NCBI GenBank assembly: GCA_001972305.1
Contig: BDDD01000020.1
Span: 731,013-795,012 of the forward strand
Reading direction: 5' to 3'
Length of the DNA stretch: 64,000 nucleotides
DNA from: Cephalotus follicularis
Lineage: Eukaryota > Streptophyta > Magnoliopsida > Oxalidales > Cephalotaceae
In this document: positions 1 to 64,000 of the stretch, one piece after another
Layout of the letters: each line of letters begins with the position of its first letter
Numbering within the stretch: position 1 is the stretch's first letter
The notes under the pieces: model-generated
Databases searched by the model: none
Told to the model about the DNA's origin: nothing
What the model saw: the letters and a program-made list of their open reading frames with translations, nothing else
Program-made: the position numbers and the translations under genes

Positions 1-658
1 CTTGATTGATGTTTGTATGCTTGATTCACTTGTATTGTTCTTCTTTTTGCACTTCAAATCATTCGTCATTTTATAGCTTAATGCCTCATAGATCCGTTGG
101 GATTAGTTTAGGATTAATTCCTTAATGGAATGTCCACTGAAATCTGTCAGAAAATTGCTGCAGACGATCAAAGCGTCGACTGACCTCTCTAGAGCGTCGA
201 CGGTCATGTGACCGTTGGAACTTCCAAGTTTGAATCATCTGTTTGAAGCGCAGACGTTCCTTTGATTATATCGACCGCCAGGTAAAGCGTCGACCTCCAG
301 CCTTGAGCGTCGTCGCTTAGGTACATTTTAATTGCCAAAAACGCACTGTCCCAGACAGCAGACGCTTTGCACTAAGCGCATGCGTTTTGCGCCTTAAAGC
401 GCAGACGCCTGAATCTTAGCGTCGACGCTTGGAGTGTAATTTCCAATTCTCCAAGTGCTTCATCGGTAGGCGCTTTGTTCTTGTGTCGACCGTCAGTCAA
501 AGCGCAGACGCTTTAATTACAAGCGTCGGCGGTCTGGGCAGTTTCTGCATAATTTCTGCTGATATGATTTAGCTTTTGTCTTTCTTGCACAAAAAGAAAC
601 TTTGTTAAATACAAATATGTTATCATCAAAACATAGGATTGAGACATACATGTCAACA
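1..658 (-). repeat. CoH-family copia LTR, partial, cut by window edge
   Basis: The reverse strand starts at 658 with TGTTGAC and matches, with divergence, the beginning of the LTRs of the gag-only copia at 9369-13824: the same opening about loss of order TGTTGAC, a T-rich stretch, TTTGTGCAAGAAA, then a GTCGAC motif array, then a TATA-like box (TATAAAA on the minus strand at 69-75). The right border is sharp, because plus-strand sequence from 659 continues a GyB-family LTR. The other end lies outside the window, so it cannot be told whether this is a solo LTR or part of a full element, and the target duplication (which would begin CGATT at 659-663) cannot be tested. Confidence 0.7.
172..531. 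repeat. GTCGAC-centred motif array (AGCGTCGACGCT type)
   Basis: About 13 copies of a degenerate AGCGTCGACGCT motif start near 172, 193, 247, 267, 286, 306, 355, 375, 398, 418, 482, 501 and 522. Neighbours are mostly 19-23 bp apart, while the spacers differ from each other. Variants keep one half-site (AGCGCAGACG, AGCGTCGGCG). The copy nearest the TATA-like box at 69-75 lies about 100 bp upstream of it on the minus strand. No function is known to me; it looks like the U3 part of the LTR. Confidence 0.75.
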
Positions 659-715
659 CGATTGAATCAGTTTTTGCATGAAAATGTCAAGTTTCTGCTG
701 TTCTGTCGTCCAGAA

Positions 716-921
716 CAGTCGGCTATTCTTGTGGACAGTTGGCTGGATTGGATGAGTAGTCAACTGCCATATGAAAACAGTCGACTGTCTTGGGTTGTGT
801 AGTCGACTAGATCTATGTGACAGTCGACTGCCTGCAGTCTGTCTTGTGTAGTCAGCTGGCCCTTGTGATTAGTCGACTGCCAAGCTTCCCCAGTCGGCTG
901 GTGCTCTGTAACAGTCAGCTG
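716..921. repeat. CAGTCGACTG array, 10 units, 21-bp period
   Basis: Ten motif copies start at 716, 736, 757, 778, 800, 821, 849, 870, 891 and 912, giving steps of 20, 21, 21, 22, 21, 28, 21, 21 and 21 bp. Exact CAGTCGACTG occurs at 778 and 821; the others have one or two changes, mostly transitions (CAGTCGGCTG, TAGTCAACTG). Spacer sequence is not repeated. The array ends 120 bp upstream of the TATA-like box at 1041. Confidence 0.9.
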
Positions 922-1040
922 TTTTGCTCATAAAAGTGTTGCTTTCAACTGTTTTGATTCGTTTGTTCCTCGAATCAATCCGGGTCTTTTCTAAACACTG
1001 TAATGAGTCTGTTTAATGTCACTAATGTTTCTTTGACCCT

Positions 1041-1047
1041 TATATGA
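1041..1047 (+). promoter_or_regulatory. Putative LTR TATA box
   Basis: TATATGA in the context CCCTTATATGAATG. The same context occurs at the matching place in the two LTRs of GyB (minus strand, near 14144-14149 and 21677-21682), each about 120 bp beyond the motif array. Assignment as a TATA box is by sequence and position only. Confidence 0.4.
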
Positions 1048-1497
1048 ATGGTTTTGGGTGTCTTTTAGATTGTTGTGCCTCAAGGGGAGTTTGATTTAAA
1101 TCATCTATCCGTAAGTGCTTTTGTGAATGCATAAGGTACGGATACTTCGTTCCTTGATACACTCATAAGATTTTATCAAAATAAATCAGTTTTTCTTATT
1201 GCCATGCTTCTTCGTTTATGAACTTGGTAATGTTTTATGGTTTTGACATGTTTCGAAAATGAAGTTGGTTTTTGACATTTATGAATGATTCCGACTTTAT
1301 ACATATGATACGATATGTTATGATCACCTCTTTATAGCGAAGTATAAATGAGTTGATTATTTGACTATGAAATGTATGTTATGATACCGTTGTGAACGAT
1401 TTTCAAATATGTTTTGTGAAAGCATATTTATGTGTTTTTAAATTGATTTTGATAAATCAATGTTTTCGAAATGATTGAATACTGAGTATTGTACCCA

Positions 1498-1517
1498 CCT
1501 ATGGGGCGTACCATAGG
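1498..1517 (+). other. Conserved LTR hairpin CCTATGG/CCATAGG
   Basis: A perfect 7-bp inverted repeat (CCTATGG and CCATAGG) encloses a 6-base loop. It recurs at 4628-4647, 9181-9200 (one mismatch) and 21177-21196 in GyB-family LTRs. In the GyC LTR at 24931-24948 both arms change together to CCTATGA and TCATAGG, so pairing is kept. It is probably an RNA structure in the LTR leader or transcribed region; the role is unknown. Confidence 0.6.
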
Positions 1518-2319
1518 CATGTCGTAGTCCTGGTACGGGGACATGACACTTCCGTAGCGGTGTGATTAGTCTATGACGTCTTTGAATATTATGAATAAAT
1601 CCCATGAGGTGGATTTATGGATCCGTTATGTGATAGAGGCGTATGAATCGATTCTAGTATATGATATGTGATATGTGAGAATTGACTTGTGTAGTGCCGT
1701 ACACTTCAAGTCTAGTGGGCATGTGGAATTAGCGCCTCACTTGCCAAATATATGTTATGTGATATGTATGTGGCTCGGTATGACTTATGAAACGTGATAT
1801 GATGTTTTGAAATGTTCCGTAAATGTTTCGAAAGTTATATGGATTTTATGAAACTAGAAATGTGACTTTACGAATGTTTAATTGCTTTTAATTGCTTAAG
1901 ATTTCTGTTACGAGAATTATTGAAATCTTATTGCTTTTAAAATTTATCGTTTACTGTTTTAATTCCCTTATCTCTACTGAGGTTTGCTCAGCTGCGTTTT
2001 TGTTTTCCATGCGGCAGGTTATCAGGTGCAGCGGGGGAACGTGCGAACGAGAGATGACCACCTTATGTTTTGGATCCCTACGAGTGTGATCCTTAAGTGT
2101 TTTTTATTTTAGTGGTCATGAACAATAAGTTACTTATGTTTTATGTTTTAAATTTGAAACGGTAATATGTTTTAAGTTTTCCCGGAAATGCTAAATTGTT
2201 AAATTTTTAAGTTTTCAGCTATGATATGACCGCCACGTTTTTTGTTGCTATGTTATGTTATGTTATGATAGATTCTGTATTATGACCTGTGATTACTCCC
2301 ACCGTCCGAGGGTGTTACA

Positions 2320-3322
2320 GCTAGTCACCCCCCGGATCCGTGTATGACCACGTCTATCAATCATGGTCCGAATAGCATTCGCTTTATCCAGTCATCGACA
2401 TATGTGTCATGTTTCCCTCATCGTACATGGATCCGATCACAGCCTAGGGTTTGGATGAATGTCACCCCTAGTTGTGCTATGATAGCTGTGAATCTATGAT
2501 CGCACCGAGACTATTGGTAGACCTCCCACGAGAACCTCTATTTCCCAGTCCACCTATGCCTGATCAGGACTTTTAAGTTGCAACCTGCATAGACAAATAG
2601 AGCTGGTCACCCTCAGCCCGGGTGTGACGATCCCCTATTGCGTACTCGCCCATACATCTCAATGAAGCTCCCACAAGACCCAAAGACAACCCTTTTGCCA
2701 GCGCCTCGCCAGTGCTGGGGAAGGCAGAAATCAAAGTCAAGTAGTTACCACACAATTCATGCCAGCCGCTTAGGTTAAAGGAGACAACATAGGATATAGA
2801 CCTACCAGTCACCATAGAGTATACACTACCAAGACCATAGGAATCCTATTGACATTGGGTATAGACTATCTAAATAGGTTTCCAATTGATGGGTCGGTTT
2901 AGTGTCTTGATCTCTAGCATACACCTCACATTTAGCTTTAGGGGTAAACCTAATTGGCTACGAGATAACCAACCTCCACTGAAAACCCGGGAGCAAGTTT
3001 AACGTGAAAAGTCTTCACGGTTCATCAATGGCCCAAAGAAAGTGAACCTATGACTTGGAACATTTGTCATAGGGAATGAAGATCTCATTCTCATAGCCCT
3101 CCCGGCAAGAGATCTAACCCTTTGAATGTGACAGGACGCCATTATGGCATACAGTTAATTATGTATAATTAGTCTATTCCTTTTGGTTGGTTGATATGAG
3201 CCACATAGCCTTGCCATAAAAGAAATATGCACATGCAATATAAAAGTAATTCATAATTGTATTAAGTCAAGAGTGTTATATACAAACGATCCATTTCGTG
3301 GCAGGACACCCCTAATCTAACA
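2320..3322 (-). repeat. CoK: old copia LTR relict
   Basis: The stretch follows the order of the minus-strand CoE/CoD LTRs with heavy divergence. It has a block like GTGTGACGATCCCCTATTGCG near 2630, then AAAGTGAACCTATGACTTGGAAC near 3044, then a terminus CTAATCTAACA at 3312-3322, matching the CTACATCTAACA end of CoE. From 3323 the sequence reads as gypsy GyA gag/protease, so the relict probably inserted there. Its left end is lost at the junction with the LTR ending at 2319. I see no coding sequence; the open frame on the minus strand at 2573-2815 has no recognisable domain. Confidence 0.55.
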
Positions 3323-3833
3323 GGGTTATCAGTAGGGCAGTGGTTCTAAACAACAGTTCCATGGCCGGCCTAGCACCAGCTCACCTTCTATGGTAGGGAG
3401 AGATCACGGTAAACAGCCTATGGGGTCGACACCTACAATGCAGGGTTGGGTATATGGTATGGATCAAAGTGTTGCAGGAGGATCTGCATCAGTGATTGGA
3501 AGTACTATTTGTATCTTTTAGCATATGGCACGGACTCTCATAGATACTGGCTCATCCCATTCATACATTGCATCACATTTTATGTGCCATGTTAGGGTGG
3601 AGCCCGAGCCTTTGCATTTGTGATGGAGGTCAGCACCCCAGTGGGGTAGTATGTTGTTTCAGAATGGGTATACAGGTCTTACGTCATAGAGATCGCCGAC
3701 CAGTTTTTTCTAGCAAATTTGATTGTGTTACCGATGGGTGAGATAGATGTGATCCTTGGGATGGATTGGTTACCAGCGCATTATGCCCATGTGGATTGTA
3801 ACAGGAAGATTGTGACCTTCAGTATGCCCGGAC
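3323..3833 (+). pseudogene. GyA gag end and retropepsin (degenerate)
   Basis: From about 3470 a frame with stops can be read into an aspartic protease. The catalytic triad context LIDTGSSHSYIA lies near 3537-3572 with the Asp codon at 3543. The second conserved block, reading VILGMDWLPAHYA in the shifted frame, lies near 3750-3788. The reading frame changes between these blocks. The last codons before the solo LTR spell the FSMPGQ region that in plant gypsy elements leads from protease to RT, and the same frame resumes after 6538, which confirms the split. Retropepsin would cleave Gag-Pol in virus-like particles; this copy cannot be translated intact. No zinc knuckle is recognisable upstream. 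Confidence 0.7.
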
Positions 3834-6538
3834 TGTAACACCCCCGAGATGTGGGAGCCCTTACAGGTCATAATACATAAACTTAACATAACATAACATA
3901 ATAAAAAGGCTCGGATTTATTAAAAACGTGATGGTCTAAAACATAACTTATAACATACTGAAACTAAACAAGGTCTGGAAACTTATTCAAAACCAAAAGT
4001 TATAAACTGAAACTAACATATTGTTCATAAAAATAGGCCATACTACGACCATATGATAGCATAAACACAGTGGAATCAACTCCTAGATGATCCTCGACAT
4101 AAGAGAGTCACTCTCATCACACATTGCCCCGTTGCTCCTGATAACCTGCCATATGGAAACAAAAATGCGGCTGAGCAAACCTCAGTACGAATATAGAATG
4201 TAAAACAAGTAAACGACATTTTGAAGCAATAAGAATTCAAAAGTACTTCAAATCAAAAATCTCCAGCAATAAATAGTTTAAACTTTCTTTGTAAATGCCC
4301 ACGGAAAAACATATAAACCTATTTCATTGCTTTGAAAGCACAAAACATACCTTTCCAAAACATAGGTTCCATAACTGAGCATCATAACATATCACATATC
4401 AGAAACACGTATAGCAAGGGATTAGCGACATCCACATTGCCAATAGAATTGAAGTGTACGATACTACACAAATAATTCCCATATCATAACATATCACATA
4501 ACACATAACTAGAATCGATCCATACGCCTCTATCACAAATCCTATCCAATGATGTCACAGAGAGACGCCGTAAACTAATCACACCGTTACAGAAAGTGTC
4601 ATGTCCCCGTGCCAGACCTACGACATGCCTATGGTACGCCCCATAGGTGGGTACAAAAAGCTCAGTACTTCACCATTTCAAAACATTGATTTTATCATAA
4701 TCGATTAAAACACATGAGAAACGGTTTTCTAGAACATATTCATAAATCGTTATAAAACGATATAAACACTTGATTTCATAAACGGAGAATCAACTCATTT
4801 AATTTCCTAATAAAGAGGTGATTTCATAACACATCGTAAACATAGCAAAGTTGAATTTTTAAAGTCAGAAATATTTAACTCATAAAATATCAAGTGACTT
4901 TATCTTTAAAATCCAAAACATAACAGAGTCATAAACCGGAAGGGATATGTTCATAAAACTGGATTTAGTTCGAATAAATTAGATGTCCAAGAAGAGAATT
5001 ATCCGTACCTTATGCGATTACCGAATTAACTTACGAATAACTGATAATTCTAATAGCCCCACGTAGCACAATAATCTATACAATATAACAATATTCATGT
5101 AAGGGTCTAAAAATCATTTTAGGCATATATCATAATCATAAAGATGTTTAAAACAAAACCGGGCCAAATGGAAGAACAAACGGATAAGAGAATATGAAAA
5201 CAGAAATTTACAGGACAATCCAACCGACTGATATAAGACTCCAGTCGACTGTCCAAAGGGTGGCAGTCGACTATGCACCAGGCCCAGCCGAATACACAAC
5301 TAGAACAGAAGGCAGTCGACTGTGACAGGGGTCCATTCGGCTGCACAACACAAAACAGTCGACTATATTCATAAGACAGCCGACTACACAAGCTAAACAG
5401 TCAACTGGTCATAAAGACAGCCGACTATTCTGAGTGACAGAACAACAAAGTATGACGGTTTTGTGCAATCTAGCTACTAAACCTCGGATTTCTCAACTCT
5501 AGAAGACTACCAAAACTTAAAATGGCACTGTATGGCATTTAAAACGATAACATAACACTGAATTCAGCTAAGATATGTTGACAGTGATTAATTTAAGGTG
5601 AGAGATGAACTTAAACCATGCATACCTCTTCCTAATAAATTTTCTGTCATGTCATATCTTAAAACCAGATTACATAATACATATGAGGTGTCTAAAGGCT
5701 TACTAACATACTCAGAACAATTGATAGAACATAAGGAAGGCAGAAACCAAAATGAATTCATATCTAGCACCATATGTATGCAAAACGAATTCATGATAAA
5801 ACTAACAACATAACCATCACAGCAAGGCAACAAACTGACCTACAATGGCGTCACAAACTGTAGGATAACACAGGATTTTTAAAGCTCAACCACGGCTGTT
5901 GACAGAAATGAAAGGGGAGAAAACATATAGCTCAAGGATTTGACAAAGCCGTACATATACAAATAAAACACTTTCTAAATTGAACCTTGAAGAGACAAAC
6001 CTGACTTTGGTGACCCGATTACACAGAAAGCACACTGAATTTCCACTTTCAGGTTCGGTACAACCAACGAAAGAGAATGGCAGAATATATATTGGTATTA
6101 GCCAACTTAAATTGGAAGAAGAAGCAATTTAGGCAAGATAAGAATTAAGGAAACCAAAATCTGATTTGATAAGGAAGAGAGGAAGATTTTTAGGAGTTAG
6201 AATTGGAAGGAGGGAGAGATACGGGGAAGAGAGAGAGATAGGGGAGGGAGTTACGGGAAAGGAGAGTTTGAGAGGGAGAGGGAAAAGAAATAATAAGGGA
6301 AAAAAATAATAATAATAATAAAAGATTTTCTTTTAAAAGGGTTTTAAAACCTTAATTAATTAAATAAATATGTAAATATATAATAACCTATATTTTACCA
6401 AAATACAAACGCATATTACATATTCAAAATTAGGGCTAGTATTCAGCCCAAAACATAAACCCAACATAAAGTAGACCAACCACTTATCGAAACAGATAAA
6501 AGCCTGCAAGTATATGTACGGACAAACATGGTATTACA
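3834..6538 (-). repeat. GyB-family solo LTR
   Basis: This 2705-bp block begins TGTAACACCC and ends GGTATTACA, the same termini as the LTRs of GyB at 8371-15601 and 20385-23127, and lies in minus orientation. Flanks are CGGAC (3829-3833) and AGGAC (6539-6543), a 5-bp target duplication with one change. Removing the LTR and one flank restores a continuous GyA pol order. There is no internal domain, so it is a solo LTR, probably left by LTR-LTR recombination. It has the CTGAG-GTTTG-CTCAG block (4171-4185), the hairpin (4628-4647) and the motif array. The TATA-like box seen in sister copies is changed here (CATGTAAG near 5097-5104). Confidence 0.9.
5221..5427. repeat. CAGTCGACTG array, 10 units, 21-bp period
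   Basis: Copies start at 5221, 5242, 5264, 5285, 5313, 5334, 5356, 5377, 5398 and 5418, with steps 21, 22, 21, 28, 21, 22, 21, 21 and 20. This is the reverse-orientation counterpart of the array at 716-921, with the single 28-bp step at the same place. Exact CAGTCGACTG occurs at 5242 and 5313. Confidence 0.9.
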
Positions 6539-8035
6539 AGGACAGTCTCAATTCTAGTTTATCATAACCTTAGAGCACCAGTCAATTCAAATGATTTTCG
6601 CTATACATGTTGATAGGCTTTTGAAATAGGGTTGCAGTGGATACCTGGCATATGTGACCGATGGCAGAAAATAGATTTCAAAGTTGGAGGATATTCCAAT
6701 TGTCTGTGAGTATCCGGATGTGTTCCCGGAGGAGTTGACATCCTTACCTCCTGAGAGAGGCGTGGAGTTTGTTATAGACCTCATGCCAAGGACGACACCT
6801 ATATTGAGAACTCCTTATCGTATGGCCCCTCCTGAATTGAAGGAATTGAAATGACAATTCCAGGAGTTACTCGATAAGGGTTTCAGCAGGCTGAGTTTTT
6901 CCCCGTGGGGAGCACTTGTTCTGTTTGTCAAGAAGAAAGAAGGATCTTTGAGAATGTGTGTTGATTATCGGCAGCTTAATAAGGCTACTATCAAGAATAA
7001 TTATCAACTGCCACAGATTGATGAATTGTTCGACCAGTTGAAAGGATCGTCAGTGTTCTCCAAGTTGGACTTAAGGACAGGGTATCATCAGCTCAGAGTT
7101 AGAAAAGGAGACATTCTGAAGATGGCTTTTAGGTCACGGTATGGACATTACGAGTTTGCGGTGATGCCATTTGCGGTGGCCAATGCCCCTGCTACTTTTA
7201 TCAGCCTAATGAACCAGTGTTTCGTCCATATCTGGACCAATTCGTTGTGGTCTTTATTGATGATATCTTAGTGTACTCTTAGTCTGTGGAGGACCATGGA
7301 GAACTTTTACGCTTGGCATTGCAGACATTACGAGAGCATCGAATGTATGCCAAGTTTAACAAATGTGAATTCTGGCTGTCAGAGGTGGCTTTTCTGGGTC
7401 ATGTCATTTCCAGTGTTGGTTTTTCGGTGGATCCGACAAAGATGGAAGACGTTAAGGACTGGAAACGACCAATAAACGTGACTGAAATTCGTAGTTTCTT
7501 AGGCTTAGTGGGTTATTACTGCCGCTTTGTTGAAGGATTCTAACGGATTGCCATGCCATTGACCGGATTAACACAGAAGAAGACAACGTTTGTTTGGGAT
7601 GACTGGTGGGGGCAAAGATTCTAGGAATTGAAGCATTGCTTGATTTTTGCATCGATCTTGGCCTTACCACAAGGTAATGAAGGTTTCGTAGTATACAGTG
7701 ATGCGTCTGGGAATGGTTTGGGATGTGTTTTGATGTAGTATTGAAAGGTAATTGCTTATGCCTTAAGGAAATTGAAGCCTCATGAGGAGAATTACCCCAC
7801 GTATGATCTGCAGCTAGCAGCGATAATCTTTGCATTACGCAAATGGAGACATTATTTGTGTGGCACAAAGTTTGATGTTTTCATAGATCATAAGAGCTCG
7901 AAGCATATTTCCTCTCAACAAGATTTGAATATGAGGCAGAGGAGGTGGATGGAGCTGCTCAACGATTACAATTGCGTGATACAGTACCATAAAGGCAAGG
8001 CTAATGCGGTGGCAGACGCATTGAGTCGCTGATTA
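6539..8035 (+). pseudogene. GyA reverse transcriptase and RNase H
   Basis: The frame resumes from the protease linker. FPEELTSLPPERGVEF near 6721-6768 marks the RT approach. RT fingers and palm follow: the VDYRQLNKA block (from about 6960), [13 protein letters not shown] (7060-7098) and [11 protein letters not shown] (7141-7173). A frameshift falls before the active site, which is intact in another frame as FIDDILVYS near 7252-7278 and is followed by a stop. The RT thumb/connection ([15 protein letters not shown]) is at 7499-7543. RNase H has SDASGNGLG near 7698-7724, then stops, then IDHKSS and the DALSR end at 8018-8032. The product would copy element RNA into DNA in the particle. At least one frameshift and several stops (7279, 7541, 7623, 7737) make it non-functional. 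Confidence 0.85.
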
Positions 8036-8370
8036 GCCTGCTTGACAGTTTCCCAGGTTCAAACACGACCACAGTTGATTGACAGGATTAGAGAGGTTCA
8101 AGGGATGGATGGAGATTTGCTTAAGGCTGCACTAGATGGTCAAGGTGGGTTAAAGCCCGAGTTCTCGGTACATGGTGACGGTTTGATCAGATTCTAGGGC
8201 AGGATTTGTGTTCTTGAAAGTAAGGAACTGAAGGATGAGTTGTTGTCTCAAGCTCATCGCTCCAATTTTTCAGTGCATCCAGGGAGCACTAAGATGTATC
8301 GAGACTTGAAGCCCATCTATTTGTGGAACAACATGAATAGGGAGATTGCAGAGTATGTGTCTGTCTGATT
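8036..8370 (+). pseudogene. GyA integrase N-terminal zinc finger (split)
   Basis: Downstream of the RNase H stop, the frame reads a linker and then the HHCC zinc-binding region: HRSNFSVHPGSTKMYRDL near 8254-8310 and REIAEYVSV near 8338-8364. The sequence stops at 8370 where GyB begins, and the rest of the zinc finger (VCHQVKAKHQ) resumes at 23134. The cysteine codon at the break is TGA at 8366 and TGC at 23128, which fits a duplicated and then mutated 5-bp target site. The domain would hold the integrase N-terminus together by binding zinc. Confidence 0.75.
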
Positions 8371-9483
8371 TGTAACACCCCTGAACGGTGGGAGGCCTTA
8401 CTGGTCATAAAGCATAACTTAACAAAACATAACAGAAATTAAAACTCAACTTTATTAAAAACGTGTTGGTCCGAAAGATAAACTGGTGGCATATATGAAA
8501 CTAAACATAGTCTGAAAGTTTAAACATAAACCAAGTGTCATAATTCGAATCCATCATATTGTTCATAAACAAGTTCTAACAAGACCATAAGACAACAGAA
8601 ACATAGTACGATCAATTTCTCAGATGATCCTCAAACCTAAGGGAGACACCTCTCATCACACATTGCCCCAATGCTCTTGATAACCTACCGCATGGAAACA
8701 AAAAAGCGGCTGAGCAAACCTCAGTACATATATAGAATGTAAAAATAGTAAATGATACTTTAAAAGCAATAAGATTTGAAAAGTTACTTTAAAACAGAAA
8801 TCTTAAGCAATAATCAGTTTAAACATTCCTTATAATTCGCCTCAGCATTTTCGTATAAACCAAAACCATAACTTTCATAACATAAGCAAACCTTTCAAAA
8901 CATAAGTTCCATACCGAGCATCATAACATATCACATATCGGAACACATATAGAAGCAAGGCATTCGCAATATCCACATGACGAATAGAAATGAAATGTGC
9001 GGCACTACACAATCAATTCTCATAACATATCATATCATATATCTAGGATCGATCCATATGCCTCTATCATAAATAACGGATTCGTAGTCCTCCACATAGG
9101 ATATGATAACATAGAGAGATGTCGTAGATTAATCACACCGCTATAGAAGTGTCACGTTCCCAGGACAGGCCTATGACATGCCTAAGGTACGCGCCATAGG
9201 TGGGCACAAATAAACTCAGTACTTCACCATTTCGAAAACGTTGATTTTACCATAATCAATTTACAATACGTATAGAAGTGGTTTTCCAAAACATATCCAT
9301 AAGTCGTTATCAAACGATATAATTTCACATACTTTCAGAATTGGAAATCAACTCATTTATTTTCACAATGTTGACTTTTTGTCTCAATCCTAAGTTTTAA
9401 TGATTATAAATTTGCATTTAACTTTGCTACTTTTTGTGCAAGAAAAGAAATAAACAAAATTAAGGAGTGCAAAAACAGAGCAA

Positions 9484-9745
9484 AGCGCCGACGGTCCCAA
9501 TCAAAACGTCAGTGATTTATGCCAAAAAGTCGACGCCCAAGAAGGTTGTATCTGCCGTTAAAACCAGTGGAGTAAAAAATCAGTTGAAGCACTCAAAGCG
9601 GCGACGCTTAGGATTAAAGCGTCAGCGCTTTATGGCGAAGAGTCGACTCCCAGTTTAAAGCGCCAACGTCAAAACGAGAAAATTCAAATTTAACTCCTAA
9701 CGGTAACCTAAGCGCCGACGCTTTAGGCAATACCGTCAACGCTTT
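9484..9745. repeat. GTCGAC-centred motif array in CoH 5' LTR
   Basis: Six-base cores related to GTCGAC start at 9487, 9508, 9529, 9554, 9600, 9621, 9642, 9662, 9714 and 9735. Seven of the nine steps are 20, 21 or 25 bp, with five exactly 21; the long gaps are 46 and 52 bp. Most flanks extend to AGC...GCT. The same array is present in the 3' LTR (12900-13158). Confidence 0.85.
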
Positions 9746-9861
9746 GGACGGCTGATACAATATCAGAACTTGTTGTAAAGAGCCAACTTTGTAACAACAA
9801 TTTCCAAGACTTCTCCAACGACTCTATTTCTTCATCAACGGCTAGAAACTAAATGAAGCAA

Positions 9862-9868
9862 TATATAG
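9862..9868 (+). promoter_or_regulatory. CoH LTR TATA box
   Basis: TATATAG, in the 3' LTR TATATATAG at 13276-13284. It lies about 120 bp downstream of the last motif of the array and in the middle of the LTR, where a plant copia promoter is expected. Transcription would start a few tens of bases further on. Confidence 0.6.
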
Positions 9869-10410
9869 AGGTCAAGAAACAAGATTTAAATGACTTGGAA
9901 CAACTTTTGATCATCCAATCACAAAAGCTCATCTTGCACATCTACAAACTAGAGAAAGAAATAAAGCTAGAGTTTTACACTTTCATATCCAAAGCTTGTA
10001 ACTAAGCCACAACTTTCATATCAAACCTTCAAGAGGTTATTTGTAAACACTATCCAATTATTTTTATCATCCATTGTAAAAAAGGGGAGTGAACCCTTGT
10101 AAGGTGTTTGATTGATTTGCACCCGAAACCCAAAATCAAGTGTAAGGTGGTTTACTTTGATTTGCACCCGTAAGCCGAAAATCAAAGGATGCTAGTGGAT
10201 TCTAGTGGAAACTCAAGGGGTTCTTGAGAAACTGGATGTAGGCACGGATTTTGCCGAACCACTATAAATTGTTTGCACAATATCTATCCCTTATCTCTTT
10301 ACTTACAATTGCATTATTTGTTCTTGTGTGGATTGTTTAGTTTCATAATCTAATTTGTTATTTCCGCAAACAAATTTAGTTATTAAAGGTTGCCATACAT
10401 TCCCATCAAG

Positions 10411-10424
10411 TGGTATCAGAGCGG
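10411..10424 (+). other. CoH primer-binding site (tRNA-iMet)
   Basis: TGGTATCAGAGCGG, complementary to the 3' end of plant initiator methionine tRNA, two bases after the LTR. It primes minus-strand DNA synthesis. It is intact. Confidence 0.9.
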
Positions 10425-10463
10425 TTATTTCATAATTCTTAATTGTTAGAGATATAAAGATCC

Positions 10464-12140
10464 ATGACTAACCAAATGAATCTAAACATAGGATTATAAG
10501 GTTCCTCCATTACTAGACCTCCGTTCTTTGACGGAAATAACTATGGTTTTTGGAAGACTAGGATGACCATTTTTTTACAATCCCTAGACTATCAATTATG
10601 GCATATAATTGTTAATGGTCCTAGGATGCCTACAAGAACTATAGAAGGAGTAGTCTCTCCTAAACCCGAAAATGAATATAATGATAATGATTTTAGGATG
10701 CTCCAATTAAATTCTAAAGCTAAACATGTTTTATTTTGTGCCGTTGGCCCGAATGAATTTAATCGGATATCTTCTTGTGATTCGGCAAAAGAAATGTGGG
10801 ATTTATTAGAAGTCACATATGAAGGCACGAATCAAGTAAAAGAATAAAAAATTAGCATGCTTGTTCATGAATACGAATTATTTTTTATGCATGAAAATGA
10901 GAGTATTAGTGATATGTTTACTCGCTTTACTACTATTATTAACTCTCTTAAGAACCTTGGCAAATCTTACTCTAACCAAGAACTTGTAAGAAAAATCTTA
11001 AGGTGCTTGCCGAAGAGTTGGACGCCTAAGGTGACGGCTATTGAGGAGGCTAAGGACCTTTCCACTCTCCCTCTTGAGCAGCTCCTTGGTTCCTTGATGA
11101 CACACAAGACAATAATGAAGAATCATGAGAATGTGGAAGTCAAGAAGAAGAAGTCAATTGCTGTAAAAGCTTCAAAGGAGGATAGTGAAAGTGATGGAGA
11201 TGGAGATGTGGCACTCATAACTTCTCAATTCAAGAAGTCTCTCAAAAGTCAAAAGGGAAAGAAGGCTTTAAAGAAGTTCCCTCACAATGTAGAATCAAAC
11301 AAGAAGGAAGAGCCAACTTTCTATGAATGCAAAAAGCCGGGCCATTTCAAAAACGAATGCCCAAGTCTCAAGAAGAAAGAAAAATTCATCAAAGAGCATT
11401 CCAAGAAGAAAAAGGCAATGGTAGCTACTTGGGATGATAGTGATTCCTCAAGCTCCGAAGAGGAAAGTGATAAAGAAGTTGTAAATTTTGCTCTCGTGGC
11501 TATGGAAGAAGATACAAGTGAAGATGAAAGTGAAAATGAGGTAAATTTTACTTTTGATGAGTTGCAAAATGCCTATGAAAAATTATTTGTTGAATATGAA
11601 AATGTTTGTTTGAAAAACAAATCTCTAAAGAAAAACGCTATTTCTATGACTAACAAATTAGAAATTCTAAAGAATGAAAATAGAGAAAATATGAAAGAAA
11701 TTAAATCTCTAAAAAGTAAAAATAGTTTTTATATGAATGAAATTGAGATTCTAAATCTTTCTTCAAAATTGTCAAATGATTCTATGGAAGAAAATGAAAA
11801 ACTGAAAATTGAGATTGATGCTTTAAAGAAATCATTTTCTATTTTTTCAAATAGTAGTGCTAAATTGGAAAATGTTTTAGGTTTACAAAGGTGTGTGTTT
11901 GACAAAGCCGGTCTTGGCTTTGAAGAAATGAAAAATGTCAAACATTTTTAAAATTTCTTTCTTAAGAAAAACGAGCCTGAAATTGTTTGCAATTATTGTG
12001 GTAAATTAGGACATATATCTACTTCTTGCATTTTTAGAAATAATCTTAGTTTTGGTAAAACTAGAAAGATTTGGATTCCGAAAGGAACTCTTGTGACTAA
12101 CTTGAAAGGACCCAAGTTCAAATGGGTACCAAAAGCTTAA
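10464..12140 (+). pseudogene. CoH Gag, one frame with three stop codons
   Basis: A single frame of 558 codons runs from ATG 10464 to TAA 12138-12140, broken only by in-frame TAA codons at 10497, 10845 and 11949; there is no frameshift. Domains: the retrotransposon Gag N-terminus (RPPFFDGNNYGFWKTRM region), the UBN2-type capsid with KEMWDLLEVTYEGTNQVKE, then SKNLGK...VRKILRCLPKSW, a Lys-rich stretch, a zinc knuckle near 11325-11365 whose first Cys is Phe (F-X2-C-X4-H-X4-C), an acidic segment, a long Lys/Glu/Asn-rich probable coiled coil (about 11540-11930), and after the third stop an intact second knuckle CNYCGKLGHISTSC near 11986-12028. Two knuckles flanking a coiled coil are typical of SIRE/Maximus Gag. 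It would form the particle and bind RNA. Confidence 0.85.
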
Positions 12141-12785
12141 ACTTTGTTTTGTAGGTGTACTTGAAGTCAAGCTCAATATGTTCAAGTACATAACCTGGGG
12201 AGAAAGCTTTAGTTGAGGGGGAGGTATTGATATAATGTTGATAATAATATTGCTTCAACAATTGGTATTTAGTATCCTTTTTATCCAACAATTGGTATAT
12301 CTCAATTTTTCATATGATATTGATATTTTAACTTTAAAATGGATGTTATTTCAATTGGTATTCCTTTATTCTCATTTGATATCCCTTTAAAATTGTTTAA
12401 TTGGTATCAAAGTTTAGACATAATCTTTTTGATGCTCACAAAAAGGGTGAGAATGCTTAAAGCTTAAGGAAAAATTGTTAGCTCATGCTTAGGGGGAGAT
12501 AGATATGAAATGTGCTTTTAATGAAGAATATGTTAAGGGAGAGTTCGTGAAAGAGGGGAGCTAAATAAAGTTATTTGCATAAATCCCCATTTTGAAAAAT
12601 GAAAATTAGATGTCACATTAAGGGGGAGTTTATCTAGAATTTTTAACTTGGTATCGTAATGTAATCTTTGTATCTTAATGTAATCTTTGTCTTGGTATTT
12701 TTAAAGAAAATCTCTTTTTGTCTTCAATTGGTATAAATTTTTCCATAATGAGGCAAATATTTGTAATCATCAAAAAAGGGGAGAT
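12141..12785 (+). other. CoH 3' noncoding region and polypurine tract
   Basis: No coding signal. Several G-rich strings (GGGGAG, GGGGGAGG, GGGGGAG) lie near 12196, 12219, 12491 and 12622, and the true polypurine tract AAAAAAGGGGAGAT ends at 12785, directly before the 3' LTR. Such repeated purine runs are usual in SIRE-like elements. The missing pol would have been between gag and this stretch. Confidence 0.75.
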
Positions 12786-13824
12786 TGTTGACTTTTAGTC
12801 TCAATCATAAGTTTTAATGATTACAAATTTGCATTTAACTTTGCTGCTTTCTGTGAAGAAAAGAAATAAACAAAATTAAGGAGTACAGAAATAGAGCAAA
12901 GCACCGACGGTCCCAATCAAAGCGTCAGTGCTTTATGCCAAAAAGTCGACGCCCAAGAAGGTTGTATCTGCCGTTAAAACCAGTGGAGTAAAAAATCAGT
13001 TGAAACACTCAAAGCGACAACGCTTAGGATTAAAGCGTCAGCGCTTTATGGCGAAGAGTCGACTCCCAGTTTAAAGTGTCAGCGTCAAAACGAGAAAATT
13101 CAAATTTAACTCTTAACGGTAACCTAAGCGTCGACGCTTTAGGCAATACCGTCGACGCTTTGGACGGCTGATACAATATCAGAACTTGTTTTAATGAGCC
13201 AACTTTGTAACAACAATTTCCAAGACTTCTCCAACGGCTCTATTTCTTCACCAACGGCTAGAAACTAAATGAAGCTATATATAGAGGTCAAGAAACAAGA
13301 TTTAAATGACTTGGAACAACTTTTGATCATCCGATCACAAAAGCTCATCTTGCACATCTACAAACTAGAGAAAGAAATCAAGCTAGAGTTTTACACTTTC
13401 ATATCCAAAGCTTGTAACTAAGCCACAACTTTCACATCCAACCTTCAAGAGGTTATTTGTAAACACTATCCAATTATTTTTATCATCCATTGTAAAAGAG
13501 GGGAGTGGACCCTTGTAAGGTGTTTGATTGATTTGCACCCGGAACCCAAAATCAAGTGTAAGGTGGTTTACTTTGATTTGCACCCGTAAGTCGAAAATCA
13601 AAGGTTGCTAGTGGATTATAGTGGAAACTCAAGGGGTTCTTGAGAAAGTGGACGTAGGCACGGATTTTGCTGAACCACTATAAATTGTTTGCACAATCTC
13701 TATCCCTTATCTCTTTACTTACAATTGCATTATTTGTTCTTGTGTGGATTGTTTAGTTTCATAATTTAATTTGTTATTTCCGCAAACAAATTTAGTTATT
13801 AAAGGTTGCCATACATTCCCATCA
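12786..13824 (+). repeat. CoH 3' LTR
   Basis: It matches the 5' LTR over its full length with scattered substitutions, many of them C/T or G/A within the motif array (for example GCGCCGACGG versus GCACCGACGG). TATA box at 13276-13284. It ends CCCATCA at 13824, followed by the target duplication CACAA. Confidence 0.95.
12900..13158. repeat. GTCGAC-centred motif array in CoH 3' LTR
   Basis: The same order and spacing as in the 5' LTR (9484-9745), offset by 3416-3417 bases. Substitutions change single motif copies but the spacing is kept. The array ends about 120 bp before the TATA box at 13276. Confidence 0.85.
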
Positions 13825-14266
13825 CACAATAAAAGAGACGATTTGCAAAACATTTCATAAACATATCATAGCTGAATTTCTAAAGTCAGAAATATTTATC
13901 TCATAAAATATCAAAGTGATTTTATTTCCAAAACATATCGAAATCCAAAACATAACAGAGTTCGAGTATCTGCACATTAATCATAAATTTGAAACTGGAT
14001 TGTTTCAATCAAAATCAGATTAAGATAGCCAAAGAACGCTAGGATTCGTACCTTATGCGATCACAGAATAACTTATGAATGGACTGCTGATTTCCAACTT
14101 CCCCTCGTAGCACAAAAAAATCTAAAAGATACAAAATCATTCATATAAGGGTCTGAAATTCATTGTGGGCATATATCAGAATTATAACGGTGTTTAGAAC
14201 CGACACCGATTAATCAGAAGAGCAAACAGACAAAGATATTTGAAAAAAGAAAATTTCTAGACTCAC

Positions 14267-14473
14267 CAGCCTACTGTAGCAAGACTCCAATCGACTGTTG
14301 GAAGCTTGGCAGTCGACAACCCAACATGGCCAGCCAACTACCTAAACAAAATTGCTGCCAATCGACTGGGACAGGGGTCCAGTCGACTGTGCAAGGCATA
14401 GCAGACGACTGATCATACGGACAGCCGACTACTCAATGTATAACAGCCGACTGTCCAGGAGAACAGACGACTG
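14267..14473. repeat. CAGTCGACTG array in GyB 3' LTR
   Basis: Ten copies start at 14267, 14288, 14310, 14331, 14359, 14380, 14402, 14422, 14444 and 14464 (steps 21, 22, 21, 28, 21, 22, 20, 22, 20). Only 14380 is exact CAGTCGACTG; variants include CAATCGACTG, CAGACGACTG and CAGCCGACTG. Confidence 0.9.
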
Positions 14474-15655
14474 TTCTGGGTGACATAACAGGAAAAATCT
14501 AACAATCCTATGCAAAATTCTATGAAAAACATGGATATCATAATACCAGAGGACCATAACAATTTACATAAGACATTATATGGTATTAAAACAGTAAACA
14601 AACACAGAATTATAGGGGAGTATGTAGACAGTGATTATACTTTAAAGAGAGAAGGAGTGACTCATAATCCACTGCATACATATATAATCTCATTTACTGT
14701 CAAAATACCGCTATCAGTTATCAAAACCAGATTATAACTTATACAGGTGCCTAAAGACTGATTAACAAATTATGAAACCATGACAGAGCATAATGTGGCC
14801 GGCATCAAGACCAATGCTCTAACAGCCTAAATAATCGTATGATCATATTGACATTAAAACTAAAACCAACTACTAAGCCATAACCACAGAGGAGACAAAC
14901 CTGAAAGAAGCCAAAGCAATTGAAGAGATACCAAAAAAAACACTGGGTATACAATGGCTGTTCAACATGAAACAAGAGAAATGGGAAGCTTATGGATTCA
15001 AGGACTACCATTGTTATGCATATCAAAGCAACATAAACCTAACTATGGAGAACAAACCTGATTTGTAGAGACGACACTACAAGAGAACGCCAAAATTTTC
15101 CCAGCTTGCAAGTTCGGCTATGACAAGGCAAAAGAGAAGGGAATGGCAGAAAACAATGGGAAATGGAATACTTAAATGGAAAAGAGAGACCAATTCGGCT
15201 GGGATAAGGAAAAGAGGAGAAGAATTCAGAGAATTTAAGGGAAGGAGTGTGAAAATCAGGTAAGGGAGTTAAGAGAGGGAGAGATTTACGGGAGAGATAG
15301 AGATATGAGAGAGAGATTCGGGTGAGGGATGGGAGAGAGAGAGAAGGAAAGAATTTAATTTGAAATAAAATATTTGATTTTTTTAATAAATAATTAAAAA
15401 CTGATTTGTAAATAAATAAATTAAAATAAACATAAACATAAACCTTACCAATACACATACACATACACATACTAACATACCCAAAAGTCAAGGCTAGTAT
15501 CAGTCAGCCTAAAACAAATAGACCACAATAAAGTAGACATGATACAAAACACACAGATTTAAAAGCCCGACCAAATGCACATAGACAAACAGGGTATTAC
15601 ATCCAGCCCCCCCTTAAAAAAGATTTCGTCCCGAAATCATAAACATACTTTCACC

Positions 15656-17197
15656 TTATGCAAACAAGTGAGGGTAGTGCTCCCGAATGTGTTCATCCAA
15701 CTCCCTTGTAGCTTCACGTTCAGGATGGTTCCTCCATAAAACTTTCACAAAAGGAATGTTCTTGCCACATGTAACCCACTCTTGTTTTTCCAGAATAGCC
15801 CCAGCCTCCTCATCACAAGATAGATACTCCTGGATACTGGCCAAAGGATAGTGGACCACGTGCAGGGGATGATACTGATAATCCCCCAATAGAGACACAT
15901 GGAACACGTTATGGATGTGTGCTAACTGCGGAGGCAAAGCTAACCAATATGCAACTTTTCCCACCTTTTCCAGAACTTCAACGGGTCCTATAAACCGAGG
16001 ACCTAACTTTCCCTTCAACCCAAACCGCCGGACTCCTTTCCAAGGTTAAACTTTCAAGAACACAGGTTCACCTACTTTAAACACCAAGTCCCTCCGATGT
16101 GTATCTGCATAACTCTTCTGTCGAGATTGAGCTGCCTTCAGTCTTTCCCTAGCTATAGTCACTTTATCAGTAGTGATCTGGACTAGCTCGGGTCCCTCAA
16201 TAACTCGTTCTCTGACCTCATCCCAACACGTCAGAGCTTGACACTTCCTCCAATACAAAGCCTCAAACGGAGCCATCTGAATGCTAGCATTCCAGCTATT
16301 ATTGTAAGAAAACTCCACCAAGCTCAAATACTCATCCCAATTTCTAGTCCACTCTAAAGCACAAGACCTTAGTATATCCTCTAAAGTCTGGATGGTCCTC
16401 TCAGACTGCCCATCTGTCTGTGGATGGAAAGCTGTACTGTAATTGAGCCTTGTACCCCAACCGTGAAGTGAAACGGGGGCCTCTATAAAAAACAATGGAT
16501 ACAGGTGTCCCGTGAAGTCTCACAATCTCCTGCTGGAAAACCTCCGCCAAACGGTCCACAAATAAATACTCTCGGATAGCAAGAAGTGAGCCGATTTGGT
16601 CAATCGATCCACTACAACCCAAATAGCATTATTCCTCCGGAAAGTTCTCGGCAACCCAGTAACAAAATCCATCGCTATGCTCTCCCATTTTCATATTGGA
16701 ATCTCCAAGGGCTGCAACAATCCACTAGGTTACCGTTGCTCAATCTTGACCTGCTGACAGACCAAACACCTCCCAACGAATTCAGCTACATCCCTCTTCA
16801 TTCCATTCCACCAGAAATTTTTCTTCAAGTCTCTATACATTTTTGTTGAACCAGGATGTATAGAAAATGGAGAACTGTGTGCCTCAGATAAAACAGCCTC
16901 TCTAATAGTAGGATCAGCCGGCACAAACAAACGACTACCCAGCAAAATAACACCATGCTCATCCACATGAAATTCTGACTGCTTACCCTCGTCAACATTT
17001 TGGACTAAGGCCCATAACTCACCATCGTCACTCTGAGCTGCATTAATCCAAGATATAAGAGTAGGTTCAATACTCATACCAGCCATATAACCTCCAGAAT
17101 CCCGAACAAACAAATTCAAGTCCAACCGCTCCATATCTGCTATCAACTGCGAATAAGTAAGCAAAGCCGCTACACTCTTAAAACTCTTCCTACTCAA
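15656..17197 (-). pseudogene. GyB integrase with chromodomain-like end
   Basis: On the minus strand the zinc finger comes first (HSSPFSIHPGSTKMYRDL, then CLVCQQVKIEQR, near 16730-16900). The catalytic core follows: [10 protein letters not shown] near 16660-16690, a damaged middle with a frameshift around 16490-16560 where the second Asp block (YRGPRFTS) has lost its Asp context, and QTDGQSERT with the Glu near 16410-16440. The C-terminus has GPRFIGPVEVLEKVGKVAYWLALPP (15900-16010) and a type-II chromodomain-like end (VKVLWRN ... YPHLFA) up to the stop at 15656. Integrase joins the DNA copy to host DNA, and a chromodomain would steer it to chromatin. At least three breaks (stops near 16048, 16730; frameshift in the core) inactivate it. 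Confidence 0.85.
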
Positions 17198-18619
17198 ACA
17201 TCAGCTACCACATTTGCTTTACCATGGTGGTACTAAATATTCAGATCATAGTCCTTAAGAAGCTCCAACCACATTCTCTGACGCATGTTCAGGTCCTTTT
17301 GAGTGAAAATGTACTTAAGACTCTTATGATCAGTGAAAACGTCACAAGTTTCTCCGTACAAATAGTGCCTCCAGATCTTTAAATACAAAACAACAGCTGC
17401 TAACTCAAGATCATGTGTAGGGTAGTTCACTTCATAAGGCTTAAGCTACCTGGAAGCATAAGCTATCGCAAGACCGTGCTGCATCAAAACACATCCCAAA
17501 CACTTCTTGGAAGCATCACTGTAAATCTGGTATCCACCTGACCCAGATGGAAAACGAAGAATCGGTGCAGACACAAGTCCAATCTTCAACTTCTCAACGC
17601 TTGGCTCCCATTCTTCATTCCATAAAAACTTATCTCCCTTCCTCATAAGCTGAGTCAGTTGCAAGGCTATGGACGAAGAGCCTTCCACATACCGCCTATA
17701 GTAGCCAGGAAAACCCAAAAAACTTCTCACTTCAGTCACTTTGGTAGGTCTCAGCCATTTAGTGATAGCCTTAACCTTAGCAGGATCCACACTAATACCT
17801 TCCAATGTAACCACATGGCCTAAGAATTCCACCTGTTCCAACCAGAACTCACATTTTGAAAACTTTGCGTAAAGCTGATTCTTCCTCAAGATCCCCACCA
17901 CTATACGTAGCTGATCCTCATGTTCCTCCCTCCACTTTGAGTACACAAGGATATCATCTATAAACACAATCACGAACCGATCCAAGAACTCATGAAATAC
18001 CCGATTCATCAGATCCATGAAGACTGTCGGCGCATTCGTAAGTCCAAGCGGCATCACCACAAACTTATAATTCCCATACCGTGTGCGGAAAGCAATCTTG
18101 GGTACATCTTCATCTTTTACCCACAACTGATGATTACCAAACCTCAAATCGATCTCAGAAAAATACCGTGCACCTTGGAGTTGATCAAATAGGTCATCAA
18201 TCTAAGGAAAATGGTGTTTGTTCCTGACATTAATCTGATTCAACTCTCTATAGTCTATGCACAGCCTCATAGAATCGTCCTTCTTCACAAATAAAACCGG
18301 AGCACCCAACGGTGAAACACTCGGCCGAATAAATCCCCGGTCTAACCATTCTTGCAACTCCTCCTTCAGCTCTTGCAACTTAACCGGTTCCATCCTATAA
18401 TGTGCTTTAGATATAGGTGCCGACCCAGGAATGTGCTCGATGGTAAACTCCACTTCCCGTTGTGGTGGTAAACCCGGTAACTCCTCCGAAAATACATCTG
18501 AAAACTCTCTAACCAAAGGATAATCCTTAAGGCGAGGCTCATCCTTAGAGACATCCTTCACAACAGCTAAGAATCCCTCAGCGCCCTTATCTACCAACTT
18601 CTGAGCCTTGAAAACCGAA
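17198..18619 (-). pseudogene. GyB reverse transcriptase and RNase H
   Basis: The frame runs from the linker ([18 protein letters not shown] near 18520-18570) through [16 protein letters not shown], the fingers (CIDYRELNQ, about 18225-18255), a stop at 18202, and the palm with the intact active site FIDDILVYS near 17938-17964. FLGHVV and [13 protein letters not shown] follow, then RNase H ([15 protein letters not shown] near 17480-17525; stop at 17446; FTDHKSLKY near 17305-17335). The RT catalytic Asp pair is present. Stops at 18202, 17446 and 17233 break the frame; the RNase H end and linker are degraded between 17170 and 17233. Confidence 0.85.
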
Positions 18620-19099
18620 ATAATCTTGACATTCTTCCTCGGTCAAGAACCCTGATAAATAAAATCATGTTTATCCACATCTTCGAACAAATTCTCCGAG
18701 CGTGACAATCAATCGTAGCACAATGACGATCCAAACAGTCCATACCAAGAATCATATCAAAGTCATGAATATCAATCGGAAGAAGATCAACCTCATGTAT
18801 TTTATCATCGAACGAAACAAGACAATCACATAAATACTCAGATATCATAACAGAAGTCCCCATAGGGTTGAAAGAACCAGAACTGGATCCAAAGACTGAA
18901 AAGGCACCCCAAGATACCAAAAAAAAGATCTCGCTACCACAGAGTGAGTCGATCCAGTATCATACAATACATAAGCCTTATGATTATCAACATATATAAA
19001 ACCCGAAAAAGTACCTAGAGCATTGGCAGCCTGATGAGTCGTCAAAGCGAAGACTCTACCTCCCACATTGCGTTGCCCAGCATCAGTACCATTTCCTCT
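18620..19099 (-). pseudogene. GyB retropepsin
   Basis: [16 protein letters not shown] (about 19020-19070) leads to the catalytic motif [13 protein letters not shown] near 18938-18976, so the DTG triad is intact. The second block [14 protein letters not shown] is near 18728-18768, where the usual Trp is Cys. A frameshift near 18850-18890 separates the two blocks. It lies between Gag zinc knuckles and RT as usual, with the same order in GyC. Confidence 0.8.
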
Positions 19100-20217
19100 C
19101 CTTTCCTTTGCACAAGGATCAAGACAATCCTTCACAAAGTGACCCATCTGACCACATACGACGCAGGCCCCATTGTCCTTATAACAAGTTCCCACTGCAT
19201 GATATCTACCACAAGTATCACATCGGGCAATCTGAACATTGGGGTTACCCCCACCCGTAGTACCTGAACATTTTTCTGATCATTACCTTGCTGACACTGT
19301 TTCCCTCCATCCTTATTTCGATTATGATCCTTCTTGTGCTGCTTGCCATTTCAGCCCTTATTCCATGAACCACCTTGCCCCTTATTCTACTGTCCAGAAT
19401 CTTGATCATTCCTATTCCATTTCTTGTCCCCTTCCTGGCGTGCTGCCTGGAAATCCAATCTCTGTAATTCAATGTTCTTCGCAGCATTTGCGATCTCAGA
19501 TACATCAATAAACTTAGAATTTATCAGCTTAGCCCTAAGCTGGTAATGCAACTTCCACTTGAACTTTTCAGCTTGCTCCAATGCTGACTCCGCCGCGGAC
19601 CTAGCAAATCCAGCCAGTCTAGTGAAACGGGCAAAGAACTCTGTAACTAATTCTCCATCCTTCTGCCTTGTGTTAACAAACTCCCTTCCATAGGCCTCCT
19701 TATCAACAGTGGGAAAATACTACTGATAGAACACTTCACAAAACCCAAACCATGACAAAGCATCGATATAATCTCCACCCTTAGACAACCTCAAAGTTTT
19801 CCACCACTTTTGAGCATCTCCTTCTAGCTTCCAGGCAGCCAACTTTAGTTTCTGCTCATCATTGCATCCCAATACATCAAAAATTTTCTCCATGTGCGTA
19901 ATCCAATGTTCAGCTTCCACAGGTGTCAGGGCTGAACTAAAAGACTGCGGCCTCTACTTCTGAAACCGCTCAAGCCAAACATAGACAGGAGTGTCGGGCC
20001 TATCCCTGGCATCCATACCCACCTGAACATTTGCCGGTGCATTCTCCTCGGAAACTTGTTCCCTACGGGCTTGTCCCAGATTCTGTTGGTGCATCACACG
20101 ATTCACCTCTTGAGCAACTACCTGTCTTACAAACTCTTCCACAGGAGGCTCATTTCTGACTTCCTCCCGAGGCCCAGCTGGTGTAGTTCTCTGAGGGGTG
20201 TTCCTTGTTCGTACCAT
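19100..20217 (-). pseudogene. GyB Gag
   Basis: It starts at ATG 20217 (MVRTRNTPQRT). The capsid region is recognisable: DTPVYVWLERFQK, a stop at 19954, PVEAEHWITHMEKIFDVLGC (about 19860-19920), KLAAWKLEGDAQKWWKTL, a stop near 19720, then AEKFKWKLHYQLRAKLI and an RLDFQAARQEG stretch, another stop at 19387, and two zinc knuckles at the end: CDTCGRYHAVGTC (C-X2-C-X3-H-X4-C, near 19185-19225) and CVVCGQMGHFVKDC (near 19122-19164). Gag would build the particle and bind the RNA. The upstream neighbour is the 5' LTR (from 20385); spacing of 167 bases holds the leader. Confidence 0.85.
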
Positions 20218-20362
20218 CTATGAAAAGAAACCAAAACATCAAACATCAAACGGAAAAAAAAAACGAAACAAAAGACATTCAAAATGACCATAACGAAGTA
20301 GCCTAACCAAAGTCTACCCAATCTCATAGGTCAAACCTAGTTAGGTCTTCTAAGGAACAAAA

Positions 20363-20384
20363 CCTATTCTATGATAGCAAAATC
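20363..20384 (-). other. GyB primer-binding site, degraded
   Basis: On the minus strand the LTR end is followed by GATTTTGCTATCATAGAATA, at the place where GyC has GATAGTGGTATCAAAGAGATA. The tRNA-iMet complement TGGTATCA is therefore reduced to TGCTATCA. The surrounding leader (AGGTTTTGTTCCTTAGAAG) still matches GyC. Confidence 0.6.
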
Positions 20385-23127
20385 TGTAACACCCCTGAAC
20401 GATGGGAGCCCTTACATGTCATAAAAGACAACTTAACAAAACACAACAAAAATTAAAATTAAAATTTATTAAAAATGTGATGGTTTGAAACATAAACTGA
20501 TAGCATATCTGAAACTAAACATAGTCTGAAAGTTTAAACATAAACCAAGTGTCATAATTCGAAACCATCATATTGTTCATAAACGGGTTCTAACCAGACC
20601 ATAAGACAATAGAAACATACTAGGATCAATTGCTCAGATGATCCTCAAACCTAAGGGACACACCTCTCATCACACATTGCCCCGATGCTCCCGATAACCT
20701 GCCCCATGAAAAAAAAACACGGCTGAGCAAACCTCAGTACAGATATAGAATTTAAAAATAGTAAATGATACTTTAAAAGCAATAATATTTCAAAAGTTAC
20801 TTTAAAACATAAATCTTAAGCAATAATCAGTTTAAACATTCCTTATAATTTGCCTCAGCATTTTTGTATAAACCAAATCCATAACTTTTATAACATAATC
20901 AAACCTTTCAAAACATAAGATCCATACTGAGAATCATAACATATCACATATACGAACAAGGGATTCGCGACGTCCACATGCCAAATAGAAATGAAGTGCA
21001 CGACACTACACAATAAATTCTCATATCATATCATATAGCTAGGATCGATCCACACTCCTCTATCATAAATAACGAATCCATAATCCTCCACATAGGATAT
21101 CATAATATAGGGAGACGTCGTAGAGTAATCACACTGCTACGGAAGTGTCATGTCCCAGTGCCAGGCCTACGAGATGCCTATGGTACGCCCCATAGGTGGG
21201 TAGAAATAAACGTAGTACTTTGCCATTTTGTAAACATTGGTTTTACCAAAATCAATTTAAAACACGTATAGAAGTGGTTTTCCAAAACATATCCATAAGT
21301 CGCTATCAAACGATATAATTTCACATACTTTCATAATTGCAAATCAACTCATTTATTTTCACAATAAAAGAGACGATTTGCATAACATTTCATAAACATA
21401 TCATAGCAGAATTTATAAAGTCGGAAATATTTATCTCATAAAATTTCAAAGTGATTTATTTCCAAAACATATCAAAATCAAAAATATAACAGAGTTCGAG
21501 TATCTGCATATTAATCATAAATATGAAACTGGATTATTTCAATCAAAATCAGATTAAGATAGCCGAAGAACGATAGAATCCGTACCTTATGCAATCACAG
21601 AATAACTTACGAATTGACTGATAATTTCTAACTACCCCTCATAGCACAAAAAAATCTAAAAGATACAAAATCATTCATATAAGGGTCTGAAAATCATTGT
21701 GGGCATAAATCAAAATTATAACGGTGTTTAGAACCAACCCTGATTAATCAGAAGAGCAATCTGACAAAGAAATTTGAAAACATAAATTTTATAGACTCAC
21801 CAGCTGACTGTAGCAGGTCTCAAGTCTACTGTTCGAAGCTTGGTAGTCGACTACCCAACATGGCTAGTCGGCTACCTAAACAAAACTGTAGCCAGTCGAT
21901 TTGGACAGGGGTCCCGTCGACTGTGCAAGGCATAGCAGTTGACTGATCATACAGACAGCCGACTACTCAACGTATAACAACCGACTGACCAGGAGAATAG
22001 TCGACTATTCTGGGCGACAGAACAGGAAAAATCTAACAATCCTATGGAATATTCTGTCAAAAACCTGGATATCATAATTCCAGAGGACCATAACCATTTA
22101 CATAAGACATTATATGGTATTAAAACAGTAAACAAACACAGAATTGTAGGGGAGTATGTAGACAGTGATTATACTTTAAAGTGAGAAGGAGTGACTCATA
22201 ATCCACTACATACATGTATAATCTCATTTACCATCAAAATACCACTATCAGTTATCAAAACTAGATTATAACTTATACAGGTGCCTAAAGACTGATTAAC
22301 AAATTCTGAAACCATGACAGAGCATAATGTGGATGGGATCAAGACCAATACTCTAACAGCCTAAATAATCAGAGGATCGGATTGACATTAAAACTAAAAC
22401 AAACTACTAAGCCATAACCACAGAGGAGACAAACCTGAAGGAAGCCAAAGCAATTGAAGAGACACCAAAAAAATCAGGCGGTATACAACGGCTATTCAAC
22501 ATGAAACAAAAGAAAAGAGAAGCATATGGATTCAAGGACTACCATTGTTATGCATATCAAAGCAACATAAACCCAACTATGGAGAACAAACTTGATTTGT
22601 GGAGACGACACTACAAGAAAACACCAAAATTTTCCCATCTTGCAAGTTAGGCTATGACAAGGCAAAAGACAAGGGAATGGTAGAAAACAATGGGCAATGG
22701 CATACTTAAACGGAAAAAAGAGACCAATTCAGCGGGGATAAGGAAAAGAGGAGAAGAATTAGGAGAATTTGAGGGAAAAAGAAGAAAATCAGGTGAGGGG
22801 GTTAAGAGAGGGAGAGATTTACGGGAGAGATAGAGATAGGAGTGAGAGATTTTGGTGAGGGATAGGAGAGAGAGAGAGAGAAGGAAAGAATTTAATTTGA
22901 AATAAAATATTTGATTTTTTTGAATAAATAATTAAAAATTGATTTGTAAATAAATTAATTGAAATAAACATAAACGTTACCAATACACATACACATACTA
23001 ACATACCCAAAAGTCAAGGCTGGTTTCGGTCAGCCCAAAACATATTGACCATAATAAAGTAGACATGCTACAAAACACACAGATTTAGAAGCTCGAAAAT
23101 ATGCACACAGACAAGCAGGGTATTACA
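20385..23127 (-). repeat. GyB 5' LTR
   Basis: 2743 bp, TGTAACACCC at 20385 and GGTATTACA ending at 23127. It has the CTGAG-GTTTG-CTCAG block at 20723-20737, the hairpin at 21177-21196 and the motif array at 21801-22007. A GA-rich run (22797-22890) lies near its 5' end on the minus strand. It shows the uninterrupted site into which CoH inserted in the other LTR. Confidence 0.95.
21801..22007. repeat. CAGTCGACTG array in GyB 5' LTR
   Basis: Copies start at 21801, 21822, 21844, 21865, 21893, 21914, 21936, 21956, 21978 and 21998. The steps (21, 22, 21, 28, 21, 22, 20, 22, 20) are identical to those of the 3' LTR array although many motif bases have changed in one LTR or the other. Confidence 0.9.
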
Positions 23128-24259
23128 TGCTGTGTATGTCATCAAGTCAAGGCAAAACACCAGAGACCATTCGGATTGCTTTATCCATTACCCTTGGCAT
23201 AATGGAAATGGGAGCATATCATGATTGATTTTGTATCACGGTTTCCATGGACGAGAGCTAACCATGATGCTTTATAGCTTATCGTTGATCGCTTTACAAA
23301 CTTTGCCCATTTTCTAGGGATCAAGAAAACTTATTCTCTGGAGTGGTTATCATCTCAAATGTTGGAGAGATTGTGAGACTCCATGGTGTACCAGTCAGCG
23401 TTGCTTCTGACAGAGACCCACGGTTCACTTCTCAGTTTTGGAAGAAACTGCAGACAGCTTTTGGTACTCAGCCAATTTTTAGCACAACTTTTCACCCCTA
23501 GAGAGATGGCCAGTCCAAAAGGACGATTCAGATTTTGGAGGACATGCTTCAGGCATGTGTTATGGATTGGGGTGGCAGATGGGTTCAAAATCTTCCTTTG
23601 GTGGAGTTATCTTATAATAACAGTTTTCATGCTAGTATCGGTATGTTGCCGTTTGAGGTCTTTATGGACGAAAATACAAAACTCCAATCAGTTGGTTTGA
23701 GGTAGGTGGGAAGAGTCTCCTTGGGCCAAAGATGGTTCAAGAAACGACAGAGAAGGCCAAGGTTATCAGGGAAAGGCTTCTAATGGCTCATAGTCGATAG
23801 AAAAGTTATGTTGATCATCGTCAAGAGGATCTAGAATTCTCGGTGGGTGATCATGTTTTCTCTAAAGTCTCTCTGACTAAAGGAATTATGAGATTCGACA
23901 AGAAAAGGAAATCGATGTCGTGGTTTATATGACCTTTTGAGATCCTTGAGAGGGTTGGTGCAGTCGTTTACGAACTTGTCTTACCTCCCAGCCTATCAGA
24001 GATGCATAGTGTATTTCATGTGTCGATGCTGATGAGGTATCACCCATATCCTTCACATGTGTTACAGTATGAGTCATTGGATCTGAGGATGGATATGAGT
24101 TTTGAGGAGGTATCTGTTCAGATTCTTGACTGCAAAATCGAACAGCTATGAAACAAGGAGATTGCTTTGGTCAAGGTTTTATGGTAGTACCATGGGCTTG
24201 AGGAAGCAATATGGGAGAGTGAGGATGACATGAGAGCTTTGTATCCTCATTTGTTTTGA
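23128..24259 (+). pseudogene. GyA integrase core and C-terminus
   Basis: It continues the split zinc finger (VCHQVKAKHQRPFGLLYPL). The core has IDFVSRFPW near 23221-23250 with the first Asp, [12 protein letters not shown] near 23407-23442 with the second, and DGQSKRTIQ near 23504-23530 where the catalytic Glu is Lys. A frameshift lies between the first and second blocks (about 23355). Then come the C-terminal FEILERVGAVVYELVLPPSLS and the chromodomain-like end ALVKVLW ... YPHLF with TGA at 24257-24259. Several stops interrupt the frame. The Glu to Lys change alone would abolish integration. Confidence 0.8.
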
Positions 24260-24289
24260 TCCTAGGGAATCTTAGGATGGGATTTCTCT

Positions 24290-24302
24290 AAGGAGGGGAG
24301 GA
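24290..24302 (+). other. GyA polypurine tract
   Basis: AAGGAGGGGAGGA, directly before the TG of the LTR at 24303, and 31 bases after the GyA pol stop. It is the plus-strand primer site of a gypsy element and shows that the following LTR served as the 3' LTR of GyA. Confidence 0.75.
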
Positions 24303-25765
24303 TGTAAGCACCGTATATTTTTATGTATACGGATTGGAGGTAAGCCTAAGAATAAACTGTCGACGCTTTCTCTGGCAGTTTTGATGATTACTTCTTTTTA
24401 TGTTATGTGATGTTTTGGCTTATATGTTTAGGTCTTAATAGCATCGGTGGGGGAGTTTAGGACACTTCTAGGGTGCTTTTGTCTAGTATTCGTGTTTGTT
24501 TAGATTTTTCGACCAGCTAAGGTACAGTTTCTTTGATTCTTTGATATTCCCTCGATTAAATTGAATAAAGTCATTTTTTACTGTTTGATGACTATGTTTT
24601 ATGCTCTTGGTTTCATTCGAAATAAAATTTTGATTGGATATCCTCATTTTGATAATAATTTTATTGAGACGGATTTATTATTGTTACATCGGATATTAAT
24701 TTTTAATATACATATTTTCTGCTATCGAAAATGTGTTATTTGTTTTGGACATGACTTCCACTTTAGGAAGTATGTTAATCTTTAGATACATACCGGATTT
24801 TGATTTTTGATATGAAAATATGTTTATGGTCCCGTTTAAATAATTTCAGATATGTCTGGAGAAAGTTTACATAAGTACGTTTTAGATTAAAACAATATTT
24901 TAGCATAATAACATACAGAGAAAAACCCTACCTATGAGGTATCATAGGCATGTTCTTTGGCCCGAAGGGCATGACACTTACCGTGGCAGTGTTATCGGTC
25001 TACGGTGTCACTTTTAAATATGTATCCTGAGAGTCGGATATGGATCCTTTTGAGGCGTATGAGTATACTCTAGTTATTGTCATAATTCAGAAATTCAGTA
25101 TTGGGATTGTTTGGGTTGTGTCGTACACGACTTTTCTGTCAGAGCATGTGAGCCTCGCGAACCCCTTGAACCTATATATGTATGTATGTCAGAATTCTCT
25201 GTTATGGAATAATGAAATCATATAAAGTTTTGAATTATGATGTTATGCTTTCCGTAAAGTCATGATGATTTTATAACTGCTCGTTTTTAAATATTCCGCT
25301 TTATATTTTAGAGAATATTTACTATGTTACTTTGTTGAATCTTTAAGTTCAAATTATGTGTTCACCATTTACTATTTTACTTCCTTATCCGTACTGAGGT
25401 TTGCTCAACAACGTTTTTGTTTCTATGCGGCAGGTTTTCAGAAGAATGGGGGAAACGTGTGATGAGAGTTACCCACTTGTCAGAGGATCATCTAGGAGTT
25501 GGTCCATTGTGTTTTCAGTAGTAATAGTCATGTTTTGGGACAGCATCAGACTATTTTCCTCTTAAGCAGTTTATGGATATCGAATTATGTTTTGTTTTCA
25601 GTTTATGACTTATTGAAATTTCCAGACTTTGTTTTATATCAGTTTGTTAAAAGATATGTTCTAAGAGCACCACAACCGTTTTGCGTAAAGTTCATGTTTA
25701 GATATTCTGTTCTATTCAGTTTGGTATTATGACCTGTAAGGGCTCCCACCATCGGGGGTGCTACA
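24303..25765 (+). repeat. LTR shared by GyA (3') and GyC (5')
   Basis: 1463 bp, TGTAAGCACC to GGGTGCTACA. On its left is GyA's polypurine tract; on its right is GyC's primer-binding site. The 3' part matches the truncated 3' LTR of GyC (28726-29290) closely. It carries the covarying hairpin at 24931-24948 and the CTGAG-GTTTG-CTCAA block at 25394-25408. Only one GTCGAC site (24358-24363) and no motif array are present, unlike GyB-family LTRs. Confidence 0.8.
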
Positions 25766-25770
25766 GATAG

Positions 25771-25788
25771 TGGTATCAAAGAGATAGG
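25771..25788 (+). other. GyC primer-binding site
   Basis: TGGTATCAAAGAGATAGG, five bases after the LTR. The first eight bases match the tRNA-iMet complement and later positions have drifted from TGGTATCAGAGC. Confidence 0.75.
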
Positions 25789-25938
25789 TTTTGTTTCCTT
25801 AGAAGTCCTAACTAGGTTTGACCTCTGAGATTGGGTAGACACTGGGTTAGGACTTTTTCGTTATGATCTTTGGATCTGTCTATTCGTTTTGATACTCTGA
25901 TTCTTTTGTCTTTATCTTGTCCTGGTTTTGTTGCGTAG

Positions 25939-27000
25939 ATAGCACGAACAAGGAACACCCCTCAGAGAACTGAACCAGCTATGGCCCAGGGTGGAGCAAG
26001 AAATGAGCCAGCCATGGATGAGATGGTTAGACAGGCTGTGGCGCAGGAAGTGAACTGAGTAATGCAGCAACAATAAAGTCATGAGCAGGGTTGTCGTGAG
26101 CAAGTAGCTGAGGAGAATGTACCAGTTGATGCCCATGCAGCTAGGGAAGCTGGGGACCATCCTGATACTCCAGTCTATGTATGGCTGGAGAGGTTCCAAA
26201 AACAGAGACCACGATCCTTTAGTTCAGCGCCAACACCAGTGGAGGCTGAGCAATGGATTTCTCATTTGGAGAAGATTTTCAATGTACTAGGATGCGGCGA
26301 TGATCAGAAGGTTAAGTTGGCCGCGTAGAAGCTGGAGGGCGATGTCCATACATGATGGAAGACCTTGAAGATAGCTAAGGGTAGAGGTTTTGTTGAGACT
26401 TTGTCTTGGTCTGATTTTTGTGAGATCTTTTATCACCAGTATTTCCCCACTGCTGATAAAGAGGCTTATGCAAGGGAGTTTCTGATGATGAGATAGAAGG
26501 AAGGTGAATCTATTACTGAGTTTTTATCCCAGTTTATCAGGTTAGCGGGCTTTGCAGGACCTGCAGCGGGGTCAGCAGCGGAACAGGCAGAAAATTTAAA
26601 TGGAAGTTGCACTATCAGCTTAGGGGTAAGCTGATTAACTCGGGGTTCGCTGACGTTTCGGAGGTTGCGAATGCCGCAAAGAACATAGAAATGGAAAGGT
26701 TGGATTTTCAGGCTGCTCATCTAGAGGGGGAAAATAAGAGAAATAGGGAAGATTATCATGGCCAAAACTCGGGACAGCAGGGTAAGGGCCGAAATGGTAG
26801 GCAGCAAAAGAAAAACAATAACCGTAGAGGTGGACTGTCTGGAAATGATCAAAGGTAGAATCAAGGAACTACTGGTGGGGGTAACCCCAATGTTCATATT
26901 GCATAGTGCAAGACTTGTGGAAAGAGGCATCCGGTTGGGAATTGTTACAAGGCTTCGGGAGCATGCTTTGTGTGCAGACAGCAGGGCCATCATTTTATGG
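25939..27000 (+). pseudogene. GyC Gag, start codon lost
   Basis: The Gag frame aligns with GyB from its first codon, but the initiator is ATA (25939-25941) instead of ATG; ARTRNTPQRTEPA follows. Capsid blocks: DTPVYVWLERFQKQRP, PVEAEQWISHLEKIFNVLGC, then FFPT-like YHQYFPTADKEAYAREF, and after a frameshift near 26600 the HYQLRGKLI and RLDFQAAHLEG blocks. Zinc knuckles [13 protein letters not shown] and [14 protein letters not shown] lie at about 26909-27010. Stops at 26056, 26074, 26326, 26353 and 26494 mark decay. The protein would be the capsid and nucleocapsid of the particle. Confidence 0.8.
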
Positions 27001-28076
27001 ATTGTACAGACCCTAGAGCAAAGGAGAGGAAAGGTAATGGCGGTGACGCGGGACAGTGCAATGGAGGTGGCCGAGTCTTTGCTTTGACAACTCATCAGGC
27101 AGCGGGTGCTCCAGGTACTGTTTCAGGTTATGTTTCTTGTTGTAGTCGTGTGGCTTATGTTTTGTATGATACTGGATCGACTCACTCTGTAGTAGCGAGG
27201 TCTTTTGTTTGGCATCTTGGGATGCCATCTTTATCTATGGATCCAGATTTGGTTCTTTCGACCCCTATGGGGACATCTGTTGTGATATCTGAATGTTTTC
27301 ATGCTTGTCCTATCGCTTATGATGATTGTGTTCGAGATGCGGATCTTTTCCCGATAGACATGTATGACTTCGACATGATTCTTGGCATGGATTGGTTAGA
27401 TCGCCACCATGCCACGATTGACTGTCACTCTCGGGGGGTTCTATTTAGGAATGTGGATAGGCTAGATTTTATTTATCATGGTTCACAGATGAGAAAAGGA
27501 GTTAAGGTTATTTCTACTTTGAAGGCTCGAAAGTTGGTAGCTAAGGGTGTTGAGGGTTACCTAGCTGTTGTAAAAGACATCTCTAAGGATGAGCCTCGTC
27601 TTGAGGACTATCTAGCTGTTAGAGAGTTTTTAGATGTGTTTTCGAAGGAGTTGTCAGGTTTACCACCGCTACGGGAAGTGGAGTTTACCATCGAGCTCAT
27701 TCCCGGAGCGACACCGATATCTAAAGCACCTTACGGAATGGCACCGTTAGAATTGCAAGAACTAAAGGGCCAGCGGCAAGAGTTGTTTGATCGGGGTTTT
27801 ATCCAACCTAGTGTTTCACCATGGGGAGCTCTGGTTCTTGTTGTCAGGAAGAAGGATGGGTCAATGAGGTTGTGCATACATTATAGAGAGCTAAATCGGA
27901 TTACTATCAGGAATAAATACCCTTTGCCTATGATTGATGACCTTTTTGATCAACTCCAAGGTGCACGGTATTTTTCTAAGATCGATTTGAGATCTGGTTA
28001 TCATCAGCTACGGGTGAAAGATGAGGACATACCGAAGACTGCTTTCGTACACGGTACAGACATTATGAATTTCTAG
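26970..28076 (+). pseudogene. GyC protease and RT N-terminal half (open 368-codon frame)
   Basis: This is the longest uninterrupted frame in the window (368 codons, stop TAG at 28074). It begins inside the second zinc knuckle, then [13 protein letters not shown], the catalytic [13 protein letters not shown] (about 27157-27195), [14 protein letters not shown] (about 27370-27410), the linker [31 protein letters not shown], and RT fingers with [10 protein letters not shown] (His for the usual Asp in DYREL) and [13 protein letters not shown] (about 27977-28015). A frameshift at about 28045-28060 ends it; RT resumes in another frame. As part of a broken polyprotein with no start of its own, it is not an independent gene. 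Confidence 0.85.
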
Positions 28077-28725
28077 GGATTCCTTTTGGACTTACAAACG
28101 CACCGACAGTCTTTATGGATCTGATGAATCGGGTGTTTCATGAATACTTGGACAAGTTTGTGATTGTGTTCATTGATGACATCCTTGTGTATTCCAAGTC
28201 GAGAGATGAACATGAAGCTCAACTTCGTATAGTGCTGGGTATTTTGAGGAAGAATCAACTTTATGCGAAGTTTTTGAAATGTGAATTTTGGTTGGAGCAT
28301 GTGACATTCTTAGGCCACGTGGTTATAGCAGATGGTATTGGTGTAGATCCTGCTAAGGTTGAGGCCATTAGCAAATGGCCGAGGCCTACTACAGTGATGG
28401 AAGTTAGAAGCTTTTTAGGTCTGGCTGGCTACTATAGGCGGTTTGTGGAAGGCTTCTCCTCCATAGCCTTGCCACTGACACAACTTTTAAGAAAAGGAAC
28501 CAAGTTTCTGTGGAACAAAGAACGGGAAGCAAGTTTTGAGAAATTGAAGAATGGTCTTTTGTCTTCACCCATTCTTCGGTTACCGTCTGGGTTAGGGGGA
28601 TACCATATTTATAGTGATGCTTCCAAGAAGGGTTTGGGATGTGTTCTAATGCAGCACGGTCATGTGATAGCTTATGCTTCAAGACAGTTGAAGCCTTATG
28701 AAGTGAACTACCCTACACATGATCT
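28077..28725 (+). pseudogene. GyC RT palm to truncated RNase H
   Basis: After the frameshift, [18 protein letters not shown] leads to the intact RT active site FIDDILVYS near 28170-28196, FLGHVV (28309-28326), [18 protein letters not shown] (28402-28455) and RNase [17 protein letters not shown] (28614-28661), [17 protein letters not shown]. The frame stops matching at 28722, four codons before the usual DLELAA block, where LTR sequence is joined. RNase H is therefore cut in its first third and all of integrase is gone. Confidence 0.85.
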
Positions 28726-29290
28726 GTTATGGAATTATGAAATCAGATAAAGTTTTGAATTATGATGTTATGCTTTCCGTAAAGTTATGATGCTTTTATA
28801 ATTGCTCGTTTTTAAATGTTATGGTTTACATTTTAGAGAATATTTACTATGTTACTTTGCTGAATCTTTAAGTTCAAATTATTTGTTCACCGTTTACTGT
28901 TTTACTTCCTTATCCGTACTGAGGTTTGCTCAGTCGCGTTTTTGTTTCTATGTGGCGGGTTTTCAGAAGGATGGGGGAAACGTGTGATGAGAGTTACCCA
29001 CTTGTCAGAGGATCATCTAGGAGTTGGTCCATTGTGTTTTCAGTAGTATTGGTCATGTTTTGGGACAGTATCAGACTAGTTTCCTCTTAAGCAGTTTATG
29101 GATATCGGATTATGGTTTGTTTTCAATTTATGAGTTATTGAAATTTTCAGACTCTGTTTTATATCAGTTTGTTATAAGATATGTTCTCAGACTACCACAT
29201 CTGTTTTGCGTAAAGTTCATGTTTAGATATTATGTTCTGTTCAGTTTGGTATTATGCCGTATAAGGGCTCCCACCATCGGGGGTGTTACA
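28726..29290 (+). repeat. GyC 3' LTR, last 565 bp only
   Basis: It matches 25201-25765 of the 5' LTR closely and ends GGGTGTTACA at 29290. The first about 898 bp of the LTR are deleted together with integrase. The joint shows TCT (28723-28725) common to both parents, a 3-bp microhomology. It includes the CTGAG-GTTTG-CTCAG block at 28919-28933. Confidence 0.9.
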
Positions 29291-29353
29291 TGCCTTATGA
29301 GTTTGTACGCTATTCTGTGCAGCACGTTAACGCTATAATGGAAAATTGACAGA

Positions 29354-29498
29354 AGCGTCGACGCTTTAGCCTAAAGCGTCGATGCCTTATTGTTGTAAGC
29401 GGTTGACACGTAGCGGCATGCGTTGACGGTTAAGCATATTGCTTTAGCCGTTGACGCCTAGCGCAAAGCATTGACACTTATACGTTAAGCGTCGACGC
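29354..29498. repeat. GTCGAC-centred motif array in GyI
   Basis: Copies of AGCGTCGACGCT or its variants start at 29354, 29375, 29398, 29419, 29447, 29467 and 29488: steps 21, 23, 21, 28, 20 and 21. The 28-bp step recalls the gypsy CAGTCGACTG arrays although the motif flanks are of the copia type. Exact AGCGTCGACGCTT occurs at 29354 and 29488. Confidence 0.85.
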
Positions 29499-30108
29499 TT
29501 ACACATTAAGGTATTCACACCTAAAGCCCCTGTTTTTAGCCTAACTTTACTATTTTCAATCCCAAACGGTTTTCTCTCCAAATGGATTCCATAGGAAGCC
29601 TCCCTAAGGCCTTGTAGCCTATGGAAATCCTCTTTTAACACTTTAATTTCCAAATCAACTTTAAAATGGGATTTTAAAGAAAATCATATAAAAATGGGTT
29701 TCATACAAATGGTTTTCAATAATGGTTATGATACCTCGATTGAGACATCTGGACGCGGATATCCTAGTTGGACTTCCTATCAATTGTTTTCAACTCCGAT
29801 AGGGACCAAGAAAATGGTTTATGGATATGACTATGGAAATGGTTTTTAAACTGTTTTGACGGATGGATCCTATGTGGTCTTTTATGGATGGTCCCTATCC
29901 TTTACATAGAAATGTGGTTAAGGTTATTGTTACGGTACGACTATGATTGATATGATTCAGACTTACGGGATAACCCATTCATAATCTTCATTTCTGACAT
30001 GAAGTATTATGGATGTAGGCCACATATTTTATGGATTCCTCCTTTGCTAGATGACCTTCAGGAATCACAGCATTATAGAGTGACACGGATATGGATATAG
30101 GGTAGATC

Positions 30109-30262
30109 GTATTAGTCTCCTTATGGATAGATCGTACAGATCCCTCTATGGGCAAGTACCTTCAGGACTAGTATTACGGGTAGATTGTATTAGTCTCCTA
30201 ACGGATAGACCGTACAGATCCCGGTACAAGCTAGTACCTTCGGGACTAGTATTATGGGCTTG
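30109..30262 (+). repeat. Short tandem near-repeat in GyI
   Basis: Two diverged copies of about 64 bp: GTATTAGTCTCCTTATGGAT at 30109 and GTATTAGTCTCCTAACGGAT at 30187, each followed by a GACCGTACAGATCCC-like run and then ACCTTCAGGACTAGTATTA / ACCTTCGGGACTAGTATTA. A third partial ACCTTCGGG occurs at about 30264. No gene is seen here. Confidence 0.6.
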
Positions 30263-30874
30263 TACCTTCGGGTATAAGCATTATGGTATGGACATGTGGC
30301 TGGTTTTATCCTATGCTCCACTGGATATGGCACGGAGAGTGCATGGACAGTGGAGGTACTATCTCGGGTGGGAGAGGCAGAGAAGTACTTCACCCTATGG
30401 ATTAATTGTTCCCATGGTATAGTTATGGATTGTTTTATGGAGTGTCTGCAGGCCTATGGCCTTTGATGTGATACTAGGACTAGCAAAGTACACCATTGCT
30501 TAGGGACGGTTGGTGTGCTGGAGCTATCCATACTTGGCATTCATGCATATAACATGCCACGCATATATACTTTTATATCTATTGCATACAATTGCATCGC
30601 ATATTGTATTGCCTACTCAACTATTAGTCGCTGACCCATTCTCGTAATCGGTCAGGCATAGGTGACAATCCTAGGTGATCAGACGGACCGGATTGCAGCT
30701 CAGATTCTCGTGTAACAGTATTGTTTTGTTATCTAACTTTTGTATTTTTATAGTTGGAATGTATAAGACACATTTGTATTTCAGCTTTTGACCTACAAAA
30801 TTGTGGCATCACTTAAGATGTCTATATATAGATGTGATGGCTATGGGTGGGCTTGTCTTTGTATAGTGATGTTT

Positions 30875-32873
30875 TGCTGGAATCGAATAAACCAATTCCT
30901 ATGCCGTAAATGGACTAAGGTATGTAGGGGGTAGAACAAAAACTTAAACATACAAAAATGGCAGAGAAAGAACACCCAACAGAAGAAAGACAACCCATTA
31001 TGGCATGACCACAAGCCACATGGATCACCACATAAATACTTTAATTGAAAAGATGTCACTATTACATTCAATGCTGACATGCTAGTAAACCAATAAGAGA
31101 GAGAGGCAAAGGAATATACCAAAGGGTGTTTGCTCCTCCTTTGTTTGCTTGTTTAAGCTTGAGAAGACTCCCTAAAATTCTTCCAAAGTCCCTGGTCCAG
31201 CAACTGCTCCAAACCAGAAATAACACATTAAAACCATGTTGTGTTTTTCACTCTCTCTTCTTCACAATGCTCACAAAGGGTGTATTGGTGTTGACAAGGG
31301 TTGTCAATGTCAATCCACCATAGATAAGCTACAAAGCCTGGTGTATAATCACAGAAGGAATGCCAAGAGAACCAAAGAACACATTCCTATTTTGCCCAGC
31401 AAAAAACCCTTGATTAAAAATGCTCTCCTGGAAATGCCTTATACCAGCCCCATTTCTCTCTCTCTCCCTGTATTGCTCAACCTCACCTCCACTACATGAT
31501 CATGTTCCTCCCTCTAAGCGATCATGGAACCATGATCTGATAACATGATTTCCATCATGCTAAGTGGGGAGAAAAACACTGGTAGTGGGAGAGAGAAAAC
31601 ATGTGCACGATTTTGTCCAACAAGGGAACCCACGTCGCGCACTTAGCGTCGATGCCTTCCAATAAGCATCGGCGCTTATATGTAATAACACTATATGTTT
31701 CATGTGTTAAGCGTCGATGGTTTCCTAGAAGGCGTTGACACTTTGTGTAATGTTATGCGTCGACGGTTTCCCAGAAGGCGTCAATGCTTAGACATGCTGA
31801 TTAGGCAAATAGAGTCTAACTCTTAAATGAGTCTAACTCATTTTTTCCCTTCTAATATTGATTAAGTAAGATGAAGTAAATGTGTTTCCACAAAATGCGA
31901 GATCCACCTAACAGATATTTGATTTTATAAATTTTCACCAAGACTTAATATGTCCAACATATTTAGGTACTAATCATTATCGAGCAGGGACCCTATAAAA
32001 TCTTGGTTAAAATCGGAGATGTTTATAAATCATCGAAATACCCCTAGGGTCTGGTTTAGCCATTCTAAATGGTCTCATACCAAATTAAATGCTCTCAGAA
32101 TAATATCTAATATTATCCATATGGAAAATTAATCTAATTAATTTTCCCATATGTATAATCATATCATAATAGAGCCGATCACCTTCGCTCACGTGTAACA
32201 ATCCCATATTGCGCACTCACTTATATTCGTATAGATTCGATCATACCCAAAGACCATCCTATTGCCAACCCTGAGCAAGGACTGGGTAAGGTGGAGAACA
32301 AAGCATAACCGTCTCCATACAATATAGAACCGTCGCTCAAATTTAATGATCAGACGAGTTTGAGAACTCGCTAAGTGATCATCACTTATATAACACCAAA
32401 AACAATTAGGAGTCACTACTGACACGAGAATAGCGACTATCCAAATAGCGTCTCCTACGGAGGTCCAGTTCAGTGTACACGTTCCCAGCGAGCACCTCGT
32501 ATTTATCCTAGTGTCCAACACAGATGGTAGTGAGAGAATCCATCCTCCATTTCCATGAGCAGGCAACATACGCGTCAGTCTATCCGGTTCACTAATGCCC
32601 ACAAAGTGAACCTATGACTTGGAACTAATTTTACAAAAGGAATAAGGTAACCAATCTCATAGCCTCCATGCTAGGCATCCAACCTTATGTCAGGGCATCA
32701 CAAGTGTAAGCAGGTAAATAATAAACTACTTCAATTAAGTGATAAAACACAAGTGATATAGCCATAACAAATTAGCATGCATCATATATATAAGGAATAA
32801 GATTGTTTCATACAAGAATAGATATATAAAATGACAGTCAATCCAATGGCTTGTCGGGTCACTACATCTAACA
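30875..32873 (-). repeat. CoE 3' LTR
   Basis: 1999 bp. On the minus strand it starts TGTTAGATGTAGTGACCC (32873) and ends CCAGCA at 30875. It matches 47143-49042 and, less closely, the CoD LTRs. It contains paired GTCGAC-type motifs at 31631-31790, a palindrome-hairpin pair at 32355-32389, and CT repeats at 31452-31464 that are short compared with the 5' LTR. Confidence 0.9.
31631..31790. repeat. GTCGAC-type motif pairs in CoE 3' LTR
   Basis: Motifs start at 31645/31665, 31710/31731 and 31756/31777: three pairs with 20-21 bp inside a pair and 45 or 25 bp between pairs. The same pair layout is found in the CoD 3' LTR (41270-41412) and the CoE 5' LTR (about 47608-47760). Confidence 0.75.
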
Positions 32874-33751
32874 ATCTCCCACTTGACCCTCAAGCCATGA
32901 ACTCCTATAGCCTACACCCATCGTCCCATGATGATGCTCCAGAGCCTTGGTTCCCATTGCCTTGGTCAGTGGATATGCTGTGTTTTCCTCTAAGGAGACC
33001 CTCTCAAGCTGTATATCTCCCCTACCAATAATCTCTCGGATGAAATGATAGCGCCGCTCGATGTGTTTGGATCACTGGTCAGACCACGGTTCCTTGGCTT
33101 GTGCTACAGCTCCATTATTATCGCAGTATATTACAACTGGATTAATAATGGAAGGAACAACTCCTACTTCAGTAATGAACTTGCGCATCCATACACCCTC
33201 CTTGGTGGCATCTGAGGCTGCTATGTACTCGACTTCTGTGGTAGAATCTGCAATAGTCCCTTGCTTTGAACTGCGCCAGCTCACAGCTCCACCATTAAGT
33301 ACAAAAACGTACACAGAGACAGATTTGTGATCATCCGGATCATTATCAAAACTGGAGTCTTTAAAGCCCTCCAATTTCAGCTCACTATCTTTTCCATAGA
33401 TCAAGAAGATATCATAAGTCCTTCTAAGGTACTTCAGGATTCCCTTGACCACTTCCCAGTGCTTCTCACTAGGATCAGACTGAAAACTACATGCCATACC
33501 TAGGGCAAGTACGACATCAGGCCTAGTAGATAACATGGCATACATGATTGACCCTACTGCCGAAGCAAAAGGTATCTGACTCATGCATGCCCTCTCTTTG
33601 GAGGTCTGAGGAGACACCTTTCAAGATAGATTAATTCCTTCACCTACTGGCAATAGGTCTCTCTTGGAATTCTCCATGCTAAACCTCTTCCGCACCTTGC
33701 TGATGTACTGGCTTTTGGAAAGAGTAACCTATTGGATCTATCCCTGAAGAT
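32874..33751 (-). pseudogene. CoE RNase H (3' end of pol)
   Basis: The minus-strand frame from 33617 reads RMSxIPFASAVGSIMYAMLSTRPDV, ILKYLRRTYDIFLIYG, GAVSWRSSKQGTIADSTTEVEYIAASDA (about 33210-33290) and VIYCDNNGAVAQAKEP (about 33085-33130), the copia-type RNase H with its last Asp. A stop at 33072 and then the C-terminal SSWLEGQVGD end reaching the LTR. The upstream remainder of pol lies beyond CoD at 42192-45350. RNase H removes the RNA strand during reverse transcription. Confidence 0.9.
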
Positions 33752-33756
33752 CCTAA

Positions 33757-35787
33757 TGTTAGATATAGTGACCCGAGAAGCCATTAGATGGGTTGTCATA
33801 TTATATCTTATCCTATATGAAACAATCTTATTCCTTGTATATATGATGTGTGCTAATTTGTTATGGCAATATCGCTTGTGTTTTATAACTTAATTGAAGT
33901 AGTTTCTTATTTACATTCTTACACTTGTGATGCCCTTACATAAGGTTGGATGCCTAGCATGGAGGCTGTGAGATAGGTTACCTTATTCCTTATTTCAAAT
34001 TAGTTCCAAGTCATAGGTTCACTTTGTTGGCAATACTGAATCGGATAGACTTGCGCGTATGTTGCCTGCTCAAGGAATTGGAGGATGGACTCTCTCACAA
34101 CCATCTGTGTTGGTCACTAGGGCACATATGGGGTGCACGCTGGGAGCGTGTACACTGAACAGTACCCGCATAGGAGACACTGTTTGGATAGTCGCTATTC
34201 TCGTGTCAGTAGTGACTCCTAGTTGTTGCAGTTGTGTATAAGTGATGATCACTTAGCGAGTTCTCAAACTCGTCTGATCCTTAGACCTGAGCGACTGCTA
34301 TATATTGTATGGAGATGGTTATGCTTTGATCTCCACCTTACCCAGTCCTTCAGCAGGGCTATCAATCGGGTGGCCTTTGGCTATGATCGAATCTATACGA
34401 ATATAAGTGAGCGCAAAATATGGGATTGTCAAACCTGAGCGAAGGTCATTGGCTCTATTATGATCTTATTATACTTTGGATCTATGAAATCCTTGGCCAA
34501 GGTTGATGTAGACTAGAAATTAGATTTTTGGAGAGTTTGCCAACGGTCCTAGTAATGATCAAATATTTTAGCCATTGAGGTATTATCTAGGGTTGACACA
34601 TATCCTTACCCTAGACCTCAATCCGGGCCAAGCATGACAAGGGATTATAGTACACGTGAACTGGCGACTTAGAAAATCTAGGGTTAATGAGGTGTGTGAT
34701 AGATTATGGGAAAATTAATTAGATTAATTTTTCCGTCTGAATAATATTAGATATTATTTGGAGAGCATTTCAATTGATCTAGGATCATTTAGAATGGCTA
34801 AACCGAACCCTAGGGGTATTTCGGTCATTTATGAACACCTCCGATTTTAACCAAGATTTTATAGAGTCCCTGCCCGATAATGATTAATACATAAATATGG
34901 TGGACATATTAAGCCTTTGTGAAAATTTATCAAATCAAATATCTGTTAGGTGGATCTTGCATTTTGTGGAAACACATTGACTTGATCTTACTTAATCAAT
35001 ATTAGAAGGGATAAAATGAGTTAGACTCATTTAAGAGTTATACTCTATTTTCCCAACCAGCCTGTCTAAGCATCGACGTCTTTTAGGAAAGCGTCGACAC
35101 TTAACACATGAAATGTAGAGTGTTATTACATATAAGTGTCGACGCATATTGGAAGGCGTCGACGCTTAGTGCGTGACTTGGGTTCCCTGGGTGGACAAAA
35201 ATCATGCACACGTTTTCTCTCTCTCACTACCTCCCACTACCGATGGTTTACTCCCTTCTCTGCATGATGGGGGACATGATTAGATCATGGTTCCATGATT
35301 CCTAAAGGATAGGAACATGATCAAGAAGTGGAGGTGAGGTTGAGCTTTAGAAGAAGAGAGAAATGGGGTTGGTATAAGGAATTCAAGGGAGAGCATTTTC
35401 TTAAAGGCTTCCATTGGGAAAAATAGGAAGGGGATTCTCTGGTTCTCTTGGCAATCCTTTTGTGATTATACACCAAGCATTGTAGCTTATCTAGGGTGGA
35501 TTGACATTGACAACCTTTGTCAACACCATTGCACCCTTTGTGAGTTTTATGAAGAAGAGAGAGTGAAGAACACAGGCTGGTTTTACTGTGTTCTGGCTGG
35601 TCGGGAGTAGTTTCTGAACCAGGGATCTTGGAGTACAATCGAAGAGGAGCCTTCGTAAGTTTGATGCGGCAAAGACGAAGTAGCCTTCACCCATTGGTAT
35701 ATCCCTTTGCCTCCTTCGTTTTGCTTTGCTTGTATGTCACCATTGATTGCAATGGTGACATCTTTTTCAATTAAGTTTTGATGTGGC
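33757..35787 (+). repeat. CoD 5' LTR, truncated at its 3' end
   Basis: It starts TGTTAGATATAGTGACCC and follows the 3' LTR (39958-42186) up to GATGTGGC at 35780-35787; the last about 155 bp are missing. It also lacks 46 bp of the GTCGAC motif region present in the 3' LTR (see 41270-41412). A 15-bp palindrome AAGTGATGATCACTT at 34240-34254 is followed by the hairpin GAGTT-CTCA-AACTC at 34258-34271. Confidence 0.9.
35068..35170. repeat. GTCGAC-type motifs in CoD 5' LTR
   Basis: Motifs near 35070 (GCATCGACGT), 35091 (GCGTCGACAC), 35136 (GTGTCGACGC) and 35156 (GCGTCGACGC): steps 21, 45 and 20 bp. One pair present in the 3' LTR is absent. Confidence 0.75.
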
Positions 35788-35997
35788 TACAATATGATTG
35801 CGATGGATTCCAATCCCCACTAGCAAGTTAGACTTCTCAAGTTCCATATGGGGGTATGGGATACGATTAGAATAGTGGGAGGAACCATAAGCACTAAAGA
35901 CCAAGTGTTATGGTTGTCATATATTAAAATTGAAATAAATGCCAACTCATGTTTATATTTCCTTATCTAGGTTGCTAGTATGGCTTTAACAAATGGA
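35788..35997 (+). other. CoD leader remnant
   Basis: Noncoding; it matches the last part of the CoE leader (minus strand about 45352-45560, ATATGGGGGTATGGGATACG and neighbours). The primer-binding site and the first about 1.4-1.6 kb of leader seen in CoE are deleted. Confidence 0.8.
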
Positions 35998-36887
35998 ATG
36001 TGCCCGCATACTTGAGACAAACAAACTTGAGGGGCCCAACTTAAATGATTGGCATCGTAACCTCAAGATCGTCCTTACTGCCAATAAAATTGCCCATGTG
36101 ATGACTGGGGGGCCTCCTTCACTAGGTGAAGATCCGACGACCGAAAAGAGTGACCGACTAGCCTAGTGGCTAGAGGATGACGAGCAGGCCAGATGTCTTG
36201 CCCTTCTCGGGATGACACCTGAGCTTCAGCGTCAGAATGAAAAGATTGACACCTTATCTGCTATACTACTCCATCTCCAGGAGATGTATGGAGCTGAGTC
36301 TAGGACTCAAAGGTTCAATCTATCATGCAAACTCTTTAAGTCTCAGATGCAAGAGGGAGCTTCAGTCCATGAGGATGGATTGAAGATGATAGACATGACT
36401 GAGTAGCTGGCTCAAATAGGTTTTGTCGTGGACAATGATCTATATGTAGATCTTATTTTAACGTCCCTTCCTAAGTCGTTCTCACAGTTTTTGGTGATCT
36501 TAACATGAACAAGATAAAGGCGACTATATCTGAGCTGATAGCTATATTGAGGATGGCTGAGGCTAATTTTGACTCTGGGAAGTCAAAGACCCACTCCCTA
36601 CTTCTTCCTTCTTCTAGGCCTGCCCAAGGAAAGGGCAGTGCCTCATCTTCCTGTAATGGGAAGGGCGTACTCAAGACTGTCAACACAAAAGTCAAGGGTA
36701 AGAAGAAGCAAAAGAAGAAGAAGGGGAAGCTTGGAGCTAGTGGGAATATTGTCAAAGATCGAATGAAGAAGTTAGCTGGTGAAGGTGCTTGTTTCAAGTG
36801 CGGTAAGACCGGGCACTGGAAATAGGATTGTCGTGTTGTTGTTGCTGCTGTCTCTGCTGATAACCCGCATGGTGCAGTACATCAGGT
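35998..36887 (+). pseudogene. CoD Gag
   Basis: ATG at 35998 corresponds to the CoE start but one extra base follows, shifting the frame immediately. Further on, ILETNKLEGPNLNDWHRNLKI, TGGPPSLGEDPT, ARCLALLGMTPELQ (about 36190-36230), EMYGAESRTQRFNL (36283-36324), EGASVHEDGLKMIDM and YVDLILTSLPKSFSQFL are recognisable copia Gag (UBN2) blocks; a frameshift near 36500 leads to the Lys-rich stretch and the knuckle CFKCGKTGHWK near 36791-36823, whose last part is broken by TAG. Stops at 36163 and 36404 interrupt the capsid. The product would be the particle protein. Confidence 0.8.
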
Positions 36888-38090
36888 ATGTTCATGATTG
36901 AACTTAATCTAGCATTGAATAGTAGTTCTTCATGGGTATTGGATACTGGATGTGGAACTAACCTTTGCAATTCGTTGCAGGGACTAAGAAAAGTTAGAAA
37001 TCTTGGAGCTGGAGACTTGAACTTGAGGCTTGGTGATGGATCTAGGATCATTTCTCAAGCTGTTGGGATTTATGATGTTACTTTATGTAATGGTTATGTA
37101 TTGACACTTGATCCATGTTATTTCATTTCAAACGTTGTAAGGAATATTATAAGTGTTTCATACTTATGTAATTTGGGCTTGGAGCTCTGATTTCAATGCA
37201 TTCGATGTTCTGTTTATTCTGACAATGTTTGTGTCGGTAATGGTTTTATCGACAATGGATTATATGTCTTAAATACTTCACAATCAAATATCTTGTCAAT
37301 TGAGCATAGTAATAAGAAAAGACAAAGAGAAACTGAGCTAAATAAAACCTATACTTGGCATTGTAGACTTGGTCATCTTAGTGATGCTAGGCTATCAAAG
37401 TTGGTTAAGGATGATCTCCTTGATATCCAGGACTTAAAGTCCTATCCAACTTGTGAATCCTGTTTATTGGGAAAGATGACCAAATCACCCTTCTCTGGTG
37501 AAAGAGAAAGGGCTATGGACTTACTGGGTTTAGTCCATACTGACGTATGTGGTCTGATGTCAGTTAGTGCGCGAGGTGGTTATATCTACTTCATAACTTT
37601 TACTGACAATTTATCTAGGTATGGTTATGTGTATTTGATGAAACATAAGTCAGAATCCTTTGAGAAATTTAAGGAGTTTAGAGGTGAAGTAGAAAAACGG
37701 ACAGGTAAATCGATTAAAATACTTTTGTCGGACCGAGGTGGCGAATACTTGTCAGCTGAATTCCTAGGTTATCTTAGAGATAATGGAATTCTATCTCAGT
37801 GGACTCCTCCTGGAACACCACAGCATAATGGTGTATCCAAAAGGAGGAATCGGACTTTGTTAGACATGATTCGATCGATGATGTCTTTTACTGACCTTCC
37901 TACCTATCTCTTGGGTTATGCCCTAGATGTAGCTGTTTATATCTAGAATAAAATTCCTTCAAAATCTGTGCCTTCTACTCCATACTAGGTACGGTCAGGG
38001 AGGAAACCCAGCCTAAGCCATTTGAAGGTTTGGGGCTGTCCGGCTTATGTCAAGAGGCTTGACGCAGATAAGCTAGAAGTGCGGTCGGAC
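36888..38090 (+). pseudogene. CoD protease and integrase
   Basis: Protease: SSSWVLDTGCGTNLC with the Asp codon at 36942 (triad intact), NIISVSYLCNLGLEL end at 37187 and a stop. Integrase: the pre-integrase zinc finger WHCRLGHLS ... CESCLLGKMTKSPF (about 37356-37490), then core blocks VHTDVCG (about 37531-37551, first Asp), LSDRGGEYLS (about 37727-37755, second Asp) and GVSKRRNRTLLDMIRSMM (about 37831-37884), where the catalytic Glu is Lys. YLLGYALDVAVYI follows and a stop at 37944. At about 38090 roughly 100 bases present in CoE are missing. Integrase would insert the element; this one cannot. Confidence 0.85.
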
Positions 38091-39962
38091 CATTGCACGT
38101 CTGGAGAAGGAATATCTTCTTGAAGGAAACAGTGGGAGTAAGGTGGAACTCAAGGAGTTGCCACAGGTAGAAACCACACAGGAGATGGAGGAGTTGGAGG
38201 TTAGACCTTCAATAGACACAGCTGAGATTGGATCTCAGGCTGAGAATGGTTCTCAGTTAGGCAGAGCTCCTTTGAGGAGATCAGGCAGAATCCCATTAGC
38301 ACATGAGAGGTATGGTTTCCTCTTTGATGGTACTGATGAGATAAACATCATTGAAGATGAGGAGCCTGCCAGCTATCTAGAGGCAGTGCAAGGCACTGAA
38401 TATGAAGCATGGCTAGGAGCCATGAAATCCGAAATGGATTCCATGTACTCAAACCAAGTATGGAATTTGGTTGAAGCACCCGAAGGAATAGTGCCTATTG
38501 GCTGCAAATGAATCTTCAAGATGAAGATGACCGTAGATGGAAAAATCGAGACTTATAAAGCTCGATTAGTGGCGAAAGGGTATAGGCAACGACATGGAGT
38601 CGACTATACTGAAACTTTCTCACCTGTCGCCATTCTTAAATCCATTAGGATCTTACTCGCTATTGCTGCTCATTATGATTATGAGAGATGGCAAATGGAT
38701 GTCAAGACGGCATTCTTAAATGGGCGTCTTGAAGAGGATATTTATATGTCCCAACCCGAGGGGTTTACATCTTCTGAACATCCGCACATGGTGTGTAAGC
38801 TCGAACGGTCCATTTATGGACTAAAACAAGCATCTCATAGATGGAATCTACGTTTTGATGAAGCAGTCAAAGCTTTTGACTTCGTTAACAATGTAGATGA
38901 GCCCTGTGTTTATCAAAAGCAAGAAGGACCTAGTATCATTTTCTTAGTGCTATATGTAGATGACATCCTACTCATTGGGAATGATGTCGGGATGTTATAG
39001 ACTGCAAAGATATGGCTAAATAAGAATTTTTCCCTTAAAGATTTGGGAGAAGCCGCCTATATACTGGGTATTAGGATCTTAACGGACAGATCCAATAGGT
39101 TGCTTGGGCTTTCCCAAAGCCAATACATCAGTAAGGTGCTGAAGAGGTTTAGCATGGAGAATTCCAAGAGAGGCCTATTACCAATAGGCGAAGGAATTCA
39201 TCTTTCTTGAAAGATGTCTCCCCAGACATCTGAAGAGAGAGCACGCATGAGTCGGATACCTTATGCTTCAGCAGTAGGGTCGATCATGTATTCCATGTTA
39301 TGTACTAGGCCTGATGTCGCACTTGCCCTGGGTATGGCAAGTCGTTTTAAGTCTGATCCTGGGGAGAAGCACTGGGAAGTGGTCAAGGGAATCCTGAAGT
39401 ACCTTAGGAGTACTCAGGATATGTTCTTGATCTATGGAAAAGATAGTGAGCTAAAATTGGAGGGCTTTATAGACTCCAGTTTTGATAGTGATTCTGATTA
39501 TCACAATTCTGTCTCTGGGTACATTTTTGAACTTAATGGTGGAGCTGTGAGCCGGCGCAGTTCAAAGCAATGGACTATTGCAGATTCTACTACAGAAGTC
39601 GAGTACATAGCAGCCTCAGATGCTGCCAAGGAAGGTGTATGGATGCGAAAGTTCATTACTGAATTAGGAGTTGTTCCATCCATTATTAGTCCAGTTGTTA
39701 TATACTGTGATAATAATGGGCCTGTAGCACAAGCCAAGGAACCATGGTCTCACCAGCGATCCAAACACATCGAGCGGCGCTATCATTTGATCAGTGAGAT
39801 TATTGGTAAGGGAGATATACAGCTAGAGAGGGTCTCCTCATAGGAGAACACAACAGATCCACTGACCAAGGCAATGGGCACCAAGGCTCTGGAGCATCAT
39901 CGTGGGACGATGGGTCTAGGCTATAGGAGTTCATGGCTTGAGGGTCAAGTGGGAGATTGTTA
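38091..39962 (+). pseudogene. CoD reverse transcriptase and RNase H
   Basis: After a deletion joint the frame reads the linker with RRSGRIPLAHERYGFL, then RT: EAWLGAMKSEMDSMYSNQVW, a TGA in place of the Trp of GCKW at about 38509, TYKARLVAKGYRQ (38551-38589), DVKTAFLNGRLEEDIYMSQPEGF (38698-38766), KLERSIYGLKQAS (38797-38835) and the active site LYVDDILLIG (38950-38979, Asp pair intact). A stop follows at 38998, then AAYILGIRI, another stop at 39208 and RNase H from 39214: SSFDSDSDYHNSVSGYIF, TIADSTTEVEYIAASDA and VIYCDNNGPVAQA. The C-terminal TAG at 39960 lies in the LTR, as usual in copia elements. It is closely related to CoE. Confidence 0.9.
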
Positions 39963-42186
39963 GATATAGTGACCGAACAAGCCATTACATGGGTTGTCAT
40001 ATTATATCTTATCCTGTATGAAACAATCTTATTCCTTGTATATATGATGTGTGCTAATTTGCTATGGCAATATCGCTTGTGTTTTATCACTTAATTGAAG
40101 TAGTTTATTATTTACATGCTTACACTTGTGATGCCCTGACATAAGGTTAGATGCCTAGCATGGAGGCTGTGAGATAGGTTACCTTATTCCTTATATCAAA
40201 ATAGTTCCAAGTCATAGGTTCACTTTGTGGGCAATAGTGAACTGGATAGACTTGCGCGTATGTTGCTTGCTCATTGAATTGGAGGATGGATTCTCTCACT
40301 ACCATATGTGTTGGACACTAGGGCAAATACGGGATGCACGCTGGGAGCCAGTACACTGAACAGGACCCGCATAGGAGACACTGTTTGGATAGTCACTATT
40401 CTCGTGTCAGTAGGGACTCCTACTTGTTGCAGTTGTGTATAAGTGATGATCACTTAGTGAGTTCTCAAACTCGTGTGATCCTTAGACCTGAGCGACTGCT
40501 TTATATTGTTAGGAGACGATTATGCTTGGATCTCCGCCTTACGCAGTCCTTAAGCTGGGCTGGCAATTGGGTGGCCTTTGGGTATGATCGAATCTATACG
40601 AATATAAGTGAGTGCGTAGTATGGGATTGTCACATCTGAGCGAAGGTGATCGGCTCTATTATGATCTTATTATACTTTGGATTTATGAAATCCTTGGCCA
40701 ACGTTGAGGTAGACTGGAAATTAGATTTTCGGAGAGTTTGCCAAAGGTCCTAGTAATGATAAGATATTTTATCCATTGAGGTATTATCTAGGGTTGACAC
40801 ACATCCTTACCCTAGACCTCAATCGGGGCCAAGCATGACAAGGGATTATAGTACACGTAAACCGATGACTTAGAAAATCTAGGGTTAATGAGGTGTGTGA
40901 TAGATTATGGGAAAATTAATTAGATTAATTTTTCAATCTGAATAATATTAGATATTATTTGGAGAGCATTTAAATTGACCTAGGTTCATTTAGAATGGCA
41001 AAACCGAACCCTAGGGGTATTTCGGTCATTTATGAACACCTCCGATTTTAACCAAGATTTTATAGGGTCCCTGCCCGCTAATAATTAGTACATAAATATG
41101 TTTGACATATTAAGCCCTGGTGAAAATTTATAAAATCAAATATCGGTTAGGTGGATCTTGCATTTTGTGGAAACACATTTACTTGATCTTACGTAATCAA
41201 TATTAGAAGGGATAAAATGAGTTAGACTCATTTAAGAGTTAGACTCTATTTACCTAACCAGCCTGTCTAAGCGTCGACGCCTTTTAGGAAAGCGTCGATG
41301 CATAACATTAGACAATGCGTCGACACCTTCTAGGAAAGCGTCGACACTTAACACTTGAAATGTAGAGTGTTATTACATATAAGCGTCGACGCTTATTGGA
41401 AGGCGTCGACGCTTAGTGCACGACGTGGGTTCCCTGGGTGGACAAAAATCATGCACACATTTTCTCTCTCCCAATACCTCCCACTACCGATGCTTTACTC
41501 CCTTCTCTACATGATGGGGGACATGATTAGATCATGGCTCCATGATTCCTAAAATATAGGAACATGATCAAGAAGTGGACGTGAGGTTGAGCTATAGAAG
41601 AAGAGAGAAATGGGGCTGGTATAAGGCATTCAAGGGAGAGAATTTCCTTAAAGGCTTCTATTGGGAAAAATAGGAAGGGGATTCTCTAGTTCTCCTTGCA
41701 TTCCTTCTGTGATTATACACCAAGCATTGTAGCTTATCTAGGATGGATTGACATTGACAACCTTTGTCAACACCAATGCACCCATTGTGAGTTTTGTGAA
41801 GAAGAGAGAATGAAGAACACAGGCTGGTTTTACTGTGTTCTTGCTGGTCGGGAGCAGTTGCTGAACCAGGGATCTTGGAGTACAATGGAGGAGGAGTCTT
41901 CGCAAGCTTGAAGCGACAAATACGAAGGAGCCTTCACCCATTGGTATATCCGTTTGCCTCCTTTTTTTTGCTTTGCTTGTATGTCACCATTGATTGCAAT
42001 GGCGACATCTTTTTCAATTAAGTTTTGATGTGGCGATCCATGTGGCCTATGGTCAAGCCATAATGGACTGTTTTTTCCTTTGTTGGGTGTTCTTCCGCTG
42101 CTATTTTATGCTCTAAATGTTTTATTCTACACCCTATATGCCCAAGTCCGTTTTTGGCTCCGGATTCGGTTTATCCTATTCCATCA
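39958..42186 (+). repeat. CoD 3' LTR
   Basis: 2229 bp from TGTTAGATATAGTGACC to TATTCCATCA, followed by the duplication CCTAA. The polypurine tract GGTCAAGTGGGAGAT precedes it. The palindrome AAGTGATGATCACTT is at 40441-40455. It has three pairs of GTCGAC-type motifs (41270-41412). Confidence 0.9.
41270..41412. repeat. GTCGAC-type motif pairs in CoD 3' LTR
   Basis: Motifs start at 41270/41291, 41316/41337 and 41382/41402: three pairs with internal spacing 21, 21 and 20 bp. The middle portion, 46 bp (one inner plus one outer step), is what the 5' LTR lacks. Confidence 0.8.
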
Positions 42187-42191
42187 CCTAA

Positions 42192-43137
42192 TACCCAGTA
42201 TATAGGTGGCTTGTCCCAAATCTTTCATGGAAAAATTCTTTGTTAGCAATATCTTTGCAGACTGTAACATCCCTACATCATTCCCAATGAGTAGGATGTC
42301 ATCTACATATAGCACTAAGAAAGTGATACTAGGTCCCTCTTGCTTCCGATAAACACAGAGCTCATCTACATTTTTAACGAAGTCAAAAGCTTTGACTGCT
42401 TCATCAAAACGTAGATTCCAGCTACGAGATGCTTGCTTTAGTCCATAAATGGACCGTTCGAGCTTTCACACCATGTGCGGGTGCTCGGAAGATTTAAACC
42501 CCTCGGGTTGGGACATATAAATATCCTCTTCAAAACGCCCATTTAAGAATGCCGTCTTGACATCCATTTGTCCTATCTCATAATGATAATGAGCGGCAGT
42601 AGCAGGCAAGATCCTAATGGATTTAAGCATGGCGACAGGTGAGAAAGTTTCAGTATAGTCGACTCCATGGCGTTGTCTATACCCTTTCACCACTAATCGA
42701 GCTTTATAAGTCTCGATTTTTCCATATGCATTCATCTTCTTCTTGAAGATCCATTTGCACCCAATAGGCACTATGCCTTCGGGCGCTTCAACCAAATTTC
42801 ATACTTGGTTGGAGTACATAGAATCCATTTCGTATTTCATGGCTCCTGGCCACGCTTCAGATTCAGTGCCTTGCGTTGGCTCTATATAGCTGGCAGGCTC
42901 ATCATCTTCAATGACGTTTATCTCATCAGTACCATCAATGAGGAAACCCTACCTCTTAGGTGCTAATAGGATTCTGCATGATCTCTTCAAAGGAGCTCAG
43001 CCTAATCGAGAACCATTCTCAGCCTGAGATCCAATCTCAGCTGTGTCTATTGAAGGTCTAACCTCCAACTTCTCCATCTCCTGTGTGGTTTCTACCTGTG
43101 GCAACTCCTTGAGTTCCATCTTACTCCCACTGTTTCC
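42192..43137 (-). pseudogene. CoE reverse transcriptase
   Basis: The minus-strand frame from about 43100 contains the LTR-element linker (RPSIDTAEIGSQAENGS) and a stop-containing approach, then VEAPEGIVPIGCKWIFKKKMNAYGKIETYKARLVVKGYRQRHG (about 42660-42795), DVKTAFLNGRFEEDIYMSQPEGF (about 42490-42570), a stop at 42466, RSIYGLKQAS (about 42425-42455) and the active site YVDDILLIG (about 42290-42320). FSMKDLGQATYILGIR ends at the CoD junction. The RT Asp pair is present. Confidence 0.85.
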
Positions 43138-44510
43138 TTAAAGAAGGTATTCCTTCTCTATGAACACAGTGTTTCTCGAAACAAATATCTTTTGTTCGCT
43201 AGGATGGTAGAAGTAGTATTCTTTAGTTTCTTTAGGATACCCCACAAACCTGCTACGGTCCGACCGCCCTTCCAGCTTATCTACGTGAAGCCTCTTGACA
43301 TAAGCTGGACAGCCCCAAACCTTCAAATGGCTCAGGCTGGGATTCCTCCATCACCATACTTGGTATGGAGTAGAAGGCACAAATTTTTAAGGAATCTGCT
43401 TCAAGTTATAAGCAGCTGTATCTAGGGCATAACCCAAGAGATAGGTAGGAAGGTCTATAAAAGTCATCATCGATCGAACCATGTCTAACAAAGTGTGATT
43501 CCTCCTTTCGAACACACCATTACGCTGTGGTGTTCTAGGAGGAGTCCACTGAGATAGAATTCCATTATCTCTAAGATGACCTAGGAATTTAGCTGACAAG
43601 CATTCGCCACCCCCGTCCAACGGAAATATTTTAGTTGATTTACCTGTCTGTTTTTCTACTTCAAGTCTGAACTCCTTAAATTTCTCAAAGGATTCTGACT
43701 TGTGTTTCATCACTTACGCATAACCATACCTAGATAAATCGTCGATAAAGGTTATGAAGTAGATATAACCACCTCGCACACTGACTGACATAGGACCACA
43801 TACGTCAGTATAGACTAAACCCAGTAAGTCCGTAACCCTTTCTCCTTGACCAGAGAAGTATGATTTGGTCATCTTTCCGAATAAATAGAGCTCACAAGTT
43901 GGATAGGACTCTAAGTCTTGGATATCAAGAATATCATCCTTAACTAACTGTGATAGTCTAGTATCACGAAGATGACCATGTTTACAATGCCAAGTGTAGG
44001 TTTTATTTAGCTCAGTTTCTCTTTGTCTTTTCTTGTTACTTTGCTAAATGGACAAGATATTTGATTGTGAAGTATTTAAGACATATAATCCATTGTTGAT
44101 AACACCATTACCAACACAAACACTGTTCAAATATATAAAACATCCAATGTCTTGGAATTTAAACTCCTAGACCAAACTACATAAGTGAGAAACACATATA
44201 ATATTCCTTACAATATTCATAACAAAGTAGCATGGATCCGAAATCAATACATAACCATTACGTAAATTAACATAAAAAATTCCAACAGCTTGAACAATGA
44301 TCCTAGATCCATCATGAAGCCTCAAGTCCACGTCTCTTGTCCAAGCTTTCTAACTTTTCTTAGTCTCTACAATGAATTGCAAAGGTTAGTTCCACATCCA
44401 GTACCTAATACCCATGAAGAACTACTATTCAAAGCTAGATTAAGTTCAATCATGAACATACCTGATGTACGCGCATCATGCGGGTTATCAGCAGGGACTG
44501 TAGAAACAAC
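43138..44510 (-). pseudogene. CoE protease and integrase
   Basis: Protease: SSSWVLGTGCGTNLC near 44380-44425, where the catalytic Asp is Gly, and a stop soon after. Integrase: YTWHCKHGHL ... CELYLFGKMTKS zinc finger (about 43870-44010), VYTDVCGPMS near 43795-43820, a stop at 43714, MKHKSESFEKFKEFRLEVEKQ, then LDGGGECLS near 43610-43640 (second Asp kept, flanks changed) and NGVFERRNHTLLDMVRSMM near 43490-43530 with the Glu kept. A stop at 43387, then LKVWGCPAYVKRLHVDKL, FVGYPKETKEYYFYHPSEQKIFV and a stop at 43138. It is inactive because of the protease change and several stops. Confidence 0.85.
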
Positions 44511-44539
44511 AACACAACAATCCTTTTTCCAGTGCCCCG

Positions 44540-45350
44540 TCTTACCTCACTGGAAACAAGCACCTTCAACCGCTAAGTTCTTCATCCAATCTTTGGCAAC
44601 ATTCCCATTAGCTCCAAGCTTCCCCTTCTTCTTATTTTGCTTCTTCTTACCCTTGCCTTTTGTGTTGACAGGCCTTAGCACACTCTTCCCTTCAAAGGAA
44701 GATAAGGCATTGCCCTTTCCTTGGGTACACCTAGAAGAAGGAAGAAGTAGGGAGTGCGTCTTTGACTTCCCATAGTCAAAATCAGCCTCAACCATCCTCA
44801 ACGTAGGTATTAGCTCAGATAGAGTCACCTCTATCTTGTTCATATGGATGTTCACCAAAAACTGTGAGAACGACTTGGGAAGGGACATCAAAATAAGATC
44901 TACATATAGATCATGGTCCATCACAAACCCTAATTGAGCCAGCTGCTCAATCATGTCTATCATCTTCAATCCATGCTCATGGACTGAAGCTCCCTCTTGC
45001 ATCTGAGCCTTAAAGAGTTTGCGTGATAGATTAAACCTTTGAGTCCTAGACTCAGCTCCATAAATCTCCTGGAGATGGAGTAATATACCAGATAAGGTCC
45101 CAATCTTCTCATTTTGATGCTGAAGCTCAGGTGTCATCCCAAGAAGGGCAAGACATCTAGCCTGCTCGTCATCTTCAAACCATTTGGCTAGTCGCTAACT
45201 CTCTTCGGGCGTCGGATCTTCACCACGTGAAGGAGGCCCCCCAGTCATCACATAGGCCATTTTATTGGCCGTAAGGACGATCTTGAGGTTACGGTGCAAG
45301 TCATTGAAGTTGGGCCCCTTAAGTTTTTTTGACTCAAGTATACGTGTCAT
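44540..45350 (-). pseudogene. CoE Gag
   Basis: ATG at 45350 (minus) opens MTRILESKKLKGPNFNDLHRN; one TAG near 45197 replaces an acidic-region codon. From 45137 the frame is open for 196 codons: MTPELQHQNEKIGTLSGILL, YGAESRTQRFNLSRKLFKAQ, EGASVHEHGLKMIDM, DLYVDLILMSLPKSFSQFLV and a Lys-rich KGKGKKKQNKKKGK stretch. It stops at TGA where the second Cys of the zinc knuckle (ACFQ*GKTGHWKKDC) should be. Apart from the two stops this is the best-preserved copia capsid here. Confidence 0.85.
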
Positions 45351-47129
45351 TGCATATTATAAAGCCATACTAGTGACCTAGAAAAGGAAATATAAACATG
45401 AGTTAGCATTTATTCCAATTTTAATATATGACAATCATAACACTTGGTCTTTAGTGCTTATGGTTCCTCCCACTATTCTAATCGTATCCCATACCCCCAT
45501 ATGGAATTCGAGAAGTCTAACTTCCTTGTGGGGATTGGAATCCATTGCAATCATATTATAGTCTCAGCTAGGGCATGACAAAAATATAATATATCCAATG
45601 GGTAGGCTTTCTTGCAAATTTGTGTCGAATACAAGATTTAGTCATAGTATTCGGCCTTAGATTCAATATGGCCTCAACTATGGCATGACAAACCATCAAA
45701 ATCTTGATAAGTCAAGTACCCACAATTTTCATTGGAATGCACTAGTTTTAACACCCACACGTAGGCGTGTCCAAGTGCTAAAACATAGCCACCCTTTGCG
45801 GTGCCCAACACCGATGTTGACATAATATTCCCAAGTCCTTAGCCTCAGCTAGGGCATGACAAACCAACAACCTAGGAACACTACTCAACGAAAATTGTGG
45901 AAGGCCACAGGGAACCACTCCATGGGTTCCTATGTTAAGACTTATTATTAAGGTGAGGGAATTTGCAGTCTCAGATTTTAATTACCGAGCCATTAATTAA
46001 TTGATCGGTTGTATTAGCCAATTCCAATTAATTACGGCATAGCATGCAAGACGTGTATCTTATGCACCTTGGACATACTTCTAAAATATGTCAATGGATT
46101 GACAAGGACATTATTAGTAGTGACTTGAGCCCAAAATCACTACTAGGTCTTCCTAGGTGTTAAGATATAAAATTTATCTATTACAAGAAATTACCATGCA
46201 TACATGGCCTTCAAAAATCATGTACTCCATTTCTCCTTTCCTCCATCTCTCCTTGTAAGGTCTTCTTTTACAAAAAGAACTTTACATTTTCGAAAGAAAA
46301 AATACATTTAAAATTACAAGGAAAAATTACAAAAGAAAGGAAAAATAAATGGTGCATGCAGGCACCTTATTACAAACCTTTAAAAATAATAAATAAATAA
46401 CATCCATCCACACATAGAAAACCATAAACTAGCTCAATGTCCTTTTTCAGGCCATCCATTATGCATAAGACTTATATTAAATCCAATATAATAAAACCAC
46501 AAAATAACAAACGCCATAAATAATAACTAATTATAAAATTTAATTTAAGGATTGTTAATAATGGTTAAATTCCCACTAAATCAAGCAATGATTTTTATTT
46601 TCTAAGTGCCACAATGTAGAAAATCCAATTTTATTAAAAACAGATTTTTTTTAAAAAAAACTTTTGCTAAAGCGTCGACGCTTCCCAGAAGGCGTCGACG
46701 CTTACCTCTAAGGCTCAAAAAATAGAGAAATTGAATAAGCGGCGACGCTATGCCAAGGCATCGACGCAGTAACAACCCAGTGGCACAAGCGTCGATGCTT
46801 AAACCACAAACGTCTACGCTTTATCCCACAAGGCAGTTTTTGCAATTCCACAATTGCAGAAAATATAGTTTGAACATTAGGCATACATACATCCAGTCAT
46901 TATCTAACCATATGCAGCCTTAATCTACACTATGTAGGTTTCCAAAACATGTTCAAATTCCATTTTAACATAATCTCCAAGATTAATTAACTATGAAATC
47001 CAATTTCATATAAAAAACATTAAGGCACTTTGAAAATTAGTTTAACCAAAAACAACACATCCTCTGATTAAACCTTAAAAAATTGTACATCATTCATAGC
47101 ACAAAATTCAATCAAGGATGATGTGGGAC
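45351..47129 (-). other. CoE leader, noncoding, with a second motif array
   Basis: About 1.78 kb between the primer-binding site and gag. No open frame of note. Near 45560-45900 three copies of a CAGCTAGGGCATGACAAA-like string (45567, about 45683, 45850) form a loose repeat. GTCGAC-type motifs cluster at 46671-46829. Such a long leader before gag is unusual for a small copia and may carry packaging or regulatory sequence (inference). Confidence 0.7.
46671..46829. repeat. GTCGAC-type motif pairs in CoE leader
   Basis: Motifs start at 46671/46691, 46738/46757 and 46798/46819, again three pairs with 19-21 bp inside each pair. They include exact AGCGTCGACGCTT at 46671. The location is inside the element, downstream of the LTR and primer-binding site, unlike the LTR arrays. 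Confidence 0.8.
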
Positions 47130-47141
47130 GCTCTGATACCA
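47130..47141 (-). other. CoE primer-binding site (tRNA-iMet)
   Basis: The minus strand reads TGGTATCAGAGC, one base after the LTR end. It is intact and fixes the 5' LTR border. Confidence 0.9.
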
Positions 47142-47142
47142 C

Positions 47143-47365
47143 TGGTGGAATCGAATAAACCAATTCCTTCACTCTCTCTTCTTCACAATGCTCACAAAGG
47201 GTGCATTCGTGTTGACAAGGGTTGTCAATGTCAATCCACCCTAGATAAGCTAGAAAGCTTGGTGTATAATCACAGAAGGAATGCCAAGAGAACCAGAGAA
47301 CACACTCCTGTTTTGCCCAGCAAAGAACCCTTGATTAAAAATGCTCTCCTGGAATGGCTTATACC

Positions 47366-47430
<65 letters not shown>

Positions 47431-49042
47431 GCTCAACCTCGGCTGCACTACTTGATCATGTTCCTCCCTCTATGGGATCATGGAACCATGATCTGATAAC
47501 ATGATTTCCATCATGCTAAGTAGGGAGAAAACCACTAGTAGTGGGACGTAGTGGGAGAGAGAAAACATGTGCACAATTTTGTCCACCCAGGAACCCACGT
47601 CGCGCACTAAGCGTCGATGCCTTCCAATAAGTGTCAACGCTTATATGTAATAACACTATACGTTTCACGTGCTAAGTATTGACGCTTTCCTAGAAGGCGT
47701 CAACGCTCTGTCTAATGTTACACATCGACGCTTTCGCAGAAGGTGTCGACGCTTAGACAGGCTAATTAGGTAAATAGAGTCTAACTCTTAAATGAGTCTA
47801 ACTCATTTTATCCCTTCTAATATTTATTAAGTAAGATGAAGTAAATGTGTTTCCACAAAATTCGACATCCACCTAACCGATATTTGATTTTATAAATTTT
47901 CACCAAGACTTAATATGTCCAACATATTTATGTACTAATCATTATCGAGCAGGGACCCTATAAAATCTTGGTTAAAATCGGAGGTGTTCATAAATTACCG
48001 AAATAGTCCCAGACCAAATTAAATGCTGTCGGAATAATATCTAATATGGAAAAATTAATCTAATTAATTTTTCCATAATTTATTACATACCTCTTTAACC
48101 CTTGATTTTCTAAGTCATCGGTTCACGTGTAGTATAATCCTTTGTCATGCTTGGCCCCGTTTGAGGTCTAGGGTAATGATATGTGTCAACCCTAGATAAT
48201 AACTCAATGGCTAAAATATCTGATCATTACTAGGACCTTTGGTAAACTCTCCGGAAATCTAATTTCCAGTCTACCTCAACCTTGGCCAAGGATTTCATAA
48301 GTCCAAAGTATAATTAGATCATAATAGAGCCGATCACCTTCGCTCAAGTGTAACAATCCCATATTGCACACTTACTTATATTCGTATAGATTCGATCATA
48401 CCCAAATACCACCCGATTGCCAGCCCTGCGCAAGGACTGGGTAAGGTGGAGATCAAAGCATAACCGTCTCCATACAATATAGAGAGCAGTCGCTCAGGTC
48501 TAAGGATCAGACGAGTTTGAGAACTCGCTAAGTAATCATCACTTATGCACAACCGCAACAATTAGGAGTCACTACGGACATGAGAATAGCGACTATCCAA
48601 ATAGTGTCTCCTACGTGGGTCCAGTTCAGTGTACATGCTCCCAACGCGCACCCCGTATTTGCCCTAGTGTCCAACACAGATGGTAGTGAGAGAATCCATC
48701 CTCCGATTCCATGAGCAGGCAACATACGCGCAAGTCTATCCAGTTCACTAGTGACCACAAAGTGAACCTATGACTTGTAACTAATTTTACATAAGGAATA
48801 AGGTAACCAATCTCACAGCCTCCATGCTAGGCATCCAACCTTATGTCAGGGCATCACAAGTGTTAGTAGGTAAATAATAAACTACTTCAATTAAGTGATA
48901 AAACACAAGTGATATAGCCATAAAAAATTAGCACGTATCATATATATAAGGAATAAGATTGTTTCATATAAGGAATAAGATTGTTAATAGGTATATAAAA
49001 CGATAGTCCACCCAATGGCTTTTCGGGTCACTACGTCTAACA
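47143..49042 (-). repeat. CoE 5' LTR
   Basis: 1900 bp, matching the 3' LTR (30875-32873) with indels, including a much longer CT microsatellite (47368-47426) and a shorter stretch near 48000-48060. The minus strand begins TGTTAGACGTAGTGACCC at 49042 and ends TTCCACCA. Motif pairs of the GTCGAC type lie at about 47608-47755, several changed by transitions. Confidence 0.9.
47368..47426. repeat. (CT)29 microsatellite
   Basis: An uninterrupted CT/GA dinucleotide run of about 59 bp within the CoE 5' LTR. The same place in the 3' LTR has about six CT units (31452-31464), so the tract grew after insertion. Confidence 0.95.
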
Positions 49043-49127
49043 TGTTTATCTTCCGCATTCTTATGGTATTTAAAGTTTTAAAATTATAGCACTTTTTGGA
49101 GTATCTTTTATATGATATGAGTGGATT
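49043..49127 (+). repeat. GyI, continuation after CoE
   Basis: It begins with the TGTTT target duplication and continues the T-rich end of the block broken at 30874. There is no terminal repeat or coding signal; the right border toward GyJ is not sharp. Confidence 0.35.
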
Positions 49128-49149
49128 GAATGGATGGTATATCATGTGC

Positions 49150-50067
49150 TAGAACGTGGGGATTTCCTCACAGTTCAGGGAGTGACAGATTTCATGGGTC
49201 CTTTTCCTAACTCGTTTGGGAATTTATTTATCCTATTGCCTGTTGACTATGTCTTGAAGTGGATTAATGTGATTCCTTCTTGAACTAATGACAACTCTGT
49301 GGTTGTCAAGTTCCTCAATGAATATATCTTTTCTAGGTTTTTGTACCCCACGGGCCATCATCAGTGATAGGCGTACCCATTTCTGCAAACATTTTTTTTA
49401 GGCCCTTATGAAAACATATGGAATCACTCACAAACTTGCCACAACTTACCATCCTCAAACTAATGGGCAAGTTAAGGTATCTAATCGCCAAGTTAAGCAA
49501 ATCCTTGAAAAAACAGTCAACCTTAGCATGAAGGATTGATCCACTCTACTAGTGGATGCTCTTTGGGCTTATCGAACAACCTTCAAAACTGACCTTGGTC
49601 AATATCCTTACTCGATTGTGTACGGTAAAGTGTGTCATCGTCTGGTGGAATTTGAACATAAGCAATTCAATTTTGATCATTCCAGTGCGTGTACTCATCG
49701 TGGTCTCCAAGTCTCTGAGTTGGAGGAGATCCGAAATAATGCATATGACAATTCAAAGATATCCAAAGAAAATACCAAAGCCTTTCATGATGCACATATT
49801 TTGAGAAATACTTTTGCGGTCGGTGACAAGGTTCTTTTCTACAATTAAAGGTTACACATGTTTCCTGAAAAAAAAAGATCCCATTGGGAAGGTCCTTATA
49901 TTGTCCAAATTGTTTTCTCACATGGTGTGTTTGAGATTGTTAAGCCAGGAACTGGAGAAGCATTCAAGGTAAACGAGCAGCGGTTGAAGAAGTTTTTAGA
50001 GTTTCCAGCTGTCGTAGTGGACATTCATGAGCCTCTCTATTCAGACCCAAATGATTATATCTGGTAA
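49150..50067 (+). pseudogene. GyJ integrase, degenerate
   Basis: TDFMGPFPNSFGN (about 49189-49227) carries the first Asp; a frameshift near 49345 precedes IISDRRTHFC (about 49358-49386, second Asp); [29 protein letters not shown] follows at 49428-49515, where the catalytic Glu is Lys. STLLVDALWAYRTTFKTDLGQYPYSIVYGK (49543-49630) and FAVGDKVLFYN then lead to a stop at 49846, and KRSHWEGPYIV ... ND YIW ends at 50067. The conserved HPQTNGQ and DALWAYRT blocks are those of Athila/Tat integrases rather than chromoviruses. Confidence 0.8.
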
Positions 50068-51199
50068 ACCTTACCCCTATTATTCTCTAATTTATTTCCT
50101 TGTTTCACACATATTACTCTGACCATTCATTGCTATTTCTATAGTGCATTTCTAATGCATTGTGGACAGTGCTAGGTCTAAGTATGGGGGGGGGTGATGA
50201 GGGGATTTCATTTTAATTTTTAAAGTAGGAGTAAATGATCATGTACTTAAAACATAATGGAGACCCCATAGGAGAAATAATAAACATTTTGTTTTCAAGG
50301 AAAGGAAAAGGAATACATATGAAGGTAGGAGTTATAAAATCCAATAAATCAAAAAAGAAAAGACCAATCTGTGTGTTTTCAAAGTTTCCTATATCTTAGT
50401 AAGGAGTTAGGAAAAAGAATGTATGTTCTTGAATAAAGCATTAAAAAAAAACCCTTTTTAAATTCAATTTTGGTCTGTAGCCTATTTGATTCGAGTAAGT
50501 AAGCCTTAGGAGTGTTCTACACCTACTTCCTTAAAGCCAACTGGCTTGAGAGTAATTGGTCAAAAACTCGTTACATGGGTCTTATAGAACGCTTAAGAGA
50601 CTAAGACATTGCACGGATTTAAGTGGGTACAATTTTTATTGATCTCATGTGCACATTGTTGTAAAATCTGAACCTACTTGGGAATTTGGGTGTCTGGTGT
50701 ATGCTTCATCCATGCCATTCGAAGCAATAGAGTGGAGGAATGAGTTCGATGATTCAAAAAAAATTATGTTAGTGTTAAAGTTATTTGTTTGACTCCAAAG
50801 TAGGATTTCATGTAACTAAGAATTCATTTCTTGATCCGAAAACAGTGTGCATAACGGATAATTTAGTAAAGCTCGTTAATTGAGATGTGTTACGAGTCTA
50901 GAACTTGGAGTAAGATAATAAAATTCAAGTATTTGGGTGCCTAAAAATTTTAAAACAGAGATACATTTTACATATTGATAAAGTTATGATGAACTGAATT
51001 TTGTGTGTTTATTCTTTGAAAACACTCACGAGACACAACTCGTCCATTAAGGAAACTTAGGGGTTCAAAGGCTTGTTGCATATGCTAAATGCAACCGTGA
51101 TTCCTACGAAAGTGAGTTATGGTTTTTGTTTTATTTTTATTGTTTTAGTTTTTCGTTTCATTTACTTGAGGACAAACAATGTTTAAGTATTGGGGTATT
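50068..51199 (+). other. GyJ 3' noncoding region
   Basis: No protein domain is recognisable; the short frames here are not supported. G-run at 50186-50194 and the pre-LTR purine tract at 51190-51195. Otherwise AT-rich sequence without clear repeats. Confidence 0.6.
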
Positions 51200-51433
51200 T
51201 GATAAGAATAAAAACATGGTAGTTTTAAGGAGCTATTTATTATGTGTTTATGGTTGGAACATATTACTGCGGTTGTTTTTATTGATTTTTAGGGTAAAAA
51301 GGCCAAATGGTCAAAGCGCATAAATACTAATCCAATTGGCGCAAATTGAAGAGAGGAAACGTAGAGGCCTAATAAATGTGCATGTTGACAAAGTTAAAAC
51401 AGGCCAAATTATGCATATCTGCACTATTGGCTT
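51200..51433 (+). repeat. GyJ 3' LTR, first 234 bp
   Basis: It starts TGATAAGAATAAAAACATGG after the purine tract and is broken by the GyF LTR at 51434. No second copy is in the window. The continuation would lie beyond GyF and GyG. Confidence 0.55.
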
Positions 51434-51581
51434 TGTAATAACCGAAATTTCAATCCGTGTATATTGTACTCTTGATGAATAAAATATGCACTTACTTTAA
51501 TTTTAATGTCCAATTATTATATGAATTGTGGTTGTGGATTTAATTGAGGGAGTAAACTTGAGCAACCAAAATCAGGCAAAA

Positions 51582-51688
51582 CAGCTGACTGTCACAGGGT
51601 AACAGTCGAATGCCTAGTTTATGGAGGAACAACCGACTGTCACAGGGGAACAGTCGATTGTTTGATGCGAGGAATGGACAGTCAACTG
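51582..51688. repeat. CAGTCGACTG array 1 in GyF 5' LTR (5 units)
   Basis: Copies start at 51582, 51603, 51630, 51651 and 51679 (steps 21, 27, 21, 28). The 3' LTR has a sixth unit one 21-bp step further. Units are changed by transitions: CAGCTGACTG, CAGTCGAATG, CAACCGACTG, CAGTCGATTG, CAGTCAACTG. Confidence 0.85.
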
Positions 51689-52732
51689 GAATGTTACAGA
51701 ATAGGTGTCTGTGCATGCATGTGAGACAGAATGGAGGAAGTGCATGATGGACAGGTGTTATGCGAGAGAGCAGCTGCCATAACATGCAAGACGAGTGCCT
51801 TGCATGTACTCTGCATACCTGCAACCTGCAATCATAGCAGGAAAGTGAGAAAGAGATTGAAAGAATAGATGCATGTGAGAGAGAGAGGAGAAAAGAGGGA
51901 AGGTTGAGTTAATGCGAACCTAACGAATCCTAAGGCTTTAAAACCTTTATAACAGTTGTTACATGAGCTGACTGAGTGTTAGAAAACACTTAGGAGAAGA
52001 AATCAAAGGAAAGAATGGTTGGAGCTTGCATGTTGAAGATTTGAGTGTTCAAAGAGACTTGGAAGCTTGATTTTCCTGGTAAGTTCCCAAATCCGAGCTC
52101 ATTACTGATGTTGAGGTTTGTTGATGATGTAACTAGGAGGATGTTAGACATATCTTCTGTTCACATGATTAAGACTAATAATTTCTGGAATTGAAATAGA
52201 AATGGTAAATGGTTCAATAAGAGTTGAAACTTATGAGCTAATGATGAGCTACTCGTTGGATATTAGGTTGTTAGTGGATTAAACGTACTAATGTTAGTAA
52301 TTTATATCCACTGTTGACATGGGAACGAATGATTAAACCTGGAAATTATGATGAAATGAGAGGTTGTTTGAAAATGTGGAAGAGAGACTTAATGGAATTG
52401 TTGATAAGCTACTGTTGGAGTAGTAATTTGTAACAGGATAATTAGTTAAACTTGCTGGTTAAATGTTTGAACCTTCGAACATGTAATGGTATAGATTAAT
52501 TCCTGTCGAGATTGGAAAATTGAGTTGGTGGAAGGACTTGGACACTAAAGAGAGAAATCAATCCAAATTGATTTCGGGATAGCGTTTAAGGTAGGGGTAA
52601 TGACATGTTTTCGAAGATATAATATGCATATCATGTGTGGTTAATTTTCGATTTTATTGCATGAGTGATTGATTTAGTAATTGGACCTTGAATATGCATG
52701 CCCTGTTACTGCCTGTCAATTTCTGGGCAAAG

Positions 52733-52824
52733 CAGTCGACTGTTCTTTATGGCAGTCGACTGTTAAGAACAAACAATCGACTACTCAATCAAAACAGCCG
52801 ACTGTTCTTGAGAACAGTCGACTA
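52733..52824. repeat. CAGTCGACTG array 2 in GyF 5' LTR (5 units)
   Basis: Copies start at 52733, 52753, 52774, 52795 and 52815 (steps 20, 21, 21, 20). Two are exact. The array ends about 100 bp upstream of the TATA box at 52925. Confidence 0.9.
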
Positions 52825-52924
52825 TCCTGAGATAAATCTCTGATATAGGTGATGTTTACGCCTTAAATTGAATGTAATTACCTGGGCCTCCATATGGGAT
52901 GATTGTAACAGTGAATCCTAGCCC

Positions 52925-52931
52925 TATATAA
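52925..52931 (+). promoter_or_regulatory. GyF LTR TATA box
   Basis: TATATAA in the context GCCCTATATAATTAC. Good match to a plant TATA box and placed downstream of array 2. Confidence 0.6.
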
Positions 52932-54170
52932 TTACATTTCAGAAATTAAACAACGTATGCACTCCTTGTAAGAGTTGTGCAAGAATGACTATGGTATGCT
53001 AATAACCTTATTGAATCCTTGAATTGCTACTGTCCTTTACTATTATGCTGTATATGCTACTGTTACAATTAGTATATACTAGTTTGGGTGTTCATAAACA
53101 CTATTGTTCCCTTACTTTCAAAGGATTAAACCAACTATGTGCTATAAGCACGTATATGGTTTTAACTAAAAATTTCTAAATGAAAACTTATTGCCAATTA
53201 TTTACTACTCCTCCTATGAGAGGTACCTACTGTTTTGTTCTCCAACCGGGAACCACTATTGTATTGATACCATTTTTTCTACAACATGAGGTACGGTCAT
53301 TGAATGGCTATATGTTTCTGAAAGAAACAACTACTATATTGCATATTATATATAAATGTAATATTGTTATTGAATTGATTGAATTGTTTGTGTATGCTCA
53401 ATGCCGTTAGTCGAGTGATGGCATAGGTCACTGGCTACGGAGGTGATCGTAGGTTCCAGGAGATTGCTAGAGTATTCACCCAAACTTATATGCCTTGCAG
53501 ATATTATGTGTTAAACTGCCTGCTAACGCCGACAGTAAATGTTACCTGATCTATCATCTTCGGAGTGTAGGGTGATAGATAGGTGGTGTGCAGTTTGTGC
53601 TAGGAGGTAACGACATGTGACACCCAACCACAGTATGGATTGATTTTACCCTTGTGCGGTATTCTTGAATTGAATTGTCTATAGCCACTTGGCATGATTG
53701 CTTATAAATTGGAATACTTAAATATGTTATTTTATATATAAAATGTCATACACGTTGCATTTATATATTCCTTATCATGCATTATTCCTACTTAGCCAAG
53801 TGAGGACAACGACTAACCCCTACAATTTTAGATTAAGTGAAGACGTTCGGGGAGGTGCTACTGAAGCTTTTTGGAGAGCTTCTATTTTGTTAAGGTTGTT
53901 ATTCGTTATGTTCTGTATTTGTAATGAATGTTCACACTCCGTTGTTGTCGTTTTACTTTCTTTATGTAAAAGGATAATGTTGGTATTGTACGGGCACGTA
54001 GTATGGGCTTCGTGCGGATGACTTTTATTTTTATAATAAGAATATGAATGCTTCCGCTATGGTTTTATAAAATGTTGAACGTTAATTATAAATGCCGGAT
54101 TATTATTTATTTCTGATATCACCATATATGCTTGTCTCTAATGGAATCGAAAGGCGGGGTGTGACAGACA

Positions 54171-54182
54171 TGGTATCAGAGC
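54171..54182 (+). other. GyF primer-binding site (tRNA-iMet)
   Basis: TGGTATCAGAGC four bases after the LTR end; intact. Confidence 0.9.
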
Positions 54183-54270
54183 ATATTCCATATATGCTAG
54201 CTGGGATAAGTTTCTTAGAAATTAAGTGAAGTGTTTCCTAATGATTATGTCATTCCATATAGGAAACCGA

Positions 54271-55370
54271 ATGGACCTACGAAGAGGTAGAAGAGGAAGG
54301 CGTAGAGCCGCCGAAGGAGTCAACTCACCGCCAGTGCACGAACATGATCTTCCAGCGAATGAAGGAGTGAATATTCCTCCAGTGCAAGACGAGAGGAGTA
54401 ATTTTGACCACATGGCTAATGTTTTCCAGCAGAAGATGCAAGCCAACGCAGCAAACATGGAACAGATTCGGAAAATGTACGAGGGTAACCGGGCATATCA
54501 ACATGCTCCTGAAGCTTGTCATACTGGTGGATTTTGCAGTGATTTGGAGCGGTTCATGAGACAGAATCCTCCGATATTCAATGGTGAGCTGAATGCTACT
54601 GTGGCCGAGCAATGGATTAAAGATTTGGAGAAAATATTTGCTTCCTTGGAGTGTTCTGATGAGAAGAAACTCAACTTTGTTGTTTACCGCTTATGGGGCG
54701 AGGCTACCTATTGGTGGGAAAGGACTGAAGCAAAGTGGGAATCTCGTGGACTTGACATGACTTGGGACAGATTTCAGTCTGAGTTCCTCACAACTTATGT
54801 GCCACAGATAGAATGTGACCGGAGGGAGACCGAGCTGGTGGAGTTACGTCAAGGGGATATGACGGTAGCTCAGTATCATACTAGATTTGTGGAGCTGGCA
54901 AGACATACACCTTATCTTGTGGAAGGTGAATCGTGAATGATCTGAAGGTTTCTTAAAGTACTTCGTCCTGACATCAGATCTAAACTTTTAATGTTGACAC
55001 TAACCTCTTCTGTAGATATTGATGAAAGGGCGATGATTCTGGAAGCTGATGCTAATGAAAGGAGAGCGGAATGGTCTCGTACTAATCAATCGAGGGTCGC
55101 ACAGTCACAGGGGTAAGGGAGTAAAAATCCTACTAAAACGACAACGTCCGACAACAAGGGTCAAGGAGGTTCTTGACACAGAAATTCAAGATCAAGGACT
55201 CCTGGCCGAAATAGTCAACATAATATGGGTGGATGTACTTTTTGTGTTCGCCAGAACCATGATGAGACTGAGTGCTGGAAAAAGATGGGGAAATGCCTGA
55301 GGTGTGGTTCACAGGAACACATGCTAAATAGTTGTCCAATGATGAGGGATCAAGCACGTGGCCAACAGGG
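54271..55370 (+). pseudogene. GyF Gag
   Basis: The likely start is ATG 54271 (MDLRRGRRGRRR); an upstream ATG at 54226 in the same frame is less like the family. Capsid: FMRQNPPIFNGELNATVAEQWIKDLEKIF (about 54553-54640), WWERTEAKW, FLTTYVPQIECDRRETELVELRQGDMTVAQYHTRFVELARHTPYL. Stops at 54934 and 54943 follow, then RFLKVLRPDIRSKL, a frame change, and two adjacent zinc knuckles, CTFCVRQNHDETEC and CLRCGSQEHMLNSC (about 55237-55335). Tandem knuckles are also seen in GyB and GyC Gag. The protein would form the capsid and bind RNA. Confidence 0.85.
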
Positions 55371-55902
55371 AAGTGCTGGTGCAAGTGGTAGCGTTGCGGC
55401 TGCTCAACCACGAAAGGTTACCGAGAAAGGGATTGTGAAAGGTAGGGTCTACACCTTATCTAGAGATGACGTGCCAGAATCTACTACTGTTGTGGGAGGT
55501 ACTATTTATATATCTGGCATACTAGCCCATGTATTGATTGACCTTGGTGCAACACATTCATTCATTTCATTTGACTTTGCACGCAATTTGCATGGTATCA
55601 CTTCTAAACTATCTTATGTATTGGAGGTGAGTACTCCAACGGGTTCTTGTCTTCTATCTGACACTATAATGAAAGATTTTGAGATCAAGGTAGCTGGGAT
55701 TCCGCTATCTGCTGACTTGATAGTATTACCTATCCGAGATTTTGATATAATCTTGGGAATGGACTGGATGTATGTTCATCAAGATTGTATTGATTGCTAT
55801 AACAAGATGATGACATTTTATCTTCAAGATGGGACTAAGTGCAAATTTATCGGGGGAGAAGAATGTTTCTTCTCCGATCATTTCATATTATCGAGCACAT
55901 AA
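55371..55902 (+). pseudogene. GyF retropepsin with altered active site
   Basis: GRVYTLSRDDVPESTTVVGGTIYI (about 55444-55515) leads to VLIDLGATHSFIS (about 55531-55569): the catalytic D-T-G is D-L-G here, which should abolish activity. RDFDIILGMDWMYVHQDCIDC is at about 55735-55797. The frame is open to a stop at 55900, overlapping the linker frame that leads to RT. Confidence 0.85.
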
Positions 55903-57294
55903 GTATCTCAAGCAAGGATGCAAAGGCTATTTGGTGTATGTGATTGATCATACGAAAGGTACGCCTACTATTGAACAAGTGCTTGTCGTATGTAAATTTC
56001 CTGATATATTTCTGGATGATCTCACTTCGTTACCACCGGAGAGAGATATAGAGTTCAGCATTGAACTATTGCCTGGGACTGCTCCTATATCGAAAGCACC
56101 GTACCGAATGGCTCCTGCAGAACTGAAGGAGCTAAGATTCAATTACAGGATTACCTTGATAAGGGCTTTATCAGACCAAGTGTATCACCATGTGGAGCAC
56201 CGGTCCTATTTGTGAAAAAGAAGGATGGATCGATAAGGCTATGCATCGACTACAGGCTGCTAAATCAGGTAACTGTGAAGAACAAGTATCCTCTGCCACA
56301 TATTGAGGAGTTGTTCGACCAATTGCAAGGCTCTACTGTATTCTCCAAACTTGACCTGGGAACAGGTTATCATCAATTGAGGATCCGGGAAGGAGATGTG
56401 GAGAAGACCGCATTTCGAACCAGATATGGGCATGACAAATTTCTGATACTGCCGTTTGGTTAGACAAATTCTCCTGCAGCCTTTATGTGTCTGATGAACA
56501 AAGTGTTCCAACCCAATCTTGACCAGTTTGTCGGTATATTCCTAGACAACATCCTGTTTTATTCGAAGAGCATTGAGGAACACATGCAGCACTTGAGAAT
56601 TGTATTGCAGACACTACAGAAGGAACAACTATACGCCAAATTTAGCAAATGCGAATTTTGGCTGGATCATGTGACTTTCCTAGGTCACATAGTGTCAAGA
56701 GAAGGATTGTCAGTGGATCCTTCGAAGATAGAAAGTATTGTTGATTAGCCCCAACTGAGAAACGTTACTGAGGTTCGTAGTTTCTTGGGATTGGCTTGCT
56801 ACTACCGAATGTTCATCAAAGCATTTTCGAAGCTTGCCTCATCGTTGACACAGTTGACTTAGAAGAAGTCAAGTTTTGTGTGGGATGATTCCTGTGAGGA
56901 AAGTTTCCAAGAATTGAAGAGTCGGTTGATTTCGGCTCCAGTGTTGGCATTACCGGCAGGTAATGAGGGTTTCACCGTCTATACTGATGCTTCTGCGAAA
57001 GGATTGGGATGTGTTCTTATGCAACATGGTAGGGTGATTGCGTACGCATCGAGGAAGTTAAAGTCGTACGAGGAAAATTATCCCGTACATGATCTTGAGT
57101 TGGCAGCCATAGTGTTCGCTTTACAAAAACGGAGGCACTACCTCTATGGTACTCAATTTGAGATCTTTACTGACCATAAAAGTTTAAAATATTTGTTTTC
57201 ACAGAAGGAGCTCAACATGAGACAGAGACGATGGGTGGAGTTCTTCAATCATTATAACCGTAACATCCAATACAACATGAGACAGATACGCTGA
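55829..57294 (+). pseudogene. GyF reverse transcriptase and RNase H
   Basis: The linker (AHKYLKQGCKGYLVYV) and [38 protein letters not shown] run to a frameshift near 56135. [22 protein letters not shown] (from about 56239), [13 protein letters not shown] (56344-56382), a TAG at 56461, then the active-site region [13 protein letters not shown] near 56527-56566, where F-I-D-D has become [23 protein letters not shown]; a stop at 56746; [14 protein letters not shown]; a stop at 56860; RNase [17 protein letters not shown] (56983-57030), [33 protein letters not shown]; end at 57294. The second catalytic Asp lost to Asn would inactivate RT. Confidence 0.85.
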
Positions 57295-58849
57295 GTCGCA
57301 AGGCAATGATTGTCGGAGCAATGGTCTCATAGTGGAAGCTATTGGAGGAATTTCAGAGATGGAATCCGTTCATGGTTTCTCGAGGACTTGTTGTGGCAAG
57401 CCTGAAAGCACAACCGGAACTCCTGGAGCTTATTCTGACAGCTCAGCTCGGTACAGTGACACTGAGCTATGGAGTATTCGTGAGAACCTAGACACTGATT
57501 CTGAGTTCTCCATTCATACTAATGGCATACTGAGGTTTCAAGGAAGGACATGTGTTCCGAATAATGAGAGCATCAAGAATGAGCTACTACAACATGCTCA
57601 CAAGTCAAAATACAGTGTTCACCTAGGAAGTTCCAAGATGTGGCACAACCTGAAAAAGAACTACTGGTGGAGTGGCATGAAAAGAGAGATTGCTGAATAC
57701 GTAGCAAGATGTTTGACCTGTTAGAGAGTGAAGTCTGAACATCAGAAACCTGTGGGACTACTACAATCGCTACCAGTGGTTGAATGGAAATGGGAACACG
57801 TGACCATGGACTTCGTGTCAGGATTACCGAGGTCACGAAACCAGCATGAAGAAGTGTCGGTTGTAGTGGATAGACTCACTAAGTCTGCACACTTTCTTCC
57901 AATGAACATGACGTATTCTATCGAGAAGCTTGCTCGATTGTATGTCCGGGAGATAGTGAGATTGAATGGAGTACCGATCAGTATTGTTTGTGACCGAGAT
58001 CCTAGGTTTACCTCAAGGTTCTGGAAGAAGTTCTAGGCAGCGATGGGAACATCATTGAACTTCAGCACTGCGTTTCACCCACAGACCGACGGACAGTCTG
58101 AGCGTACCATTCAAACTATGGAGGATATGCTACGGGCTTGCATGATTGATTTTGCTGGGAGTTGGGAGGATCATCTGGCACTGATTGAGTTCTGTTACAA
58201 TAATAGCTTCCACACCAGCATTGGGATGGCTCCCTAAGAAGCCTTGTATGGGAGAAAATGCAGATCGCCTATTTGCCGGGACGAGGTAGGTGAGAGACAA
58301 GTGCTGGGACTAGACTTGGTACAATAGACGACCGATAAAGTGGAAGTAATCAAGAAGAGACTGCTAGCTACCCAGAGCTGGCAAAAGAGTTACGCCGATA
58401 GCAAGAGGAGAAAGCTCGAATTCAAGAAGGGGGATCATATTTTCCTGAAGATCTCACCTTCGAAAGCGATACACCGTTTTGGCCTCAAGGGAAAGTTGGC
58501 TCCAAGGTGTATTGGACCCTATGAGATACTGGAAAGAGTGGGGGATATAGCATATCAGATTGTGCTACCGCCCAGTTTGTCAGGTGTGCATAATGTATTT
58601 CGTGTTTTCATGTTACAGAATTACGTACCCGACCCATCTCATATATTGAGCTACGACCTTGGATTCATCAGTCCTAGATTGTCTTATGAAGAGAGGCCGA
58701 TGAGGAGAGTGGATCGAATGGAAAAGGTGCTGAGGAATAAGACTATTCCTATGGTAAAAGTACTGTGGCGTTTTCACGGAGCAGAGGAAGCTATGTGGGA
58801 GCGTGAAGACGAAATGATGGAGACATTTCCCCACTTGTTCGAAATTTAA
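57295..58849 (+). pseudogene. GyF integrase with chromodomain-like end
   Basis: Zinc finger: HAHKSKYSVHLGSSKMWHNL ... CLTC, stop at 57722, RVKSEHQ. Core: [14 protein letters not shown] (57804-57845, first Asp), [16 protein letters not shown] (57986-58036, second Asp), stop 58034, [22 protein letters not shown] (about 58070-58130, Glu present). Stops at 58235 and 58325. C-terminus: LEFKKGDHIFLKISPSKA, KGKLAPRCIGPYEILERVGDIAYQIVLPP, then a type-II chromodomain-like end VKVLWRFHGAEEAMWEREDEM ... FPHLFEI to the stop at 58847. The three catalytic residues are intact, but four stops block it. Confidence 0.85.
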
Positions 58850-58878
58850 GGGCTAAATTTGAGGACGAATTTTCTATA

Positions 58879-58890
58879 GGGAGGGGGGAA
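58879..58890 (+). other. GyF polypurine tract
   Basis: GGGAGGGGGGAA directly before TGTAATAACC of the 3' LTR. Confidence 0.85.
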
Positions 58891-60036
58891 TGTAATAACC
58901 ACATTTTCAATCCGTATATATTGTACACTTGATGAATAAATTATGCACTTACTTGAATTTTAATGTCCAATTATTATATGAATTGTGGTTGTGGATTTAA
59001 TTGAGGGAATAAACTTGGGCAACCAAAATCAGGCAAAATAGCCGACTGTCACAGGGTAACAGTCGACTGCCTAGTTTATGGAGGAATAGCCGAATATCAC
59101 AGGGGAACAGTCGACTATTTGATGTGACAAATGGACAGTTGACTGCCGAGTAAATACAGTCGACTGGAATGGTACAGAACAGGTGTCAGTGCATGCATGT
59201 GAAAAGAACAGAGGAAGTGCATGATGGACAAGTGTTATGTGAGACAGCAGTTGCCATAACATGCAAGACGAGTGCCTTGCATGTACTCTGCGTACTTGCA
59301 ACCTGTAATCAGAGCAGAAAAGTGAGAAAGAGAATGAAAGAAGAGATGCATGTGAGAGAGAGAAGAGAAGAGAGGGAAGGTTGAGTTAATGGGAACCTAA
59401 CGAATCCTAAGGCTTTAAAACCTTTATAACATCTGTTACATGAGCTGACTGAGTGTTAGAAAACACTGAGGAGAAGAAATCAAAGGAAAGAATGGTTGGA
59501 GCTTGCATGTTGAAGATTTGAGTGTTCAAAGAGACTTGGAAGCTTGATTTTCCTAGCAAGTTCCCAAATCCGAGCTCACTACTGATGTTGAGGTTTGTTG
59601 ATGATGTAACTAGGAGGATGTTAGACATATCTTTTGTTAACATGATTAAGACTAATAATTTCTGGAATTGAAATAGAAATGGTAAATGGTTCAATAAGAG
59701 TTGAAACTTATGAGCTAATGATGAGCTACTCGTTGGATATTAGGTTGTTAGTGGATTAAACGTACTAATGTTAGTAATTTATATCCACTGTTGACATGGG
59801 AATGAATGATTAAACCTGGAAATTAAGATTATATGAGAGGTTGTTTGAAAATGTGGAAGAGAGACTTAATGGAATTGTTGATAAGCTACAGTTGGAGTAG
59901 TAATTTGTAACTGGATAATTAGTTAAACTTGCTGGTTAAATGTTTGAACCTTCGAACATGTAATGGTATAGATTAATTCTTGCTGAGATTGGAAGATTGA
60001 GTTGGTGGAAGGACTTGGACACTAAAGAGAGAAGTT
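58891..60036 (+). repeat. GyF 3' LTR, first 1.15 kb
   Basis: It matches the 5' LTR from TGTAATAACC up to ACACTAAAGAGAGAA (about 60035) and then departs into sequence that belongs with GyG. The exact border could be up to about 60 bp further because both sides share GTTTAAGGT-like bases. Confidence 0.8.
59039..59166. repeat. CAGTCGACTG array 1 in GyF 3' LTR (6 units)
   Basis: Copies start at 59039, 59060, 59087, 59108, 59136 and 59157 (steps 21, 27, 21, 28, 21). The last unit is absent from the 5' LTR, a difference of exactly one 21-bp step. Confidence 0.85.
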
Positions 60037-60330
60037 TATAAATACAGTTTAAGGTCAAGGTAATGCGTATCATGAATGAATGCATGGTGATGTAGTATGA
60101 CATGTAATTTTCTCAAAATCATAGCTCCGTATATACATATAAAAATATATGCATGTTCACTGTACAAGTATAACTCATAAGTTATATCAACACAAGCAAT
60201 AAGTATGTCCCAAAAGGAACCAGACAAACAAGTCGTCATAACCGTCGCCACCTCCTGGCCCCAACGTCATGCACTCTTACCCCATCCCCATTTGCGAACG
60301 GTTTTGGAGCAAGTCCTCCGTATATTGTTT

Positions 60331-60417
60331 AGCGCGGCGGCTAAACCAACAGCAAGTTACTAGCACAGCGGCTGAGTAACCAACAAGTTATTAGCACAGC
60401 GGCTAATAATCAACAAG
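60331..60417. repeat. 31-bp tandem repeat, 2.8 copies
   Basis: Units begin at 60331, 60362 and 60393 with AGCRCRGCGGCT and end CAACAAGTTAYT. They lie inside the GyG LTR. The GCGGCT core is GC-rich in an AT-rich setting. Confidence 0.8.
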
Positions 60418-60828
60418 CACAAGCATTACAAGTCAAACAATAAAATATGATTACTTGATCACATATATTTGTTTAAAATATATTACTCCGTTCACAAGTT
60501 GTGATAAGATATAAAACTTAAAACAATACATTTGGATTGCGTAGTCAATCCTTTAAAACATTTCTCCATCTTTGGGGATACTTCCCCAGCCATTTCGAAA
60601 ATATATAAAATCATATGTTTGACAAATATACATTTTCGTACAATAATGATTTTGATAATCATACAAGCATTTCAAAATGGTTAACACTTTTTAGAAATCA
60701 ACAATAATGCAATTCATAGTACAGTAGCAGTTCAAATGCAGGGCAAACATATGCTCATGATGCACCTAGGGTTATTGGGAATTAACCTAGGCCTATCACA
60801 TTCTCTAAAGGTCCAATTTCTGCAGTAA

Positions 60829-61044
60829 CAGTCGACTGGTTTTTTCATAACAGTCGGCTGGATCCTTGAGTCAGTTGAGTGTGCTTCCTCAACAGTCTAC
60901 TTGTTCATCACGAGCAATCAGCAGTCGGCTGTCTTCCTTCGACAGTCGACTGTTCTGGGAAAAACGCATGCATAATCGACTGTTCTTACATGACAGTCGA
61001 CTGGATCATTGAGTAGTCAACTGTTTTACATAAACAGTCGGCTG
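60829..61044. repeat. CAGTCGACTG array 2 in GyG LTR (10 units)
   Basis: Copies start at 60829, 60851, 60872, 60893, 60922, 60943, 60973, 60994, 61014 and 61035 (steps 22, 21, 21, 29, 21, 30, 21, 20, 21). Exact CAGTCGACTG at 60829, 60943 and 60994; CAGTCGGCTG at 60851, 60922 and 61035. Confidence 0.9.
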
Positions 61045-61873
61045 TCCTGGGCTTGACAGTACCAGTAATCCAATTCTAAATCCATCCAACAAGTCATTGA
61101 AACCATTCCACATGTATTCATATCACAGAATATCATCGGTAGTCATATTATGTTCTAAAACACAACTCAGTTCATGCATTATTCTCCGTTTTCATCATAA
61201 TTCAAATGAAATCAAAATATGGCATTGCATGAAAACCAATCCAATTCTCCATTCAAAATCCAGTAAGCATGCCAGGTTATTCATCAATAAGTAACCATAA
61301 CCTTAACACAGAAATCCATAATCAACCACTACACCATTCATTAATAACATCATCACGCTTTAACTCAAAATGCATACATAAAATTCTCTACCACTACCCC
61401 TACCTTTGATTTCAAGTTGGAAATCGGAAGTCCACCTCTTTGTGTCTTCTTTCCAGTGTCTTTGAGCCTCCCAGTAGCTCCAAGAACAATCCAGTAGCTT
61501 AATCCGAGCTCCAAGGTTAACAATGGGGAATCCTCCAATTCCTCACTATTTCTCACTCAAATTCTCACTGTCTTGGCTCTCAATCTCTTTGGTTCTTTCT
61601 TATCAGATTGTAGGGTGAGAGAGACGATGGCAGGAAGCATTTATGTAGTCTTTTCTCCTTCAACCCCTTCTGCATGGCATAAGAGCCCATTCCTCTCACA
61701 ATGACTTGCAAGCTCACACACTTGTCATTCTTCCTCTTTCTCTCTGTTCTTGCAGGACCTGGCGTGGTGGTGCATGCACGACACGTCTTGTTTATCATCA
61801 TATGGTGTCTGCAAGTTGTCTTATCAATGGCTGCATGTGATCTCATCACATGCAGATAAAACAGGGCACGATC

Positions 61874-62026
61874 CAGTCGGCTGCCTTTCCCTGGCAGTCG
61901 GTTGCTTCGCCTGGCAGTCTGTTGCCAAGTGTCACGACAGTTGGCCAGTCGGCTGGTTCCTCACACCAGTCGACTGCCTCCCCCTTTAGTCCAACAGTCG
62001 GCTGGTATATCACACCAGTCGGCTGT
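61874..62026. repeat. CAGTCGACTG array 1 in GyG LTR (7 units)
   Basis: Copies start at 61874, 61895, 61915, 61946, 61967, 61995 and 62017 (steps 21, 20, 31, 21, 28, 22). The prevailing form is CAGTCGGCTG. Confidence 0.85.
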
Positions 62027-62233
62027 CCAAGCCAAAAATATCCACAATTATACTTAGAATCACACTTCTAAATGCTCTAAGTTAACTTGAATTCAAGATA
62101 TCAACAAGGAAATTTGCCTTTTATCAAATCAAGGTAAAGGTTACATCGAGGGTTACAATAATACATGAAATTGAATTTTCGGGTGTCACAATCCCCCCTC
62201 CTTCAAAGAAAATCATCCTCGAATTTACATATG

Positions 62234-63560
62234 CTAAAACAAATGTGGGTAACGCTCTCGGATATCGTCCTCACATTCCCAAGTTGCTTCATCCGGCCAA
62301 TGAAACTGCCACTGAACCTTTACCATTGGAATGGTTCAGTTCCTCAATACTTGTGTCTTCCAATAAAAAATTCTCACGTGTGACTCCTCGTAGGAAAGAT
62401 CATCCCTCACCATAACCGTGTCATAATCCAAGACATGTGATGGATCTCGGATATATCCTCATAGCATCGATACATGGCAGACATCATGTACACTCGACAA
62501 TGTAGGAGGCAAGGCTAGTTGATAAGCTACCTCCCCAACCCTCTCCAGAATCTCAAAAGGACCAATGTAGCGTGGCGCTAGCTTGCCCTTCTTCCTGAAT
62601 CTTTGCACCCCTTTCCGCGGAGATACCTTCAAAAACACGTGATCTCCCTCACTGAAGGTTAAAGGCCTTCTCTTCACACTGTCGACATAGCTCTTCTGCC
62701 GACTCTATGCTGCTAGCAACTTCTCTTTGATGAACTTGACTTTCTCTGAAGTCTCCTCCACCAACTCTGACCCAAGCAATGGTCATTCACCAACCTCGTC
62801 CCAGCAGACGGGTGACCTACACTTTCTCCCATACTGTGCCTCGTATGGAGCCATACCAATACTCGAGTGATAGCTTTTATTATAAGAAAACTCTATCAGA
62901 GGGATATGGTCCTCCCAGGTCCCAACAAAGTCAATCACATAAGCTCGAAGCATATCCTCCAAGGTTTTGATGGTACGTTCAGACTGTCCGTCAGTCTGAG
63001 GGTGGAAAGCAGTACTGAGATTCAATCTTGTTCCGAAGGCTGTATGGAATCTCTTCCAGAAGTTGGAAGTGAAGATCGAATCCCTATCGCAAACAATGCT
63101 CACCGGAACACCGTGCAGCCTCACAATCTCCTTCACATACAATCGAGCCAACTTGCTCGCAGAATTAGTGACATGTGTGGGCAAGAAGTGTGCTGATTTG
63201 GTGAGTCTATCAACAATAACCCACACGGCATTATGACGATGCCTAGTCAGTGGAAATCCAGAAACAAAGTCCATCGTAATGTGTTCCCATTTCCACTCCG
63301 CCACTGGTAATGACTGTAACAGTCCCGCAGGTCATTGGTGTTCGGCCTTGACCCTCTGGCAAGTCAAACACTTCGCGACATATTCAGCAATCTCGCACTT
63401 CATGCTGGGCCACCAGTAAGTTTTCTTCATATCTTGGTACATCTTGGTGCTACCAGGATGAATACTGTACAGAGATTTATGAGCCCCGCGGAGTAACTCA
63501 TCCTTCAGTCTCGGTTCATTCGGAAGACACACACGTCCCCGATATCCCAGAATACCATCA
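62234..63560 (-). pseudogene. GyG integrase with chromodomain-like end
   Basis: Zinc finger: GAHKSLYSIHPGSTKMYQDM, CLTCQRVKAEHQ (63332-63475), a stop, then a long open part (62783-63304) with TMDFVSGFPLTRHRHN (first Asp), VCDRDSIFTSNFWKRF (second Asp) and [22 protein letters not shown] (Glu): the catalytic triad is complete. After a stop at 62783, C-terminal blocks LTFSEGDHVFLKVSPRKG, KGKLAPRYIGPFEILERVGEVAYQLALPP and the chromodomain-like end VKVQWQFHWPDEATWECEDD ... YPHLF to the stop at 62234. Stops at 63332, 62783, about 62700 and 62459 break the frame. It is related to GyF. Confidence 0.85.
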
Positions 63561-64000
63561 TCATGTACTCGAAAATCGGATTCCGAATCCCGGTTCTCCC
63601 GAATTCATTGTAACTCCGGATCATGTGGTTGCGCATCCCTGATGTGATCAAGTAACACTGGCTGGACCCGCATGTCAGCCACAAAAATCCCCAGTGACTG
63701 ATTGAATGGAGACCACTCTTGGAAGTCTTCCAACATCTTCCATTGCGACACCATCGTACTGGCAACCATAGCCTTGCGACTAAAGGCATCAGCGGCTACA
63801 TTCGCTTTCCCCGGGTGGTACTGGATACTGCAGTCATAATCATTAAAGAACTCTACCCACCTGTGTTGTCTCATGTTTAGTGTATCTTGACAGAACAGGT
63901 ACCTCAGACTCTTATGATCGGTAAAGATCTCAAATTGAGTTCCATACAAGCAGTGTCTCCACTTCTGAAGAGCAAAGATAATAGCTGCCAGTTCAAGATT
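63561..64000 (-). pseudogene. GyG RNase H end, cut by window edge
   Basis: [19 protein letters not shown] and [37 protein letters not shown] (about 63770-63945) are the end of gypsy RNase H and its link to integrase. The frame stops at 63605 and a second frame continues into the integrase linker. RT and the beginning of RNase H lie beyond 64000. Confidence 0.85.

Follow-up and report, generated by a model that had tools for sequence, protein, structure and literature searches.

Why do unrelated transposable elements in one stretch of a plant genome carry short motifs centered on GTCGAC and repeated at a step of about 21 bp, and what might read them? The window, a 64,000-nucleotide stretch of contig C20 of Cephalotus follicularis, held 53 copies of GTCGAC against about 4.6 expected (100 dinucleotide shuffles; mean, 4.56; maximum, 10), and it contained 13 exact copies of CAGTCGACTG and 6 of AGCGTCGACGCT. 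Under a chain rule of at least three motif copies, at most two mismatches and links of at most 52 bp, 17 chains were found in the window, and 20 were spread over 12 of 20 comparison stretches of 10 kb, taken at one fixed position per contig from contigs other than the window's. Across the 1.58 Gb counted, 166,339 of the 218,544 GTCGAC pairs spaced 7 to 36 bp apart fell at 20 to 22 bp. Moreover, a scan of 5- and 6-mers for an excess at 20 to 22 bp was topped by pieces of these motifs and their decayed forms. The reversed-letters control, CAGCTG, had 1,742 of 3,890 pairs at 20 to 22 bp; this control is probably contaminated, since CpG decay of CAGCCGACTG also yields CAGCTG, and we infer that such decay accounts for its excess. 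The genome-wide spacing check proposed by the first-pass annotation thus returned a huge peak at 20 to 22 bp rather than none, and its claim that unrelated elements have in common a GTCGAC core and a step of about 21 bp is supported. Overall, the arrays are confirmed, genome-wide, in C. follicularis.

Arrays were found in three superfamilies, namely, gypsy, copia, and a hAT DNA transposon, and those of the window are listed in Table 1. Gypsy domains were matched in GyF by Pfam, and in copia CoH the gag (Retrotran_gag_2) was the sole frame recognized. The array in the 3' LTR of CoD has two copies more than that in its 5' LTR. The placement of the arrays in LTRs, as first described, needs one correction, the GyF array in the internal leader, which lies outside the LTR repeat.

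Table 1. Motif arrays and clusters in the window, with the elements that carry them
Feature	Position	Strand	Remarks
Class 1 array (CAGTCGACTG type), GyB-family LTR piece	716..921	-	9 copies; steps 20-22 and 49
Class 1 array, GyB-family LTR piece	5221..5427	+	9 copies
Class 1 array, GyB element 3' LTR	14267..14473	-	9 copies; LTR pairing
GyB element with array 14267..14473, LTR	8371-15601		interrupted by copia CoH
Class 1 array, GyB 5' LTR (20385-23127)	21801..22007	-	10 copies, including decayed 21869
Class 1 array, GyF 5' LTR (about 51434-52555)	51582..51688	+	steps 21,27,21,28; LTR pair
Class 1 array, GyF internal leader, ~180 bp past 5' LTR	52733..52824	+	steps 20,21,21,20
Class 1 array, GyF 3' LTR (about 58891-60032)	59039..59166	+	motif copies
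Class 1 array, GyG block	60829..61044	.	10 copies; steps 22,21,21,29,21,30,21,20,21
Class 1 array, GyG block	61874..62025	.	6 copies found; steps 21,51,21,28,21
Class 2 sites (GCGTCGACGC type), loose cluster	173..532	.	fails 3-copy chain rule
Class 2 array, copia CoH 5' LTR (about 9369-10407)	9485..9742	+	LTR pair, motif copies
Class 2 array, copia CoH 3' LTR (about 12786-13823)	12943..13158	+	LTR pair, motif copies
Class 2 array directly past GyX 3' repeat	29355..29498	.	chain rule
Class 2 array, copia LTR piece	31646..31787	.	motif copies
Class 2 array, copia CoD 5' LTR (about 33757-35786)	35070..35165	+	LTR pair, motif copies
Class 2 array, copia CoD 3' LTR (about 39958-42033)	41271..41412	+	steps 21,25,21,45,20
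Class 2 array, copia block	46672..46819	.	chain rule
Class 2 array, copia LTR piece	47611..47752	.	motif copies

The motifs fall into two classes, class 1 (CAGTCGACTG) and class 2 ((A)AGCGTCGACGCT(T)), which are seldom mixed within one array. A division into gypsy elements with CAG and copia elements with AGCG fails, as the copia-type element C1:4376-10195 carries class 1. Steps in class 1 are mostly 19 to 22 and 27 to 28 bp (29 to 30 bp in GyG), and the class 2 clusters of the window are looser, with steps of 19 to 22, 25, 28, 31, 41 to 47, and 66 bp. The 49-bp step of GyB conceals the decayed copy at 21869 (21 + 28), which was spotted by eye and entered by hand in the constraint alignment; similarly, the 48-bp step in the 3' LTR of GyF corresponds to 27 + 21 in the 5' LTR. 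Hence, 20 to 22 bp is the main step, as first noted, but the steps of 25 to 31 bp are more than occasional exceptions, 27 to 28 bp being regular in class 1 and class 2 being looser. The proposal that a protein meets every copy on the same DNA face is not supported as stated, because steps of 28 bp (2.67 turns) are regular in class 1 arrays; as the whole story, it is insufficient. A step near 21 could also suggest that the arrays act via RNA or small RNA, through a 21-nt siRNA register or RNA hairpins. However, the steps vary over 19 to 22 and 28 bp, leaving a 21-nt register unfixed, and some sites precede TATA-like words and genes for Transposase_32 (T32; PF20167), which makes an RNA-level role highly improbable.

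Within arrays, spacer likeness exceeds that of column shuffles (0.446 versus 0.329), and between arrays it is slightly raised (0.415 versus 0.391), with 0 of 500 shuffles reaching the observed value in either case. Some arrays include longer duplicated blocks. The spacers are mostly different, but they are partly repeats, and the claim that they do not repeat one another is not supported as stated. As to an origin of all arrays from one tandem repeat, most spacers differ, but weak shared spacer words occur, leaving room for exchange of array pieces.

An alignment of 35 rows was used to evaluate constraint in the GyB arrays. The A/T-majority columns of the motif were 0.945 identical, compared with 0.821 for spacers and 0.837 outside, a value reached by 0 of 865 circular shifts, and the arrays had 20 indels per 6,979 aligned bases against 196 per 20,095 outside. 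Identity over all motif columns was unremarkable (a level attained by 43 of 865 shifts), because the C and G columns decay; the copies exhibit the C-to-T and G-to-A changes expected of methylated silent copies. These results indicate that the A/T columns of the motif and the step lengths are under constraint in GyB, the one family tested. They also bear on the notion that local duplication produced the arrays as a by-product, without any binding protein, the step being the relic of a 21-bp tandem unit. The spacer likeness within arrays and the duplicated blocks would fit such an origin, but the motif is retained despite spacer divergence, indels in arrays are few, and unrelated elements have the same step, so we regard it as very unlikely.

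Tentatively, the reading that we prefer takes the arrays as binding platforms read by element-encoded T32, with use in trans by other elements. The arrays, situated where transposable elements have their control regions, would be putative platforms for protein binding. A two-fold symmetric protein might occupy each palindrome, and the set steps (about 21 bp, plus 28 bp in class 1) could let adjacent dimers cooperate. The candidate reader, and the most likely option considered here, is T32, which would act sequence specifically to maintain or turn on transcription (anti-silencing and/or activation) of elements with an array of its class, and also of its own gene. T32-coding elements (hAT, full copia, and gag-only copia) would be the source, and elements without T32 (GyB, GyF, and CoD of the window, among others) the presumed users in trans. 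Among a host factor, exchange of LTR modules, and an element-encoded regulator, all raised at the outset, the last is thus favored, with exchange contributing.

Outside the window, three array-bearing elements, a hAT, a full copia, and a gag-only copia, were found to encode T32 in addition to their gag-pol or transposase; one of these three (C1:3166-11327) was chosen for having arrays. The hAT and the gag-only copia hold dense noncoding arrays, and the sites of the full copia are looser. In the full copia, the LTR pieces are 99.5% identical and both LTRs contain class 2 sites; besides gag and pol, it has a T32 frame that runs for 408 codons from stop to stop. The gag-only copia carries class 1 arrays in its LTRs and directly upstream of T32. 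Against a Pfam cut-off of 45, the Transposase_32 profile scored 98.6 bits for the hAT copy and 76.3 bits for P0001; the stop-split gag-only copy in C1 gave 27.9 and 39.4 bits per piece, both below the cut-off. Transposase_32 was the only Pfam family matching all 29 aligned members, and sequence search returned no solved structural relative. Array sites were present upstream of T32 genes in six of eight further stretches and absent from two, these eight genes representing two families and hence not eight independent cases. Random stretches had an array site in 5.7% of 3,898 (one mismatch) or 14% of 3,885 (two mismatches). Class 1 arrays were seen in three of four gag-only-type copies (300 bp examined, 401 to 700 bp before the matched part), and three of four P0078-type copies had one or more class 2 sites within the 300 bp preceding the match. 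The match of class between T32 and array is partly automatic if one factor serves all promoters of an element. This genome abounds in both T32 and arrays, against which three elements are a small set of T32 cases.

The hAT DNA transposon (L012/L057), which lies outside the window and the list of the first-pass annotation, carries oriented GTCAACG arrays. It was assigned to the superfamily by Dimer_Tnp_hAT (5.9e-24) and has terminal inverted repeats TAGGGTTCAAGTGG / CCACTTGCAACCCTA and a target duplication with flanks GGCTTGAC and GACTTGAC (seven of eight positions equal). One GTCAACG-type array is upstream of the transposase gene and another between the 3' ends of two convergent genes, with looser sites upstream of the T32 gene. 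Among the matches listed, 46 of the 134 T32 ones have a hAT match (of 150) no more than 7 kb away, all 46 tail to tail. Since hAT elements have dense subterminal transposase sites, the arrays might instead be read by a hAT transposase or a derived host protein, LTR elements having adopted hAT subterminal repeats. The L012 copy has 15 GTCAACG-type sites on its left side at LTR-like steps, the family is sizeable, with 2,419 candidates at first look (150 of them scored), and of the two orientations counted genome-wide, direct GTCAACG pairs outnumber head-to-head pairs about 6:1 (13,246 versus 2,174), where random CpG decay of palindromes would give 2:1. Nevertheless, one hAT array is internal rather than subterminal, the hAT motif is oriented whereas the LTR motif is near-palindromic, and no hAT among the stretches read has a class 1 array, making this origin improbable.

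The main rival to T32 is a single transcription factor of the host, or a pair of paralogs for class 1 and class 2. LTR elements, hAT, and T32 promoters would have gained clusters of its sites through convergence and by swapping array pieces, much as ONSEN gained heat-shock elements; we consider this possible, though less probable than a T32 reader. It is already a known kind of mechanism, and a host factor driving these promoters would likewise place arrays upstream of T32. Downstream of the array, 9 of 15 stretches have a TATA-like word, at a first distance of 13 bp in GyB, 54 bp in the gag-only copia LTR, and 18 to 22 bp in three T32 upstream stretches (array ends in L063, L065, and L066 were placed by hand, partly from decayed sites). 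Furthermore, tblastn detected no T32 in the elements of the window, so T32 is missing from many array elements, and the 10 unassigned window frames that were scanned (121 to 169 codons) have no Pfam match, though they may still be coding. On the other hand, the remaining 6 stretches, including the three scanned upstream of class 1 T32 genes, have no downstream TATA-like word, and a dense hAT array between the 3' ends of two genes is unexpected for a promoter factor. We know of no plant factor with this GTCGAC array motif. The accessible parts of the literature named none, GTCGAC appearing in two papers solely in SalI cloning primers. Likenesses to RWP-RK/NLP, DREB, and WRKY sites, which we take to be half-site likenesses only, found nothing firm there.

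A single motif code, with its set step, thus extends over three superfamilies and more than 160,000 site pairs in one genome, next to T32, an abundant plant protein family without an assigned function. If T32 reads the code, PF20167 would gain a function and a tool to address silent chromatin; were the reader a host factor, this would be a large case of transposon convergence on one factor. A wider and rather doubtful proposal is that T32 proteins are DNA-binding regulators and GTCGAC arrays their address code, a public good across superfamilies. The code would be made by hAT and copia elements and read in trans on other gypsy and copia families, which might tie unrelated transposons of the genome into one network for anti-silencing or activation, its parallel channels numbering two (class 1 and class 2) or more.

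Ac-type hAT subterminal repeats supply numerous short sites close to either end, and the sites of one side mostly face the opposite way from those of the other; the Cephalotus hAT is alike in both respects. In contrast, Cephalotus sites also occur in LTR retrotransposons, where they are near-palindromic, and one array lies internally. Host sites are also repeated in LTR enhancers such as the ONSEN heat-shock elements, Tnt1 BII boxes, and Tto1 repeats, with few copies in one family each. These enhancers likewise place repeated factor sites in U3, whereas Cephalotus has one step rule across superfamilies and tens of thousands of copies. Sequence-specific anti-silencing by transposons is, to our knowledge, well known from one plant system, VANC. 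In the available portions of the literature searched, mostly without subscription papers (including PMC5735166, PMC10398659, PMC11728184, PMC7264820, PMC11963269, PMC9289625, PMC5146874, and PMC7811519), no account of such arrays or of T32 function appeared. The Retand antisense ORF with Transposase_28, whose TRP28 is predicted to bind DNA, and the Athila ORF containing Transposase_32 are, like T32 here, extra ORFs of plant LTR elements without assigned function; about half of the Retand elements studied have tandem repeats, but the accessible text describes no protein-linked motif array (PMC11963269, PMC11728184). The analogy to VANC is closer than first claimed, since some array elements encode an additional protein, T32, with array sites upstream of its gene. 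As far as the sections consulted describe them, Arabidopsis VANDAL elements similarly combine dense short-motif arrays in noncoding parts, changing by duplication, with an additional element-encoded gene and group-specific motif versions (PMC5735166; PMC10398659). YAGTATTAY, the motif of VANC21, is enriched in a single VANDAL family, rare in other elements, and arrayed in one orientation (Hosaka 2017, PMC5735166; PMC10398659), whereas the Cephalotus motif is near-palindromic, has set steps, and is common to gypsy, copia, and hAT elements, with binding by T32 and hypomethylation as putative features.

Across the 1.58-Gb assembly (9,746 contigs) of Cephalotus follicularis, a carnivorous pitcher plant of the order Oxalidales, 218,544 pairs of GTCGAC lay 7 to 36 bp apart and 166,339 of them (76%) fell at 20 to 22 bp, that is, in 3 of 30 offsets. 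The 21-bp period that the first-pass annotation had described in the window, positions 731,013 to 795,012 of contig C20, is, therefore, present genome-wide. The reversed-letters control, CAGCTG, gave 3,890 pairs with its own peak there (1,742 at 20 to 22 bp), which probably reflects the origin of CAGCTG by decay of the motif. Genome-wide, CAGTCGACTG formed 48,687 pairs at 10 to 40 bp, including 37,144 at 20 to 22 bp, compared with 166 and 132 in its controls, and GCGTCGACGC formed 4,236 compared with 7. Among the 69 plus-strand places listed for CAGTCGACTG, all on contig C1 and not a random sample, 57 had steps of 19 to 22 bp, 12 of 27 to 28 bp, and none elsewhere; among the 50 listed for GCGTCGACGC, 41 were at 19 to 22 bp and the rest at 23, 25, 29, 31, 32, 33, and 40 bp.

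GTCGAC occurred 53 times in the window (4.56 expected; maximum of 10 in 100 shuffles) and 94 times in 200 kb outside it, made up of 20 fixed-position stretches (300001-310000 of C1 to C19 and C21; about 3% N). Among 5- and 6-mers examined for pairing at 20 to 22 bp, fragments of both motifs and their decayed versions ranked highest. In the window plus the 200 kb, degenerate patterns for the CAG-type motif (class 1) and the AGCG-type motif (class 2) matched 81 and 91 times, compared with 11.6 and 11.7 in 10 shuffles. Of the class 1 pairs within 40 bp, 38 lay at 20 to 22 bp, four at 27 to 28 bp, and one at 40 bp. Within 100 bp we counted 137 class 1, 72 class 2, and only two mixed pairs, indicating two motif classes that seldom share an array; the shuffles contained no pair of any kind. 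When the criterion was loosened to two mismatches, 20 chains were obtained from the sampled stretches, and four of these include one site scoring nearer the other class. Stretch L015 is one of the few spots where arrays of both classes were seen near each other. Array contexts were read in about 275 kb of genome plus the window, with gypsy and copia labels resting on Pfam matches for some elements, not all.

Conservation was evaluated in the LTR of the gypsy-type element GyB, using 35 aligned rows (34 sequences plus the query, which is the same copy as L025; both were kept) and a mask of 10 motif copies, including a decayed copy at 21869 added by eye. All-column identity was 0.854 for the motif, 0.792 for spacers, and 0.812 outside, the motif value being reached by 43 of 865 circular mask shifts. 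No shift reached the motif value for A/T-majority columns (0.945 versus 0.821 in spacers and 0.837 outside) or for purine/pyrimidine identity (0.962 versus 0.900 and 0.915). C/G-majority columns gave 0.798, 0.763, and 0.762, with decay by C-to-T and G-to-A changes, which we read as a likely trace of methylation of silent copies. Since T is about as frequent as C at position 4 (CAGYCGACTR), the palindrome is not strict. In the array, 20 indel events were counted over 6,979 bases, against 196 over 20,095 bases outside it. The conserved A/T columns and the rarity of array indels indicate that, in this one family examined, motif and steps were retained during evolution.

The earlier statement that spacers are not repeats of each other needs correction. 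For 58 spacers from 13 class 1 arrays, some from one element, similarity was 0.446 within arrays versus 0.329 in column-preserving shuffles, and 0.415 versus 0.391 between arrays (each reached by 0 of 500 shuffles); motif-flanking bases are biased too, with A as first spacer base in 1 of 58. Array growth thus occurred partly by local duplication, and some array pieces may have moved between families. The 3' LTR of the copia element CoD has two array copies missing from its 5' LTR, so arrays change by whole steps inside one element.

Of 15 stretches read in element orientation, nine have a TATA-like word downstream of the array, the nearest at 13 to 135 bp (array ends were set by hand in three T32, i.e., Transposase_32, stretches); the other six, including the GyF and CoD LTRs and the scanned class 1 T32 stretches, have none. 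Only some of the arrays therefore occupy plausible promoters. With arrays in both its LTRs and its leader, GyF could offer a reader two points of action.

Elements, arrays, and other features
Feature	Location	Description
CoH	window 9369-13823	copia inside GyB 3' LTR; LTRs 96% identical; gag frame 10848-11951
GyX	window 25198-29290	568-bp direct repeats, 92% identical, flanking short PR/RT stretch; first repeat ends ahead of TGGTATCAAAGC primer-like site
CoD	window 33757-42033	copia
GyF	window 51434-60032	array in each LTR, another in leader
Class 1 array	L015:5672-5756	
Class 2 array	L015:5887-5959	131 bp after the class 1 array
hAT element	6361-12350 of L012 joined to L057 (L012:6361 to L057:2451)	inverted ends TAGGGTTCAAGTGG / CCACTTGCAACCCTA; flanks GGCTTGAC / GACTTGAC
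GTCAACG-type sites (15)	6525-6866	upstream of hAT transposase gene; loose pattern; steps 19-24, 29, 40-41
CGTTGAC-type sites (14)	9625-10015	between 3' ends of both hAT-element genes
Inverted match	L012:9339-9504	77%, to end of hAT-element T32 gene
Gag-only copia	C1:4376-10195	96.2% identity between LTR pieces across 709 bp
Class 1 array	C1:7490-7674	immediately upstream of T32 gene with one stop
Coiled-coil-looking frames	L006:7505-8170; L017:2678-3223	without firm Pfam match

In L012, one of the fixed-position stretches, a hAT gene (Dimer_Tnp_hAT, 5.9e-24) is surrounded by class 2-like sites. The element belongs to an abundant Cephalotus two-gene hAT family with convergent transposase and T32 genes; its second gene encodes T32 (PF20167, 98.6 bits) and has mixed sites upstream. 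These arrays were read in one copy. Genome-wide, direct GTCAACG pairs (6,577 + 6,669) outnumber head-to-head pairs (2,174), so oriented arrays are real and more than CpG-decayed palindromes. Among the listed matches, the best-scoring few of large families (for T32, the best 134 of 14,326 first-look candidates), 46 of 134 T32 matches had one of the 150 hAT matches no more than 7 kb away; all 46 were convergent, with starts 2.1 to 2.5 kb apart in 36. The hAT transposase, whose gene follows one of the arrays, might itself be their reader, which we consider improbable.

T32 had no match within the 64-kb window. A protein search with a T32 frame from C1 returned 108 proteins, all from Cephalotus follicularis. 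A full copia (L005 joined to L058; 99.5% identity between LTR pieces across 770 bp) carries gag, pol, and T32 frames of 597, 809, and 408 codons, all stop to stop, with T32 preceding the 3' LTR; GTCGACGC sites are loosely clustered in both LTRs, and one lies 13 bp ahead of the T32 frame. The copia on C1, which entered the sample on account of its arrays, has a copia gag, no pol frame found, and class 1 arrays in both LTRs. T32 proteins of the hAT element and these two copias share 24 to 30% mutual identity. CoH seems to be gag-only as well; neither pol nor T32 was recognized in it, whereas the C1 element has T32 after gag. The coiled-coil-looking frames, which may lie in other LTR elements, are perhaps Transposase_28-like extra ORFs.

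Genome searches with three T32 types gave 134, 150, and 101 scored matches; counted by hand, the best-scoring matches listed were free of stops in 109 of 150 cases for the second type and in 44 of 101 for the third. Upstream sequences of eight further T32 genes were checked, as 300 bp at 401 to 700 bp before the matched part (four of gag-only type) or directly before the match (four of P0078 type). Class 1 arrays were present in three of the former (steps 19, 21, and 91 to 93), the 300 bp of L060 having none, and a class 2 site with at most one mismatch in three of the latter, the 300 bp of L064 having none; in L066, another site follows at a distance of 42 bp. Six of eight stretches thus have a site, compared with 5.7% of 3,898 random stretches at one mismatch and 14% of 3,885 at two, although the eight genes, coming from two families, are not independent cases.

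The constraint on motif and step, the near-palindromy, and the fact that arrays lie in upstream regions as well as in LTRs and leaders suggest that a dimer would bind each motif and contact its neighbors. Such a protein should act in trans, since arrays occur in elements without a recognized spare gene. T32 is our tentative first candidate: array-bearing elements of two superfamilies encode it, array sites lie upstream of its genes, and, in the three elements read, their class matches that of the element. A host factor as reader predicts most of the same observations, and we rate it only slightly less probable than T32. Two points nevertheless favor an element protein: motif versions are specific to elements, and one of the hAT arrays lies where the 3' ends of the two genes face each other. 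By analogy with VANC proteins, reading of the arrays by T32 could result in activation or anti-silencing; the VANC targets are likewise motif arrays in noncoding regions (PMC5735166).
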